The notes under the pieces are model-generated. The model worked only from the letters and a program-made list of their open reading frames with translations, was not told where the DNA came from and made no database searches. Below, in pieces: positions 1 through 64,000 of a stretch of DNA of 64,000 nt. The translations under genes were made by a program, and so were the position numbers. This DNA is from Echinarachnius parma (Eukaryota; Echinodermata; Echinoidea; Clypeasteroida; Echinarachniidae): positions 1-64,000 of the forward strand of contig JBAMJV010011168.1 of the NCBI GenBank assembly GCA_037951105.1, read 5' to 3'. Every line of letters begins with the position of its first letter. The first letter of the stretch is position 1.

Positions 1-2374
1 GGATTGACAGCTGGACTTTGGTTGCTAGGGACATATTTCTCCCCAGAACGGTTACATATAATAATGTACCTATAAATTTTCTTTAGATACCCTAAATTGT
101 TTACATGTGTAATGCAGAGAAATAACTGACACCCATCCAACCATACACACATGCATTCTCTTACCACCTACCATGCCTTCTCCACTGGGGGGGGGGGGGG
201 GGGGGGGTGCTTGGAGACCCCCCTCCCCCCACCCCACATAACAGAAAATTGCATAAGCATAAAATAACAATTATTTGATAACTTACACTCATTGTGCTGT
301 GAGATGGCTTGGGATGGGAGGGGTTGGTGTTCAACTCCTTAATTGCCCCCCCCCCTCATCCTACCCAACCCAGTGCGACCCATTTTTGTGGGGGGGGGGG
401 GGGGGGCGGGGTCTCCAGCGCCCCCACGCCCCAATGCAACTTGTCTTTTTGAAATGTAGCAGACTTGAACCATTTCTTGTTAATGGACAATTCCAGCGTC
501 ACGGGACATTACAAATATGAAAAATATCTTGACTTTCCTACACCACTACTGAAAGATGAACCCATCCATTATGTAACTTTTACTTTGATTACAAAGCTAT
601 GAACAAGTTTAATATACACTACAGTTTGAGAACATTTCCTTCATTCATTGTTCATTGATATGTACTAGAAAATGTGTGCCGTCACGGACATTACATATTT
701 TGCCGAAATAATGTATGTAATGTCCGTGACGGTACACATTTGTGAAATAACTGAACATTAGTTAAGACAAATGTTCGCAAACTTGCAGTCTATAAATACA
801 CTTGGCCATTGCTTTGTAATCAAAGTAAAAGTTACATAATGGATGGGCTCATCTTTCAGTAGTGGTGTGTCAAAGTCAAGATATTTTTCATCCGTGATGC
901 TGGAGTTGCCCTAATACAACACTTGTGTTTGATAAGCATGAATGTTCATATTATTGAAATTTCCGCATAACATTACGAGAAACGGCAGTAGAAACATTAT
1001 GCGTACCGGGGGGGGGGGGGGGGGGGGGGGGGTTCAACCCTCCCCCCCCCGACCAAAACATGACTGTTTTGGGGGGTTTGAACCTCCCCCCCCCTTCAAA
1101 TTTGAACTGGTCTCGAGACCAATGTTAGCGGTCTCGACCGTCATTATTGATGGTCTTGGTCTCAAAAAGTGTGAAAAACCGTGATCTCGGCCTAGAAAAT
1201 GTTGAAAACGGTGGTCTTGGCATCAAAAATGTTGATAAACCTTGGTCTCAGCCTCGAAAATGTCGAGAATTGTTGGTCTCGGCTTCGAAAATTTTCTAGG
1301 ACTACCCCCTCCCTCTCCCCCTGACATAATTTTTTTGCTGAAGAAACCCCCGCCCCTATAAAAAAAATCCTGGGTCCGCCTCTGCACCTTGCTTCATATT
1401 GGTCATCAAGAGGAATGATATAACTGTGTAAAGGCATAATGTTTCTATACTGCCGTTTCTCGTAATGTTATGCGGAAATTTCAATAATATGAACATTCAT
1501 GCTTATCAAACACAAGTTTTGTATTAGGGCAACTCAGCATCACGGATGAAAAATATCTTGACTTTGCCACACCACTACTGAAAGATGAACCCATCCCTTA
1601 TGTAACTTTTACTTTGATTACAAAGCAATGGCCAACTGTATTTATAGACTACAAGTTTGCGAACATTTGTCTCATCTAATGTTCAGTTATTTCACAAAAT
1701 GTGTACCGTCACGGACATTACATACATTATTTCGGCAAAATATGTAATGTCCGTGATGGCACACATTTTCTAGTATAAATGAACAACGAATGAGGAAATG
1801 TTCTCAAACTTGTAGCGTATATTAAACTTTTTCATGTAATCAAAGTAAAAGTTACATAATGGATGGGTTCATCTTTCAGTAGTGGTGTAGGAAAGTCAAG
1901 ATATTTTTCATATTTGTAATGTCCGTGACGCTGGAATTGTCCCATTAACAAGAAATGGTTCAAGTCCTGCTACATTTCAAAAAGACAAGTTGCATTGGGG
2001 CGTGGGGGCGCTGGAGACCCCCCCCCCTCCACCACAAAAATGAGTCGCACTGGGTTGGGTAGGATGAGGGGGGGGGGGGGGGGCAATTATCAAAGTTATC
2101 AAATAATTGTTATTTTATGCTTATGCAATTTTCTTTTATGTGGGGGGGGGGGGGGGGGGGGGTCTCCAGCACCCCCCCCCCCCCCCCCCCCCAGTGGGAG
2201 AAGGCATGGTAGGTGGTTAAGAGAATGCATGTTTGTATGGTTTCATGGGTGTCGGTTATTCTCTGCATAACAAATATAAACAATTTAGGGTATTTAAAAG
2301 AAATTTATAGGTACATATTTTACCGTTGCTATGGAGAGATATGTCCCTAGCAACCAAAAGTCAGCTGTCAATCC
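1..2374. repeat. Nested fold-back (palindrome of palindromes)
   Basis: Bases 1-12 (GGATTGACAGCT) recur inverted at 2363-2374, and the arms pair inward through poly-G stretches. Each arm contains its own inverted repeat (about 490-905 and 1535-1940) with the motifs ACATTACATA and CCGTCACGGACATTAC around a central loop. The core (1008-1396) holds G-rich GGTCTCG sequence. No coding capacity seen. Confidence 0.8.
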
Positions 2375-2880
2375 ATAATATTTAATTTTTTAATGAGGGA
2401 AGATTAGATTTTGTATTCATATACATCTAAAACAGAGAAAACTGTATATCTAAATGAACATTTTGTCCACGTTGCTAAGGAGCAACTTTTCCATAGCAAC
2501 CAAATCTAACTATTTCTTTGTTTTTAGCCGTTTACCAGTCAAGCGCTAAATTTTCAATAATGAGAACATTGCTTTCTGCTTCAAAGACCTTATTGTACAT
2601 ACCCACAACAAAATTTGGTTATAAAGTGGGACATAGATCACCGTTGCTAGGGAGAAGTATGCCCCTAGCAACCGATTTTAACTATTTCTTTGTTTTTAGC
2701 CGTTATTCCTTAACGCCCAAAATTTGCAAATGGGAACATTGCATTTGGGGTTCATATACATATTTGGAACATGTCTAGGACAAAATAAAGTACTTTCCAG
2801 AACTGGACTACGGAACTCAAAAACTAAGCCCCTTTTCATGCCTCGGCCCACGGTCTAAAACTGTACTCTCCTTACCAGAA
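2375..2880. repeat. Two diverged direct repeats with GTTGCTA hairpins
   Basis: CTATTTCTTTGTTTTTAGCC occurs at about 2509-2528 and 2682-2701, each preceded by CCACGTTGCTAAGG or CCGTTGCTAGGG and the inverted CTAGCAAC/ATAGCAAC. Nothing coding. Confidence 0.5.
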
Positions 2881-3032
2881 CTCAACTATCCCTTTAAGAT
2901 GTATACCAATGAATATAAAATAATACTTTTTGGAACAGATCGAAAAAGGGAGGAAACATGCACACCAGACCTCTTCCGGTGACTTCCGACAGATGCAGAC
3001 ATAGTCTTTATTCACACAGGCATTGCTACTTC

Positions 3033-3063
<31 letters not shown>

Positions 3064-3069
3064 CCACAC

Positions 3070-3136
<67 letters not shown>
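3033..3136. repeat. (CA)n microsatellite, unit A
   Basis: Nearly pure CA dinucleotides interrupted by CACG and CACCCA. The same site carries CA tracts in units B and C. Confidence 0.95.
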
Positions 3137-3141
<5 letters not shown>

Positions 3142-3815
3142 ATACTTTTTGAAGTGAGTTATATATCTCCAAATTATTTACATATCATATACCATTAAAT
3201 AAACATACACACACACACACACACAAACAAACAAATACACATATTGGCCAACATTTTGCCAGATTATGGCCAAATTTGTATAAATTTGTAAGTTACATTT
3301 TGGCCAAAACTTCCTTATAATGCCACCATAAAAATGTCACAATTACAACACTTTTCTTTGTGAAACATCCTCCCGCATGCCCCTCCGTTCTGTTGCTACG
3401 TTCGGGATGTTGCTACGCCGCTGCTGGATCTAACCATCATATAGCCCAAACCTCATAAAATTGTAACGGTGTGAATGTCTCAACACTACAGAACAGAACG
3501 GGAAACTCATCAACGTTTAATTGATGGCATATTTTTCCCTACACTAAATAAAGACATCGTGATCTTATTCTTTTGTTATATAACATTTATTTCCCACATC
3601 ATATAACCACCATTTAAAAGAGCCCTTGTTCCCATAATAATTCCTTATGTTCGTAATTTGCTTTAATTAAAAAGCAAGACCAAATATGTGACACAATATT
3701 GAAGAATAGATTAGTTATACATTCATATATAATGTACAATCCATGTGTTACACCATACACACAATTAAGAAACGGAGTATAAATATGCACATAATTTACC
3801 GGAATGTGATGTATA

Positions 3816-4353
3816 CAGGGTGGCCCCCAAAAAACGGAACGGGGCACTTCCCAAAATAAAGTAACACAACTATTATGTTCATCGGATAGGGTGTCTTTTC
3901 CAATGAAAAACGGTACCAATATCAGTATTTTCGGTTTTGTAGTTTTTGTTTTATGGCGCTCTGAGTAACACCATGTCAGGTTCTCATTTTTACCAAGTCA
4001 GTGCCTGATAAATCGCACTTTGTGCTCGTCATAGCATCGAAAACCATGCCCATTCTCTCTGCACATGGCTGAATGCACACTAACAATAACGCGCGTATTG
4101 CTTATGTTGCTCGTTGTTCGAATGCTGACAGGCAGTAATTGCGGTTTATCAGGCACTGACTTGGTAACAAATTGACAAAAAAGGGAACTTGACATGGTGT
4201 CACTCAGAGCGCCCTTCAACAAAACCTACACGACCAAAATGACTGATCTTGGTATCGTTGTTCATTGGAAAAGACACCATATCCGATGGACATAATCATT
4301 ATGTAGCTATATTTTAGGAAGTGCCCCGTTCCGTTTTTTGGGGGGCCACCCTG
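3816..4353. mobile_element. MITE, TIR CAGGGTGGCCCCC, TA target site
   Basis: Terminal inverted repeats CAGGGTGGCCCCCAAAAAAC with TA on both sides. The arms pair over most of 540 bases (GTGTCTTTTCCAATG, CACCATGTCAGG and their complements). Tc1/mariner-type non-autonomous element; no transposase frame. Confidence 0.85.
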
Positions 4354-4500
4354 TATAGCCCTTTTTGTATAATCTAATTATTGTTTCGCATAATGAAACA
4401 TTTGAATGTATGCATACTATATATTAATTCAAACAAATAGAGAAACTGACCAGAAATATAATTATTATATAAATAAAAAACAGCAAAAGAAAATGGGATT

Positions 4501-4567
4501 CCTCCGGGATTCGAATCCGAGACCTCCGGACGATCGCTAGACCGGCCCTTACCGCCTGAGCTATATA
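4501..4567 (-). other. tRNA-like relic, unit A
   Basis: The minus strand shows TAGCTCAGGCGGTAA (A-box-like) and GGATTCGAATCCC (B-box/T-arm-like), but no acceptor stem pairs. Probably a decayed tRNA or the tRNA head of a SINE. Confidence 0.45.
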
Positions 4568-5231
4568 AATCCATTTATTGAATATACGTATATACATTTT
4601 GATATATGCTGCACGCATGATATCTGATATTGATATTTTCTTGCAAAATCTATATTTAACGCTATACAAAATATCATTCATCATCTTATTATGATTATAC
4701 TATCATGGTTTTCCCGATAGCTCGGCAACGCATAAAGATGACACCCCAACCAATTATTACTTTTTTTCTTCTGGTCTTGCGCAGGCATTTTAAAAACAAA
4801 TTAACGTAATCGGACCGACCGTTTTGAAGTTACATGACCTGTTGTCGCTGCATGTCAACTGGAAAACTGGTATAAGAAAGTATTGAAATACTAGAACAGC
4901 AGGCCCTTCATTGCAATAGTTGTATAATCATTCCGACTGGTGTAAAAAATGTAAACGTAGTGAAATCCGATGTTCAATTATTATAATGTAAATGTTTGAT
5001 TTATAAGTAAACAACGAATTAATTTCATGATTATGTTACTTTGTACAAACCCCCCCCCCCCAAAAAAAAAAAAAAAAAAAAACACTCCAATATAACTTAT
5101 TTTGTTTTCAGGTAAACATATTAACAAACATTCCGTAAAGCCAAAACGTATTTCCTACAGCCCCATATACAGATATACATGTATATATCCTTTGCCCACT
5201 AAAGGCACTTTCGGGGAAAAAAAAGGAATAA
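4568..5231. other. 3' flank/UTR of copy A
   Basis: AT-rich sequence conserved with 33190-34580 and 55600-56830. No ORF or clear AATAAA was found close to the stop. Confidence 0.4.
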
Positions 5232-5490
5232 TCACAATTTGATTTCTGCTTCTTCGGCCTTCTGCCTACTAGGCAAGCTAGGTGGGTCCTTGATATGTAT
5301 TTCATACTCGATGTCGTCTCTGTTAGCACTGGTGTTGGCATATTCAGGAAGATTGGGTCGTAACTCGGTGTAATTCTCACCATGGTTCTCCGGGTGGCCT
5401 GGTGATTTCAGTGTCTCGGATAACATGACCGGAGACTCGTACACGTGATCGACCTCGACCGTTTTTCTCTGGCGAGTCGGAGCGGAACGT
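5232..5490 (-). CDS. Copy A exon 16: cytoplasmic tail and stop
   Basis: RSAPTRQRKTVEVDHVYESP, then NYTELRPN, EYANTS and IEYEI, ending EEAEIKL and TGA (5232-5234). Four tyrosines lie in SH2-type contexts; YAN fits the Grb2 consensus pYxN. No kinase motif (GxGxxG, HRD or DFG) is present. Seven codons shorter than B, in frame. Confidence 0.8.
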
Positions 5491-5952
5491 CTGTAAATAC
5501 AAGGACAATCAATTTCTCTCGTTAGTGATTTAAATAATATAATTAATAAGGCGTTGTTAACTCAGTCAGCAAACCTTGATTTGCCTTTCGATGTCCGGTT
5601 GTCAATACAAATTATATACACAAGGTAATTCGGGTAACTGTCGGTCGATAAAGAATGATTTCTTGTTATACATTATTTATGGGAGACATTCAACAAGATC
5701 CCGAAAATGTTTCATTATTTAATTGAAGGAAAACGAAAAAATATTATTATAAAATGTTCAATTGGCAGTCGCGTAATAAGGACCAGCATGAGGCTACATA
5801 ACTATAGTTATGAAAGGTGTATATACTTGTAATTCCAGCTTGGATGTGGCGGGGGGGGGGGGGGGGGGGGGAATGATGGCCAAGAATGAAAGGCATTTTC
5901 CACCCTTGCACCATCTTGATACGCCAATTTGTTTGAGATGATAAATACGTAC

Positions 5953-6070
5953 CTTTTGTCTCTCAGTAATATCCAAGCCAGAGCCACAGAAAGAGCGACA
6001 ATGGCAACCGCCATGATAGCTATGACAACAGTCATGATAGTTGTACTGGACGAGCTACAATGCGTGCAAT
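5953..6070 (-). CDS. Copy A exon 15: transmembrane helix
   Basis: DCTHCSSSSTTIM leads into an uninterrupted hydrophobic run (TVVIAIMAVAIVALSVALAW, then ILL) closed by the basic stop-transfer RDKR. It is 18 bases (six residues, including CTHC) longer than in B and C, in frame. Donor GTACGT. Confidence 0.85.
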
Positions 6071-6568
6071 CTGTAGGTAGAGTTGAGATGGTGATTAGAT
6101 ATTTGACCTGTCGACATTTGCCTCGACGATATCGCCACTTTATCGTCATAGTAAAAATTTAGGTTGTATTTAGGTTGAATAATAACGCCAATAATATAAT
6201 ATACTTGTAGCGCTCAAACCTAACGTTTCGAAGCATTGTCCTAGATGTATCATAATTATGTTTTAGATTGATTGGTATGAAACGCTATAGTTATGGCTAG
6301 TGTTAGGATATGGTTTCGAGCTAGACATCTTTGGTGATTTTATGAAAACGAATCAATATTGGACCAATTGTCGCCGGAGTAAATGTCATGGATCAAAAAG
6401 GTAAATATAGACAGGAATCTCAAAGAAAATATATTCAGGACAGAAATGACACGTGGGTTGTTGTTTCATCTTTTCCACATACAAATAAAACTGGCGATAC
6501 TTCGGATTCACAACGTGTCGTTAAAAGCCGTATAATAACTGTATAAGGGCTTAGAACGCGAGTCCCAC

Positions 6569-6638
6569 CTGACATGAATGTCCTGGCTATGACCGGGGCT
6601 GACCAGTAACTTGCTCCTTGACCATTCACAGTCCTCAC
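6569..6638 (-). CDS. Copy A exon 14: FN3-3, last strand
   Basis: VRTVNGQGASYWSAPVIART then FMS; the NGxGxSxWS run is the FN3 G-strand (the equivalent of the WSxWS-like ending). 70 bases in all copies. Confidence 0.8.
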
Positions 6639-7060
6639 CTGTATGGATACAACATTGAAATATAGAATAACTAATGCTGTAATGAATCTCACATACAACA
6701 AATAACCATGATGCTTGCATTTCGATTACAAGTTAACCAAATCCCCTTTTTTTCTTCAAGCACATATTTATAATAGGTGGCTGTACAAAATACATTTTCA
6801 AATGTTACGAAAAATGTAATGAAATTGTATTCTCATCTCTTTCTCATTTATTCTCAGCTATTTATAAAGGCATATTTTGGTAAATTTTAATGATACTGCT
6901 ATATCTGGAATATATCGGACAAAACCGAGCAAGGTTCGGTCGGGTCGCGAGTTACAAACTATTAAACAGGTATGCACGTAATTATAATTATGTAACTCAA
7001 TTGACATTATACAGTAAAGGTGATGACTATAATGGGACATTTTCTCTTTGCATATCTCAC

Positions 7061-7299
7061 CCTAATAATGTAATTCATCTCTGGCGCCAGGTCGTTGATG
7101 GCGTACTCTGTCTTGAGGCTTGAACCTAGCACCTCCTCCAGAGTCGCCTGAGCACCAGCACCATCAGAATCAGGTTGGTACTGTATCTCATACTTCTGGA
7201 TGTTCCCGTTAAGGTTCTCAGGCAGCGCCGCTGACCATGATACAGTCAAGGAAGTGAGCGTGCTGTATATAATCGCAATTCTGCCAGGGGGTGGGGCAG
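7061..7299 (-). CDS. Copy A exon 13: FN3-3, first part
   Basis: APPPGRIAIIYSTLTSLTVS then WSAALPENLNGNIQKYEIQY and DLAPEMNYIIR: a canonical FN3 with W, Y and LxPxxxY core residues. Donor GTGAG, acceptor TTGCAG; 239 bases in all copies. Confidence 0.85.
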
Positions 7300-7580
7300 C
7301 TGCAATAGTTTGATAGAAACATAATAATATTACATTTTGCTTCTTTATTAAATGAATGGTAGTGGCTTACCATGGATAGTAATACCCCTAGTATATACTA
7401 TCGATTGTCATATAATAATAATTTGATCACCATGACATTGTCACCTTTAATTTTACATGCATTTACAATGATATTTTATAGTATTTGACTACGGATAAAC
7501 ATAATACAAATATTGTGCCTAAATTACAAGCGTATGATCGGCCTTTAAACCTCGACTTTATGTTTTAACATCATTCTTAC

Positions 7581-7812
7581 TTTCTTCTGCTGTCTTGACA
7601 ACGATTGGGTTATTTCTAGCCCTTTCTTCATCTTTGTTCCCCGCTGTTACATAAACAGTGTAGTCCAGATATGTTTGTAGCCCAGTCAGGAGCAACGATG
7701 TACTTGTTAAATTAGTAACAATCATCGATTCAGCACTTCCATCCGAGGATGAATAGCTAATCCTGTAGAAACTCTGGCCACTCCTACACAAAAATGCAGA
7801 CTCTGGCAGAGC
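7581..7812 (-). CDS. Copy A exon 12: FN3-2, second part
   Basis: Begins ALPESAFLCRSGQSFYRISY and ends LQTYLDYTVYVTAGNKDEE then NPIVVKTAEE: strands C to G of an FN3 with the LxxYLDYTVYVTA signature. Phase 0 start, 232 bases as in B. Confidence 0.8.
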
Positions 7813-8044
7813 CTAGAAATGAAACGAGCATAAAGAGCTATTATTCGATGCATGTGATATTACGCATTATAAATTATCATATTCACTCATACATAATTTC
7901 CGTGAAATAATGCTTTCGCTGTAATGTTTATTTACTACTGCACTAAATTGATTTATAAATAATGATGAAGACAATATAATAAATGTTTCCACTTGTATTT
8001 ATTTTTACATAAATCCAGTTAAACAACATAGCAACAAGTACTTG

Positions 8045-8217
8045 AAGGGATAGTTGAGTTTTGGTAAAGAGAGTACAGTTTTGGTCAAACCGAATTTTAG
8101 TAACCAAAACCTGCACCATTACATTACAAACTAATATTTATAACTCCATCATGCTCGAAATGAATACTAAAAAAATATTTTGTCTAGCGCCCTCTATCCC
8201 AACACTTAACTATCCCT
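8045..8217. mobile_element. Short TTAA-type MITE copy
   Basis: Opens AAGGGATAGTTGAGTTTTGG and closes CTTAACTATCCCTTTAA, with GCGCCCTCTA inside: the same family as 42853-43414. Confidence 0.7.
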
Positions 8218-8301
8218 TTAAACTGACTATATTCACTCACGATGCACATCGATCATCATGTTCCCATAAGTAATGGTTTAAAAGTAAAGGGAGCGACCTA
8301 C

Positions 8302-8372
8302 CTGCCAGAAGACTTGTAGCTGCATTGGATTCACTGCTTCCACCGCGACACCAGATGGCGAGGCACTGGGCA
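8302..8372 (-). CDS. Copy A exon 11: FN3-2, first part
   Basis: 71 bases encoding PSASPSGVAVEAVNPMQLQV plus FWQ; the Trp is the FN3 core residue. Donor GTAGGT. Identical length in all copies. Confidence 0.75.
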
Positions 8373-8595
8373 CTACATTGGAAAGGAAATAAGCACATAT
8401 AATTTATACAATTCCTGTAAATATTATATTTTTTAAAGACCTATTTAAGCAACCATCAAATAAGGAATGGTTTATATTCGTATACTGAAACATATCTTTG
8501 TCTTTCTCTAACCCTCGTATCTCGGGCTTCTCCCATTATTTTCTATGTAGCAACATGTTTGATACACTTGACATGTAGTAGGTTTATTTACTTAC

Positions 8596-8904
8596 TTCCA
8601 CACAGTGTTGTAGCAATCGCTGCCGGGGATCTCGGACCAACGCCATTTGTTCCTTCCCTTGCGGCAGCCACACTAAACTCGTAGGCAGTGTCCGAGTCCA
8701 GACCACTTACGGACGCAGACGTCATACTTGCTTCAACTGTCGCTGCCTGTATCCAGTGTTCACCCCCTAACCTATTGACGTATGCTGTGTATCTTATGAT
8801 CGGGGGATCCCCCACGTCATCGACCGTCCAGCCTGACCACTGGAGGATAGCTGAAGAGGATGTCACGCTGGACACACTTGGTGGATCATCAAGTACAGGC
8901 AGCA
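8596..8904 (-). CDS. Copy A exon 10: FN3-1
   Basis: A whole FN3 domain: LDDPPSVSSVTSSSAILQWS (B-strand Trp), PPIIRYTAYV, then GLDSDTAYEFSVAAAREG and GPRSPAAIATT. Donor GTAAGT, acceptor TTTCCAG. Confidence 0.85.
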
Positions 8905-9242
8905 CTGGAAATTTGACAAATTGGAAACAAAAAATGACCAACACTTTGTAGAACGTGTTGTCTGCACCTTATGGTATGTATTATATCGAATTGACTCTGC
9001 AAAGCCCTTTTAGCGTCGACTGTAACTGTTTAAGTAATTCAGGCTGCTTCCAATGTGCACTTGCTTTGTAAGAACTAAGTACAGTAGTTTAAATCAATCA
9101 TTAATTATTTCTGCGATAAGTTAGAATACGGAAGAAAGATTATGTCTAAAAGATACCAAGATTTATATTATTAAAAACATTTTTCTTAAAATGAATATGA
9201 TATTGCTCTTTAGTACTATACATACATACCAAGCTATCTTAC

Positions 9243-9499
9243 CATAAGTCAAAGTAGTCGTTGAAAGAGATGCACTATTTTGACCAGCAGTGTAAACGCA
9301 CAGATAATCTCCAGGATATACATTGTTGACATCAAAGACGACAGCGAGCCCTCCATCCTCTTCCATACTATAATCCCTCACGATCCCATCATTTATAACA
9401 TGGGTTCCGTTGAGACGATAGAAGTTCACCATCCCTTCATTTGGCAGCGGGTTGCCAATCACGTGACAGCTGAAGGAGGCCATTGAGGCCGTGTTATAC
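9243..9499 (-). pseudogene. Copy A exon 9: Ig3, frameshifted by a 28-base deletion
   Basis: Downstream of the lesion it encodes MASFSCHVIGNPLPNEG, DGGLAVVFDVNN and YPGDYLCVYTAG: an Ig domain with both cysteines (SCHV and YLCV). B and C exons are 285 bases; A is 257. The 33 bases between ACACGG and ATGGCC in B are 5 bases here, so reading on from exon 8 gives GITRPQWPPSAVT and then a stop. Confidence 0.75.
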
Positions 9500-9863
9500 C
9501 TGAAAAGAACGTGACAAAAGACAATTTACAGAGTGTTATCAATAAGGTGATGATCTTTATACTAATTGCTAATTAAGGCCGCTTGTAACAGCCCCCTTAG
9601 GAAAATGTCCTGGTATATAGGTTGCTACCCCAAATTCTTTTTTTTTTTTTACGGATTTCACTATTCAACATAAAACGAGAAGGCAAGACTTCTCTCCACA
9701 TACATGAAGAACAGATGGTTTGCCGATAAATTCGGTATACACTATTTGTTTTGATATTAATCATTATATTTATAAAGGCTTTTGTGACGTTGCTTTTGTC
9801 TGGCAAAAACGAAAAGGAATAGAACCAAGGGAAATAAACTCGTATAAGTTTGCAGAATCCTAC

Positions 9864-9995
9864 CATACTGGCAATCTGGCTGAAACCATTGACCAAGGCA
9901 CTGTCCATTACAAATCCCGGTCACTTTGTTACATGCTTGATCCGCGCAGTGGCACTGCTCAGCGCAATCGAGTCCATAGAAACCTCCACGACATT
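9864..9995 (-). CDS. Copy A exon 8: EGF5
   Basis: CRGGFYGLDCAEQCHCADQ, CNKVTGICNGQC, then WFQPDCQYG. The FYGxxC...CHC signature again marks a laminin/Tie-type EGF. Donor GTAGG; 132 bases in all three copies. Confidence 0.8.
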
Positions 9996-10446
9996 CTGAT
10001 ATGAAAATGCAACACAGTTGTCTAATTACATGGCAAAGTTATTATGACTGCATGTGATAACACAAAACGTAAAATGTTTGTTTGTTTTACCTGTTTTCAT
10101 TAGCTTGTTTGATTGTTTTCATACTCGTGATTGAGTTGAAAATGTTGCTTAATTTTCACGGTAGCGAAGGATGCTCTGGTTTAAAAAAATACTGTAATTA
10201 TGTTCTTTGCACACATTTTCATTATTTGTATACCGCTGAAGACACACGTTAGCTCACTTGAACATTTCATTTGAAGGACATTTTTGTATAAGATATCTAA
10301 CAACAGACACACGTGCGTCCATGCAGACAATATACCGTGTACTGAACAATTCATCAATATAACTATATGTCTCATCGTGTATTTAAATGCCTAATGTTTA
10401 CCTATATACAGTATTTTAAGAAAATATAAAATGATTTCACTCCTAC

Positions 10447-10602
10447 CTTCACAGAAGACCTGTTCATCATACACAGTATACCCAGCAGCACAATCCTGTT
10501 GAGAACATTCACCGGTAGTCTTGTCACATGCAACATTGTCCAGACAATGACACTTGTCAATGCATTCACTTCCATAGTAACCAACATCACAGGTATCAGG
10601 GA
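10447..10602 (-). CDS. Copy A exon 7: EGF4
   Basis: PDTCDVGYYGSECIDKCHC, then CDKTTGECSQQDCAAGY and FCE. The YGxxC...CHC spacing is that of EGF-Lam/Tie type repeats. Donor GTAGG, acceptor TTTAG; 156 bases as in B and C. Confidence 0.8.
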
Positions 10603-10782
10603 CTAAACGAGAGAACAAATCATTTTATTAAACATAATGATAATACACTACTGTATGTTATATGGAAAATGACTAATATATATTTCAAAAGCCTATACAT
10701 ATCACTGTGTAATATAATTTGTGGCCCTTTATAGACGGGTTTGATAATTCAAAGCAATAATATTGAGTCATGTGAAACTTAC

Positions 10783-10812
10783 TTTGGCAGTTGACTCCTG
10801 ACCATCCTGTCT
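10783..10812 (-). pseudogene. Copy A stub of exon 6 (EGF3), 3' end only
   Basis: Thirty bases matching the last bases of the B EGF3 exon (41383-41412), with the GTAAGT donor still present. The other about 100 bases and the acceptor are gone, and the sequence joins directly to intron sequence equivalent to B 42169 onward. The exon is phase 1-1, so skipping it leaves the frame intact. Confidence 0.75.
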
Positions 10813-11224
10813 TCTTAGCTACAATATTAAAAATGAACTGTGATATCAACATGAAACTAATGGGTAAATTCAAACAAATCAATACAAGCTCCATTATCAA
10901 TGTAAATTAACTGAACAGATACATATGTATTTTACCATACATATCTTCACAAATGGAGAAACTTCTACCTTAGGTACGATTTGTCAGTTCTTATATATAT
11001 ACAAACAATGAGTAAACAAACTAAGAGTCATTATCATAACATTATCAAACAGAAATGGTGCACCAAAATAATCGACACGAAATTTGGTAAATTGATTTTA
11101 AATGTCACAATAATCAGATAATTAAAATTGAATCTGAATAATGCAGGTAGTCAAATAAAATGAGTAATTACAAAAGGTCATTTAACATGGCTAACAGAAA
11201 GTATGTTTTAAAGGAATTTGCTAC

Positions 11225-11386
11225 CTTGAGTGCAAGCCAAATCCTTAAATCCAGCACCGCAAGAACAGCCGTATGGGTCGGGAAGGCAGAACAGGAATCC
11301 GTCACACTTATCAACAGCATCGTCCTTGTAACTGCATTGGAATTCACAATTCAGACCAAACCGATTCCCACCGTTGTTCCTGCAAA
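11225..11386 (-). CDS. Copy A exon 5: EGF2
   Basis: VCRNNGGNRFGLNCEFQC, then CDGFLFCLPDPYGCSCGAGF and DLACTQG. The motif CxCxxGF-C marks an EGF-like module, larger than the others (54 codons). Donor GTAGC, acceptor TTTCCAG. Phase 1-1. Confidence 0.8.
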
Positions 11387-12059
11387 CTGGAAATACATGT
11401 AGGTAGGGTGACAATAAGAATTTGAACGAAATCTTCTACTTTACCAGATTAGGCATATACATTAATGTTCGTATTCGATGTAATATACATGACCACTACA
11501 GCTCCGCCTTTCCGAACTCAAAATGAGTTTCCAATTGCTCTGCGTTTAACCCTTGTCTGGAAATTCCAATTGATATGTTATAGATTTGAAATGCACCAAA
11601 ACCGATTTCTTGCCAGTTATGTGCATTGCATGAATAATCAGAAGTGAAGTATTTTTAAAACAAAACAAACGCAAGAGCTTGGCTAAATAGCTTGTTTATA
11701 CTGTTTTTAAAATATCAAGAATAACATTTAGAAATTTGGGAATTGGACTATACGTTACCTGCATTATATATAACAAATTGATCGGGCTAGTTTCTTCTGT
11801 AGCTTAATTATATATTTTGAAAATGAATCATAAGTAACAAAGACCTAGCCATGTTATTCGAAGTAAAATAAAAACATACTAGTAATAATATTAGAATGTT
11901 CCTAGGGCACAGATTGTCTGTTTCTAAAAAAAATCCTATCATGGTTTTTCGAAGAAAAATGTAAACACACATATTTTAATACATTGTCCGGATTTTACAA
12001 CAGTAAAATACCCCCTAGTACCCCATCGCATGTAATTGAACGATTTTATGAGTGCTTAC

Positions 12060-12194
12060 TGTCAAGGCAATTTGGGCCTTTGAAGTTGTTCGGGCAGATG
12101 CAGAGTCCAGACTGGTCATCACACACTCCTCCATTGTAGCACGTATCACACACCCCGACACAGTCAGGGGGTCCCCACATATTGGCTGCACATT
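12060..12194 (-). CDS. Copy A exon 4: EGF1
   Basis: ECAANMWGPPDCVGVCD, then CYNGGVCDDQSGLCICP and a C-terminal GPNCLD: a textbook EGF cysteine pattern, laminin/Tie style. Phase 1-1 exon, donor GTAAG, acceptor TTAG. Confidence 0.8.
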
Positions 12195-12305
12195 CTAACA
12201 TTTGAACAATTAAATAGCAGAGAAGGCGAAATGAAACAGATTCAATAACACATTCATCCATTATACAACAAATATGGAACAAATGTAAATCACACACTCC
12301 TTAAT

Positions 12306-12356
12306 TTAAACACACCCCGACACAGTAAGGAGGCCCCACCTGTTTGCTGTACAAAC
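12306..12356 (-). pseudogene. Relic of a duplicated EGF1 exon edge
   Basis: CACACCCCGACACAGTAAGG resembles 12148 onward in the true exon (ACACCCCGACACAGTCAGG), followed by similar intron sequence (TTCATCCATT). Its GGNCCCCACNT and GCTGNACA stretches are diverged. Confidence 0.65.
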
Positions 12357-13567
12357 TAAAATGTGAAGAAAAAAACGAAAAGCAAACAAGGCAAAATTAA
12401 ACAATGAGTAAAACACATGTTCATCCATTTTACGACAGGTCACCTGCTCTTTATTCAATGCTTGCAACGATTTATCACATAATTCACGTCACCTACCCGC
12501 TAAATCACGATAAATCTATTTTTTCTAGTACTAGACGTGACTATTTTCGAACTTTGGCCAATCATTTTCAGTTGACGCGTACAATTAATTTAAACCATGA
12601 GCGTCGACCACACATGGCCTGTATTATTATCCCTCCCAATATTTGGGATTCAGAAATATTAGAATGAAGAGAAATTGCCCTCTCATTCATTTGTGAAAAC
12701 CGGCAAGGCGGGGAGGAGAATTACGAATGGTAGCGATATAGCGCTACGTAGAGCACGTTGAGTCGTATTAGCATGGCGTGTGTGGTGTGTGTAAAAATAC
12801 GTCCCGAATCTGGAAAGATACGTTAAAGCCAAATGACAGTACTCGAAAACGCCCCAACCACAAAAAAAAAAAATACGCCTTTTCACCAACCATGTGAAAT
12901 ATATATCATAACTTATCTATTAATGCAAAGATTTGGACACAAACTGCGTTGAAATTGAATACTTGAGCAATAATATGTTCGAAATTACAACTATTATCCG
13001 CTGATATAATTAGATGGGATGTTCGTGGCTGCTAAATGCAGCCACGTGCGCTCCGGATACGAATGAACGTATAGCTACGCAGTTACGCCGGCCCAACTGG
13101 TAGTAGATTTAAGCCCAATGTCAGCGGCATTAATCCACATTTCAACTGATATTTCTTTATTTAACGATACTAAGGTAAAATTTTCCACACAAGCCGTTTG
13201 TTGTACTATTTCAACAATACTAATCAATTAGTTTGGCCTTTAAAGAATATCTTCCGTAATTTTCCCAAAACGAACATTTGGCTTTAACCCAAAACACTCC
13301 CAGTCCCACATTAATTGGAGGCCACTGCTACCGTGCTTTTGGGGGATTCGAAAGGAATGTATTGAAAGGCAGATATCCCACGCCTGCAGATTAGGGGGCG
13401 CACATAAAATAGGGTCACTTATATGTATACAATGCCACCGCCGACAACACAATGGGAATGGTCAAGTACTATATTGTGCGTGCATGCTGAGCAATGCCAT
13501 CCAAGCATAAGCTGCATCGCAAGAGCTTGGCATGCTAGGAATTTAACGTTTACACTAAGTGTTTTTA

Positions 13568-13916
13568 AAAGGTACACTTGAGTATTGGTTCTTCCCAAAA
13601 TGCCCCTTTTATATTTTATTTATAAGTCTACCGTGCAGGGGGAAATCTTGACTTTTTAGTAAAAGACACAAAATGCTTATAGACTTCTTTAAACAATCAA
13701 AATAGGTTTTAAAACAATTGTTGATGATATCTCTATTTAATCATTATTTAAACAAAAACATCGTAACTGCTTTTTTTTAATGATAACAGGTTTTTTAAGT
13801 CGTGTGCAATTGTGTATACTTTTCGAACATGGTGGAGTTATAACTATTTGTTTGTACCGCAATGGTGCGGGTTTTGGTTACTAAAATTAAGTTTGACCAA
13901 AACTCAACTATCCCTT
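13568..13916. mobile_element. TTAA-type MITE copy, decayed left end
   Basis: The right end is AAACTCAACTATCCCTTTAA and the interior shares TGATGATATCTCTATTTAATC with 42580 onward. The left end is not clear. Confidence 0.5.
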
Positions 13917-14912
13917 TAAGATAAACAAAAATATTAATCCATTCAGGGGTGTATTCTGAATAAGGTTTTAAGTTAAAATTTATTGTATGTACGTCATATT
14001 TACGTCATTAAAATATATTTTAGCAAATCGCTTTTTATTAATACAGTTAAATTTGTTGGTGACGTAGGTATGACGTAGATACAATAGAGTTTAACTTTAA
14101 CAATCGTTTTCGTTTTCTATTGTATCAAAATGACTACTAAAAATATCGTAAAAGTATATTTAACTGCCCAGCTCGAAACACACGCAAAGTAGGCAGAAAT
14201 TACGTTTGGTTGTTCATGCTGTTTGATATGGTTTGAAAGGGTAGAACCTAAGCTTTGAAATGATATATTACTTGTTAGAATTAATATAGAGGAACAAGAT
14301 ATTTACGCAGAATACAAGGAAACTGGGTTGAACGGTAAGGACCATTCATGCATGGGGAATGTGTTACATATTCACTGAATTAGTGAAATGATGCAACAAG
14401 GCACAAATTATCATGTCTCATAAATAAAGTTACCAAAGGAAAGCTGGGGGCACGTAATGAAGTCAAACTTCCCAGAAGAACTAAAGTCTGTCCACCAAAA
14501 GTGACCTAGACAAACTGGTAAATCACATTTTCTACTTCATTTTCAGTCTCCAAATTGTAACCATGTATAAACCAAGAATACGATTGAGAATGTTCAACCC
14601 ACTCACATATTTTGGCAAATTTCAGAGAATCCTGATTTCCGACTTTTTTGCGGGTTTTGAACTGGGTGGTCACATAATAGAATATAATTTTTTAACAGTG
14701 ATGATTGCAACGCATATTTTTCTGAATATCTATCACAACTAGGAATTTGATAGCTAAAGTTGATCGATGAAACGTTAACAATGCGGTCAAATCTTCATTT
14801 AAAGACTACACAATAAAACAAGAACAAATAAATTATAATCTTAATTACAAGAAGCAGGTTTATTCAGACTTTAAACAAATTTGTTTTGTAAGAAGCTGAT
14901 GTTTGGTCTTAC

Positions 14913-15185
14913 CTCTGACCATGAGCCTATACAGGGCGCCACGTGCAGACGTCCTCTCCGTGTTAAAGTGGATCTCGTATATCCCCTCATCTGAAGCCTC
15001 GACTGGGTCAGAAACTGGATAAGATAATAGTCCACGATTCACCCTTTGGCTACCTCCATCCCTTCTCCAGCTAATTTCATTGCTTTGGTCATCGGGTTGT
15101 TCTACTTGTGTCATGTCAATGGATACACCAGTATCACCAACATTCACTGTTCTAGTAAAGACTCCATCACTTGGCACAAACTTGG
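14913..15185 (-). CDS. Copy A exon 3: second Ig-like domain (Ig2)
   Basis: Encodes AKFVPSDGVFTRTVNVG, then ISWRRDGG (C-strand Trp) and ASDEGIYEIHF (D-x-G-x-Y motif of an Ig F strand, here without the usual Cys), ending LYRLMVRG. Identical in length (273) to B. The acceptor choice is fixed by phase 1 from exon 2. Confidence 0.75.
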
Positions 15186-15434
15186 CTGTAGTTTATAATA
15201 ATTAAGCAAATAATAAGGTAACACGTTCACTTTACATACATTAATAATATGTGAAAAGTATGATAACAAACATACACACAAATATATACAAAACACATTT
15301 ATTCTACTACTATGTTTTTGCAAAAATTAATTATTAATGACATTTAATAATACAATCAAATTTGATTCCGAACATGTATACAAGATTTGTTTCCTTGTAC
15401 ATTATACATGCAAACAAACCTAGAAAGCAAAGAA

Positions 15435-15757
15435 GTGTGGGGCCCATCTGGGTTTTATTTGGTTAGAACTGGGCTGGTACATGGGCCCCATCGGGGCACC
15501 CAGGGGCCCAATTACAGACCAGCGATATTTATCATAGTAATAAGCATCACTGGTTCTAACTCTTCGATGTTAATATGCTAGAATAACATCTATCGTAGCA
15601 GAGCACACATTCCACCCTTACTCGTGCAAACGTAAAGGATTACACACGCATATCTAGAGATCAGTGGAACTAGAGCTGGTCCTGGTTCACGATCGTGCTC
15701 TCGGCCACTATAACCATAGGTGTCAATATGGGGCCCACTTGGCCCAGGTGGGACCCA
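15435..15757. repeat. GGGCCCA-rich repeat fragment
   Basis: Dense in GGGCCC, CCCATCTGGGTTTTATTTGG and similar. Related blocks lie at 19377-19490, 19905-19960, 20308-20440, 21556-21780 and 22640-22880, so an ancestral element was broken up by later insertions. Confidence 0.6.
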
Positions 15758-15770
15758 CCCAGGTAGCAAG

Positions 15771-16262
15771 CCAACGTTGGTCCAACGTTGGACCAACGTT
15801 GTCCAATTTTTTCGGCAACGTTGGTCCAACGTTGTCCGGCAACGTTGGACCAACGTTGCTTGCGTACGCCCAAACAACGCTGCTCCAACGTTGGCGAAAA
15901 CAAAATACCAACGTTGGATCAACGTTGGTCCATCGTTGGAAAGTTGTCATTTGTCAACGTTGGACCAACGCTTTTCCAACGTTGATCCAAGGTTGGTATT
16001 TTGTATTCGCCAACGTTGGAGCAGCGTTGGTTGGGCGTACGCAAACGTTGATCCAACGTCAAAGCAACATGTGTCCAACAAGCATCCACCATATTTCCAA
16101 CAAGCATCCAACATGTCTCCAACACTCATCCAACAAGCATCCAACATGTCTCCAACAAGCATCCAACATGTCTCCAACAAGCATCCAACGTTGGTCCAAC
16201 GTTGGTCCAACGTTGATCCAACGTTGGTCCAACGTTGGTCCAACATTGGACCAACGTCTCAC
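15771..16262. repeat. CCAACGTTGG palindrome cluster
   Basis: More than 20 copies of CAACGTTGG-type words. Two blocks with GCGTACGCCCAA and CGCTGCTCCAACGTTGGCG are inverted about a centre near 15953. The right half adds 21-22 base CATCCAACATGTCTCCAACA repeats. Confidence 0.9.
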
Positions 16263-17001
16263 CGTACTAAAAAAATTAAATTAATATTCATATGACACGC
16301 CTATTGGTGATATCTAGAACATCCTATCCTAGCTTTCCCTTTACCTAAGACTAACCCTAACCCTATTCCTAGTCCTATTCCTATCCATATAGTCCTATTC
16401 CTATTCCTACACTCACTACATCTACATCATCCACTCAGCTTTATATAACCTAGCTTCTGTGTTAATATTTGTTTGATGGTTGGTATTTCGATAAAGTTGA
16501 ATGTTTGGATAAAGTTTTAAGAATTTACACAAATACATCATGGAAACAAACCTTTAGAATGTTTTTGTAGATAAATAACTTACATATATTTCAAATAATG
16601 AGTAAATAATAACATTGGATTCATTCTGAACAATCAAATAACATGATTATTAATGCTTTTTGCAGTCAATGATAACCACTCATGAATATTCATGAATAAT
16701 AACCAACGTTCATCCAACGTTGAACCAACGTTGATCCAATGATGGCATACATCCTGCTTTCAGCAGCTAATTTTAAATCCTTTTATTATGCAAGGGGGTT
16801 TTGACCACCTGTGCTACGAGTAAAAAAATTACCTTTTCTAACATAACAGCTACATGTAGTGAACAACAGATGTGAAATGTTGGATTCTCGTTGGATTAAC
16901 GAACGTTTCACTGTGGGTTACCGATGTCGATCCAACGTTGCTCTAACGAGATTGTCCAACCTCCATTTCACTTTGAGTTACCGATGTTGATCCATCGTTG
17001 G

Positions 17002-18026
17002 TGTTGTAATATAATACAAGTAGGCGAAATGCCATGTGTAACTCTGGCATAACAAAAATAAATACTGGTAAATTACAAACTTGAGTGTCAGGGTAGACTA
17101 CCCGACACCCAGAAGATGGAACCAGGGGATTATTCTGCCCCTTTCGTACGGTTGTCATCCCCTATGTAAGACCGACATTTACCTAAATGCAAAATGGTTT
17201 AACGTGCTAGTGCCAGGGTGGACTACCCAACGCCTAGATGATACCAAGGGATTATTCTGCCCTAAATGGTATTCATCTCTATCACAAATCTAATCTATCC
17301 GGGGGTCTGAGAGTAGACGTCGAAGTGGGTAGCGCCTGTCACGTTCTTGCGAGGGCGGCTTCACCTCACTCCAGCACGCTTCTGGGACCTCCGTTTCCTC
17401 GTTTACTGGAACATGGATGTTACCTTCAGGTGCGCGACGCTTCTTTAGATGATGTCTGTTCCGGCGATACCGCCCACCTTTCTCACTCTGGATGTGGTAC
17501 GAGCGGGGCGTTGAATCTTGAGTTGTCACTACGCCAGGTTTCCATTCTTTTCCCACTTGGTAGTACACACGTTCTCCAGACTTCAACACCGGCAGCGACT
17601 TGGCACCCTGGTCATAGTATCGCTTGTGCCTCTTCTGGAGCTCTTTCTTCCTACTAGCTATGCACAGTTGATAACAAACAGTACAGTTCTCAATAAAGCG
17701 TTTTCTGGATGGTATATCCGGTCACACATCAACCGTGAAGCTCGCCTCCCAAAATGGATTCAAATTAGCATTTCTACAACACAGGTCATGGCGAATCGAA
17801 TCAGACATACAGTCACTTTCACTTCAGACACCATGTTGTAATATAATACAAATAGGCACACGAGTATAGTTGAAAGCTTACTTTATTAACTGCTTGTAGA
17901 TCGATGGCCCAACTCATACATGGTCTCTTGACACCCGATAATATACATATCGATCCTATATGGTAATTCACCGGGGATGGCGCACTTCTATTTATGATTG
18001 TAATTCTACTTGAGTCCACTCATTAC
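17002..18026 (-). mobile_element. Gypsy-type LTR retrotransposon remnant
   Basis: The minus strand carries a 99-codon fragment (17290-17589) with WKPGVV, PRSYHI and GGRYRRNRHHLKK, the C-terminal end of Ty3/gypsy integrase. LTR ends CTTGTATTATATTACAACA (17002) and TTGTATTATATTACAACA (17834) match; the second is followed by TGGTGTCTGAAG, placed like a primer-binding site. Most of gag-pol is missing. It is inserted into the 60-bp repeat. Confidence 0.65.
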
Positions 18027-19330
18027 TGTTGGTCTAACGAGATTGTCCAACGTCTTTTTCACTGCGAATTACCGATGTTGATCCAACGTTGGTCCAACGA
18101 GATTGTCCAACGTCTTTTTCACTGCGAGGTACCGATGTTGATCCAACGTTGGTCCAACAAGATTGTCCAACGTCTTTTTCACTGCGAGTTGCCGATGTTG
18201 GTCCAGCGTTGCTCCAACGAGATTGTCCAACGTCAATTTCACTGCGAGTTACCGATGTTGGTCCACCGTTGGTCCAACGAGATTGTCCAACGTCCATTTC
18301 ACTGCGAGTTACCGATGTTGGTCCAACGTTGGTCCAACGAGATTGTCCAACGACTTTTTCACTGCGAGTTACCGATGTTGATCCAACGTTGGTCCAACGA
18401 GATTGTCCAACGACTATTTCACTGCGAGTTACCGATGTTGGTCCACCGTTGGTCCAACGAGATTGTCCAACGTCCATTTCACTGCGAGTTACCGATGTTG
18501 GTCCAACGTTGGTCCAACGAGATTGTCCAACGTCTTCTTCACTGCAAGTTACCGATGTTAGTCCAACGTTGGTCCAACAAGATTGTACAACGTCCATTTC
18601 ACTGCGAATTACCGATGTTGGTCCAACGTTGGGCTAACGAGATTGTCCAACGTCTTTTTCACTGCGAGTTACTGATGTTGGTCCAACGTAGGTCCAACGA
18701 GATTGTCCAACGTCTTTTTCACTGCGAGTTACCGATGTTGATCCAACGTTGGTCCAACAAGATTGTCCGACGTCTTTTTCACTGCGAGTTACCGATGTTG
18801 GTCCAACGTTGGTCCAACAAGATTGTCCAACGTCCATTTCACTGCGAGTTACCGATGTTGGTCCAATGTTGGTCCAACGAGATTGTCCAACGTCTTTTTC
18901 ACTGCGAGTTACCGATGTTGGTCCAACGTTGGTCCAACGAGATTGTCCAACGTCTTTTTCACTGCGAGTTACCGATGTTGATCCAACGTTGGTCCAACAA
19001 GATTGTCCAACGTCCATTTCACTGCGAGTTACCGATGTTGGTCCAATGTTGGTCCAACGAGATTGTCCAACGTCTTTTTCACTGCGAGTTACCGATGTTG
19101 ATCCAACGTTAGTCCAACGAAATTGTCCAACGTCTATTTCACTGCGAGTTAACGATGTTGATCCAACGTTGGTCCAACGAGATTGTCCAACGTACATTTC
19201 ACTGCGAGTTACCGATGTTGGTCCAACGTTGGTCCAACGAGATTGTCCAACTTCTTTTTCACTGCGAGTTACTGATGTTGGTCCAACGTTGATCCAACGA
19301 GATTGTCCAACGTCCAACGAGTTCCAACGA
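18018..19330. repeat. 60-bp minisatellite, about 22 units
   Basis: The unit reads GTCCAACGAGATTGTCCAAC, GTCTTTTTCACTGCGAG, TTACCGATGTTG and GTCCAACGTTG. The period is exactly 60 with no indel across the array; differences are point changes. Diverged units lie left of the retroelement (about 16860-17001). Confidence 0.97.
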
Positions 19331-20449
19331 GTTTGCAAGTTTCCGACGTTGGTCCAACGTTGGCTTGCTACCTGGGCATGTGGCCCCTTAACCGTTTGCA
19401 CCAGGGTTTTGACATGGGCCTCATTTGGGCCGGGTTTTGTATAGGTTCTATGGGTATGTAGCCCATCTGAAACCCATATGACATATTTTCGAGTTGTTAA
19501 ATACAAACAAAATAATGATGCACCATTACGTAATACTTGTCTTGGTCGAGACATCACACCAGACATGATATCACTTTGTCATATATCCTAACCTACGTAG
19601 AAATATTCAAAACCTATTCCTACATGTATATTCCTAACATATTATACAGTCAAAATAAGTTATATACCATGCCTGTTGTATTGACAAATTAAAATGGCTA
19701 GTTATTGCATTAAATTGCATAACTAAGTAATTTTATACTTTACAATCATGTTACTTATCTTAAGTATAATGATATTTATATTAATTCATCTTTTTTGCAA
19801 CAGCAACTAAGTTATAGCAAAGACTTCAAATAATTCAAATATAGTGTTAACATTTACATTTTGTAACCGCTCATGAATATTTATGCCTTGGTATATATAT
19901 ATATGAGCTAGGGCCCATATACACAAAATGGGCCCCACATGAGCCCCATGATGGTTAGCGACACTGTAAGTGAATTTTCAGTGGGTTATAACTGATTATT
20001 ATTTCAAACATAGGGGAACTGACCAGAGGTACATTATCTTAACTTGCCGGGGATTTTAATGCTCTATTGCATGTGTGTGTATTGTAACTAACCAAAATGC
20101 GAGCTTGGCACTCAAGGAGTATATGACGGGGTATATTATTTGTTCTACCTCATTTTTACTTATAGCGGTTTTTCTGAAGAGATCATGATTTGTCCATTAT
20201 ATAGGTTTTTTTTTAATTAGTCGGTTAGGATATAGGATAGTAAAGTTAGATCATGTCTGGTGAGAGCGCGAGCAAGAAAATTATAACACAATAACGAAAA
20301 TATGGCATATGGGTTTTAGATGGGCTACGGGCCCCGTAATCCACATTGAAAACATTGGGCTCATGTCAAAACCCTTGTGAAAATGGAATATACAGGGGCC
20401 CAGATGTGGCACATATTCTGGGACAAGAAGGCCCGGGGGGGCCACTCAA

Positions 20450-20799
20450 CTATATTGCTGTACACACGCGCGACCAAAAAACGCGTAAAAAGGGTACTTT
20501 CTGCCGATCATGGCGCGTCACGCGCGTGACGCGTTTAGGGTGTCAAAAAGGCCAAAATCAGAAAAAAGGGTATTTTTGTCGAGTTAAACGAATACGCGTT
20601 TAGGGTATCTTTTTCTCTAAACTTGTTTCTTTGAGAGCAATTGACGTAGACCTTATTAGGGGTTATACTTGTTTAGGGGGCAAAATTGTCAAAAAAAGCA
20701 CGCGAAAATACTTGAATAGGGTATAAATTTGACCAATGGATAAAACTTGTTTAGGGTGGGTTTGAAAAACCTGTGGTCGCGCGTGTGTACAGCAATATA
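20450..20799. mobile_element. MITE, TIR TATTGCTGTACACACGCGCG
   Basis: The inverted copy GCGCGTGTGTACAGCAATA sits at the right end. The interior repeats GTTTAGGGT and AAAAAGGGTA. Directly abuts the next MITE, so the two are nested or adjacent insertions. Confidence 0.75.
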
Positions 20800-20801
20800 T
20801 A

Positions 20802-21534
20802 CCTCGTACAACAAGTTCCGCAATCGAGGTTTGCACATTAATAACTTTTTTATTACGCTCTTACCATTCATAAATTTGGTATCATTGGAAAGCGTAAGTC
20901 CTCCTCTTTACATTGATATAACATTTGCTATGAGTATTTCATCATGGAATGTGCATTACATCCAAATGTAGGGCAAAGTCAAAAGTGAAATGTTGCAAAA
21001 TGCACTGATTTTGTCAACAGAGTGCCTTCCTTGGCATGAATGGGGGTGAGGTGGTCATGCATTCAAGCCACGTTTTAATCTTCAAACAAAAGGAAGGCAC
21101 ACTGTTGACAAAATCAGTGCATTTTGCAACATTTAATTTTTTACTTTGCCCTACATTCGGATGTAATGCACATTCCATGATACAATATCCATAGCAAATG
21201 TTATATCAATGTAAAGAGGGGGATTCACGCTTTCCAATGATACCAAATTTATGAATGGTAATAACGTAATATGCATTCAAGCCACATTTTAATCTTCAAA
21301 CAAAAGGAAGGCCCTTTGTTGACAGAATCAGTGCATTTTGCAACATTTCACTTTTGACTTTGCCCTACATTTGGATGCAATGAACATTCCATGATGAAAT
21401 ACTCATATCAAATGTTATATCAATGTAAAGGGGGGAATTCACGCTTTCCAATGATACCCAATTTATCAATGGTAATAACCTAATAGAAAAGGTATTAATG
21501 CGCAAACCTCGATTGCGGAACTTTTTGTGCGGAG
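20802..21534. mobile_element. MITE, TIR AGTTCCGCAATCGAGGTTTG, first copy
   Basis: The right end is CAAACCTCGATTGCGGAACT. The interior has three alternating copies of TTGCAAAATGCACTGATTTT and TTATATCAATGTAAAG. The second copy is at 33603-34334. Confidence 0.85.
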
Positions 21535-21931
21535 TATAGTTGAGTGCCCCCCCCCCCCCCCCCGGGCAAGAAGGCCCCATATTGTCCCGGATGGGGCTAA
21601 TATATCAGCCCAGTTCTAACCAGATAAAACCCAGATGGGCCCCACAATTGTTTGCTATCTGGGCCACGAGTACCAACACACATGGGCCACATGTGAGTTC
21701 TGGGTTGGAAAGACCATCTGGTATTATTCGTTTGGGGTTTTATATGAGGGATATGGTCTATAGACCTTGAAATACCAGGGGCGAAGACAACGGGGGGGAT
21801 GAGGGGGATGCTTCCCCCCCCACCTCACAAGATGGGGGGGATGACATGTACAATCATCCCCCCAGATTTTAGGGAAGGATATATTTGTTTGTGTGTATCT
21901 ATACGAGTGAAAAAGAAAACATTAGTTGTAT

Positions 21932-22628
21932 GCATAGGCGTACCCAGGGGGGGGGGGGATTTTGGGGGTTCAACCCCCCCCCCCCTTTGACCAAAAAATG
22001 GCTGTCAGGGGGGGGGGGGGGTTGATCCCCCCCTTTTCACATTTTAGCTGGTCTCGAGACTACTTTTAAGCGGTCTTCACCGTCTGAAACCTGGTCTCGA
22101 CCGACTAAAACCTGGTCACAACCGACTAAAACCCGATCTCGGTACCAAAAATTGTCAAAAATCTCCGGTATCGGGTTCGAAAATTGTGAAAGCATTTGGT
22201 CTCGACTTTTTGCAACGGACACCCCCCCCCCCCCCCCCCCCCCCCCCCACTGAGAGAGGTTTTCAACTTTGATTGAACCCGGTCTCGGTCTCGACAATTT
22301 TGAAAGTACTTGGTCTCGGCTTCGAAAATTGTTTACGGATCCCCCCCCCCCCCCCCCCCCCCCAACTGAGAGGGGTTTTCAACTTTGAATGAACCCGGTC
22401 TCGGTCTCGAAAATGTTGAAAGTACTTGGTCCTCGGCTTCGTAAAAAATTACGGACACCCCCCCCCCCCCCCCCCCCCCCCCACCCCCCACTGAGAGGAC
22501 TTCCAAGCAATTGTCTTGGTCTCAAAATATTTGGGCAGGTGGTCTCGGCCGCGAACAAATTAGTCTTGGTCCGGTGAACTGAACGGCAAATCATCCCCCC
22601 CAGGTGTAAGAACCTGTCTACGCCACTG
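21932..22628. repeat. GGTCTCG/poly-C repeat block
   Basis: Starts CATAGGCGTACCCAGG and ends CTACGCCACTG. Contains G runs, then about three 120-base units of poly-C, ACTGAGAG, TTTTCAACTTTGA, CCCGGTCTCGGTCTCG and AAAGTACTTGGTC. Same family as 1008-1396, 48881-49872 and 53088-53622. Confidence 0.8.
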
Positions 22629-23062
22629 TGAAATACAATTGTGCTTTTAACCCATATGGGATTCATGGGGGCCCATACATGTTCATCTGAGCACATCCAA
22701 CGTTATATGTTCACCACCAAGACCCCACATGGGATTCATATTGGGCCCATGTGTGTTGGTACTGGTGGGTTCTGTGTGGAATAGCCCATCTGGTATACAT
22801 CTGGGTTTTATTTGAGGCAGATTGGCCCAAGTCAGCCCAAACGAAACCTAGATGGGCCTCAGAAACTTGATATGTGGGAATAGTCAATTATAATACTGCA
22901 TACATATGTTAGTATATATCAACAGTGTTTCTTTAAGTGATATGTATTTTCAGACAGAAACTACTGTAGGTAAATCAAAATAAACATGTATGCTTATGCA
23001 TTGCATTATGTAAAATGATCATCAAGGTACGAAAATACACCGCGCTGGTGGACTGTACCAAA

Positions 23063-23105
23063 ATGGAAGAAGAAGAAGTAGAAGAAGAAGAAGGAACGTG
23101 GAAGG
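23063..23105. repeat. (GAA)n-like microsatellite
   Basis: Imperfect GAAGAAGAA tract with GTA interruptions. Confidence 0.85.
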
Positions 23106-23579
23106 AACCCCGTACAAAATTGTATAGGGAATTAGTCAATTTGACTTCGACTAGCATCATTCATAATCTTCGCGCTTGTCTTATTGTATCTTGCCGTTTT
23201 CCTTATTGATTAGAATTATACAACTGGTTATTTTCCGAATTTCTCTTTCATTACTAAGATCAACATGATTGAATTAATAGTTTACTGTGTAATAAACGTA
23301 TGCGTTAGATCTGCAGTTTGTGTTATTGTAATTCCGTGGCCATGTGACTTTTACTTAAGCGTACAACATTGAATAAAGTACCACACATGTGACGTGAACT
23401 TGGCATATCACATCAATATATTGTATTCATCTTTCATGAGCTTTGACGGGTGACAGCAAAATAACCAATGGCCCCCATAAAAGTTAAGAAAATACAATCT
23501 CCAGAGGAAATTATGATCACGAAAATCTTTCTTAAAGCGGCCTGTAAACCAAAATTACACAAGTATGCTTCGGCTATCT

Positions 23580-23950
23580 TCACCGAAAGCCTATAGAGTA
23601 CAGAAGCCATGACGTCATAAAAACACTTTTTTAGAATTTTCAAATTTGGACTTCATTTTCAGGTATAGGTTACGTATTAGCTGAGATATGCCCATCCGAG
23701 TGAATTTTACTTCAATGGGCAATCAGTGTTATAGTGCACTGGTTCATAAATTTATGAACCAGTGCACTATAACACTGATTGCCCATTGACAAAAATCATT
23801 CGGATGGTCATATCTCAGCTAATACGTAACCTATTCCTTTGATTTTCGGTATTTGGACATTATTTGTTATGCTCTTTCTGAAAATGAAGTCTAAATTAAA
23901 AAATAAAAAAATAAAAATTTATGACATCATTTATGACATCACACTTCGCC
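23580..23950. repeat. Fold-back element with a perfect 76-bp palindrome
   Basis: 23713-23788 is a perfect palindrome with 38-base arms and no loop (centre TAAATTTA). Imperfect pairing continues outward through CTGAGATATGNCCATCCGA and ATGACATCA/TGACGTCAT. Confidence 0.85.
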
Positions 23951-24020
23951 ACTCTATTAATGTAGATAGTTTTTAAAAGTTGGAGTGCATTTCATGAATT
24001 GACCCGTCTAGAAATATTAC

Positions 24021-24332
24021 CATCGGCTCTCACGAAGAAAGTTGAAACCCTCGTCACATCACGGCCCGCTTTGGTCCCTTGACAGTAGAACGGCCCAAAT
24101 CCATCTGTGTTCCAACTGGTGTCAGAAAATGTAACGACTCTGACAAACGCACTATTAGGGTGCGGTTGATCTGCTGGTGGTGCTGGTGCAGTGTCTGATG
24201 GGATGGTAGTTGTCCGGCCAAACTCAAGCGTGGCATCTCGGTCCGGTTCACTCCTGTAACACTGACAGAAGGCAGGTCTTGTGTCAATTGCAGCTTGACC
24301 ACGTGCCACTATTGTAAGATGGACAACTTCTC
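24021..24332 (-). CDS. Copy A exon 2: N-terminal Ig-like domain (Ig1)
   Basis: Starts GEVVHLTI and contains CQCYRSEP, then TFSDTSWNTDGFGPFYCQG, where the final FYCxG is the Ig F-strand cysteine motif. It ends VSTFFVRAD. Donor GTAATA, acceptor after TTGTAG. Six bases shorter than in B, in frame. Confidence 0.75.
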
Positions 24333-25329
24333 CTACAATGAAAATGTCACAGTCAGGAATACAATTTAGTTGAAAAACAGAAAATGCAGCACAGAGGCGT
24401 ATAAATACAAAATACATAATGGTAATGGGAGCAATCCATACTTAAAAAGATTAATTCAAATATAGTTAGAAACAAGAAATTCGACTACTAGTATTATAAT
24501 GTTTCTTCTTGGTCGAAAATACTGGCTAGCCTTGAGTGGCATATCGGGAGTTATACTGTATGAGATGCATGGTCATGTGATCATATAATTCATGAATGTA
24601 AGTACCTGCGTTGCATTATTCATGAATACAGCGTGGGTAAACAGAACAAAAATCAACCGGATTCCGTCGGCTAATATATCAAACATCTTCAAAATTATGT
24701 TCATATTGGTATTATCTTAAAATGGCTCTAGAAACATCGTCAAAGTCCACACAACTTACTTACAACTCTATATCAGTTCTCACATAGCGTGTTGTATTCG
24801 CATTATCAACAACAACATCTTTTATATCTAACCCTGAAATTACCTGCATGTACATAATTAGCTACTTCATTATCTCAGTAAATTTTCCAAAAAGAAAAAT
24901 CATATACATGTGAAATTAATGTAATATAAATACTAATATAATCCAAGTACAGAATGTACTTGTGACATCAAATGCTCTACAAAAGAGAAATGGGAGGAAT
25001 TGGCAGTTTAAAAAAGCTAGATTTGTGAAGCCAGGGACTTCCCCACACCTCCTTGCCCGGAATGTCCCTATGCTCTTCACTACATTAGCATGATTAGGAA
25101 AAACAGTTCCTTACAAAATCATATCATAAATCTATCCTAAAACTCATTGTTTGCAACTAAGTAGTGTAGACTTTATATCCAACACCGGTGCAGGATTGAA
25201 GCTGTATAGAACAAAATGTTGTATCCAAATGTTAATAGCGATATTATGCACAAAACAGGCACAATCTTATTTGAATCCAAACATAATACACTAATTATGA
25301 ATTTTCACGTATATAGTTGTGAAACTCAC
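24333..25329. other. Copy A intron 1
   Basis: Unfilled compared with B (no counterpart of the 48625-51304 element; empty site at about 24510-24530). The frame upstream of exon 2 is open from an ATG at about 24417 (see findings). Confidence 0.6.
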
Positions 25330-25423
25330 CGCCTACAAACTCCGTAGTCGATGAACACCACGCAAAGAAAATCACTAAAATCCGTTTTATTTGAACCGCA
25401 CGAGAGCGCTTCATCTCTGCCAT
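25330..25423 (-). CDS. Copy A exon 1: start codon and signal peptide
   Basis: The ATG at 25421-25423 opens MAEMKRSR, followed by a hydrophobic core (ILVIFFAW) and small residues before STTEFVGG, a typical secretory signal. An ATG three codons upstream exists in A but not in B, so the conserved MAEM start is preferred. The donor is GTGAG at 25325-25329, phase 1. Confidence 0.7.
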
Positions 25424-26968
25424 CTTGAACATACTTGAAACACTCGAAACTGAAATATGAAGTAAGGTGAAGCAGGCCCACATCATGCTTCACAAATCAT
25501 GCCGTTTTCTTAATTTTATCAAATATAAATGCGTTTACTTCCTCATTTGAGCAACATTGTTTGTTTATCTGCGATATAAGTACACGCGACGCGAGTTCAT
25601 ACATAACACACACGATATTATAATTATAATTGGTATTATCGATCCATCTATGATTCTTTCTGAGGTATGATTTGCTTTATTGAGTGTATGAATGCCACGA
25701 ATATGTTGGTGAGGGAGCGACCTATAGGGTTCATGAACCACACGGATGGCTGCACCTTTTTGGGAGGTGGGTGCAAGCAATCAATACTAACATTTAAACA
25801 CATATGGAAAAGTAGTCCCATTTGCTCCCTGCACGCGCGACCGGGATGCGGGAGCGCGCGCGCATATTACACAACGTGTCAAACTTTCCTCTTCACGAGC
25901 TCCTAACACGCTAGTATGAACATAACATACTACCAATTCCAAACCAGAATGAATTGAGAGCTGGGTCACTCGGCATTCGATTCTTTATATTGTTTTTTAT
26001 AACATATTACAATTTGGAAGAGAATCAATATTGCATCTCGTCGGACCAGCTCTTGAAAATGACTCTTGAGCTTCATTTTTCCCCGCCTTTTTGTATCTTA
26101 TACACGCAAATTGTACAGTAATGTAGGTTACGCGCGGCGAGGGTCAACTTTGAACGGTTGTAACTCGTCGGCCGAATGTTCTTACGATCTGGGTCTCTCG
26201 GCATTCGATGTTAAAAACATAAATTTATAACATATGTAAAACTCATGCTGATTGGTTACTGAACGTCGTCGGATATAAAGATTTACTAAAGAGCCTTTTA
26301 TTTTTAAACCAATCGCCTCTATGGACATAGCGCCTCATTAGCATATCGGACGATTACGTCATATGACTGCTACATTCATTGGTGGGTGAACGTACATACA
26401 GTATTTTGTACGTACATATTTTTTAAGCATATTTTTTGTGCGCTTAACATTATGGAGATCAAATATGTTTAAAATCATGTAACGTTAGTGTTTTTTTATT
26501 TCATTATAATCGAGAACAAAACTGCTGATCTAGAGCGATTTCCGCTCGAAAGATACTGCAATCTACCTATTTCCGATAATGGACAAGTCCAAACTTTTAG
26601 ACCGCGTATGCTCATGAATAATTCATGAAGCTTGAACTTGAGCGCGCTGTGCGCGCGTTAGCGCAGAAATTTGATTTAATGGAAATTTCAGTGCAAAACT
26701 TTTCCATATGATATCTGATTATTCTACCTCATTAATCATACCGGAATAGAATTGTTGCAAGCAAAAATACTTCGATTAAAACATAAAACAAGCAGAAAAT
26801 GTGTGATCAACCTGACTAGGTGCCTATTTCTGGTGGACATCCGCGTAGAGTGCATCGACAAATAGAGCACTTTATATCCTACATGAATGAAATCCTGTTC
26901 AGTGATTGGTCTACATAGCGTCATGTGACCAAACATAGTAATGCCCATGGAGAAAAATGTGCTATGCG

Positions 26969-27014
26969 TGACGTCATTCATGGAATAGTAAATGCTATTC
27001 CATGAATGACGTCA
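26969..27014. repeat. Hairpin with two TGACGTCA (CRE) palindromes
   Basis: Perfect 20-base arms, TGACGTCATTCATGGAATAG, around a 6-base loop, about 1.5 kb upstream of the copy A start codon. Confidence 0.85.
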
Positions 27015-27689
27015 TACAGGCCGGGTGATCATATTGAGCCCATAGAGATGCAGGTTATGAAACTTCCCTGCGAGCAGAGGTCTTGTTTTAGCTTGCGAAA
27101 GATGCTCGACGAGATTTCTCAAAGAGTTATTTAAAAAGAAATACAGCATATTTTCACCCGTGAATATCAATAAATTCCAAAGAATATTCTAGAGATGCAT
27201 TTCATGTATAATGTAGCGGTATTCGAATTAAAAAATAACGACAATGGTGCACATTGTGCATCGTTGTCCTTATGTGGTCGTGACACTAATTCGTCATTTA
27301 ACAATCGGCCGCGGTGTGCACTGCACTAGCTGTATGTCTAATGTACGAATAACTATTTTCTCCATAATACAATTACACGTGTGTAGTATGTAAAGCAGGT
27401 TAATTATTCACTTTGATGCGCGCGTTTTGCATTTGGGTGCGCATTAGTTGTTAAGGCGCGTAACCATGAATGGAAAGATAGCGCAATACGCGCTCTGCGC
27501 TAGGACTATTGCGCAAAAGGGGTCAGTGTCACAAACAGAACATAGTCAGTGCAATGATGGTTCCATGATCAATGTTTTGTTTTTCTTTATATTTTTCTTT
27601 AATTTAATTGAAATTTATTTTTGCGATGATTATGATTATGCGAAGGATATAAAACAAATATATCATGCACTATTTCGAGCCACTAGTGA

Positions 27690-27790
27690 AATTATGGATT
27701 CCTCGGTGACAGAAAAAGCACTATGTTCTTCGGGTCTACGACCCTCAGAACATAGTGCTTTTCCTGTCACCTCGGTATCCATAATTTCAA
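27690..27790. repeat. Hairpin AAAAGCACTATGTTCT
   Basis: Perfect 16-base arms at 27714-27729 and 27747-27762; pairing extends with CTCGGTGACAG and CTGTCACCTCGG. Confidence 0.8.
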
Positions 27791-28825
27791 CTAGAGGCTC
27801 TCAGTGCATGGTATATTTGTTTAATATGCGTCTATGTTATACTAATACACTAATCTTTAGAACTTGTTCTCCTTGCATCAAACCACCTTGTGCAAACTCA
27901 CATAGACCCATTTAAACAGGCGAATACATGGACGCACGGGATTGTTTGTCCAAATAACCCCTCAAATTATCAAATTTTACCCGAACCGTCCGATTTGACC
28001 TCTAATTCGTGTTTTCAAGAATCGCGAAATTAATTACTAGTTTTTACATAATGTTATAATCATATCCCAATGAAAATGTTGGTACATAATAGTATATTAC
28101 ATGCGACCCCATTGTTAAAATGGTTATGTCTTACATTCCCTTGTAATGTTCTACACGGATCAGCACTCAGCATTTATTTGGTAACATTTGAGTTAATTGT
28201 GATTAACATGCCCATTCAGGCAGTTACACTTGATTATTCAGAAAGCCGATCGGGTTTTACCCTATGCCCTATAAAAGAAGCTTTGGTAAGAGCACGGTCC
28301 GATTGTGAAAATCAAGTTGTAAGGCCTTGAATAATGCAATTAGATAATGATAATACAAAAATACGGCCAAGATTAATTATGAGCACGATTTCAAGGAAGG
28401 CAAATTATTTAATTGTTGTGCAATATGCAGTCAAAGAGCAAATTGCGTGGGGCAGCTTCCTGGTACGCACATTTTGCATATTAATGAACTCACTTCTGTC
28501 GCTGATATCATGACTTTTCTTTGATCAATATTAGAGGTTGGGGTCTTATTTTAAAGGAAATACTAAACATGTTCATATTCTTGTGATGACATTAGTATAT
28601 TACATGACAAACTAGCTCAATAATCGATTCAAAATCATCCAAAATTTGTTTATTGTACTTGTTTTAAATTGCTCGCAAAAGCGATCTAAATCTAATTGCC
28701 TCCTTGACATTTTTATATCACCATAAAGAATCTTTCGTGTTCTTCCTTTTTCGGGCATTTCCAAGTTCCACAATTCAAACCATTCTAGCACACTTACGAG
28801 TTCGCCAAAAATGGAAATATAAATG

Positions 28826-29005
28826 CGTTCTCCGAAAATCACGTAACCTGATTGGTTGGTTATCGGTTATGGAATCATGAAAGGTCAAGCAAACTTTCGT
28901 TTGAGCGATCGTCGGAGCAGCCGGTTACGGAATCATGAAAGTTTGCCTGACCTATTATTATGATTCCGTAACCAACCAATCAGGTTACGCGATTTTAGGA
29001 GAACG
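28826..29005. repeat. Fold-back repeat CGTTCTCC...GGAGAACG
   Basis: The left arm has GTAACCTGATTGGTTGGTTA, inverted at the right. An inner pair is GGTTATGGAATCATGAAAGG and its complement. About 180 bases in total. Confidence 0.8.
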
Positions 29006-31391
29006 TCCGTCACTTTCGTCGTATTCCGAAATTTATCTCATTTCACGGTCCTTCAAATACCATCTGATAATGTGTGCCTCGAATCGATTTTGATATAATT
29101 TTGACGCTCTTTGTTGGAACTTCATAACCATTCGAGAGAAAATTGGATTGGATATTTAATCGGGTCAAGTTCCAAAAAGGAACAAAAGCTTGCGAAAAGC
29201 CTGCAAAAAGACGATTAAAATTGAGGTAGAATGCAACGGACATTCATAAGCTCGGTAAAAGTGTCTATTAAATTTCACAAGAAATAAGCAAGTAATGTGT
29301 CAAAATAAAGAGCGAACATTGGGGGTTATCGGGGTTACCAACAATTCCGCTTCAAAGAAGGGCTTGTCATAGTCACGTGAAATATCGCGATTCGCGAGGT
29401 TATTACGTACGGCTACGGCACTAGCAATGCGCATGCGCGCAGCCTTCGAGATTATGAGTACGCTCGTACCGCGAGGCTAATTACGCGACAAGTTGCTCTT
29501 TCACTGTATGGTGGCTTCTATAATACGTTTTTAGACATGAGACTACACGCACGTACCAACTACATTTAACTGCTTTTTACCTAAGTCAATTCAAGTTTCG
29601 GTTTAGAGGGCGCTGCAAAAAAATACTTCATTTGCGAGGGAGATGAAAGCTGCATGAATGCACATTTATTTCGAAACGGAACAATGTTCGTTTCATAAAC
29701 GTCTGACAAATCCACAATAAAATTATTTTGAAGTCACCGGGCGTTGACTTATATTCTTAATATCACGAATGTACTAAATGATATATACATTTGTACACAT
29801 TTGGTGAAAACAATGATTATATTCTCATAGTCTCTCTATTGAATGTTATTTTTAGAAAAAAACTCACATTAATATGTGTACGGGAAGGACATTAACTTCA
29901 TAAGATTTGTCCAAAATTGATCTTTGAGACTCCAATCATGTGTATATAGTATACCATGTCAAAGTACGATTCTTCTAAATGATGTGCGAACATTTCACAG
30001 AAGAAGAACACTGTATACCTAGTGAAAAATTTGAATAAGATTGTATCATCTATTCCCCATTTATTTTGATAACAATACAAAAAAAACGTTCCGGATCGGT
30101 TCTCAATCTAATCATAGATATTTCCATAAAGATACGTTCACATATGGGCGAAAGTTCGCTACAAAAATTAGCCGTGGAATAGTGCTCACCCAGGGCAAAT
30201 TTTCGCGAGGCTTATAAATGGAAATTAGTACGTTGTCCTTGACAACCGAAACGCTGACACCCGATGACTCCTGATGACACCTGTCTATAGCTCTTATTTG
30301 TTTCGAGAACAATACTAGTATAAATGCAAAAGGGCGGATATCATTAAACCCACTAGGATAATGATATAACCTGCCAGACTCACTATTTTCTTTCTGTTGT
30401 ACGGTATAGTCATGAATAAAACTAATACTAATGTGTAATAATAAAGGTTTGAGATATACTTATAACATTTGCGCCAGTTGGAGGCAGGCCGAGATTGGTA
30501 TTATGTATTGTGACAATGAGTGTACATGATCATTATTCTACACTTGTCGCTTATTAGTTAAGATATATACCAATATTTATAAAAATAATACAACCATGGG
30601 TTCTTTACTTGAATTTGAAAGAGATTAAATAAGGGAGGAAACATGCCTTCCCCTTCCCGTGACTTCCGACAGATGAAGACATTATTTTTCTTCACACAGG
30701 CATTGCTACTACCACACACGCACGCACACACCCACCCCCCCCCCCCCCGCCCCACATACACACGCATACCATTTTCACGTGATTTGTATTCTTCCAAATT
30801 ATATACATATCATATACTACTGAATTATCATGCATACACACACACACAAACACATATTGGCATAAACTTTGCCAAATTCTGGCAGAATTTGGGCCAAATT
30901 TGTATAAATTTGTTACATTTCGGCCAAAACTTCCCTATAATGCCACCATAAAAAAGTAACAATGACAAAATATTTCTTTGTGAAACACCCTCCCGCATAC
31001 CCCTCCGTCCTGGCGCTACGTTCGGGATGTTGCTACGCCGCTGGATCTAACCCTCCTATAGCCCAACCTTATAATATGCTAACAGTGTGATTGAATGTCT
31101 CAACACTAAAGAACAGAACAGGAAACTTATCATCGTTTAATTGATGAAATAATATATTTTTCCACATTATAAATAAAGACATCGTGATCTACTTCTTTTG
31201 TTGTATTACATTTATTCCCACTCATTATATCTCACATTATATAACCACCATTTAAAAGAGCCGTTGTTACTATACTATAATGATTCCTTATGTTCGTAAT
31301 TGGCTTTAAAAATGCTTTAATTAATAAATAAAAACAAATAGGGCCAAATATGTGAGATAATATTGATGAATATATCAGTTATACATTCATA

Positions 31392-32904
31392 AACCCCTCA
31401 AAAAAAGTTCGGAAACTCAACTTTGATCGATTGTATAACTTTTATTGTCAAATTGTATTTGTTCCTTTTAGTGTCATTGCAATGCATGATGATTTCCCTT
31501 TAAAATGGTACATTATTTGTCATTAATTTCAAATCAGGGAGTACGCAGTGCGTTTCAGAATGGAGGACGGTCAGAAGTCAAATGTCACAAAGCGGGCCGA
31601 AAGTATTCAGTTGGGAAATTTGACTCTTGTGCCGTATTTGTTAATGTTCAGGTTGTATCGAAGATTGTAGCGTGTTCAAATGATTTAAACTTATCAAATT
31701 TGGTATCATTTTAAAGCCTATGTGTCTATCTTTTCAATACGGTTATGTCCGTAACAATTTTATTAACAGGTTAAGTATGGTACAGCTGAATATGGGGAGG
31801 GCCGAAAGGGAAATGTTGCAAAATGCATTTCTTTTTGTGTAATTGAAGGCGTTGCATCGAAAAACGACTATTGGAGGGATGTTTTAGGGTTGTAAATTGC
31901 ATCATCATCAGTAAATTTAGTATCATGTGAAAGCGTGTTTATTTTTCTTTAAAATCATGTCTCACCTGTAATAATTATGCTATTGGGGTGTGTATTGTTG
32001 TATTAAGCATAACTCTATCATCATTACGTTTTGCAGTATCGGAAAGCTCGTTAATTTACCTTTAATATGATGTCTCATTTGCAATGATTATGCTGAATGT
32101 GAGTGTGTAATACAGGAAACTCACAAACTTGATGTATTGAAAATGCTTCAAATTTCTCTAAACCTACGCAAACTGGCCAGAACTGGCATATTAGCGCCCT
32201 CTTCGACCGTGTAGGTATGCCCTTATTACCACGTATCAAACGGTAGAAAGTCGACCTAACAACGTGTCATTTTGAGCCCCATACATTTAGAGGTACTACA
32301 CACACCTCAAGCACATAACCACTATGAATGGGGCATTATTTCATTGACAAATTAACACGCTTTAACATAATGTTGAATTTCGTAATGATTATGTAAAGTA
32401 AAGTACTAAGATATCCCCACAAAAGTCGTTTTTGGATGCAACGCCTTCAATTTCACACAATCAAATGCATTTTGCTTACATTTTGCTGTCGATCCTCCCA
32501 AATATTTACCTTAATTGTACCTACCTGCCTTTCATAATTATTCAAAGTAAGGTGTCATTGGAAAGATAATTAAACAGGCTTTTGTCTGATACCATATTCA
32601 ACAGTATCTCTTCATTGACAAGATATTCATCGTCGAAAGAATTTGAACTTGAGAAAGACCGTGATATGGTTGTCAGACCTTCCAACTGAAGTTTGTTGGC
32701 GCATTTTGCGACATTTCACTTCTGACTTTCCCCCATTCTCAAGTATACTGCACATACCTCGTGCTCGTGATGCTTACGAATTTGGTATCATTTTAAAGAG
32801 GTATACACACCCTTTCAAGTGATACCAAATATAACCATTATGATTTCTTAATAAAATAGATATAATCGATCAAACTTGAGTTTCCGAACTTTTTTTGAGG
32901 GGTT
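31392..32904. mobile_element. 1.5-kb TIR element, TA target site
   Basis: AACCCCTCAAAAAAAGTTCG at the left, inverted at the right, TA on both sides. Unit A has the unfilled site (CATTCATATATAATG near 3725). Contains degenerate TTGCAAAATGCATTT repeats but no transposase frame. Tc1/mariner style. Confidence 0.85.
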
Positions 32905-33120
32905 TATATACAATACAGGTGTTAAGCCATACACACCATTAAGAAACGGAATATAAACATGAAAACACATTATAACACGGAATTTGATGTGTATAGCCTT
33001 TTTTGTATTATCTAATTATTATTTTGCATAATGAAATATTTGAATGTATATTAATTCAAACATAGAGAAACTGACCATAAATATACAATATAAATTACAA
33101 AAAACAAATAAAATGGGATT

Positions 33121-33187
33121 CCTCCGGGATTCGAACCCGAGACCTCCGGATCGTTAGACCGGCGCTTTACAGCCTGAGCATTATAGA
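33121..33187 (-). other. tRNA-like relic, unit B
   Basis: The minus strand has GGGTTCGAATCCCGGAGG (a good T-arm/B box) and ATGCTCAGGCTGTAA, but no matching acceptor stem. Paralogous to 4501-4567, so it was present before duplication. Confidence 0.45.
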
Positions 33188-33602
33188 AAGCCATTCATTT
33201 AATATACATTTTGATATATAAGCTGCATGCATGATATCTGATATTTTCTTGCAAAATGAGTATTAAACGCTATACAAAAAATCATTCATCCAAACCATGA
33301 TTATACCATCATAATTTTCCCGATAGCTCGGCAACGCGTGATGTCACCCCAATCCTTTGTTACTTTTTTTTTCTATAGGTCTTGCGCAGGCATTTTAAAA
33401 ACAAATTAACGTGATCGGACCGACCGTTTGAAGTTACATGATCTGTGGTCGCTGCATGTCAACTGGAAAATTGGTATTTTCGTGATGTATGTACAAAACA
33501 TATAAAACATTATATATAAATGATTCGTGTTGCAGTTAAAATAGTTACATAATAGTAAGAAATATAGTAGAACATTAAACCCATTGAAATACCTGAACTT
33601 TA

Positions 33603-34334
33603 CCTCGCACAAAAAGTTCCGCAATCGAGGTTTGCACATTAATAACTTTTTTTTATTACGCTATTACCATTTATATATTTGGTATCATTGGAAAGCGTGA
33701 ATCCTCCTCTTTACATTGATATAACATTTGCTATGAATATTTTATCATGGAATGTGCATGGCATCCAAATGTAGGGCAAAGTAAAAAGTGAAATGTTGCA
33801 AAATGCACTGATTTTGTCAACAGAGCGCCTTCCTTGGCTTGAATGGGGGTGAGATGGTCATGCATTCAAGCCACGTTATAATCTTCAAACAAAAGGAAGG
33901 CACACTGTTGACAAAATCAGTGCATTTTGCAACATTTAATTTTTTACTTTGCCCTGCATTCGGATGTAATGCACATTCCATGATAAAATATCCATAGCAA
34001 ATGTTATATCAATGTAAAGAGGAGGATTCACGCTTTCCAATGATACCAAATTTATGAATTGTAATAACGTACTAGGCATTCAAGCCACATTTTAATCTTC
34101 AAACAAAAGGAAGGCCCTTTGTTGAGAGAATCAGTGCATTTTGCAACATTTCACTTTTGACTTTGCCCTACATTTGGATGCAATGCACATTCCATGATAA
34201 AATATTCATAGCAAATGTTATATCAATGTAAAGGGGAGAATTCACGCTTTACAATGATACCAAATTTATGAATGGTAATAGCGTAATAAAAAAGTTATTA
34301 ATGCGCAAACCTCGATTGCGGAACTTTTTGTGCG
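33603..34334. mobile_element. MITE, TIR AGTTCCGCAATCGAGGTTTG, second copy
   Basis: Same element as 20802-21534, inserted in the copy B 3' flank. The flanks resume homology with A and C (CATTGAAATACC before, GAAAGTATTGAAATACTAG after). Confidence 0.85.
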
Positions 34335-34470
34335 TAGTATACATACGAAAGTATTGAAATACTAGAACAGCAGGCCCTTCATTTCAATAGTTGTATAATC
34401 ATTCCGACTGGTGTAAAGAATGTAAAAGTAGTGAAATCCGGTGTACAATAACTTCAATTATTATAAATAT

Positions 34471-34476
34471 TTTATT
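34471..34476 (-). promoter_or_regulatory. Candidate poly(A) signal of copy B
   Basis: AATAAA on the minus strand, about 110 bases after the stop codon. It is not conserved as AATAAA in A or C, so this is tentative. Confidence 0.35.
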
Positions 34477-34583
34477 TATAAGCAAACAAAAAATTTATTT
34501 CATGATTCATGTTACTATGTACAAACTAAAAAACAAACAAACAACATTCCAATAAAACTGATTATGTTTTCAGCTAAAAATAA

Positions 34584-34863
34584 TCAGAATTTGATTTCTG
34601 TCTCTTCGGCCTTCTGCCCCTCCTTCTGCCTACTAGGCAAGCTTGGTAGGTCCTTGAGAGGTATTTCATATTCGATGTCGTCTCTGTTAGCACTGGTGTT
34701 GGTATATTCAGGAGGATTGGGTCGTAACTCGGTGTAAGCCTTGCCAGGGGTCTCTGGATTACCATCGCGGCCTGGTGATTGCACTGTCTCTGATAACATG
34801 ACCGGAGACTCGTACACGTGATCGACCTCGACCGTTTTTCTCTGGCGAGTCGGATGGGATAGT
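34584..34863 (-). CDS. Copy B exon 16: cytoplasmic tail and stop
   Basis: LSHPTRQRKTVEVDHVYESP, AYTELRPNPPEYTNTS, DDIEYEIPLKDLPSLPSRQ, ending EETEIKF and TGA. Proline-rich with four tyrosines; YTN fits Grb2-type pYxN, and YTEL is YxxL. Confidence 0.85.
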
Positions 34864-37800
34864 CTGTAAACAAAGTACAATCAATTTGTCTTGTTCGTGA
34901 TTCAAATAATGCAAATAATCGGGCGTTATAAACTCAGTCAGCAAACCTTAAGTTGCCTGTCGATGTTGGGTTGTCAATACTAATTATACACTACTCACAA
35001 CAAGTAAGTACCCCCCTAGCATTTTTTCATATATCTCAAAAAGTATTTCACCGATTTTGATCATTCAAACGGAAATGGATGCGCAATTTTCCTACGCACA
35101 ATGTAAGTGGTAAATAGTTGTCATAGCGTTACATTTTCATCATCAAAAAATGAATTTTCGAAAACAAAGTGCCATCAAAAAAGTTGCATTTTCAGTTTTA
35201 TTTGGCATAGTGGGTACATTTTGTATACGAATAAAAATCTTTATTGAAGATTACCCGACACACAAACTACTACTGCTGCATTGTTCTTAGTGACACCATT
35301 CATATAGGCAAATAGGCCTTTCAATATGAAATTGCTGGGGATTATAATGGCCGAAGTCATGTCCTGTTTTCATCTTTATTGGAGTTGGCCTAATTCACTA
35401 ATTTGTTATCTAATTCAGTACTACTGCTGCATTGTTCACAGTGGAATCAGTTTTCAAAAGCTTACTCGTGTACACAATGTACCCACTATGCCAAATAAAA
35501 CTGAAAGTGCAACTTTTTTTTGGCACTTTGTTTTAGAAAATTCATTTTTTGATGATGAAAACGTAACGCTAGGGCAACTATTCACCACTCACATTGTGCG
35601 TAAGAAAATTGCGCATCCATTACCGTTTGAATGATAAAAATCGGTGCAATACTTTTTGAGATATTTGACAAAATGCTAGGGAGTACTTACTTGTTGTGAG
35701 TAGTGTATACACAAGTATTTCAAGTTATTGTAGGTCTATAAAGAATGATTTGTTGTTATACATTATATCTGGGAGACGTTCAATAATATCTCGAAAAGTC
35801 ATACTTAGTTTAATTGAATAAACGAAAATATGTTATCATAAAATATTCAATTGGCAGTAGCGTAATAAGGACCAGCTAAATGGAACTCCATAACAACGGT
35901 TATAAAAGGTGTTTATGTTATTTCAACTGGATCGGGACGGGAGGGGGTGAGGGCCGGAAATGAGGGGCATTTTACACCTTTGCACCATCTTGCTACGCCA
36001 ATACTTTGAGTTGATAAAAAACATACCGTTTGACTCTTAATAATGTCCAAACCAGAGCCGCAGAAAGAGCGATAATGACAACTGCCATGACAGCAATGAC
36101 AGCAGTCAGGATAGTAGTATTGCGATCTGTAGGAAGAGTTGAGATGGAAATTAGATATTTAAAATGGCAACAATTGTTTTGAGAACTTATCGCCACCTTA
36201 TCGTCATAGTGAAAGAAACGGTTAGGATTGTATTTAGGTAAGATAATTACAACAATAATGTATATAACATGTATATACTACATGTACTAGCATCACCTCC
36301 ACATAAAGGGTATAAAAGGTAAAAAGGGGTATAAGGTTAGGGTTAGTTTTAGGGTACGGTTTCGAGTTAGAAAGCTAGACAGGAATCTCAAAGTAATTGA
36401 TTCAGGACTGAAATTTCAGATGAATATGCCAACAAAAAAAAAAAAAGCTGGCACTATTTGGCAATTACAATGTGTTATCAACAGCCCTAAATGTACGGGT
36501 TAAGAATGTGAGTCCCACCTGATACGAATGTCCTCGCTATGGCCGGGGCTGACCAGTTACTTGCTCCTTCACCATTCACAGTCCTCACCTAGATATAAAT
36601 TGGTATGTAGAGTAACTAATGCTGTATTGAATTTCACTTTCAACGAGTACCCGTATGTGTTTATCACTCATATATGTCATATGTGGCTGGTCACACCAAG
36701 TATTATGACGATAACATAAACCATTAAACCAATTAAATAATACGACACACATTCAAAGCTACGCATCAATTGATTTATTTAAATATTCACCGCAAATCCC
36801 TGCTCATGTTATGTTTAAATGAGAGATCTTATCTTTACATAAAGCTCACCATTATAATGTAATTCGTCTCTGGCGCCAGGCCTTCGATGGTGTACTCTAT
36901 CTCAAGGCTTGAACCTTGAACCTCTTCCAGAGTCGCCTGAGCACCAGCACCATCAGAATCAAGTTGGTACTGGATCTCATACTTGTGGATGTCACCGTTA
37001 AGGTTGGCGGGCATCGCTGCTGACCATGATACAGTCAATGAACCGAGCGTGCTGTATATATTGGCAATTCTGCCAGGTGGTGGGGCAACTGCAATAGTTT
37101 GATGTAAAAACATGGGTTATTACATTTCGCTTTTATATTGAATTAGTTCTAGTCGCCTACCATGGATCATCCCCCTAGTTTAATCCTCTCAACTGTCAGA
37201 TAATCACGATGACATTTTCCATGTTTAGTTCTACAAGCATTAACAATGATATCTAAAGTATTCGACTACGGATAAATAATATACAAATATAATGCCTTAA
37301 AGGGGAAGTTCGGTTTTTGTAAAGAGGGCGCTACACGAAATAATGTTGTTGTGAGCTCAGAAACGGCTAAAATATAAATTAATATATCCGTCGGAATAAA
37401 CCTGGCGCCCAGATTTATTCGATGATTTTTAAACAATTTAAAAGATACTTACACTTTTTCAAAATGTTAAAAAGAGGCTTTTAAATTGTTGTTGATGATC
37501 TCTCTATTGAATTATTATTTCAACAAAACTTCACATGCATAATTCTGTATGAGAAATGGTTGAAACAAATGACTTTTTAGAGAGCTCACTCTTGAGTTTT
37601 TTACTTAGTCGTTTTAATAGTCGTTTTAGTAATTTTCTATACCTTTCGTGCATGGTGGAGTTATAACTATCATGACTATAGTATTAGTTTGTTATGTCAT
37701 TATATTGTGTTTTGGTTACTAAAGCTCAGCCTTAGCAAAACTATACTACCCCTTTAATTAAAAGAGTATAATCGGCATTCAGACCGTGACTTTATGTTTT

Positions 37801-40800
37801 AACCTTACTCTTACTTTCTTCCGCAGTCCTGACAACGATTGGGTTATTTCTAGCTCTTTCTTCATCTTTGTTCCCCGCTGTTACATAAACAGTGTAGTCC
37901 AGATATGTTTGTAGGCCAGTCAGGAGCAACGATGTACTTGTTAAATCAGTAACAATCATTGATTCAGCACTTCCGTCCGGGGCTGAATAGGTAATCTTGT
38001 AGAAATTCTGGCCACTCCTACACACAAATGCAGACTCTGGCAGAGCCTGGAAATAAAACGAGCATTAAGAGACAGCTATAATTATTCGATGCAGGTTTAT
38101 TAAACATGGTAAATGATCATTCACTCACGCATATTTTCCGTGAAACAATGAACAGCGTTCATTGTATTTTTCCTTTACTACTGCGCTTACTTGATTTATA
38201 GAAAAATGATAGAGACGAAGGGATTAATATTCACTTGCATTAATTTGTAGATATAAATACAATAAAACCTCGTAGCAACAAGTACTTTAACTGGCTAGAG
38301 ATTCACTCATGATGCACATTGATCACCATGTTCCAATAAGCAATGGTTAAACAGAAAGGGAGTTACCTACCTGCCAAAAGACCTGTAGCTGCCTTGGATT
38401 CACTGCTTCCACCGCGACACCAGATGGCGAGGCACTGGGCACTGCAATTTAAAGAAATAAACACATGACCTTGATACAATTCCTGTAAATATTAAATTAT
38501 TGACAGAGCTATTTAAACAAACACCAAATAAGGAATTGCTTATGTTCGTAGAACAACATTTTTTTTGTTTGTCTTTCTGTAACCCACGTATCTCGGGCTT
38601 CTCCCATTATGTTCTGAGTAGCAACATGTTTGATACACATGACATGTAGTAGGGAACTTACCTCCACATAACAGTGTTGTAGCAATCGCTGCCGGGGATC
38701 TTGGGCCCATGCCATTTGATCCTTCCCTTGCGGCCGCCACACTGAACTCGTAGGCAGTGTCCGAGTCCAGACCAGTTACGGATGCAGACGTCATACTTCC
38801 GCCAACTGTCGCTGCCTCTGCCCAGTGTTCAGCCCCTAACCTAGTGACGTATGCTGTGTATCCTATGATCGGGGGATCCCCCACGTCATCGACCGTCCAG
38901 CCTGACCACTGGAGGATAGCGGAAGAGGATGTCAAGCTGGACACACTTGGTGGCTCATCAAGTACAGGCAGCACTGGAAATTTGACAATAAATTTGACAA
39001 TAAATTACCAACACTTTGAAGAACGTGTTGTCTGCACCACATGGTATGTATTATATTGCACTGACTGTTTAAATAATACATGTTGCTTCCAATGTCCACT
39101 TTCTATTCAACCCTAAAAAGGCCGAGCTATTATTTTGAGGTATTCCTACGGCTGGATGGGTGGGGAGGGGCGGGGGGGGGGGGGGCATTATGTCTCCCCC
39201 TTAATTTAAGTCTATAGAACACGATGGAAATTGTTTGTTGTTGAACAATTCACGCATATGCAAATGATTGGTCATTCATGCAAAGTAATACAATTCAGAT
39301 TTTTACCAATAAATCATACATTTTTGATAATTAAACATTGGTGCTCACTACAAATATTCTTTAGACCATTTAAACTAACAATACAACAAACACATTGGAA
39401 TTCACCTAATATATCGACCCCCAAACAAACACTTACATACAACAAAAATACCACATAACCAATGTTTGATCTGTTTTTGTACACAAATCACGAAAATTTG
39501 CAATTTTAAGGCGGATGTGCAAAGACAAAAGGTCACATGACTTCGTAATGAGTCCGATTTTCAAAATGTTTGTTTTAAAAGATGCGCAAGACTTGAGAAA
39601 AAAAGTCACGCGTTCCGGAGCAAACGGGAAAAACGCGGAGGGAGGAGGGGGGGGGGGGGGGGGGGGGGTGGGGGTCGGTACAAGATGCCCCCGGCCTTAT
39701 AAGGGTTATTATTTATGCGATCATTTAGAGTACGGAAGAAAGATTATGTCTAGAAGATACAAGGTTTATATTCTGAAAAGTTTTTCTTAAAGTTAATATG
39801 ATATTCCTCTTTAGTACTATACATAAAGATCAAGCTATCATACCATAAGTCAAAGTAGTCGTTGAAAGGGATGCACTGTATTGACCAGCAGTGTAAACGC
39901 ACAGATAATCTCCAGGATATACATTATTGACAGCAAACACAACAGCGAGCCCTCCATCCACTTCCATACTATGATCCCTCACGATCCCATTATTTATAAC
40001 CTGGGTTCCGTTGAGAAGATAAAAGTTCACATCCCCTTCATTTGGCAGCGGGTTGCCAATCACGTGACAGGTGAAGGAGGCCATTGAAAGGGGATTCACC
40101 TTCTCTTTGGAAGTTATCCGTGTTATACCTGAAAAGAACGTGACAAAAGACAATTTACAGAGTGTTATCAATAAGGTGATGATCTTTATACTAATTAACG
40201 CCGCTTGTAACAGCCCCCTTAGGTAAATGTCCTGGTATATATTCTATTTTTTTTTAACGGATTTCACTATTCAACATAAAACGAGAAGGCAAGACTTCTC
40301 TCCACACGCATGAAGAACAGATGGTTTGCCGATAAATTCGGTATACCATATTTGTTTTGATATTAATCATTATATTCATAAAGGCTTTTGTGACGTTTCT
40401 CTTTTCTGGCAAAACCGAACTAGAACAGAACCAAAGTAAATACACACGTATAAGTTTGTAGCATCTTACCATATTGACAATCTGGCTCAAGCCATTGCCC
40501 AATGCACTGTGTATTACAAATCCCAGTCACTTTGTTACATGCTTGATCCGCGCAGTGGCACTGCTCAGCGCAATCGAGTCCGTAGAAACCTCCACGACAT
40601 TCTGATATGAAAATGCAATACAGTTGTCTAATTACATGGTAAAGTTATAATGACTGTGTGATAAAACAAAACGTACAAACGTTTTTTCGTTTGCTCTTTT
40701 TTTTAATTAGCTTGTTTGATTGGTTTCATACTCGTGGTAGAGATACAAATGTTGCTTAATTTTCACGGTATAGCGACTGATGCTCTGGTTTATAAAATGC

Positions 40801-43800
40801 TGCAATTATGTTCTTCGCACTCATTTTCATTATTTGTACACCTTTAAAGACACAAGTTAGCTCACTTAAACATTTAATTTGTGTATAAGATATCTAACAA
40901 CAGACACAAGCGTGTCCATGCAGACAATATACCGTGTACTGAACAATTTATCAATATAACTTTCTTTATCATCGTGCATTTAAATGCCTAATATTTACCT
41001 ATATACATTATCTTAAGAAAATATCAAATGATTTCACTCCTACCTTCACAGAAGACCTGCCCATCATACACATTATACCCAGCAGCACAATCATTTTGAG
41101 GACATTCCCTGGTAGTCTTGTCACATGCAACATTGTCCAGACAATGACACTTGTTAATGCATTCACTTCCATAGTAACCAACATCACAGGTATCAGGGAC
41201 TAAAAGAGAGAACACATCAAATTGTTAAACACAATGATAATAAACTACTATATGTAATATGGAAAATGACTAATGCATATTTCAAAAGCCTATACATATC
41301 ACTATGTAATAATATAATTTGTGGCCCTTAATAAACAGGTTTGATAATTAAAAGCAATAATATTGAGTCATGTGAGACTTACTTTGGCAGTTGTCTCCTG
41401 ACCTCCCTGTCTCGCACTCTCCCGGACATACCCCCGAGTATATGTTACACACAGCTCCTGACGCACAGTGACAAGACTGAGTACATCCAGCCCCGAACGT
41501 TCCACCAGAACAGGCTATCAATAAAACGAAATCAAGTGTTCAACTTAAAGGGATCTAGTAACTTTGTTGACATGTGCAAAAAGTGATGAATGGTTGATGC
41601 AATGTATATTGCTGTTATCTCATATGTCCACAGGGGATTGTGTGAAAATTTCAAGTCAAATGGACATTGTATGGCCAAGTAATGAGCGAAAATGCAAAGT
41701 GATATTCAGTAACTCACTGCACTCACTTTGTACACGGAAGAAAAACTCGCCCGGAGTTTTTCTTATCTGAATACTTCAATCATACATATCTTTGTAACGA
41801 AAGGGAAATTTGAAAAACCGAAACCTGTCCCGTGATTTTATTGTTAATACGAATACAACAAGGTATAAGGGAATCGCTAGAATTAAAATTTTATTTTGAG
41901 GATTTGGACAATGTTACTAAGTCCCTTTAATATTATAGTATTGTGCTATAAATACAACTTCATAGATTTTAAGTGTGAGTACAACCAGCAACGAAAGTTT
42001 TAGTAGAAAAGTTTTCATTTAAAACAAAAATAAAGTGTAATTTCAACTTAATGTTAATCTTTTGATATACATACAAACTCATGTTTCAAATTTCATGTTT
42101 GATTGCATATTATATTAACTCAAATATTCCATCTGTGCAGATCAACCATACAACCATTAATATAGTTCTAAGCTACAATATTAAAATTGAACCATGAAAT
42201 CAACATGAAACTAATGGGTAACTTCAAACAAATCAATACAAGCTCCATTATTAATGTAAATTAACTGAACAGATGCATATGTATTTTACTATACATTTCT
42301 TCAGAAATGGAGAAATTTCTACCTTAAAGGGGTAGTTCAGTTTTGGTAGAGAGGGCGCTTTTCGTAAGGTAATGAAAAACTGAGAGTCGAATTTGAAAGA
42401 ACATGCACTTTTAATGGCAGAATAAACTTTATTTGGTCAAAATCGGTTTAGAAATGGCTGAAATATCAATAAATATATCCGATCGAATTTATTTGGGCCC
42501 CAAATAAATTCGATGATTTTTTGAAAACAAAAACAAAAATGCTTACAGTTTTTCAAAAATTTCAAAAGTGGTTTTTAAATAGTTGTTGATAATCTCTCTA
42601 TTTAATCATTATTTCAACAAAACATCACATGCATAATTTTGTTTGAAAAATGGTTGAAACAAATGCCTTATTAGAGAGCGCCCTCTCGTGTTTTAATGGC
42701 ACTTTTTGAATGATAACAGGCTTTTTACTTAGTCGTTTGTAGTTTTGTATACCTTTCGAACATGGTGGGGTTATAAATATTAGTTTGTAATGTTACTGTG
42801 CAGGGTTTGTTTACTAAAGTTCAGCCTTACCAAAACTGTACTACCCCTTTAAAGGGATAGTTGAGTTCTGGTAAAGAGAGTACAGTTTTGGTCAAACTGA
42901 ATTTTAGCGACCAAAACCTGCGCCATTACATTAGAAACTGATGCCACCATGCTCGAAAGGAATACAAAATTACTAATGACTTAGTACAAATCCTGTAATC
43001 ATTAAAAAAGAGCGGTTAAAACTCAAAATGGCGCTCTCTAAACCCTCATCGGTTTCAATCATTTTAAATAAAATATTGTTCATGTAATGCTTTTATTTGT
43101 TGAAATAGTGATTAGATAGAGAGATAATCAACGACTATTTAAAAACCTCTTTTGTAAATTTTTGAATAGAGGAAGCTTTAAAAAAAATAATTAACGGCTG
43201 GTTCAAAATTATCGAATAATTGTGGGGCCCCACAAATATTACATATTGGTTATTTTGACGGATGTTTCAGACATTTCTGAACCGATTTTGATCAAATAAA
43301 GATTATTCTGTCATTCAAATTATATGCTCTTTCGAATTTGACACTCAGTTTTTCCTTATCTCACAAGCAAATTATTTTATGTAGCGCCCTCTATACCAAA
43401 ACTCAACTATCCCTTGTGTCAGTTCTTATATTAATACAAAAAATTAGTAAAAGAAAAAGAGAGTCATTATCATGAGTCATTGTCAAACAGAAATGATACA
43501 CCAAAAATATATCACTGAAATAAACGACACAAAATCTGGTACATTGATTTAAAATGTCATAATAATCAGATAATTGAAATAAAATGAGCAATTATACAAT
43601 GTCTTATAACATGACTAACATAAAGTGTGTTTTAAAGGAGTTCCCTACCTTGAGTGCAAGCCAAGCCCTTAAATCCTGCATCGCAAGAACAGCCGTATGG
43701 GTCAGGAAGGCAGAAAAGGAAACTGCTACACTTATCAGTTGCATCGTCGCTGTAACTGCATTGGAATTCACAGTTCAGGCCATACCTATTCCCACCGTTG

Positions 43801-46800
43801 TTCCTGCAAACTGGAAATACATGTAGGTAGGTTGAAAACACGATCTCGAACGGAATGTTGTATTCTACCACATTAGGCATATAATTATGAACATTTATTT
43901 TCGCTTTTGTATTTGTTTTATCATGAAAATGTACCCAATCAAAATTGCACTGTAATTAATACTGCTGTTTTTAAAGGGTGCAACCACTCAAAAATAATAT
44001 TCGTATAGATAAAAGGTAACGTTTTTAGTAGTCCATTCCACCATAAAGTTCAGAAAAATATGTTCCAAAAAATTATAATTAATTGGAAAACACATCACCA
44101 TAATACAGCATGTGTTCATGGGTCTGCATACAAAGACTACATTTTGACTAGCACGAACGCATCGTCAGTGAATATATTGTCTCCAAACGTACGCGTAAAC
44201 AAAATTGGCGCACTCTCAAACGTTTGGCGTGTACGGAACAATGAGATCATAATGGTTTCGTAAGTGGTGGTAACCACTCAAAAATAATATTCGTATAGAT
44301 AAAAGGTAACGTTTTTAGTAGTCCATTCCACCATAAAGTTCAGAAAAATATGTTCCAAAAAATTATAATTAATTGGAAAACACATCACCATAATACAGCA
44401 TGTGTTCATGGGTCTGCATACAAAGACTACATTTTGACTAGCACGAACGCATCGTCAGTGAATATATTGTCTCCAAACGTACGCGTAAACAAAATTGGCG
44501 CACTCTCAAACGTTTGGCGTGTACGGAACAATGAGACCATAATGGTTTCGTAAGTGGTGGTAATTAACTGCATGTGTGTGAATTACACAACCCGTGTATG
44601 AATTACACAACCCTTTGCAAAGAGTTGGGCATCTATTTGATATCACACATTGGTACCAAAACATATATGATTATGTGTAGTTATTTGCCTGGTGGTCCCC
44701 TTTAAAAGGGTACCGTTTGAAACCGACCATCTTGGGTCATAACAGTTTATTTATTTATTGCTCACCGTTTTCGTTCACATCAAATAAGAAATATTCCCAA
44801 TTTCCCAGTATCACCATCTGATAATCTCGATATTGATTTGTATTTTTTATGAAAGAAATACATCCTTTACATTTGCTAGGATAACATTTTGAGTCTTTCA
44901 GAATGTTCCTAGGCACAAATTGTACGCTTCTAATGAATGTTCCTATAATGATTCCTCGAAGAAAAAATTAGACTCACTTAATACCACATATTTTAGTACA
45001 TCTTTCCTGATTGAACCATTTCTAGACATACTGTAAAATACTAGTACCACCCAAATACTCACTGTCAAGGCAATTTGGTCCTTTGAAGTTGTTCGGGCAG
45101 ATGCAAAGTCCAGACTGGTCATCACACACTCCTCCATTGTAGCACTTATCACACACCCCGACACAGTCAGAGGGTCCCCACATATTGGCTGCACATTCTA
45201 ATGTTTGGAAATAAAAACAAATAGCAAATAAAGCACCATGAAACTATTAGTAAATAACACGTTCATCCATTATACCACTGGCCACCTACCCTAGTTTATA
45301 CTTGCAACAATCTATCACGTAATATTACGTCAGCTAGCCTTCACGATGGTCCCAGTTTTTCAAGTACTAGACGTGACACTTAACGAATTTTACGCAATCA
45401 TTTACAATTTTACATTTGACGTTTCCATTTGATTTCAATTAAATGTGCGTTTCAAATAGATAGACAAAATCTAATTTCACATCATCAATGGCCGTCCAAT
45501 AATAGAGTACAAAAATTAAATTAACAAAAGCATAATAGAAATCGTGTTAAAAATGTATTGAGGTTTATTTGAGTGATTATTAAAAAAAATACTACATGTA
45601 CTAATAATAACATTGAAGACTAAGTAACTGCCTAGCTCGAAATACACACACAGTAGGCAGAAAATACTTTTGACTGTTCATGCTGTTCGATATAATTTGA
45701 AAGGGTAGAATCTAAGCTTTAAATTGATATACAACTTGTTATAATTTGATAATGCTAAAATTTCAATCAAGTCAATTAATATAAATGAACAAGTCTATGT
45801 GCACAGAATACAAGAGAAGTGGGTTGAAAGGTTAGGACCATTAATGTGTGGGAAGTGTGTTATATATTCACTGAATAAGGGAGTTCGTACTTACAAACTG
45901 CGCATGCGCCAATTTCTGAGACGAAATTTCATTGTACCAAAAACTCATCGCTGTCATCGATTTTGCATGTTGTCATATGGACCTTTCGTGCAATTATTGT
46001 CACATTTGAAACGTGTTTTCACGGGAAATTTGGCTCGAAATCATAAATGTTTTTCAGAATTAATCATGATGGACATCTCATATACATAAGACTGATTTTT
46101 TTTTAATTTATTTTTTCTATTTATTTTCGGATTTTAACAAAAATGCCAACGTTCGTATCGGGAAACCGAAACGGACTTAAAAGCCCCATACGTAGATTTG
46201 TGTGTCCTGTTTTAATTTTAAGTGTTGAAAAACGGTCAAAGATGTGATTTTTATTCTAAATTTTTTTATTTAGCCTGCTTCAAATTTGAAAATTAAAATG
46301 AATGGTTGTATTTATTCAATTTTATATATATTTTTAAGGTGAGGTTTTTTTTTGTCAGGTCTTTCAAACGTAACGAAACACAAGGAGAATTCACGCACGC
46401 ACGTGGAAATTCTACATAGAGCTCTGTACTTTAAATGCGTGTGTCACAGGCTGTGCCGTAAACGTACGAGAAAAGCCTCAATTTTTGGTACAATCTTCCA
46501 AGGACCCGATGACGTCATACTGCTCCATATACGAACTCGCTTATTAGTCAAATGATGCATCAAGGCATTCATTGATTATCATGCCTCATGAAAACGTTAC
46601 CAAATGAAAAGCAGTGGGCACGTAATGTGGTCAAAATTATCAGCAGAACATAAGTCTGTCCCCAAAAGTGACTTAGACAAACTGGGAAATCACACTTTCT
46701 ACTTCATTTTCAGTCTCCAAGTTTTAACCAAGAATCCCATTAGAAAATAAAATCCTGAACGGTTGAGAATGTGCACACTCTCATATTTCGGCAAATTGCA

Positions 46801-49615
46801 GACAATCCTCATATCCGACCTGTTGTGGGTTTTCAGCTGGGTGGACACATAATAAAACATAATTATTTAATAGTAAGGATCGCAGTGCATATTTTTTATA
46901 TCACACCAGGAATCAAATAGCTAAAGTTAATAGATGAAACGAATAACAATACAGTCAAATCTTCATATAAAGACTACACAACATACACAGTTCATTACAG
47001 TTTCAATTATAAGCAGCAGGTTTATTCAGACTTTGTTTAATATATTCGTGAGAAGCTGATCTTTGATCTTACCTCTAACTATGAGCCTATACAGGGAGCC
47101 ACGTGCAGATGACCTTTCAGTGCTGTAGTGGATCTCATATATTCCCTCGTCTGAAGCCTGGACTGGGTCTGAAACTTGATAGGATATTTGCCCAAGATTC
47201 ACCCTTTGGGAGCCTCCATCCCTTCTCCAGCTAATGACATTGCTTTGCGAATCTGGTTGTGTTACTTGTGTCATGGTGATGGATACACCAGTATCACCAA
47301 CATTCACTGTTCTAGTAAAGACTCCATCACTTGGCTCAAACTTTGCTGTGGTTTATAAATGATTAAGCAAAAGGAAACAGGGTCACTTCCCATACATTCA
47401 TATGCGACTATTATGATACAACATAGGTCATATTATTACAATTATATTATAACATAAATTTGTATCTAATATCTTCCACAATGTTTTTAGATTTTAATAG
47501 GTATATTTATAAAAGTACTATAGTTCTATTTCTCATATAAACTTGATTTCTTTCCCTGTACTTTATGAATGCAAGAAACGGTAATTCAAGTGTTTCAGAA
47601 CGCTTCCCGATCGTAGTCAAGGGTATTTTAATTATAATACTTCACGCGAACGATCGCGGATAGTATCCGACATAAATATTCAACCTATTTTACCAGGTGA
47701 ACATTATTACCTTTCTATAAACATAACAAATATCATTAACGCAGAACTTACATGGACATTGGTATTTAATTGAAGTTTGAAAAACACTCAACATTTTGGG
47801 GAAAAATATAAAGTCTAGATATGAACAGCATACTTCCAAAAGGCACTAAATCCACTTTCCATGTTACTCGAGTTAACGATATCGGTGCATGATATAAACT
47901 ACGTAGATTTCTAGAAATCCAAATATTTGGGCCAATTACGCAACCAAAATTCAAATATGTAACGTTCCATTTTCATATTCCCATACACATGTGGGAACAG
48001 TGGGACAAAGAAACTGCTTTTCTCCAAAGTTAAAAACAGTGGATTTAGCGCCTTTTAGAAATAAGCTCTTCATGTGCAGAGAACTGTTATAGTTTGGGGT
48101 GTAATATTCATAAATTGACCCGTCTAAATATAGTACCATCACTTCTGGTGAAGAAAGTTGAAACCCTCGTCACATCACGGCCCGCTTTTGTCCCTTGACA
48201 GTAGAACAGCCCAAATCCGTCTGTGTTCCAACTGTTGTCAGAAAAGGTTACGACTCTGACGTACGAAGATATATGAGTCATGTGCGGTAGATCAGCTGGT
48301 GGTGCTGGTGCAGTGTTAGAAGGGATGTTAGCTGTCCGGCCAAACTCCAGTGTGGCATTACTATCCGGTTCACTTCTGTAGCACTGATAGAAGGCAGTTT
48401 CTGTGTCGATGGTAGTTTGACGACCTGTCAGTATTGTAAGATGGACAACCTCACCTGCAATAACACAAATGTCACAGACAGGAATATGGCTGAACAACAC
48501 AATTGCAGCACAGAGGTGAATAACGACAGGGAGGATGATAGACATGCGCGCCATTCATACTTGAAAAGGATTATTTAAAAAAGTGGAGGAAAGAAGAAAT
48601 AAGACCATTATAATGCTTTCTTCTGGCTTGGTACGAACAGTCACGTTCACGTCACGTTCCGTCACGTTCAGGTTCTGTACCTTTTGTGAAACAGGTCACC
48701 CAAATCTACGAAGTGTAGGGTAACGTGACCCAACAATTTGTTGACCTGCTATATGCAATCTACGAAAGCTCACGTAAATTGCCGCTGGCGTTTTAAAAAA
48801 TAACGTAAATTGTCATTGAGAAGAGACTAATGGCAAAATAGCTGGTTCAGGCCGAAGATGAATGAAACAAAATGTACCATTCATAGGCGTACCCATGGGG
48901 CGGGTAGGGGGGGTCACCCTCCCCTGTACCCCAAAAATACTGTTTTGGCTGACGAAATAATCCCCTCTCCTTCCCATTTGAAAAAAAAAACATGTGTGCG
49001 GCCACTGCTACCATTACTCAGTGTACTAATGATGCAGCTAATGCTAGTGAAACTAATACAATGAAATGTACAAATATATAATGTACAATAAAATATAAAA
49101 TTATATAATAAAGTATCGTGTATGGTGTAAGGAAAAGCGCATACACTTATCAAAGGATGATAATGACACAGCTAGACAAATGCATGCACACCCAGACACA
49201 GTGGTATAGTTTATACCCTCCCATACACGCAAATTATACGTACACAAAAAACAAACATGTAATAAAAACAACAACAAATGAAAGTCCCCCTTTATAAAAA
49301 TAGCGAAATAGTTTTAACGAATAGGTTTTGAGCAAAATAACTTGTTTCTACACGTATTGATAACTTGTGTGTGATAATAAAATTCAGTGGTGTAGCGTGG
49401 TCGGACTGATTGTGGGGGCAACAAAATCACTAGCGAACCCACGATTTTTTCAAGTTTTTTTTTAAAACCTAGACCAGGACCAAGTAGTTGAAAAAATCCT
49501 GTCAGCGGCGGGGGGGGGGGGGGGGGGGTAGGCTTAGTCGTAATATTTTTTCGAAGCCTAGACCAGGACCGGTTCCAACAGGACCAGGACCTAGCGGTTC
49601 ATAAAATCCTGTCAG

Positions 49616-49652
<37 letters not shown>

Positions 49653-52600
49653 AGTCGTAAATTTTTGTCAGTACCTTTTTTTAGGCCTAGACCAGGACCA
49701 GTCCCAATTTTTGTAGCCAGGACCAGGACCGTGGAAGATATCTAGTCCAGGACCAAGCAACAAGTCTAGACCAGGTCCAGTAGCCCAAAATTATTGGGGG
49801 GCACACCTAAATGTGCCCTTATGTTTTCTATTGTTTTTTCAGAATATATGCCCCCCCGTAGCTACGCCACTGATAAAATTGATTTGTCAAGTCATGCATG
49901 AGAGTGAAAAGGCAAAGTTGTCACTTTTCACAACTCACAAGAGTCAAAATGTGGCAATTTAAGTTCACATATTGTTGGAAATTAAAAACATATAATTGTT
50001 ACAAGGATTGTGGTTAGTTTCTGAGTTTTGTCTCGTTGTATGTTGTTTTGATCCGGCGCCTAGCCTGCAATTTACTCGATCGCCGCGTCGTCAAACTGTG
50101 CCTCGGCCCCGCCTCGGCCTCGCTCTCGAATCTCGTCGATATCGTCGCGACGCATCAGGGCCTGTATTCCGTAAACACATATAAGCAAGAAATCTTAGAA
50201 TTTTTGCTTATTATAAGCAAAAATGCTTAGATCTAAGCATTTTTGCTTAAATTCCCTCGTAAGCAAATTTGCTTACATTTTAGACGCACTTTCGGTAAGC
50301 AAATTTGCTAAGTTTTTTTGCTTATTATAAGCAAATTTGCTTAAGCAAATTTGCTTAAACAAGCATTGGTATTCCATAAACATTTCAGCGTAAGATTTTT
50401 GTCTTAAATTTAAGACACCTCATAGGTGGCTTAAATATATTAAGAAACAAATCTTATAGTCTGTAATCTTGAAGTTTGGGCATGTATTGTAGTGTAAGCT
50501 CGATGATTGGCTGTGTTGCATGTACATACATATATTCTGATAATGCAGTAATAATGAAATAATTTGCACACCGTCTGATTTGAAGATGAGCCTAATTAAT
50601 AATTGTTGAAGTATGCATACACAGGGCCAAAGGGACGCTCCAAAAAAAATGGTAACTTGTCACCCTTGAAGTAATAACAGCTGGCCACCTCACCGTGTAC
50701 TGCTAGGCAAGCACCACGGGCCGCGGCCGGAGCCCCTGGCGCCTGGCGGTCGGGGTGGCTAGCTAGGCCTAAGCGGACACAGTCAGTAGTTGGCTGTAGC
50801 GAGTAACCAGTTTCCGATCCCCGTTTGGACCACGAATGTTTAGACAAACATAATATAAGCACAGTTTCTAATTTGATTATCCATTTCTATTTAACGTTAT
50901 CTGTTAGAAAGATTTATTTTCTCCCTCTAACAACTGTCTGATACTTTGTCCGCGGTCCCCATTCACTTACATACAATATTTTGTGCGCTGCGACAAATCC
51001 TTAAACACGCAATCTCCATAGAAATTCCATCGCACAACAAGGAAAAGTTGTGTCGTCGAGAATATTCTGGATGACGTCATGACTAATCTTAGTAACAAGC
51101 GCTTTCACTTTTACAAATAATGATTAAACACTCACGTCACGTTTTGGTAGACGTGACGATTCGAGTTTTACCGGCATGGAAAACGACAAATTGTTGGGTC
51201 ACTTTACCCTACACTTCGTAGATTTGGGTGACCTGTTTCACAAAAGGTACAGAACCGTTCACGTGACGTGAACGTGACGTGAACGTGACTGTTCGTACCA
51301 AGCCCTTTCTTCTTGATCAAAAATTTAGTGGCATATCAGATGTATACTTGATAAGGTACATAATCATGCATTGTATTATGCATGGATATAGTGTGGTTAA
51401 ATTAAAAAAAAGACAACACTAAAATTCCGTTGGCTAATAAATCAAACATCCTCAAAATTGCGTTCATATTGGTATTATCTTTTTGTGTGTAGGGGCTCAT
51501 GCCCGACCACACTCACAGGGTTGACAACTTTGAGCCAGAGGTGAGAGTGAGACATTGTGAGGGAGCGAAGTGACTGAGCGGGGGGAGGCTGTGGGAGGGG
51601 GGTGTCCCCCCTCCCACGGTAGGGAGCTTTCGATTTTTGGACTTCAAATTGTGCAATCTGGTGCATACCTAGATAGGAAATTTGGGCTTAAGATTAACTG
51701 TATCTAGGAAAGCGTGTTATGATTTGATCGAACAGAAATTTAAATATATTTTTAACGAAGAAAACAAAATAATAATTGACACACTAATAAATATGCACCC
51801 CAACGCACACATAAATATTGTATTTAGTGTCACAGTATACACAGTTCCAACATAAAACATATGCCACATTATGTATGATCCAACAACATAGCCTACAGCC
51901 AAGAATGAGTCCCGAGGGAGCGAAGTGACCGAGGGCTGGGGCAGAGCCAGAGGGGGAGGGTTTGGTAGGGGGTTTCCCCCATCCACGGTAAGATTTTGCA
52001 TTTACATACTTGAAATGGTGCAATTTGGTACACATCACACAAGCAGCCAGAGCAATGCCAGCCTACACGAGAACTACGTGGCCCGGTACAGAAAAAGGTA
52101 CTCACCCCAGACCATACGTAAGTTACACAACAAACAGAGATAAGCGCGCAGCGAAAACTTAAAATGGATGTATACATTCGTTTTTGAACTTTAGAATTAA
52201 CAAGTCTTAGCTCATACATTTCATTTTTTTCTTTCCCACTCTTCTTCTTTTTTCCTTTTTTTTTTGGAGGGGGGGGGGGGCAAAAGGCGTTTTGCCCCCC
52301 CCCCCCACTTTTTGGATTGGGGGAGGGGGGGGGGGCGGCCGCCCCCCTGCCCCCCACTTCCGGCGCCTATGGGTTCTATAACATTTTTTTCCTCTGCAGG
52401 GGAACACATTTGGTGGCCACTATAGGCAGGTTGGCTGCTATAGACAGGTGGCCACTAAAACAGGTTTGACTGTACTCTTCACTACTATTTTGTTTACCGG
52501 CGGGCCCCGGACGAGTGAACTAGTGTTCAAAGATTCCGCCCGAGCCCCGTCCAATATGTGAGAGGGTAGATTTTTAAGCGACAAATACGCTCGACTCCCT

Positions 52601-52940
52601 GGCGGGTTGGAAACTCGGCGACCTCCTGGCGATCAGCAAATTCGGCCGGAGTCCGTTTGATTTGTGACGCAGGCATTACAAAATAATAAATCTGTCAAAA
52701 AACTCATTGTTTGCAACTAAGTAGTGTAGAATAAGATGTTTTATACAAATGTAAATAGCGATATAGTATGCAAAGTGACAGCACAATGGTAATAAGATCC
52801 AAACATGGTACACTAATTATCAGTATTCATTTTTAGTTGTGAAACTCACCGCCAACAAACTCCGTAGTCGATGCAAACCATGCCAAGAAAATTACTGAAA
52901 TCCATTTTATTCGAACCACACCGCGCTTCATCTCTGCCAT
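34584..52940 (-). CDS. Tie-like, kinase-lacking receptor, copy B (intact)
   Basis: The reference copy: 16 exons totalling 2988 bases, an exact multiple of three, giving 995 residues. Approximate layout: signal peptide 1-30, Ig1 31-136, Ig2 137-227, EGF1 228-272, EGF2 273-326, EGF3 327-370, EGF4 371-422, EGF5 423-466, Ig3 467-561, FN3-1 562-665, FN3-2 666-766, FN3-3 767-869, membrane helix about 875-898, tail 903-995. Ig-Ig-EGF-Ig-FN3x3 is the architecture of the Tie receptor ectodomain. Known Tie proteins continue into a split tyrosine kinase; this gene stops after about 93 cytosolic residues with YESP, YTEL, YTNT and YEIPL motifs. It is inferred to be a type I cell-surface receptor acting through SH2 adaptors or a partner kinase. 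Ligand unknown. It could instead be named a multiple-EGF or Tie-1-like protein by automated annotation. Confidence 0.88.
34989..35705. mobile_element. TIR element CACTACTCACAACAAGTAAG, TA target site
   Basis: 717 bases with inverted ends. Copy C keeps the empty site (AATTATATACACAAG at about 57745) against AATTATA...TATACACAAG here, proving insertion with TA duplication. Confidence 0.9.
36027..36126 (-). CDS. Copy B exon 15: transmembrane helix
   Basis: DRNTTIL then a hydrophobic helix (TAVIAVMAVVIIALSAALVW) and the basic stop RVKR. Donor GTATGT, acceptor CTACAG; 100 bases. Confidence 0.85.
36519..36588 (-). CDS. Copy B exon 14: FN3-3, last strand
   Basis: VRTVNGEGASNWSAPAIART then FVS. Acceptor ATCTAG, donor GTGGGA; 70 bases. 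Confidence 0.8.
36850..37088 (-). CDS. Copy B exon 13: FN3-3, first part
   Basis: APPPGRIANIYSTLGSLTVS-type start (the first residue is V here), WSAAMPANLNGDIHKYEIQY and GLAPETNYIIM. 239 bases. Confidence 0.85.
37301..37753. mobile_element. TTAA-type MITE in copy B intron
   Basis: TTAA on both sides; ends AGGGGAAGTTCGG and ACTATACTACCCCT; contains GAGGGCGCTAC. Member of the family at 42328, 42853 and 57200. Confidence 0.8.
37815..38046 (-). CDS. Copy B exon 12: FN3-2, second part
   Basis: ALPESAFVCRSGQNFYKITY, then LQTYLDYTVYVTAGNKDEE and NPIVVRTAEE. 232 bases; intact at the two places where C carries insertions. Confidence 0.85.
38371..38441 (-). CDS. Copy B exon 11: FN3-2, first part
   Basis: VPSASPSGVAVEAVNPRQLQ then VFWQ. 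Donor GTAGGT, acceptor TTGCAG; 71 bases. Confidence 0.75.
38662..38973 (-). CDS. Copy B exon 10: FN3-1
   Basis: VLDEPPSVSSLTSSSAILQW, then PPIIGYTAYVTRLG, DSDTAYEFSVAAAREGSNG. One codon longer than A and C at the 3' end (TLLCG). Confidence 0.85.
39120..39690. other. Copy B-specific filler with G runs
   Basis: In the Ig3/FN3-1 intron, absent from A and C. Poly-G at about 39173-39185 and 39647-39668. No ends identified. Confidence 0.4.
39844..40128 (-). CDS. Copy B exon 9: Ig3
   Basis: GITRITSKEKVNPLSMASFT then CHVIGNPLPNEGDVNFY, LAVVFAVNNVYPGDYLCVYT: an Ig domain with both cysteines. 285 bases, intact at the site deleted in A. Confidence 0.85.
40470..40601 (-). CDS. Copy B exon 8: EGF5
   Basis: CRGGFYGLDCAEQCHCADQ, CNKVTGICNTQCIGQW, PDCQYG. 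Donor GTAAG, acceptor ATATCAG; 132 bases. Confidence 0.8.
41044..41199 (-). CDS. Copy B exon 7: EGF4
   Basis: PDTCDVGYYGSECINKCHC, CDKTTRECPQNDCAAGYNVY, FCE. 156 bases, phase 1-1. Confidence 0.8.
41383..41514 (-). CDS. Copy B exon 6: EGF3 (missing from copy A)
   Basis: CSGGTFGAGCTQSCHCASGA, VCNIYSGVCPGECETGRSGD, then NCQ. Laminin/Tie-type EGF with the FGxxC...CHC spacing. Too short for a simple ORF scan to reveal; found by phase (1-1), GTAAGT donor and GATAG acceptor. Confidence 0.8.
41549..41926. mobile_element. MITE AGGGATCTAGTAAC, TTAA target site, copy 1
   Basis: Flanked by TTAA; ends AGGGATCTAGTAACTTTG and TGTTACTAAGTCCCT. A near-identical copy lies at 54232-54609. Confidence 0.85.
42328..42848. 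mobile_element. MITE AGGGGTAGTTCAGTTTTGG, TTAA target site
   Basis: The inverted end is CCAAAACTGTACTACCCCT; TTAA flanks at 42324-42327 and 42849-42852. The interior has GAGGGCGCT and its complement. Confidence 0.85.
42853..43414. mobile_element. Adjacent sister MITE sharing one TTAA
   Basis: AGGGATAGTTGAGTTCTGG to CCAAAACTCAACTATCCCT. Abuts the previous element at the common TTAA. A shorter relative is at 8045-8217. Confidence 0.8.
43649..43810 (-). CDS. Copy B exon 5: EGF2
   Basis: VCRNNGGNRYGLNCEFQC, CSSFLFCLPDPYGCSCDAGF and LACTQG. Donor GTAGG, acceptor TTTCCAG; 162 bases. Confidence 0.8.
43983..44562. repeat. 290-bp tandem duplication
   Basis: Two direct copies (43983-44272 and 44273-44562), each opening AACCACTCAAAAATAATATT, nearly base-identical (one difference noted, GAGATCAT against GAGACCAT). 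In the EGF2/EGF1 intron of copy B. Confidence 0.95.
45063..45197 (-). CDS. Copy B exon 4: EGF1
   Basis: CAANMWGPSDCVGVCDKC, YNGGVCDDQSGLCICPNNF, GPNCLD. Six-cysteine EGF pattern. Donor GTGAG; 135 bases. Confidence 0.8.
45875..46544. mobile_element. Copy B-specific insertion with short TIRs
   Basis: ATAAGGGAGTTCGTA at the left and TACGAACTCGCTTAT at the right. Copy A reads straight across (TTCACTGAATTAGTGAAATG near 14375). No coding capacity. Confidence 0.7.
47073..47345 (-). CDS. Copy B exon 3: Ig2
   Basis: AKFEPSDGVFTRTMNVG-like start, ISWRRDGGSQRVN, then ASDEGIYEIHYSTERS and LYRLIVRG. The acceptor CCACAG is fixed by the phase-1 join to exon 2. Confidence 0.8.
48137..48454 (-). CDS. Copy B exon 2: Ig1
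   Basis: GEVVHLTILTGRQ, YQCYRSEPDSNATLEFG, then DGFGLFYCQGTKAGRD and VSTFFTRSD. One N-x-T sequon (NAT). Donor GTACTA is slightly weak; acceptor TTGCAG. 318 bases, phase 1-1. Confidence 0.8.
48881..49872. repeat. GGCGTACCC G-rich repeat inside the 2.7-kb element
   Basis: CATAGGCGTACCCATGG to GCTACGCCACTG. Includes repeated CTAGACCAGGACC phrases and a 35-base G run at 49617-49651. Confidence 0.8.
50181..50372. repeat. TAAGCAAATTTGCTTA palindrome cluster
   Basis: Several self-complementary words: GCTTATTATAAGC (twice), TGCTTAGATCTAAGCA, and TAAGCAAATTTGCTTA in three full or near-full forms. Confidence 0.9.
51540..52040. repeat. Pair of diverged direct repeats
   Basis: GAGGGAGCGAAGTGAC, GGGGG...CCCCC around a short stem and CCACGGTA, then GAAATGGTGCAAT or CAAATTGTGCAAT, at 51559-51660 and 51914-52030. 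Confidence 0.7.
52262..52372. repeat. Poly-G/poly-C block
   Basis: Alternating G and C runs (GGGGGGG, CCCCCCC) ending GGCGCCTATGGG; related in style to the GGCGTACCC family. Confidence 0.6.
52850..52940 (-). CDS. Copy B exon 1: start codon and signal peptide
   Basis: ATG at 52938-52940; MAEMKRGVV then a hydrophobic core (WISVIFLAWFA) before STTEFVGG. Donor GTGAG. The start matches copy A residue for residue over MAEMKR, which supports the choice. Confidence 0.75.
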
Positions 52941-53087
52941 CTTGAACCTACTCGATACACTCGAAACTGGAATATGAATTTAGGTGTAAACTGGCCGTTT
53001 TGTATAATATGATCAAATATTAATGCATGTACTTCCTCATTTGAGCAAGTCAACGTTGTTTGTTTATATGCGTACATGAACATGACT

Positions 53088-53622
53088 GCAGTGGCGTACC
53101 CAGGATTTTTTTCAAGGGGGGGGGGGGAAGTCGTAAATTTTGTTCGAAACCGAGACCAAGTACCTTAACAATTTTCGAGACCGAGACCAGATTCAGCCCA
53201 AAATTTTCGAGGTCAAGACTGCAGGACCCATTTGTTGAGAATCCTGTAAGCGGGGGGGGGGGGGGGGGGGGGGGGGGTTTCGTAGAAATTTTTGAAGCCG
53301 AGACCACTAATTTTCGACATTTTCAAGACCGAGAACAGGTCCAGTCCCAAATTTCCAAGGCCGAGACCAGGACCCATTGCTTGAGAATCCTGTAAGCGGG
53401 GGGGGGGGGGGGGGGGGGGGGTAGTCGTACAAACATTTTGAAGCCGAGACAAAGGATTTTCAACCGAGACCAGGTCCAGTGCCATATTTTCGAGGCCGAG
53501 GCCAGGGTTTTTCGCAGGGGGAGGGGGGTTCAAACCCACAAAACAGTCTTTTTGGGGACAAAGGGGGGGGGGGGGGGTTAACCTGCCCACCCCCCCCCCC
53601 CTCCTCCCTGGGTACGCCTATG
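53088..53622. mobile_element. GGCGTACCC element with G runs and GAGACCAGG repeats
   Basis: GTGGCGTACCCAGG at the left, CCTGGGTACGCC at the right. The interior holds three units of poly-G, GTAGTCGTA or GTAGAAA, GAAGCCGAGAC and CCGAGACCAGG. Absent from the equivalent place upstream of copy A. Confidence 0.75.
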
Positions 53623-54231
53623 CATGCCTTCAAATGTATGAGCTGATTTTGCCTTCAAATGTCAAGGTTTTGCCCAAACTGTGCGATTTCACCCCAAATT
53701 CGTGTTTTCAAGAAGAGCGAAATTAATTACTCGTTATTACTTAATGTAATAGTTATATCCCCATGAAAATGTTGGTACATAATAGTACATTACATGCGAA
53801 CCTTTTGAATGGTATAAATATATGATGGTTATGTAAATATATTCCCATGTTCTATATGGATTAACACCCAGCATTCAATTTGGTAGAATCGGAAATTTAT
53901 GTGCGCACAACATGCACATTCAGGCAGTTACACTTGCTTATTCAGAGGGCTGATCGCATTTCCCCTATAACATGAGCACTGTTTGATTGTGTAAATCAAG
54001 TTATAAGTCTTTGAATAATGCAATTAAATACTACTAATAAAAAAAAATAACAGTTTCCCGGCCAAGGTCAATTATGAGCACGATTTCAAGTAAGGCAAAC
54101 TTTGTTATTTTGTTTGCGTATTATGTTGGGTTCTATAATTCGTTTGTAGACATGAGGCTGCAAGCACGTACCAACTACATGTAATGTGACAATGATTGTA
54201 CATGATTATACACTGTTTGCTTATTACTTAA

Positions 54232-54609
54232 AGGGATCTAGTAATTTTGTTGACATGTGCAAAAAGTGATGAATGATTGATGCAATGTATATTGTTGTTA
54301 TCTCATATGTCCACAGGGTATTGTGTGAAAATTTCAAGTCAAATGGACATTGTATGGCCAAGTAATGAGAGAAAATGCAAAGTGATATTCAGTAACTCAC
54401 TGCACTCACTTTGTACACGGAAGAAAAACTCGCCCAGAGTTTTTCTTATCTGAATACTTCAATCATACATATCTTTGTAACGAAAGGGAAATTTGAAAAA
54501 CCGAAACCTGTCCCATGATTTTATTGTTAATAGGAATACAACAAGGTATAAGGGAACCGCTAGAATTAACATTTTATTTTGAGGAGTTGGACAATGTTAC
54601 TAAGTCCCT
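54232..54609. mobile_element. MITE AGGGATCTAGTAAT, TTAA target site, copy 2
   Basis: Same element as 41549-41926, sitting exactly at the junction between units B and C, with TTAA on each side. Confidence 0.85.
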
Positions 54610-54766
54610 TTAAGATGTATATCAATGAATATAAAATAATACATTTTTGTTTTCTGAACTCGAATTTGAACAGATTGAAAAAGGGAGGAAACATGCACTC
54701 CAGACCTCTTCCGGCGACTTCCGACTGATGCAGACATTGTCTTTCTTCACACAGGCATTGCTACTT

Positions 54767-54769
<3 letters not shown>

Positions 54770-54815
<46 letters not shown>

Positions 54816-54983
54816 GCTCTCTCACACACACACACACACACATACACACGTACATTCATACTCAAACACACACAAACACCCATACACACACACATACCTT
54901 TTTTAAAGAGATTTAAATTCCTCCAAATTATTTACATATCATAAACAATTGAATAAACATACATACACACACACACGCACACG
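54770..54983. repeat. (CA)n microsatellite, unit C
   Basis: CA dinucleotides with GCGCTCTCT and CATACA interruptions; colinear with 3033-3136. Confidence 0.9.
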
Positions 54984-54989
54984 CACACG

Positions 54990-56831
54990 TGCACGTACAC
55001 ATTTTGGCAAAAATGTTGCCAAATTCTGTCAACTTTCATACAAATTTGTCATAATGACATCATATTTCTTTGTGAAACACCCTCCCGTATGCCCCTCCGT
55101 TCTGGCGCTACTTTTGGGATGTTGCTACGCCGCTGGATCTAACCCTCATATAGCCCAAACCTCATACTAATGTAACGGTGTGAATGTCTGAACACTAAAG
55201 AACAGAACGGAAAACTTATCATCGTTTAATTGATGAACTAATATATCTTAACCAGACTAAATAAATACATCGTGATCTTCTTCTTTTGTTATATAATATT
55301 TATTCCCACTCATCATATCCCACATCCTATAACCCCAATTAAACAAGCCCTTGTTTCCATATTTATTCCATATGTCTGTAATTTGTTTATACAATTTTTT
55401 TAATTAAAAAGCAAAACTAAATAGGGCCAAATATATGACATAATATTGGACAATATATTAGTTATACATTCATATAAAATAACAGTTTTAAACAATACAA
55501 TCAGTAAGAAATGGAGTACAAACATGTAACAAATGTACACGGAATGTTTATGTATATAACCTTTTTGTATATAATCGAACTATTTTGCATAATGAAATAT
55601 TTTAGAATCAATGAATATTCATTTTTAATATATTATGCTGCATGCACGATATATTATAATTTCTAACTAAAAAATATACATCAGACGCTGTAAGAAATAT
55701 CATTCATCATCTTATCGACTAGGGGATCAATCATAACCATTATCTAAACCCCTTCGCGATTCTCCCGATGGTTTGGCAAAGCTTGAAGATGTCATCACAG
55801 CCCTTATTTACTTTTGTATTCACGTTTTGCGTATTTTTAAAAGCAAATTTACGTAATTGGACCAACCGTATTGAAGTTACATGACCTGTTGTCGCTGCAT
55901 GTCAGCTGAAAAAATTGGTATTTTCGTGATTTATGTAAAACACATATGGAACTAATGTTTTCCATTACAGAGATAAAACATATGAATGATTCTGGTTGCA
56001 GTCAAAATAGATAAATATTAGCTTTAAACCAAATAAATCACTAAACCCATTGAAATACCCATTAATATAAAACAACAAAAAGTACATAAGAATGTATTAT
56101 AATATTAGAAAAAGCAGGCTCTTTCATTTCAATGGATGTATAATACATGGAAGAATAATAATAATAATTCATTATCTATATAGCGCATTTCCAATTCAAA
56201 TAATAGTTCCAACTGGTGTAAAGAATGTAAAAGTAGTGAAAACCGATGTTTATTTATCATAAATGTACGATTTATAAGCAAAAACAAAAATGAATTTCAT
56301 GAATCACAGTTACTTTGTACAAACTACGAAAAAAAAAGATTCGCATAAAAGTAATAAAAGCAGCAGATGCGAATGCTTTTGCATCGGTTCATATTTTCTT
56401 TCATTGCCTGAAATTCTCAAGAGCATTAGATTAAGCTCGGCTAAGTGTAACGCAGGTTTTTTTGGAGGCCAACGTCATAACGTTCAATTTGCCCGACGAT
56501 GTCAGGAAGTTAGTTGAGAAACGGCTATGAATAATTTAGCTTCAAATAGTTCATGGAAATCCTAAATGACCATCAACCTAAAATCTAAGGGGCCTGTTAT
56601 TTGAAACTAGATCTATGTATGACTATTTTATTCGAAAGCTAAATCGGTTGATCAGCGAAAGTTTGTACCAACGGCTTTAGATCTTAGAACGTATTACGTC
56701 CATTATGTTTTCAGGTAAACATATTTACAAGCATTCCGTAAAACCAAATAAATTCGAAAAAAGTATTTACTCATACAGCCTAACTTATACATCATTTGCT
56801 TACTGAAGTCATTTTCGAAAGAAAACAAAAA
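54990..56831. other. 3' flank of copy C
   Basis: Colinear with the A and B flanks but lacking the MITEs and the tRNA-like relic. No ORF recognised. Confidence 0.5.
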
Positions 56832-57111
56832 TCACAATTTGATTTCTGTCTGTTCGGCCTTCTGCCCCTCCTTCTGCCTAATAGGCAAGCTTGGTGGGTC
56901 CTTGAGAGGTATTTCATATCCGATGTCGTCTCTGTTGGCACTGGTGTTTGCATATTCAGGAGGATTGGGTCGTAACTCGGTGTAATCCTTGCCAGGGGTC
57001 TCTGGATTACCACCGCGGCCTGGTGATTGCAGTGTCGCTGATGACATGACCGGAGACTCGTACACGTGATCGACCTCGACCGTTATTCCCTGGCGAGTCG
57101 GAGAGGATAGT
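56832..57111 (-). CDS. Copy C exon 16: cytoplasmic tail and stop
   Basis: LSSPTRQGITVEVDHVYESP, KDYTELRPNPPEYANTS, DDIGYEIPLKDPPSLPIRQ, ending EQTEIKL and TGA. 280 bases as in B; all four tyrosines are kept. Confidence 0.85.
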
Positions 57112-57199
57112 CTGTAAACAAAGTACAATCAATTTGTCTTGTTCGTAATTCAAATAATGCAAATAATCGGGCGTTGTAAACTCAGTCAGCAAACCTTAA

Positions 57200-57711
57200 A
57201 GGGGTAGTACAGTTTTGGTAAGGCTGAACTTTAGTAACCAAACCTAGACAGTAACATTATAAACTAATAGTTATAACTCTATAAAGGTATACAAAATTAC
57301 AAACGACTAAGTAAAAAGCCTGTTATCATTCAAAAAGAGCCATTAAAACACAAGAGGGCACTTTCCAGAAAGGCATTGGTTTCAACCATTTTTCATACAA
57401 AATTATGCATGTGATGTTTTATTGAAATAAGGATTAAATATAGATCATCAACAACTATTTAAAAAACGCTTTTGAAATTTTTTGAAAAAGTGCAAGCATT
57501 TAAAAAATTTTTTGAAAAAATCATATTATTTTGGCCCCAAATAATTATAAGATCAGATATATTTATTGATATTTCAGCCGTTTCTGGGTCGATTTTGACC
57601 AAATAAAGTTTTAAAATTGCATGTTCTCTCAAATTCGACACTCAGTATTTCATTACCTCACAAAAAAACTGTGATGTGCAGCGCCCTTTCTACCAAAACT
57701 AAACTACCCCT
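57200..57711. mobile_element. MITE AGGGGTAGTACAGTTTTGG, TTAA target site
   Basis: Copy B keeps the empty site CCTTAAGTTGCCTGTCG (about 34946); here it reads CCTTAA, element, TTAAGTTGCCTGTCG. A direct demonstration of TTAA duplication, as for piggyBac-type elements. Confidence 0.9.
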
Positions 57712-58074
57712 TTAAGTTGCCTGTCGATGTTGGGTTGTCAATACTAATTATATACACAAGAATATCAAGTGATTGTAGGTCTATAAAGAATGATTTGTTG
57801 CTATACATTATATCCGGGAGACGTTCAATAAGATCTCGAAAAGTCATACTTTGTTTAATTGAATAAAGGAAAATATGTTATTATAAAATATTAAATTGGC
57901 AGTAGCGTAATAAGGACCAGCTAAATGGAACTCCATAACAAAGGTTATAAAAGGAGTTTATGTTATTTCAACTGGATCGGGGCATGAGGGTGGTGAGGGC
58001 CGGAAATGAGGGGCATTTTACACCCTTGCACCATCTAGCTATACGCCAATACTTTGAGTTGATACAAAACATAC

Positions 58075-58174
58075 CGTTTGACTCTTACTAATGTCCAAAC
58101 CAGAGCCGCAGAAAGAGCGACAATGACAACTGCCATGACAGCAATGACAGCAGTCATGATAGTAGTATTGCGAT
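58075..58174 (-). CDS. Copy C exon 15: transmembrane helix
   Basis: DRNTTIM, helix TAVIAVMAVVIVALSAALVW, then basic RVKR. 100 bases as in B. Confidence 0.85.
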
Positions 58175-58495
58175 CTGTAGGAAGAGTTCAGATGGAAATT
58201 AGATATTTAACATGGCAACAATTGCTTTGAGAACGTATCGCCACCTCATAGTGAAAGAAACGGTTAGGATTGTATTTAGGTAAGATAATAACAACAATAA
58301 TGTATAACATGTATATACTACCTGTACTAGCATCACCTCAACATAAAGGGTATAAAAGGTAAAAAGGGCTATAAAGTTAGGGTTAGTTTTAGGGTACGGT
58401 TTCGAGCTAGAAAGCTAGACAGGAATATCAAAGTAATTGATTCAGGACTGAAATTTCAGGTGAATATGCCAACAAAAATTAAGCTGGCACTATCT

Positions 58496-58742
58496 GAAGA
58501 GCTCATTTGCAAAAGGGGTTAGATCCACTTTTTCAACTTTGGAGTAAAGCAGGTTTCTTTGACAAACTTTGTACACATGCCTATGGGAATATGAAAATTG
58601 AACTTTCTATATTTTTATTTTGAGTGAGTAAATTGTCCTATAATTTGGATACTACATATTTACGTAGCTTATTAATGTACTTATATCGCTAACTCAATTT
58701 GTATGGAAAGTGGATCTAACCCCTTTTGCAAATGAGCTCTTC
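58496..58742. mobile_element. MITE GAAGAGCTCATTTGC
   Basis: Inverted ends GAAGAGCTCATTTGCAAAAG (about 36 bases paired). Copy B is empty here (CTGGCACTATTTGGCAATTA at about 36453). Confidence 0.85.
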
Positions 58743-58805
58743 ATTTGTCAATTACAATGTGTTATCATTAGCCTTAACGGTACGGGTTAAGAATGTGAGT
58801 CCCAC

Positions 58806-58875
58806 CTGACACGAATGTCCTCGCTATGGCCGGGGCTGACCAGTTACTTGCTCCTTCACCATTCACAGTCCTCAC
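58806..58875 (-). CDS. Copy C exon 14: FN3-3, last strand
   Basis: VRTVNGEGASNWSAPAIART then FVS, as in B. Acceptor ATCCAG, donor GTGGGA. Confidence 0.8.
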
Positions 58876-59138
58876 CTGGATATAACATTGGAATGTAGAG
58901 TAACTAATGCTGTATTGAATTTCACTTTCAACGAGTACCCGTATGTGTTGATCACTCATACATGTCATATGTCGCATGGTCACACCAAGTATTATGACGA
59001 TAACATAAACCATTAAACCAATGAAATAATACGACACACAATCAAAGCTACGCATCGATTTATTTATTTTAATATTCACCGCAAATTCCTGCTCATGTTA
59101 TGTTTAAATGAGAGATCTTATCTTTACATATAGCTCAC

Positions 59139-59377
59139 CATTATAATGTAATTCGTCTCTGGCGCCAGGCCTTCGATGGTGTACTCTACCTCGAGGCTTG
59201 AACCTAGCACCTCCTCCAGAGTCGCCTGAGCACCAGCACGATCAGAATCAAGTTGGTACTGGATCTCATACTTCTGGATGTTCCCGTTAAGGTTTTCAGG
59301 CACCGCCGCTGACCATGATACAGTCAAGGAAGTGAGCGTGCTGTATAGAATCGCAATTCTGCCAGGGGGTGGGGCAG
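59139..59377 (-). CDS. Copy C exon 13: FN3-3, first part
   Basis: YSTLTSLTVSWSAAVPENLN, KYEIQYQLDSDRAGAQ, GLAPETNYIIM. The N-terminal half reads like A (PENLNGNIQ), the C-terminal half like B (TIEGLAPET), a possible conversion breakpoint inside the exon. Confidence 0.85.
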
Positions 59378-59658
59378 CTGCAATAGTTTGATAGAAACAT
59401 AATAATATTACATTTTGCTTCTTTATTAAATGAATGCTAGTGGCTTACCATGGATAGTAATACCCCTAGTATATACTATCGATTGTCAGATAATCATAAT
59501 TTGATCACCATGACATTGTCACCTTTAATTTTACATGCATTTACAATGATATTTTATAGTATTTGACTACGGATAAACATAATACAAATATTGTGCCTAA
59601 ATTACAAGCGTATGATCGGCCTTTAAACCTCGACTTTATGTTTTAACATAATTCTTAC

Positions 59659-59892
59659 TTTCTTCCGCTGTCCTGACAACGATTGGGTTATTTCTAGCAC
59701 TTTCTTCATCTTTATTCCCCGCTGTTACATAAACAGTGTAGTCCAGATTATGTTTGCAGGCCAGTCAAGAGCAATGATTGACTTGTTAAATCAGTAACAA
59801 TCATCGATTCAGCACTTCCACCCGAGGATGAAAAGCTAATCCTGTAGAAATTCTGGCCACTCCTACACGGAAAATGAGGACTCTGGCAGAGC
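59659..59892 (-). pseudogene. Copy C exon 12: FN3-2, second part, two +1 insertions
   Basis: Recognisable pieces CRSGQNFYRISFSSS and LTSQSLLLTGLQT lie in a frame shifted from the exon start. One extra base lies near 59869-59878 (CCGTG where A has TTGTG), the other near 59749-59750 (ATTATG where A and B have ATATG). Net +2, so the remaining FN3 strands are out of frame. Confidence 0.75.
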
Positions 59893-60164
59893 CTAGAAAT
59901 GAAACGAGCATGAAGAGCTATATTGCGATGCATATGATATTACGCATTATAAATTATCATATTTACTCATACATGATTTCCGTGAAATAATGCTTTCACT
60001 ATAATGTTTATTTACTACTGCACTAAATTGATTTATAAATAATGATGAAGAAAAAGGAATACATTTGTTCTGCTTGCATTACCCTTTTACATAATCCGGT
60101 TAAACAATATACTAAACAATATACTTAGGAACATGTACTTAAACTGACTATATATAACTTTATA

Positions 60165-60430
60165 TACTACTAAAAAAAGGTTCACTTTTTTCTTAACTTG
60201 TATTTTTTCCAAGCTATGAGTGAGGTCTTACCTAATTCTTTCATTTTTTGTTTGACTACATGGTGTCCTCATTGGAATAAAAAAAAAAATGATACAAGAG
60301 ACATTATGCAACAACTGAACCACATGTGATATTGATTACAGTGTGTTTGAGGTCATTCAGGAGTAAAATATGTCATTTTATACTTTTATACACAAAATAG
60401 AAAGTGATCCTTAACTTTTTTTGAGTAGTG
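60165..60430. mobile_element. Mariner-type MITE, TA target site
   Basis: TACTACTAAAAAAAGG at the left, TTTTTTTGAGTAGTG at the right, TA flanks. Copy A has the unfilled AACTGACTATATTCACTC (about 8221). Confidence 0.8.
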
Positions 60431-60494
60431 TATATAATCACGAAACGATACACATTGATCACCATGTTCCCATAAAAGTAAAAGAAAGACCTAC

Positions 60495-60565
60495 CTGCCA
60501 GAAGACTTGTAGCTGCCTTGGATTCACTGCTTCCACCGCAACACCAGATGGTGAGGCACTGGGTA
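60495..60565 (-). CDS. Copy C exon 11: FN3-2, first part
   Basis: PSASPSGVAVEAVNPRQLQV then FWQ; acceptor CTGCAG, donor GTAGGT; 71 bases. Confidence 0.75.
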
Positions 60566-60790
60566 CTGCAGTAGAAAGAAAAATAATAACATGAACAATC
60601 ATACAATTCCTGTAAATATTTTATTATTGGAAAAGCTTTTTAAACAAAAATCAAGTAAGAAATGTGTTATGATCGTAGGTTGAAATATATCTTTTTCTTT
60701 CTCTAACCCACGCATCTCGGGCTGCTCCCATTAGTTTGTATGTAGCAACATGTTATATACACATGACATGTAGTGAGTTTATTTACTTAC

Positions 60791-61099
60791 TTCCACACAG
60801 CGTTCTAGCAATCGTTGTCGGGGATCTCGGACCAACGCCATTTGCTCCTTCCCTTGCGGCCGCCACACTGAACTCGTAGGCAGTGTCCGAGTCCAGACCA
60901 CTTACGGACGCAGACGTCATACTTGCTCCAACTGTCGCTGCCTGTATCCAGTGTTCAGCCCCATACCGAGTGACGTATGCTGTGTATTCTATGATCGGGG
61001 GATCCCCCACGTCATCGACCGTCCACCCTGACCATTGGAGGATAGCTGAAGAGGATGTCACGCTGGACACACTTGGTGGATCATCAAGTACAGGCAGCA
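60791..61099 (-). CDS. Copy C exon 10: FN3-1
   Basis: VLDDPPSVSSVTSSSAILQW, PPIIEYTAYVTRYG, AYEFSVAAAREGANG. 309 bases, as in A. Confidence 0.85.
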
Positions 61100-61430
61100 C
61101 TGGAAATGTGACACATTGGGAACAATAAATGACCAACACTTTGTAGAACGTGTTGTCTGCACCTCATGGTATGTATTATATCAAACTGACTATGTAAAGC
61201 CCTTTGAGCGTAAACTGTAAATGTTTAAGAAATACATGCTGCTTCCAATGTGCAATTGCTATGTAAGAGCTAAGTAGTTTATATCAATCATTACTTATTT
61301 CTGCGATAAGTTAGAATACGGAAGAAAGATTGTGTCTAGAAGATACAAGGTTTATATTATTAAAAAGTTTTTCTTAAAATGAATATGATATTTCTCTTTA
61401 GTACTACACATAAATACCAAGCTATCTTAC

Positions 61431-61715
61431 CATAAGTCAAAGTAGTCGTTGAAAAAGATACACAATTTTGACCAGCAGTGTAAACGCACAGATAATCTCC
61501 AGCATATAAATTGTTGACATCAAAGACGACAGCGAGCCCTCCATCCTCTTCCATACTATGATCCCTCACGATCCCATCATTTACAACCTGGGTTCTGTTG
61601 ATACGATAAAAGTTCACAGCCCCCTCATTTGGCAGCGGGTTGCCAGTGACGTGAGAGGTGAATGATACCATTGACAGAGGATTCACCTTCTCGTTGGGAG
61701 TAACCCGTGTTATTC
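61431..61715 (-). CDS. Copy C exon 9: Ig3
   Basis: Start ITRVTPNEKVNPLSMVSFT, then SHVTGNPLPNEGAVNFY and YAGDYLCVYTAGQN. The first Ig cysteine (SCHV in A, TCHV in B) is Ser here (TSHV), so the domain disulphide is lost. 285 bases. Confidence 0.8.
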
Positions 61716-61852
61716 CTGAAAAGAACGTGAAATGGAAAATTCAAAGAGTGTTATCAATACATTAATTTATAATATTCGGGAACCTGGTGTGCGACTTATT
61801 AGTTTGTTGGAAAGTAATAACAAAATCTAGAGGGGATAGAGAGGGTGTGTGT

Positions 61853-61873
61853 GGGGGGGGGGGGGGGGGGGGG
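61853..61873. repeat. Poly-G run
   Basis: About 20 G, after TGTGTGTGGGG, in the copy C intron between EGF5 and Ig3. Confidence 0.9.
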
Positions 61874-62314
61874 TAATGGATTATTGTATAGGCATGGAAC
61901 CGTGTAAACATATATTATGAATATTATGATAATAAATCAACCTAAATGTGGGGGATTTCTGTTTAAAAAAAAACCACATTGATCAAAATAAGGGTTACAT
62001 TGATTAGAAATACAATGTTTTTCATGTTGAGAATCTCACAAGAATATATAAGTTTATACAATAATTATGTAATTATAAAATTCTTGTCTAGGAGACAATG
62101 CAAGATGTAGACGTTGATTATGTTGATAACCATACTTGTTGCATGTACATTTCGTCAAACCAACACGTAATCTTTGAATAGAAATTAATTCCATGGAAAC
62201 ATTATCAATACGATTGAAAAACGTTTGGGTTATGTTTTGCGATAAGCTGATGATTAGTAGGACAATTAACGCCGATTGTATTAAACAGCTCCCTCAGTTA
62301 AATGTCTTGGTATA

Positions 62315-62784
62315 CAGGGTGTCCCCCTAAAAACGTAACGGGGCACGTCTTTTCAGTCAATTTGGTCGTGTAGTTTTTGAGTTAGGGCGTTGTGAGTGAC
62401 ACTATGTCAGGTTCCCATTTTTGTCAATTTTTACCAAGTCAGTGTCTGATAAATCGCATGTACTGCCCGTCATAGCATCCAACAACGAGCAATACACGCG
62501 CCATTGTTAGTGTGTTTGCAGCTGTGTGCCGAAGGAATGGGCATATTTGTTCTATAATATGACGGGCAGTACGCCCGATTTATCAGGCACTTGGTAAAAA
62601 TTTACAAAAATAGGAACCCGACATGGTGTCACACACATCGCTCTAAAACAAAAACTACACGTCGACAAAAAATGACTGTTCTTGGTATCGTTTTCCATTG
62701 GAAAAGACACCCTATCCGATGGATATATACATCTTGTTACTATATTTTGGGAAGTGCCCCGTTCGTTTTCTTGGGGACACGCTG
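62315..62784. mobile_element. MITE, TIR CAGGGTGTCCCCC, TA target site, second copy
   Basis: Same family as 3816-4353 (shares GGGGCAC, TTTTGTCAATTT-like and AAGTCAGTGTCTGATAAATC segments). Right end CAGCGTGTCCCC inverted, TA flanks. Confidence 0.85.
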
Positions 62785-63047
62785 TATAGGTGGCTACCCC
62801 AAAGTTAGCTTATTATAACGGATTTCACTATTAAACATAATACGAGCAGGCAATACTCTCTCCACACGCATGGTTAAAAGATGGTTTATCGATAAAATTG
62901 GTAAGCAATATTTGTTTTGCTAATAATCATTATATTCATTATAATCATTGTAACATAAAGGCTTTGTGACCGTTTTCTCTTGATTGGCAAAACCGAATTA
63001 GAACAGAACCAAAGTAAATACACACGTATAAGTTTGTAGCATCTTAC

Positions 63048-63179
63048 CATACTGACAATCTGGCTCAAGCCATTGCCCAATGCACTGTGTATTACAAATC
63101 CCAGTCACTTTGTTACATGCTTGATCCACGCAGTGGCACTGCTCAGCGCAATCGAGTCCGTAGAAACCTTCACGACATT
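63048..63179 (-). CDS. Copy C exon 8: EGF5
   Basis: CREGFYGLDCAEQCHCVDQ, CNKVTGICNTQC, PDCQYG. Exon and flanks are B-like, for example IGQWLEP. Confidence 0.8.
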
Positions 63180-63535
63180 CTGATTTGAAAAATGCAACAC
63201 AGTCTAATTACATGGCAAAGTTATAATGACTGTGTGATAAAACAAAACGTACACACGTTTGTTGCTCTGGTTTATAATATGTTGCAATTATGTTCTTTGC
63301 ACACATTTTCATTATTTGTATATTTTTAAAGACACAAGTAAGCTCACTTGAACATTCATTTGAAGGACATTTTTGTATAAGATATCTAACAACAGACACA
63401 AACGCGTCCATGCAGGCAATATACTGTGTACTGAACAATTCAGCAATATAAATTTTTTTATCATCGTGCATTTAAATGCCTAATGTTTACTTATATACAG
63501 TATCTTAAACACATATCAAATGAATTCACTCTTAC

Positions 63536-63691
63536 CTTCACAGAAGACCTGTCCATCATACACATTATACCCAGCAGCACAATCCTGTTGAGGACATTCC
63601 CCGGTATTCTTGTTACATGCAATATTGTCCACACAATGACACTTGTCAATGCATTCACTTCCATAGTAACCAGCATCACAGACATCAGGGA
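63536..63691 (-). CDS. Copy C exon 7: EGF4
   Basis: PDVCDAGYYGSECIDKCHC, CNKNTGECPQQDCAAGYNVY, FCE. 156 bases, phase 1-1; the most N-terminal exon of this copy in the window. Confidence 0.8.
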
Positions 63692-64000
63692 CTGAAATAA
63701 AAAAAAGAACACATTGTTAAAAACAACCATTACTCTCAACTTTCGCTTTGGGCAATTTGTTCATAATTCAAAACAGATGCGGCAATTTGAAGGGGAAATA
63801 CATAAGTATATTAGTTATGAATATACATAAATGGACCGTTGATCCTGCTCGAACAACATCATGTGTATTTATTGATGTATGTACAATTTTTTTAATTTTT
63901 TAATATAACATACCATTTTCCTTTTACTTGCGTATACAGATCAATGTTTTATATAATTGGCGGCTCTTTATAGATAGGTTTGATAATTAAAAGCATTATT
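63692..64000. other. Copy C intron, cut by the window end
   Basis: The last 30 bases (GGTTTGATAATTAAAAGCA) match B 41339 onward, so the EGF3 exon should begin about 25 bases beyond base 64000. Confidence 0.7.

Follow-up and report, generated by a model that had tools for sequence, protein, structure and literature searches.

Typically, Tie is represented by one or two vascular receptor kinases, and the vertebrate proteins are built in the order Ig, Ig, EGF, Ig, three FN3 domains and a transmembrane helix, with three EGF modules. The ITAM of vertebrate immune receptors follows the consensus YxxL/I-x6-8-YxxL/I. Here we present the analysis of a stretch of 64,000 nucleotides from Echinarachnius parma (the window), whose minus strand carries three colinear genes, A, B and C, as the earlier note had recognized. 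The intact copy B shares with vertebrate Tie2/TEK and Tie1 the order of ectodomain domains and membrane helix, as well as the EGF2 motif FCLPDPYGCSC, whereas the array differs in having five EGF modules instead of three, no kinase, a short tail and many copies.

In a sea cucumber, 'TIE1' ranks high among the genes that mark one cluster of coelomocytes (PMC11925454), and an expanded 'tyrosine-protein kinase receptor' family is reported from A. japonicus. Like the present array, that family is expanded and clustered, and it is reported together with expanded fibrinogen-related proteins, whereas the passages describing it mention neither Tie nor a missing kinase. It may be the same thing as the array, a guess that links the two by the names used in the papers. 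Fibrinogen-domain genes of the angiopoietin type are numerous in the genome studied here (at least 155 fibrinogen-domain matches). Among the titles and abstract openings searched, outside which most subscription journals fall, no kinase-less Tie family was described.

Gene copies in the window

Copy B was modeled as an intact gene of 15 exons encoding 998 amino acids, against the 995 residues given in the earlier note, in the order signal, Ig, Ig, five EGF, Ig, three FN3, transmembrane helix and tail (Table 1). All 14 introns are bounded by GT and AG, with phase-1 introns at the domain borders. A domain profile search of the protein recovered three fn3 stretches, while the Ig domains are supported by weak profile matches together with alignment to Tie2. 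The transmembrane exon is predicted to be spliced to the tail exon, which encodes 92 residues (about 93 had been proposed) before a stop codon within the same exon.

Table 1. Positions of the gene copies and of the copy B exons in the window
Feature	Position	Strand	Basis or remark
Copy A: exon types as in B, frame break in Ig3, EGF3 a remnant	5232..24417	(-)	exon matches, alignment to B
Copy B exon 1: signal peptide + Ig1	48137..48554	(-)	ATG, phase-1 donor; Ig_Tie2_1 match under the cut-off (E 0.029)
Copy B exon 2: Ig2	47073..47345	(-)	exon model; inside part aligned to Tie2
Copy B exon 3: EGF1	45063..45197	(-)	exon model; EGF_2 match narrowly misses the cut-off (E 3.4e-4)
Copy B exon 4: EGF2, contains FCLPDPYGCSC	43649..43810	(-)	exon model, Tie2 alignment
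Copy B exon 5: EGF3	41383..41514	(-)	exon model; A and C keep a remnant only
Copy B exon 6: EGF4	41044..41199	(-)	exon model
Copy B exon 7: EGF5	40470..40601	(-)	exon model
Copy B exon 8: Ig3	39844..40128	(-)	exon model; Ig_2 match under the cut-off (E 0.015)
Copy B exon 9: FN3-1	38662..38973	(-)	exon model; fn3 E 8.3e-8
Copy B exons 10-11: FN3-2	37815..38441 (38441-38371 + 38046-37815)	(-)	exon model; fn3
Copy B exons 12-13: FN3-3	36519..37088 (37088-36850 + 36588-36519)	(-)	exon model; fn3 E 2.5e-10
Copy B exon 14: transmembrane helix	36027..36126	(-)	helix assigned by eye; donor in phase 2
Copy B exon 15: cytoplasmic tail (YESP, YTEL, YTNT, YEIP) + stop	34584..34863	(-)	exon model, tail alignment
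Copy C, 3' end of the gene, from EGF4 through the tail	56832..64000	(-)	two 1-nt insertions in FN2b

The full domain set that had been ascribed to all three genes holds for copy B, but copies A and C are frame-broken and have reduced EGF sets, so that two of the three copies in the window are broken. Aligned parts of the exons are 76-99% identical between copy B and the other two. In copy A, the frame of the Ig3 exon is broken by a 28-nt deletion (28 gap columns in the alignment), just the 3' remnant of the EGF3 exon is left, and the codon opposite the start of B is, by eye, not ATG, an in-frame ATG coming after it. The EGF3 remnant and all upstream exons of copy C lie outside the window, the gene extending to position 67119 of the window's contig (C11146); its signal/Ig1 exon there has a frame break, and its EGF2 exon was not found at E 1e-3. 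These breaks, the 1-nt changes above all, may be assembly errors.

Ratios of dN/dS above 1 arose in single comparisons based on few changes: 2.3 for the tail between B and C, 1.2-2.65 for EGF4 in all three pairs and about 1.4 for FN3-3 between A and C. The Rfam search gave one borderline tRNA-like match only.

Tie ancestry and the kinase gene

Among solved structures, the best match of copy B is human Tie2 (E 4e-38 over residues 115-373), and the best non-Tie structure follows at E 6.4e-6. In EGF1-EGF2, copy B is identical to human Tie2 at 46.2% of 91 positions and to a Tie kinase gene on another contig of the same genome, C710, at 55.1% of 89 positions. Up to an E of 1, the Ig_Tie2_1 profile matched 8 of 16 family members, with even the best match (E 0.0046) falling below the curated cut-off, and it was absent from the domain matches listed for the whole copy B protein; an Ig1 profile compared with solved structures found no Tie structure. 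From their sequences, copies A, B and C would be Tie-descended single-pass receptors that kept the Tie ectodomain and had the kinase replaced by a short tail exon. The coupling of a Tie ectodomain to a short tail, as had been put forward, is supported, the ectodomain being identified as Tie by the Tie2 match and the EGF2 motif and the tail carrying tyrosine motifs.

With kinase queries at E 0.01, no match was obtained in the window, nor in the stretches read of contigs C4622 (as far as the tail) and C2935, and 15 matches, self-matches included, were obtained in C710. The cytoplasmic kinase domain is missing in copy B, as seen from the stop in its tail exon and from the window without a kinase match. 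The kinase-bearing paralogue, for which a search next to the locus had been suggested, was found on C710 and not within the part of the window's contig that was read. Like the array, this Tie gene has EGF1, EGF2 with FCLPDPYGCSC, two further EGF modules, FN3 units and a transmembrane helix; it differs by its kinase exons and a C-terminal YVNV, and the short tail has no significant counterpart in it. Derivation of the short tail from the kinase's own C-terminus was considered and rejected, tail queries against C710 giving no match with E below 2.

The five EGF modules, earlier called unusual, do set copy B apart from vertebrate Tie, but the C710 gene itself has at least four EGF exons. They are not peculiar to one copy, because a copy on C4622 has matches to all of these exon types, among them five EGFs, with no stops inside the exon parts. 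That copy was compared at the level of exon parts, its Ig1 being matched only from residue 54.

Tails, Ig1 variation and spread of the family

The expansion is larger than the window reveals. Tail queries gave 34 matches on 21 contigs, and EGF1/EGF2 queries at least 150 matches on at least 68 contigs; by hand count, EGF2 is covered by about 72 of 150 rows among the EGF matches listed. Internal stops are absent from 32 of the 34 tail rows, in line with the earlier view that the genes do not continue into kinase exons. The assembly probably holds both haplotypes, as pairs of equal scores suggest, which would inflate these counts. A divergent member on C2935 (identities 31-68%) has, by eye, a different tail after a phase-2 intron, with YQDL, YQNV and YDYP. 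The C825 stretch gave no FN3 match in the interval from Ig3 to the transmembrane exon; a retrocopy, which would have recorded the splicing and was suggested there by one long open frame in the match table, was dropped on finding ordinary exons with stops between them.

Thirty-three tails were aligned, namely those of the three window copies, that of L029 and 29 retrieved ones. At the four tyrosine positions the residue is conserved in 33, 33, 30 and 32 of them. The reading frame survives differences in length in 32 of the 33, and the tails of L083 and L084 retain all four tyrosines at about 50% identity. With the frame-broken L078 left out, pairwise dN/dS came to 0.43 among 21 close tails; across 32 tails it was 0.51, and tree counts for the 32 gave 0.59. 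The tails are under moderate constraint.

Nine of the 33 tails in the wider family fit the ITAM pattern, which arises by chance in 0.1-0.3% of shuffled tails (four tails tested). It is absent from copies A, B and C, where the second half reads YTNT or YANT. Upstream Tie-type EGF matches on the same strand accompany five of the nine (C1575, C9978, C5427, C1193 and C1513), while for the other four, including L074 on the window's contig, none occurs among the matches listed. The likeness to vertebrate ITAM immune receptors lies in these nine tails, whereas the family differs in that a single chain would combine the pattern with a Tie ectodomain and in window copies that are devoid of it.

Variation in Ig1 was assessed in 16 loci, copy B among them as L009, plus copy A; copy C was omitted because its frame is broken, and one further set omitted L009 and L015, whose protein equals that of L014 in the stretch used. 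Tree counts gave two segments with dN/dS of about 1.1-1.3, the rest of Ig1 ranging over 0.09-0.47 except where overlapping them. The excess over 1 falls short of significance (binomial p 0.15), the choice of segments was made after looking and the clustering test gave p 0.02, so that relaxed constraint on them is possible. The mean pLDDT of the AlphaFold model of Ig1 is 34.7, too low for the variable segments to be placed in space.

Proposed recognition role, competing explanations and significance

It is somewhat probable, judging from the sequences, that the array is part of a recognition family that descends from Tie, lacks the kinase and signals by SH2 docking, the tail tyrosines being phosphorylated by a separate kinase. 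Ligand binding or clustering would let a tyrosine kinase, either Src-type or the true Tie, phosphorylate the tail, whereupon YxxP motifs could recruit Crk-type and YxN motifs Grb2-type adaptors; in the ITAM-bearing relatives the paired YxxL/I could recruit Syk-type kinases. Motile or immune cells might in this way recognize varied ligands, possibly fibrinogen-domain proteins. A recognition role is considered the most likely because the family is large and partly tandem, its tail is constrained and two Ig1 segments are variable.

Vertebrate Tie1 binds the kinase receptor Tie2 and tunes its signaling. The copies could similarly serve the animal's own angiopoietin-Tie system as decoys or co-receptors, their ectodomains binding Tie ligands or the Tie kinase. 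The presence of the array and a kinase-bearing Tie gene in one genome, along with a window free of kinase matches, would suit such a role, which we nonetheless hold to be unlikely: dozens of loci seem more than the tuning of one receptor needs, and a conserved tyrosine tail would be superfluous in a pure decoy, yet the first two tyrosines are kept in every aligned tail. A constrained tail with SH2-type and, in part, ITAM-like motifs argues for signaling over pure decoy.

A shade less probable is a burst of duplication whose products are for the most part decaying, few of them still functional, and which plays no particular part in recognition. Besides the broken copies A and C, it could account for frame breaks in two copies on C8185, a premature stop in the L070 tail and the C825 stretch with no matched FN3 exon, and the presumed haplotype redundancy would make the burst look larger than it is. 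It is opposed by the intact copy B, the C4622 copy, whose exon parts are free of stops as far as they were read, an overall dN/dS of 0.46-0.60, the frame maintained across tail length differences and the tyrosines of L083 and L084.

That these are ordinary Tie receptor tyrosine kinase genes with kinase exons missed or beyond a long intron, as the resemblance of the ectodomains and the C4622 search ending at the tail might allow, is very improbable, being nearly excluded for A and B by about 10 kb without a kinase exon between the B tail and copy A, and disfavored by the recurrence of the stop-bearing tail exon in dozens of loci and, among the matches listed, by the recurrence of none of the 68 EGF-match contigs in the 103 kinase-match contigs, a weak comparison because both contig counts are lower bounds and the EGF exons of C710 are themselves not among the EGF matches listed.

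Within the recognition reading, fibrinogen-domain proteins and kinase-less Tie receptors may have expanded together, which we regard as a doubtful extension; a vascular growth factor receptor would then have given rise to an immune family with ITAM-type or SH2-docking tails, and this without any link to the immunoglobulin receptors of vertebrates.

Overall, if the recognition reading is true, a growth factor receptor has been turned into a recognition family, with dozens of short-tailed Tie-type loci, part of them with ITAM-like tails, beside a Tie with its kinase and numerous fibrinogen-domain genes. The labels 'Tie-1' and 'tyrosine-protein kinase receptor' in animal genomes and single-cell data may denote proteins that are free of a kinase.

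Structure and Tie kinship of the window copies

The three genes that the earlier note had described as a Tie-type array all lie on the minus strand of the window, and copy B carries every module in the order signal, Ig, Ig, five EGF, Ig, three FN3, single membrane helix and tail. Its exon-by-exon model comprises 15 exons encoding 998 residues, with GT/AG borders at every intron and intron phases of 1 between ectodomain units, 0 inside FN3-2 and FN3-3, and 2 between membrane helix and tail; the five EGF modules and the tail ending in a stop codon within the last exon, as previously proposed, were borne out in this model. The exons of copies A and C are 76–99% identical to those of copy B over the aligned parts. 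Copy A carries a 28-nt deletion in Ig3, and copy C two 1-nt insertions in FN2b and a frame-broken first exon situated outside the window. Both retain only a remnant of EGF3, and exon comparison with B did not find the EGF2 exon in copy C. Since A and C are both damaged, the array holds as three genes of which only B is intact.

Positions of the receptor features and of other elements in the window and on related contigs
Feature	Contig	Position (strand)	Remarks
Copy B, first to last exon	window	48554 to 34584 (-)	
Second, partial EGF1-like piece	window	12310-12353 (-)	adjoins copy A EGF1 exon; 82% over 45 columns
Open frame	window	17290-17721 (-)	by eye, looks like C-terminal end of Ty3/gypsy-type polyprotein
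Minisatellite, 60-bp units	window	17908-19467	between copies A and B; 22 registered start points
213-bp repeat, two pairs	window	21059-21485; 33862-34288	about 12.8 kb apart; 90-97% identical
tRNA-like match, borderline	window	33124-33179 (-)	29.6 bits vs threshold 29; perhaps a SINE
290-bp tandem duplication	window	43959-44538	96% identical; inside copy B intron
Divergent ITAM tail (L074)	C11146, the window's contig	80893-81264	17 kb past window
Near-identical Ig1 pair	C825	20621; 145862	
Tails of that pair	C825	28050; 153883	identical proteins
Family locus L029	C825	55630-57414	

When residues 1–564 of copy B were searched against solved structures, three human Tie2 entries were obtained at E 4e-38, covering residues 115–373, and no non-Tie2 structure scored better than E 6.4e-6. 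The second EGF of copy B contains FCLPDPYGCSC, which is also present in EGF2 of Tie2, and on these comparisons the Tie kinship of the Ig2–EGF region is firm. For the outermost Ig domain, Ig1, Tie kinship is weakly indicated: with E values up to 1 allowed, Ig_Tie2_1 matched 8 of 16 family members, the best, at 0.0046, falling short of the curated cut-off; it was not among the matches of the whole B protein, and the Ig1 profile found no Tie structure among solved structures.

Kinase search and cytoplasmic tail

Human Tie2 kinase and pieces of the kinase encoded on contig C710 were used as queries at a threshold of E 0.01. No match was obtained in the window, in stretch 253767-272500 of C4622 (with a gap of 352 bases) or in stretch 3501-23500 of C2935, the latter two harboring further family copies; the C710 stretch gave 15 matches, self-matches included. 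The C710 gene looks like the true Tie. Its EGF part comprises EGF1, EGF2 with FCLPDPYGCSC and two further modules; it also has FN3 units, a membrane helix and kinase exons, the best kinase match to human Tie2 reaching 95.8% over 24 residues, and YVNV stands at its C-terminus. The gene shares the EGF2 motif, FN3 units and membrane helix with copy B but differs in its kinase exons, which are absent from the copy B model; the short tail had no significant match in C710. EGF1–2 identity was 55.1% of 89 between B and C710, 46.2% of 91 between B and human, and 53.9% of 89 between C710 and human. None of the 68 contigs with listed EGF1/EGF2 matches was among the 103 with listed kinase matches; this comparison is weak, as both listings cover the best matches and C710's own EGF exons are missing from the EGF one. 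Since the search turned up no kinase exon in the window, the copies are not Tie kinases in the strict sense, in agreement with the earlier claim of receptors without a kinase.

The four tail tyrosines are kept in 33, 33, 30 and 32 of 33 aligned tails, as YxxP (31/33), YxxL (33/33, one being YxxV), YxN (28/33) and YxxP (24/33); the L078 tail is frame-broken and the L070 tail stops early. Pairwise dN/dS was 0.43 among 21 close tails and rose to 0.51 when 32 were compared; tree counting gave 0.59 for 32. Counter to constraint, the B–C tail pair alone gave 2.3, on few changes, and EGF4 exceeded 1 in all three A/B/C pairs. YxN is the Grb2 consensus, and YxxL/I-x6-8-YxxL/I the ITAM consensus. The latter pattern occurs in 9 of 33 tails, all among the more divergent ones, and shuffled versions of four tails fit it in 0.1–0.3%; copies A, B and C lack it, their YTEL being followed by YTNT or YANT. 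Five of the nine have an EGF1 or EGF2 match upstream on the same contig and strand, 10–24 kb away, and we infer that each forms one gene with that match. L074 had no upstream EGF match among those listed (best 150 of 389 EGF1 + EGF2 candidates). Phosphorylated YxxP is named as a Crk SH2 site in one report (PMC2689226).

Family size and variation

Judged by matches across the assembly (1.2 Gb, 14,790 contigs), the window array belongs to a large family, and the expansion suggested earlier extends well beyond the window. The B protein gave at least 51 matches, many on other contigs (46 of 1440 candidates scored); the tail alone gave 34 on 21 contigs (all 37 candidates scored), 32 of them free of internal stops; and EGF1 + EGF2 gave at least 150 at 49–98% identity on at least 68 contigs (150 of 389 scored). 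The C4622 copy matches all exon types, including five EGFs and Ig1 from residue 54, with no stop inside the matched exon parts. A divergent C2935 member (31–68% identity per match) retains the order EGF1 to FN3-3, followed, by eye, by a membrane helix, a phase-2 intron and a different tail with YQDL, YQNV, YDYP and a stop. At L029, the stretch from the Ig3 exon to the membrane helix and tail exons gave no FN3 exon match.

Kinase matches in the assembly include pairs of equal scores, and two near-identical copies lie 125 kb apart on C825, reflecting either a recent large duplication or joined haplotypes. Owing to both observations, the assembly probably contains haplotype duplicates, and genes per haploid genome would therefore be fewer than the loci counted.

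In 17 Ig1 sequences, tree-based dN/dS was 0.42 overall, about 1.1–1.3 in two segments and 0.09–0.47 in windows not overlapping them (segments versus rest, Fisher 1e-10, the segments having been picked after inspection; clustering of changes, p 0.02). The values above 1 in the segments did not reach significance (p 0.15), and diversifying selection and relaxed constraint are equally possible.

Echinoderm context and proposed function

Angiopoietins bind Tie2 through a fibrinogen C-terminal domain. This domain gave at least 155 matches in the assembly (150 of 282 candidates scored), many in a row on C3185, C1269, C2856, C10310, C13113 and C3468. Of five families described as expanded and clustered in a sea cucumber genome, one is 'tyrosine-protein kinase receptor' and another the fibrinogen-related proteins (PMC5638244). 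Further echinoderm reports mention TIE1 in the top genes of one holothurian coelomocyte cluster (PMC11925454) and a Tie-2-like protein on starfish coelomocytes (PMC13409769). All three reports possibly relate to the present family.

Overall, the earlier observation is confirmed in part and its interpretation supported in part. The family is best read as Tie-derived receptors with a swapped tail; the copies most likely function as kinase-less receptors signalling via phosphotyrosine docking.
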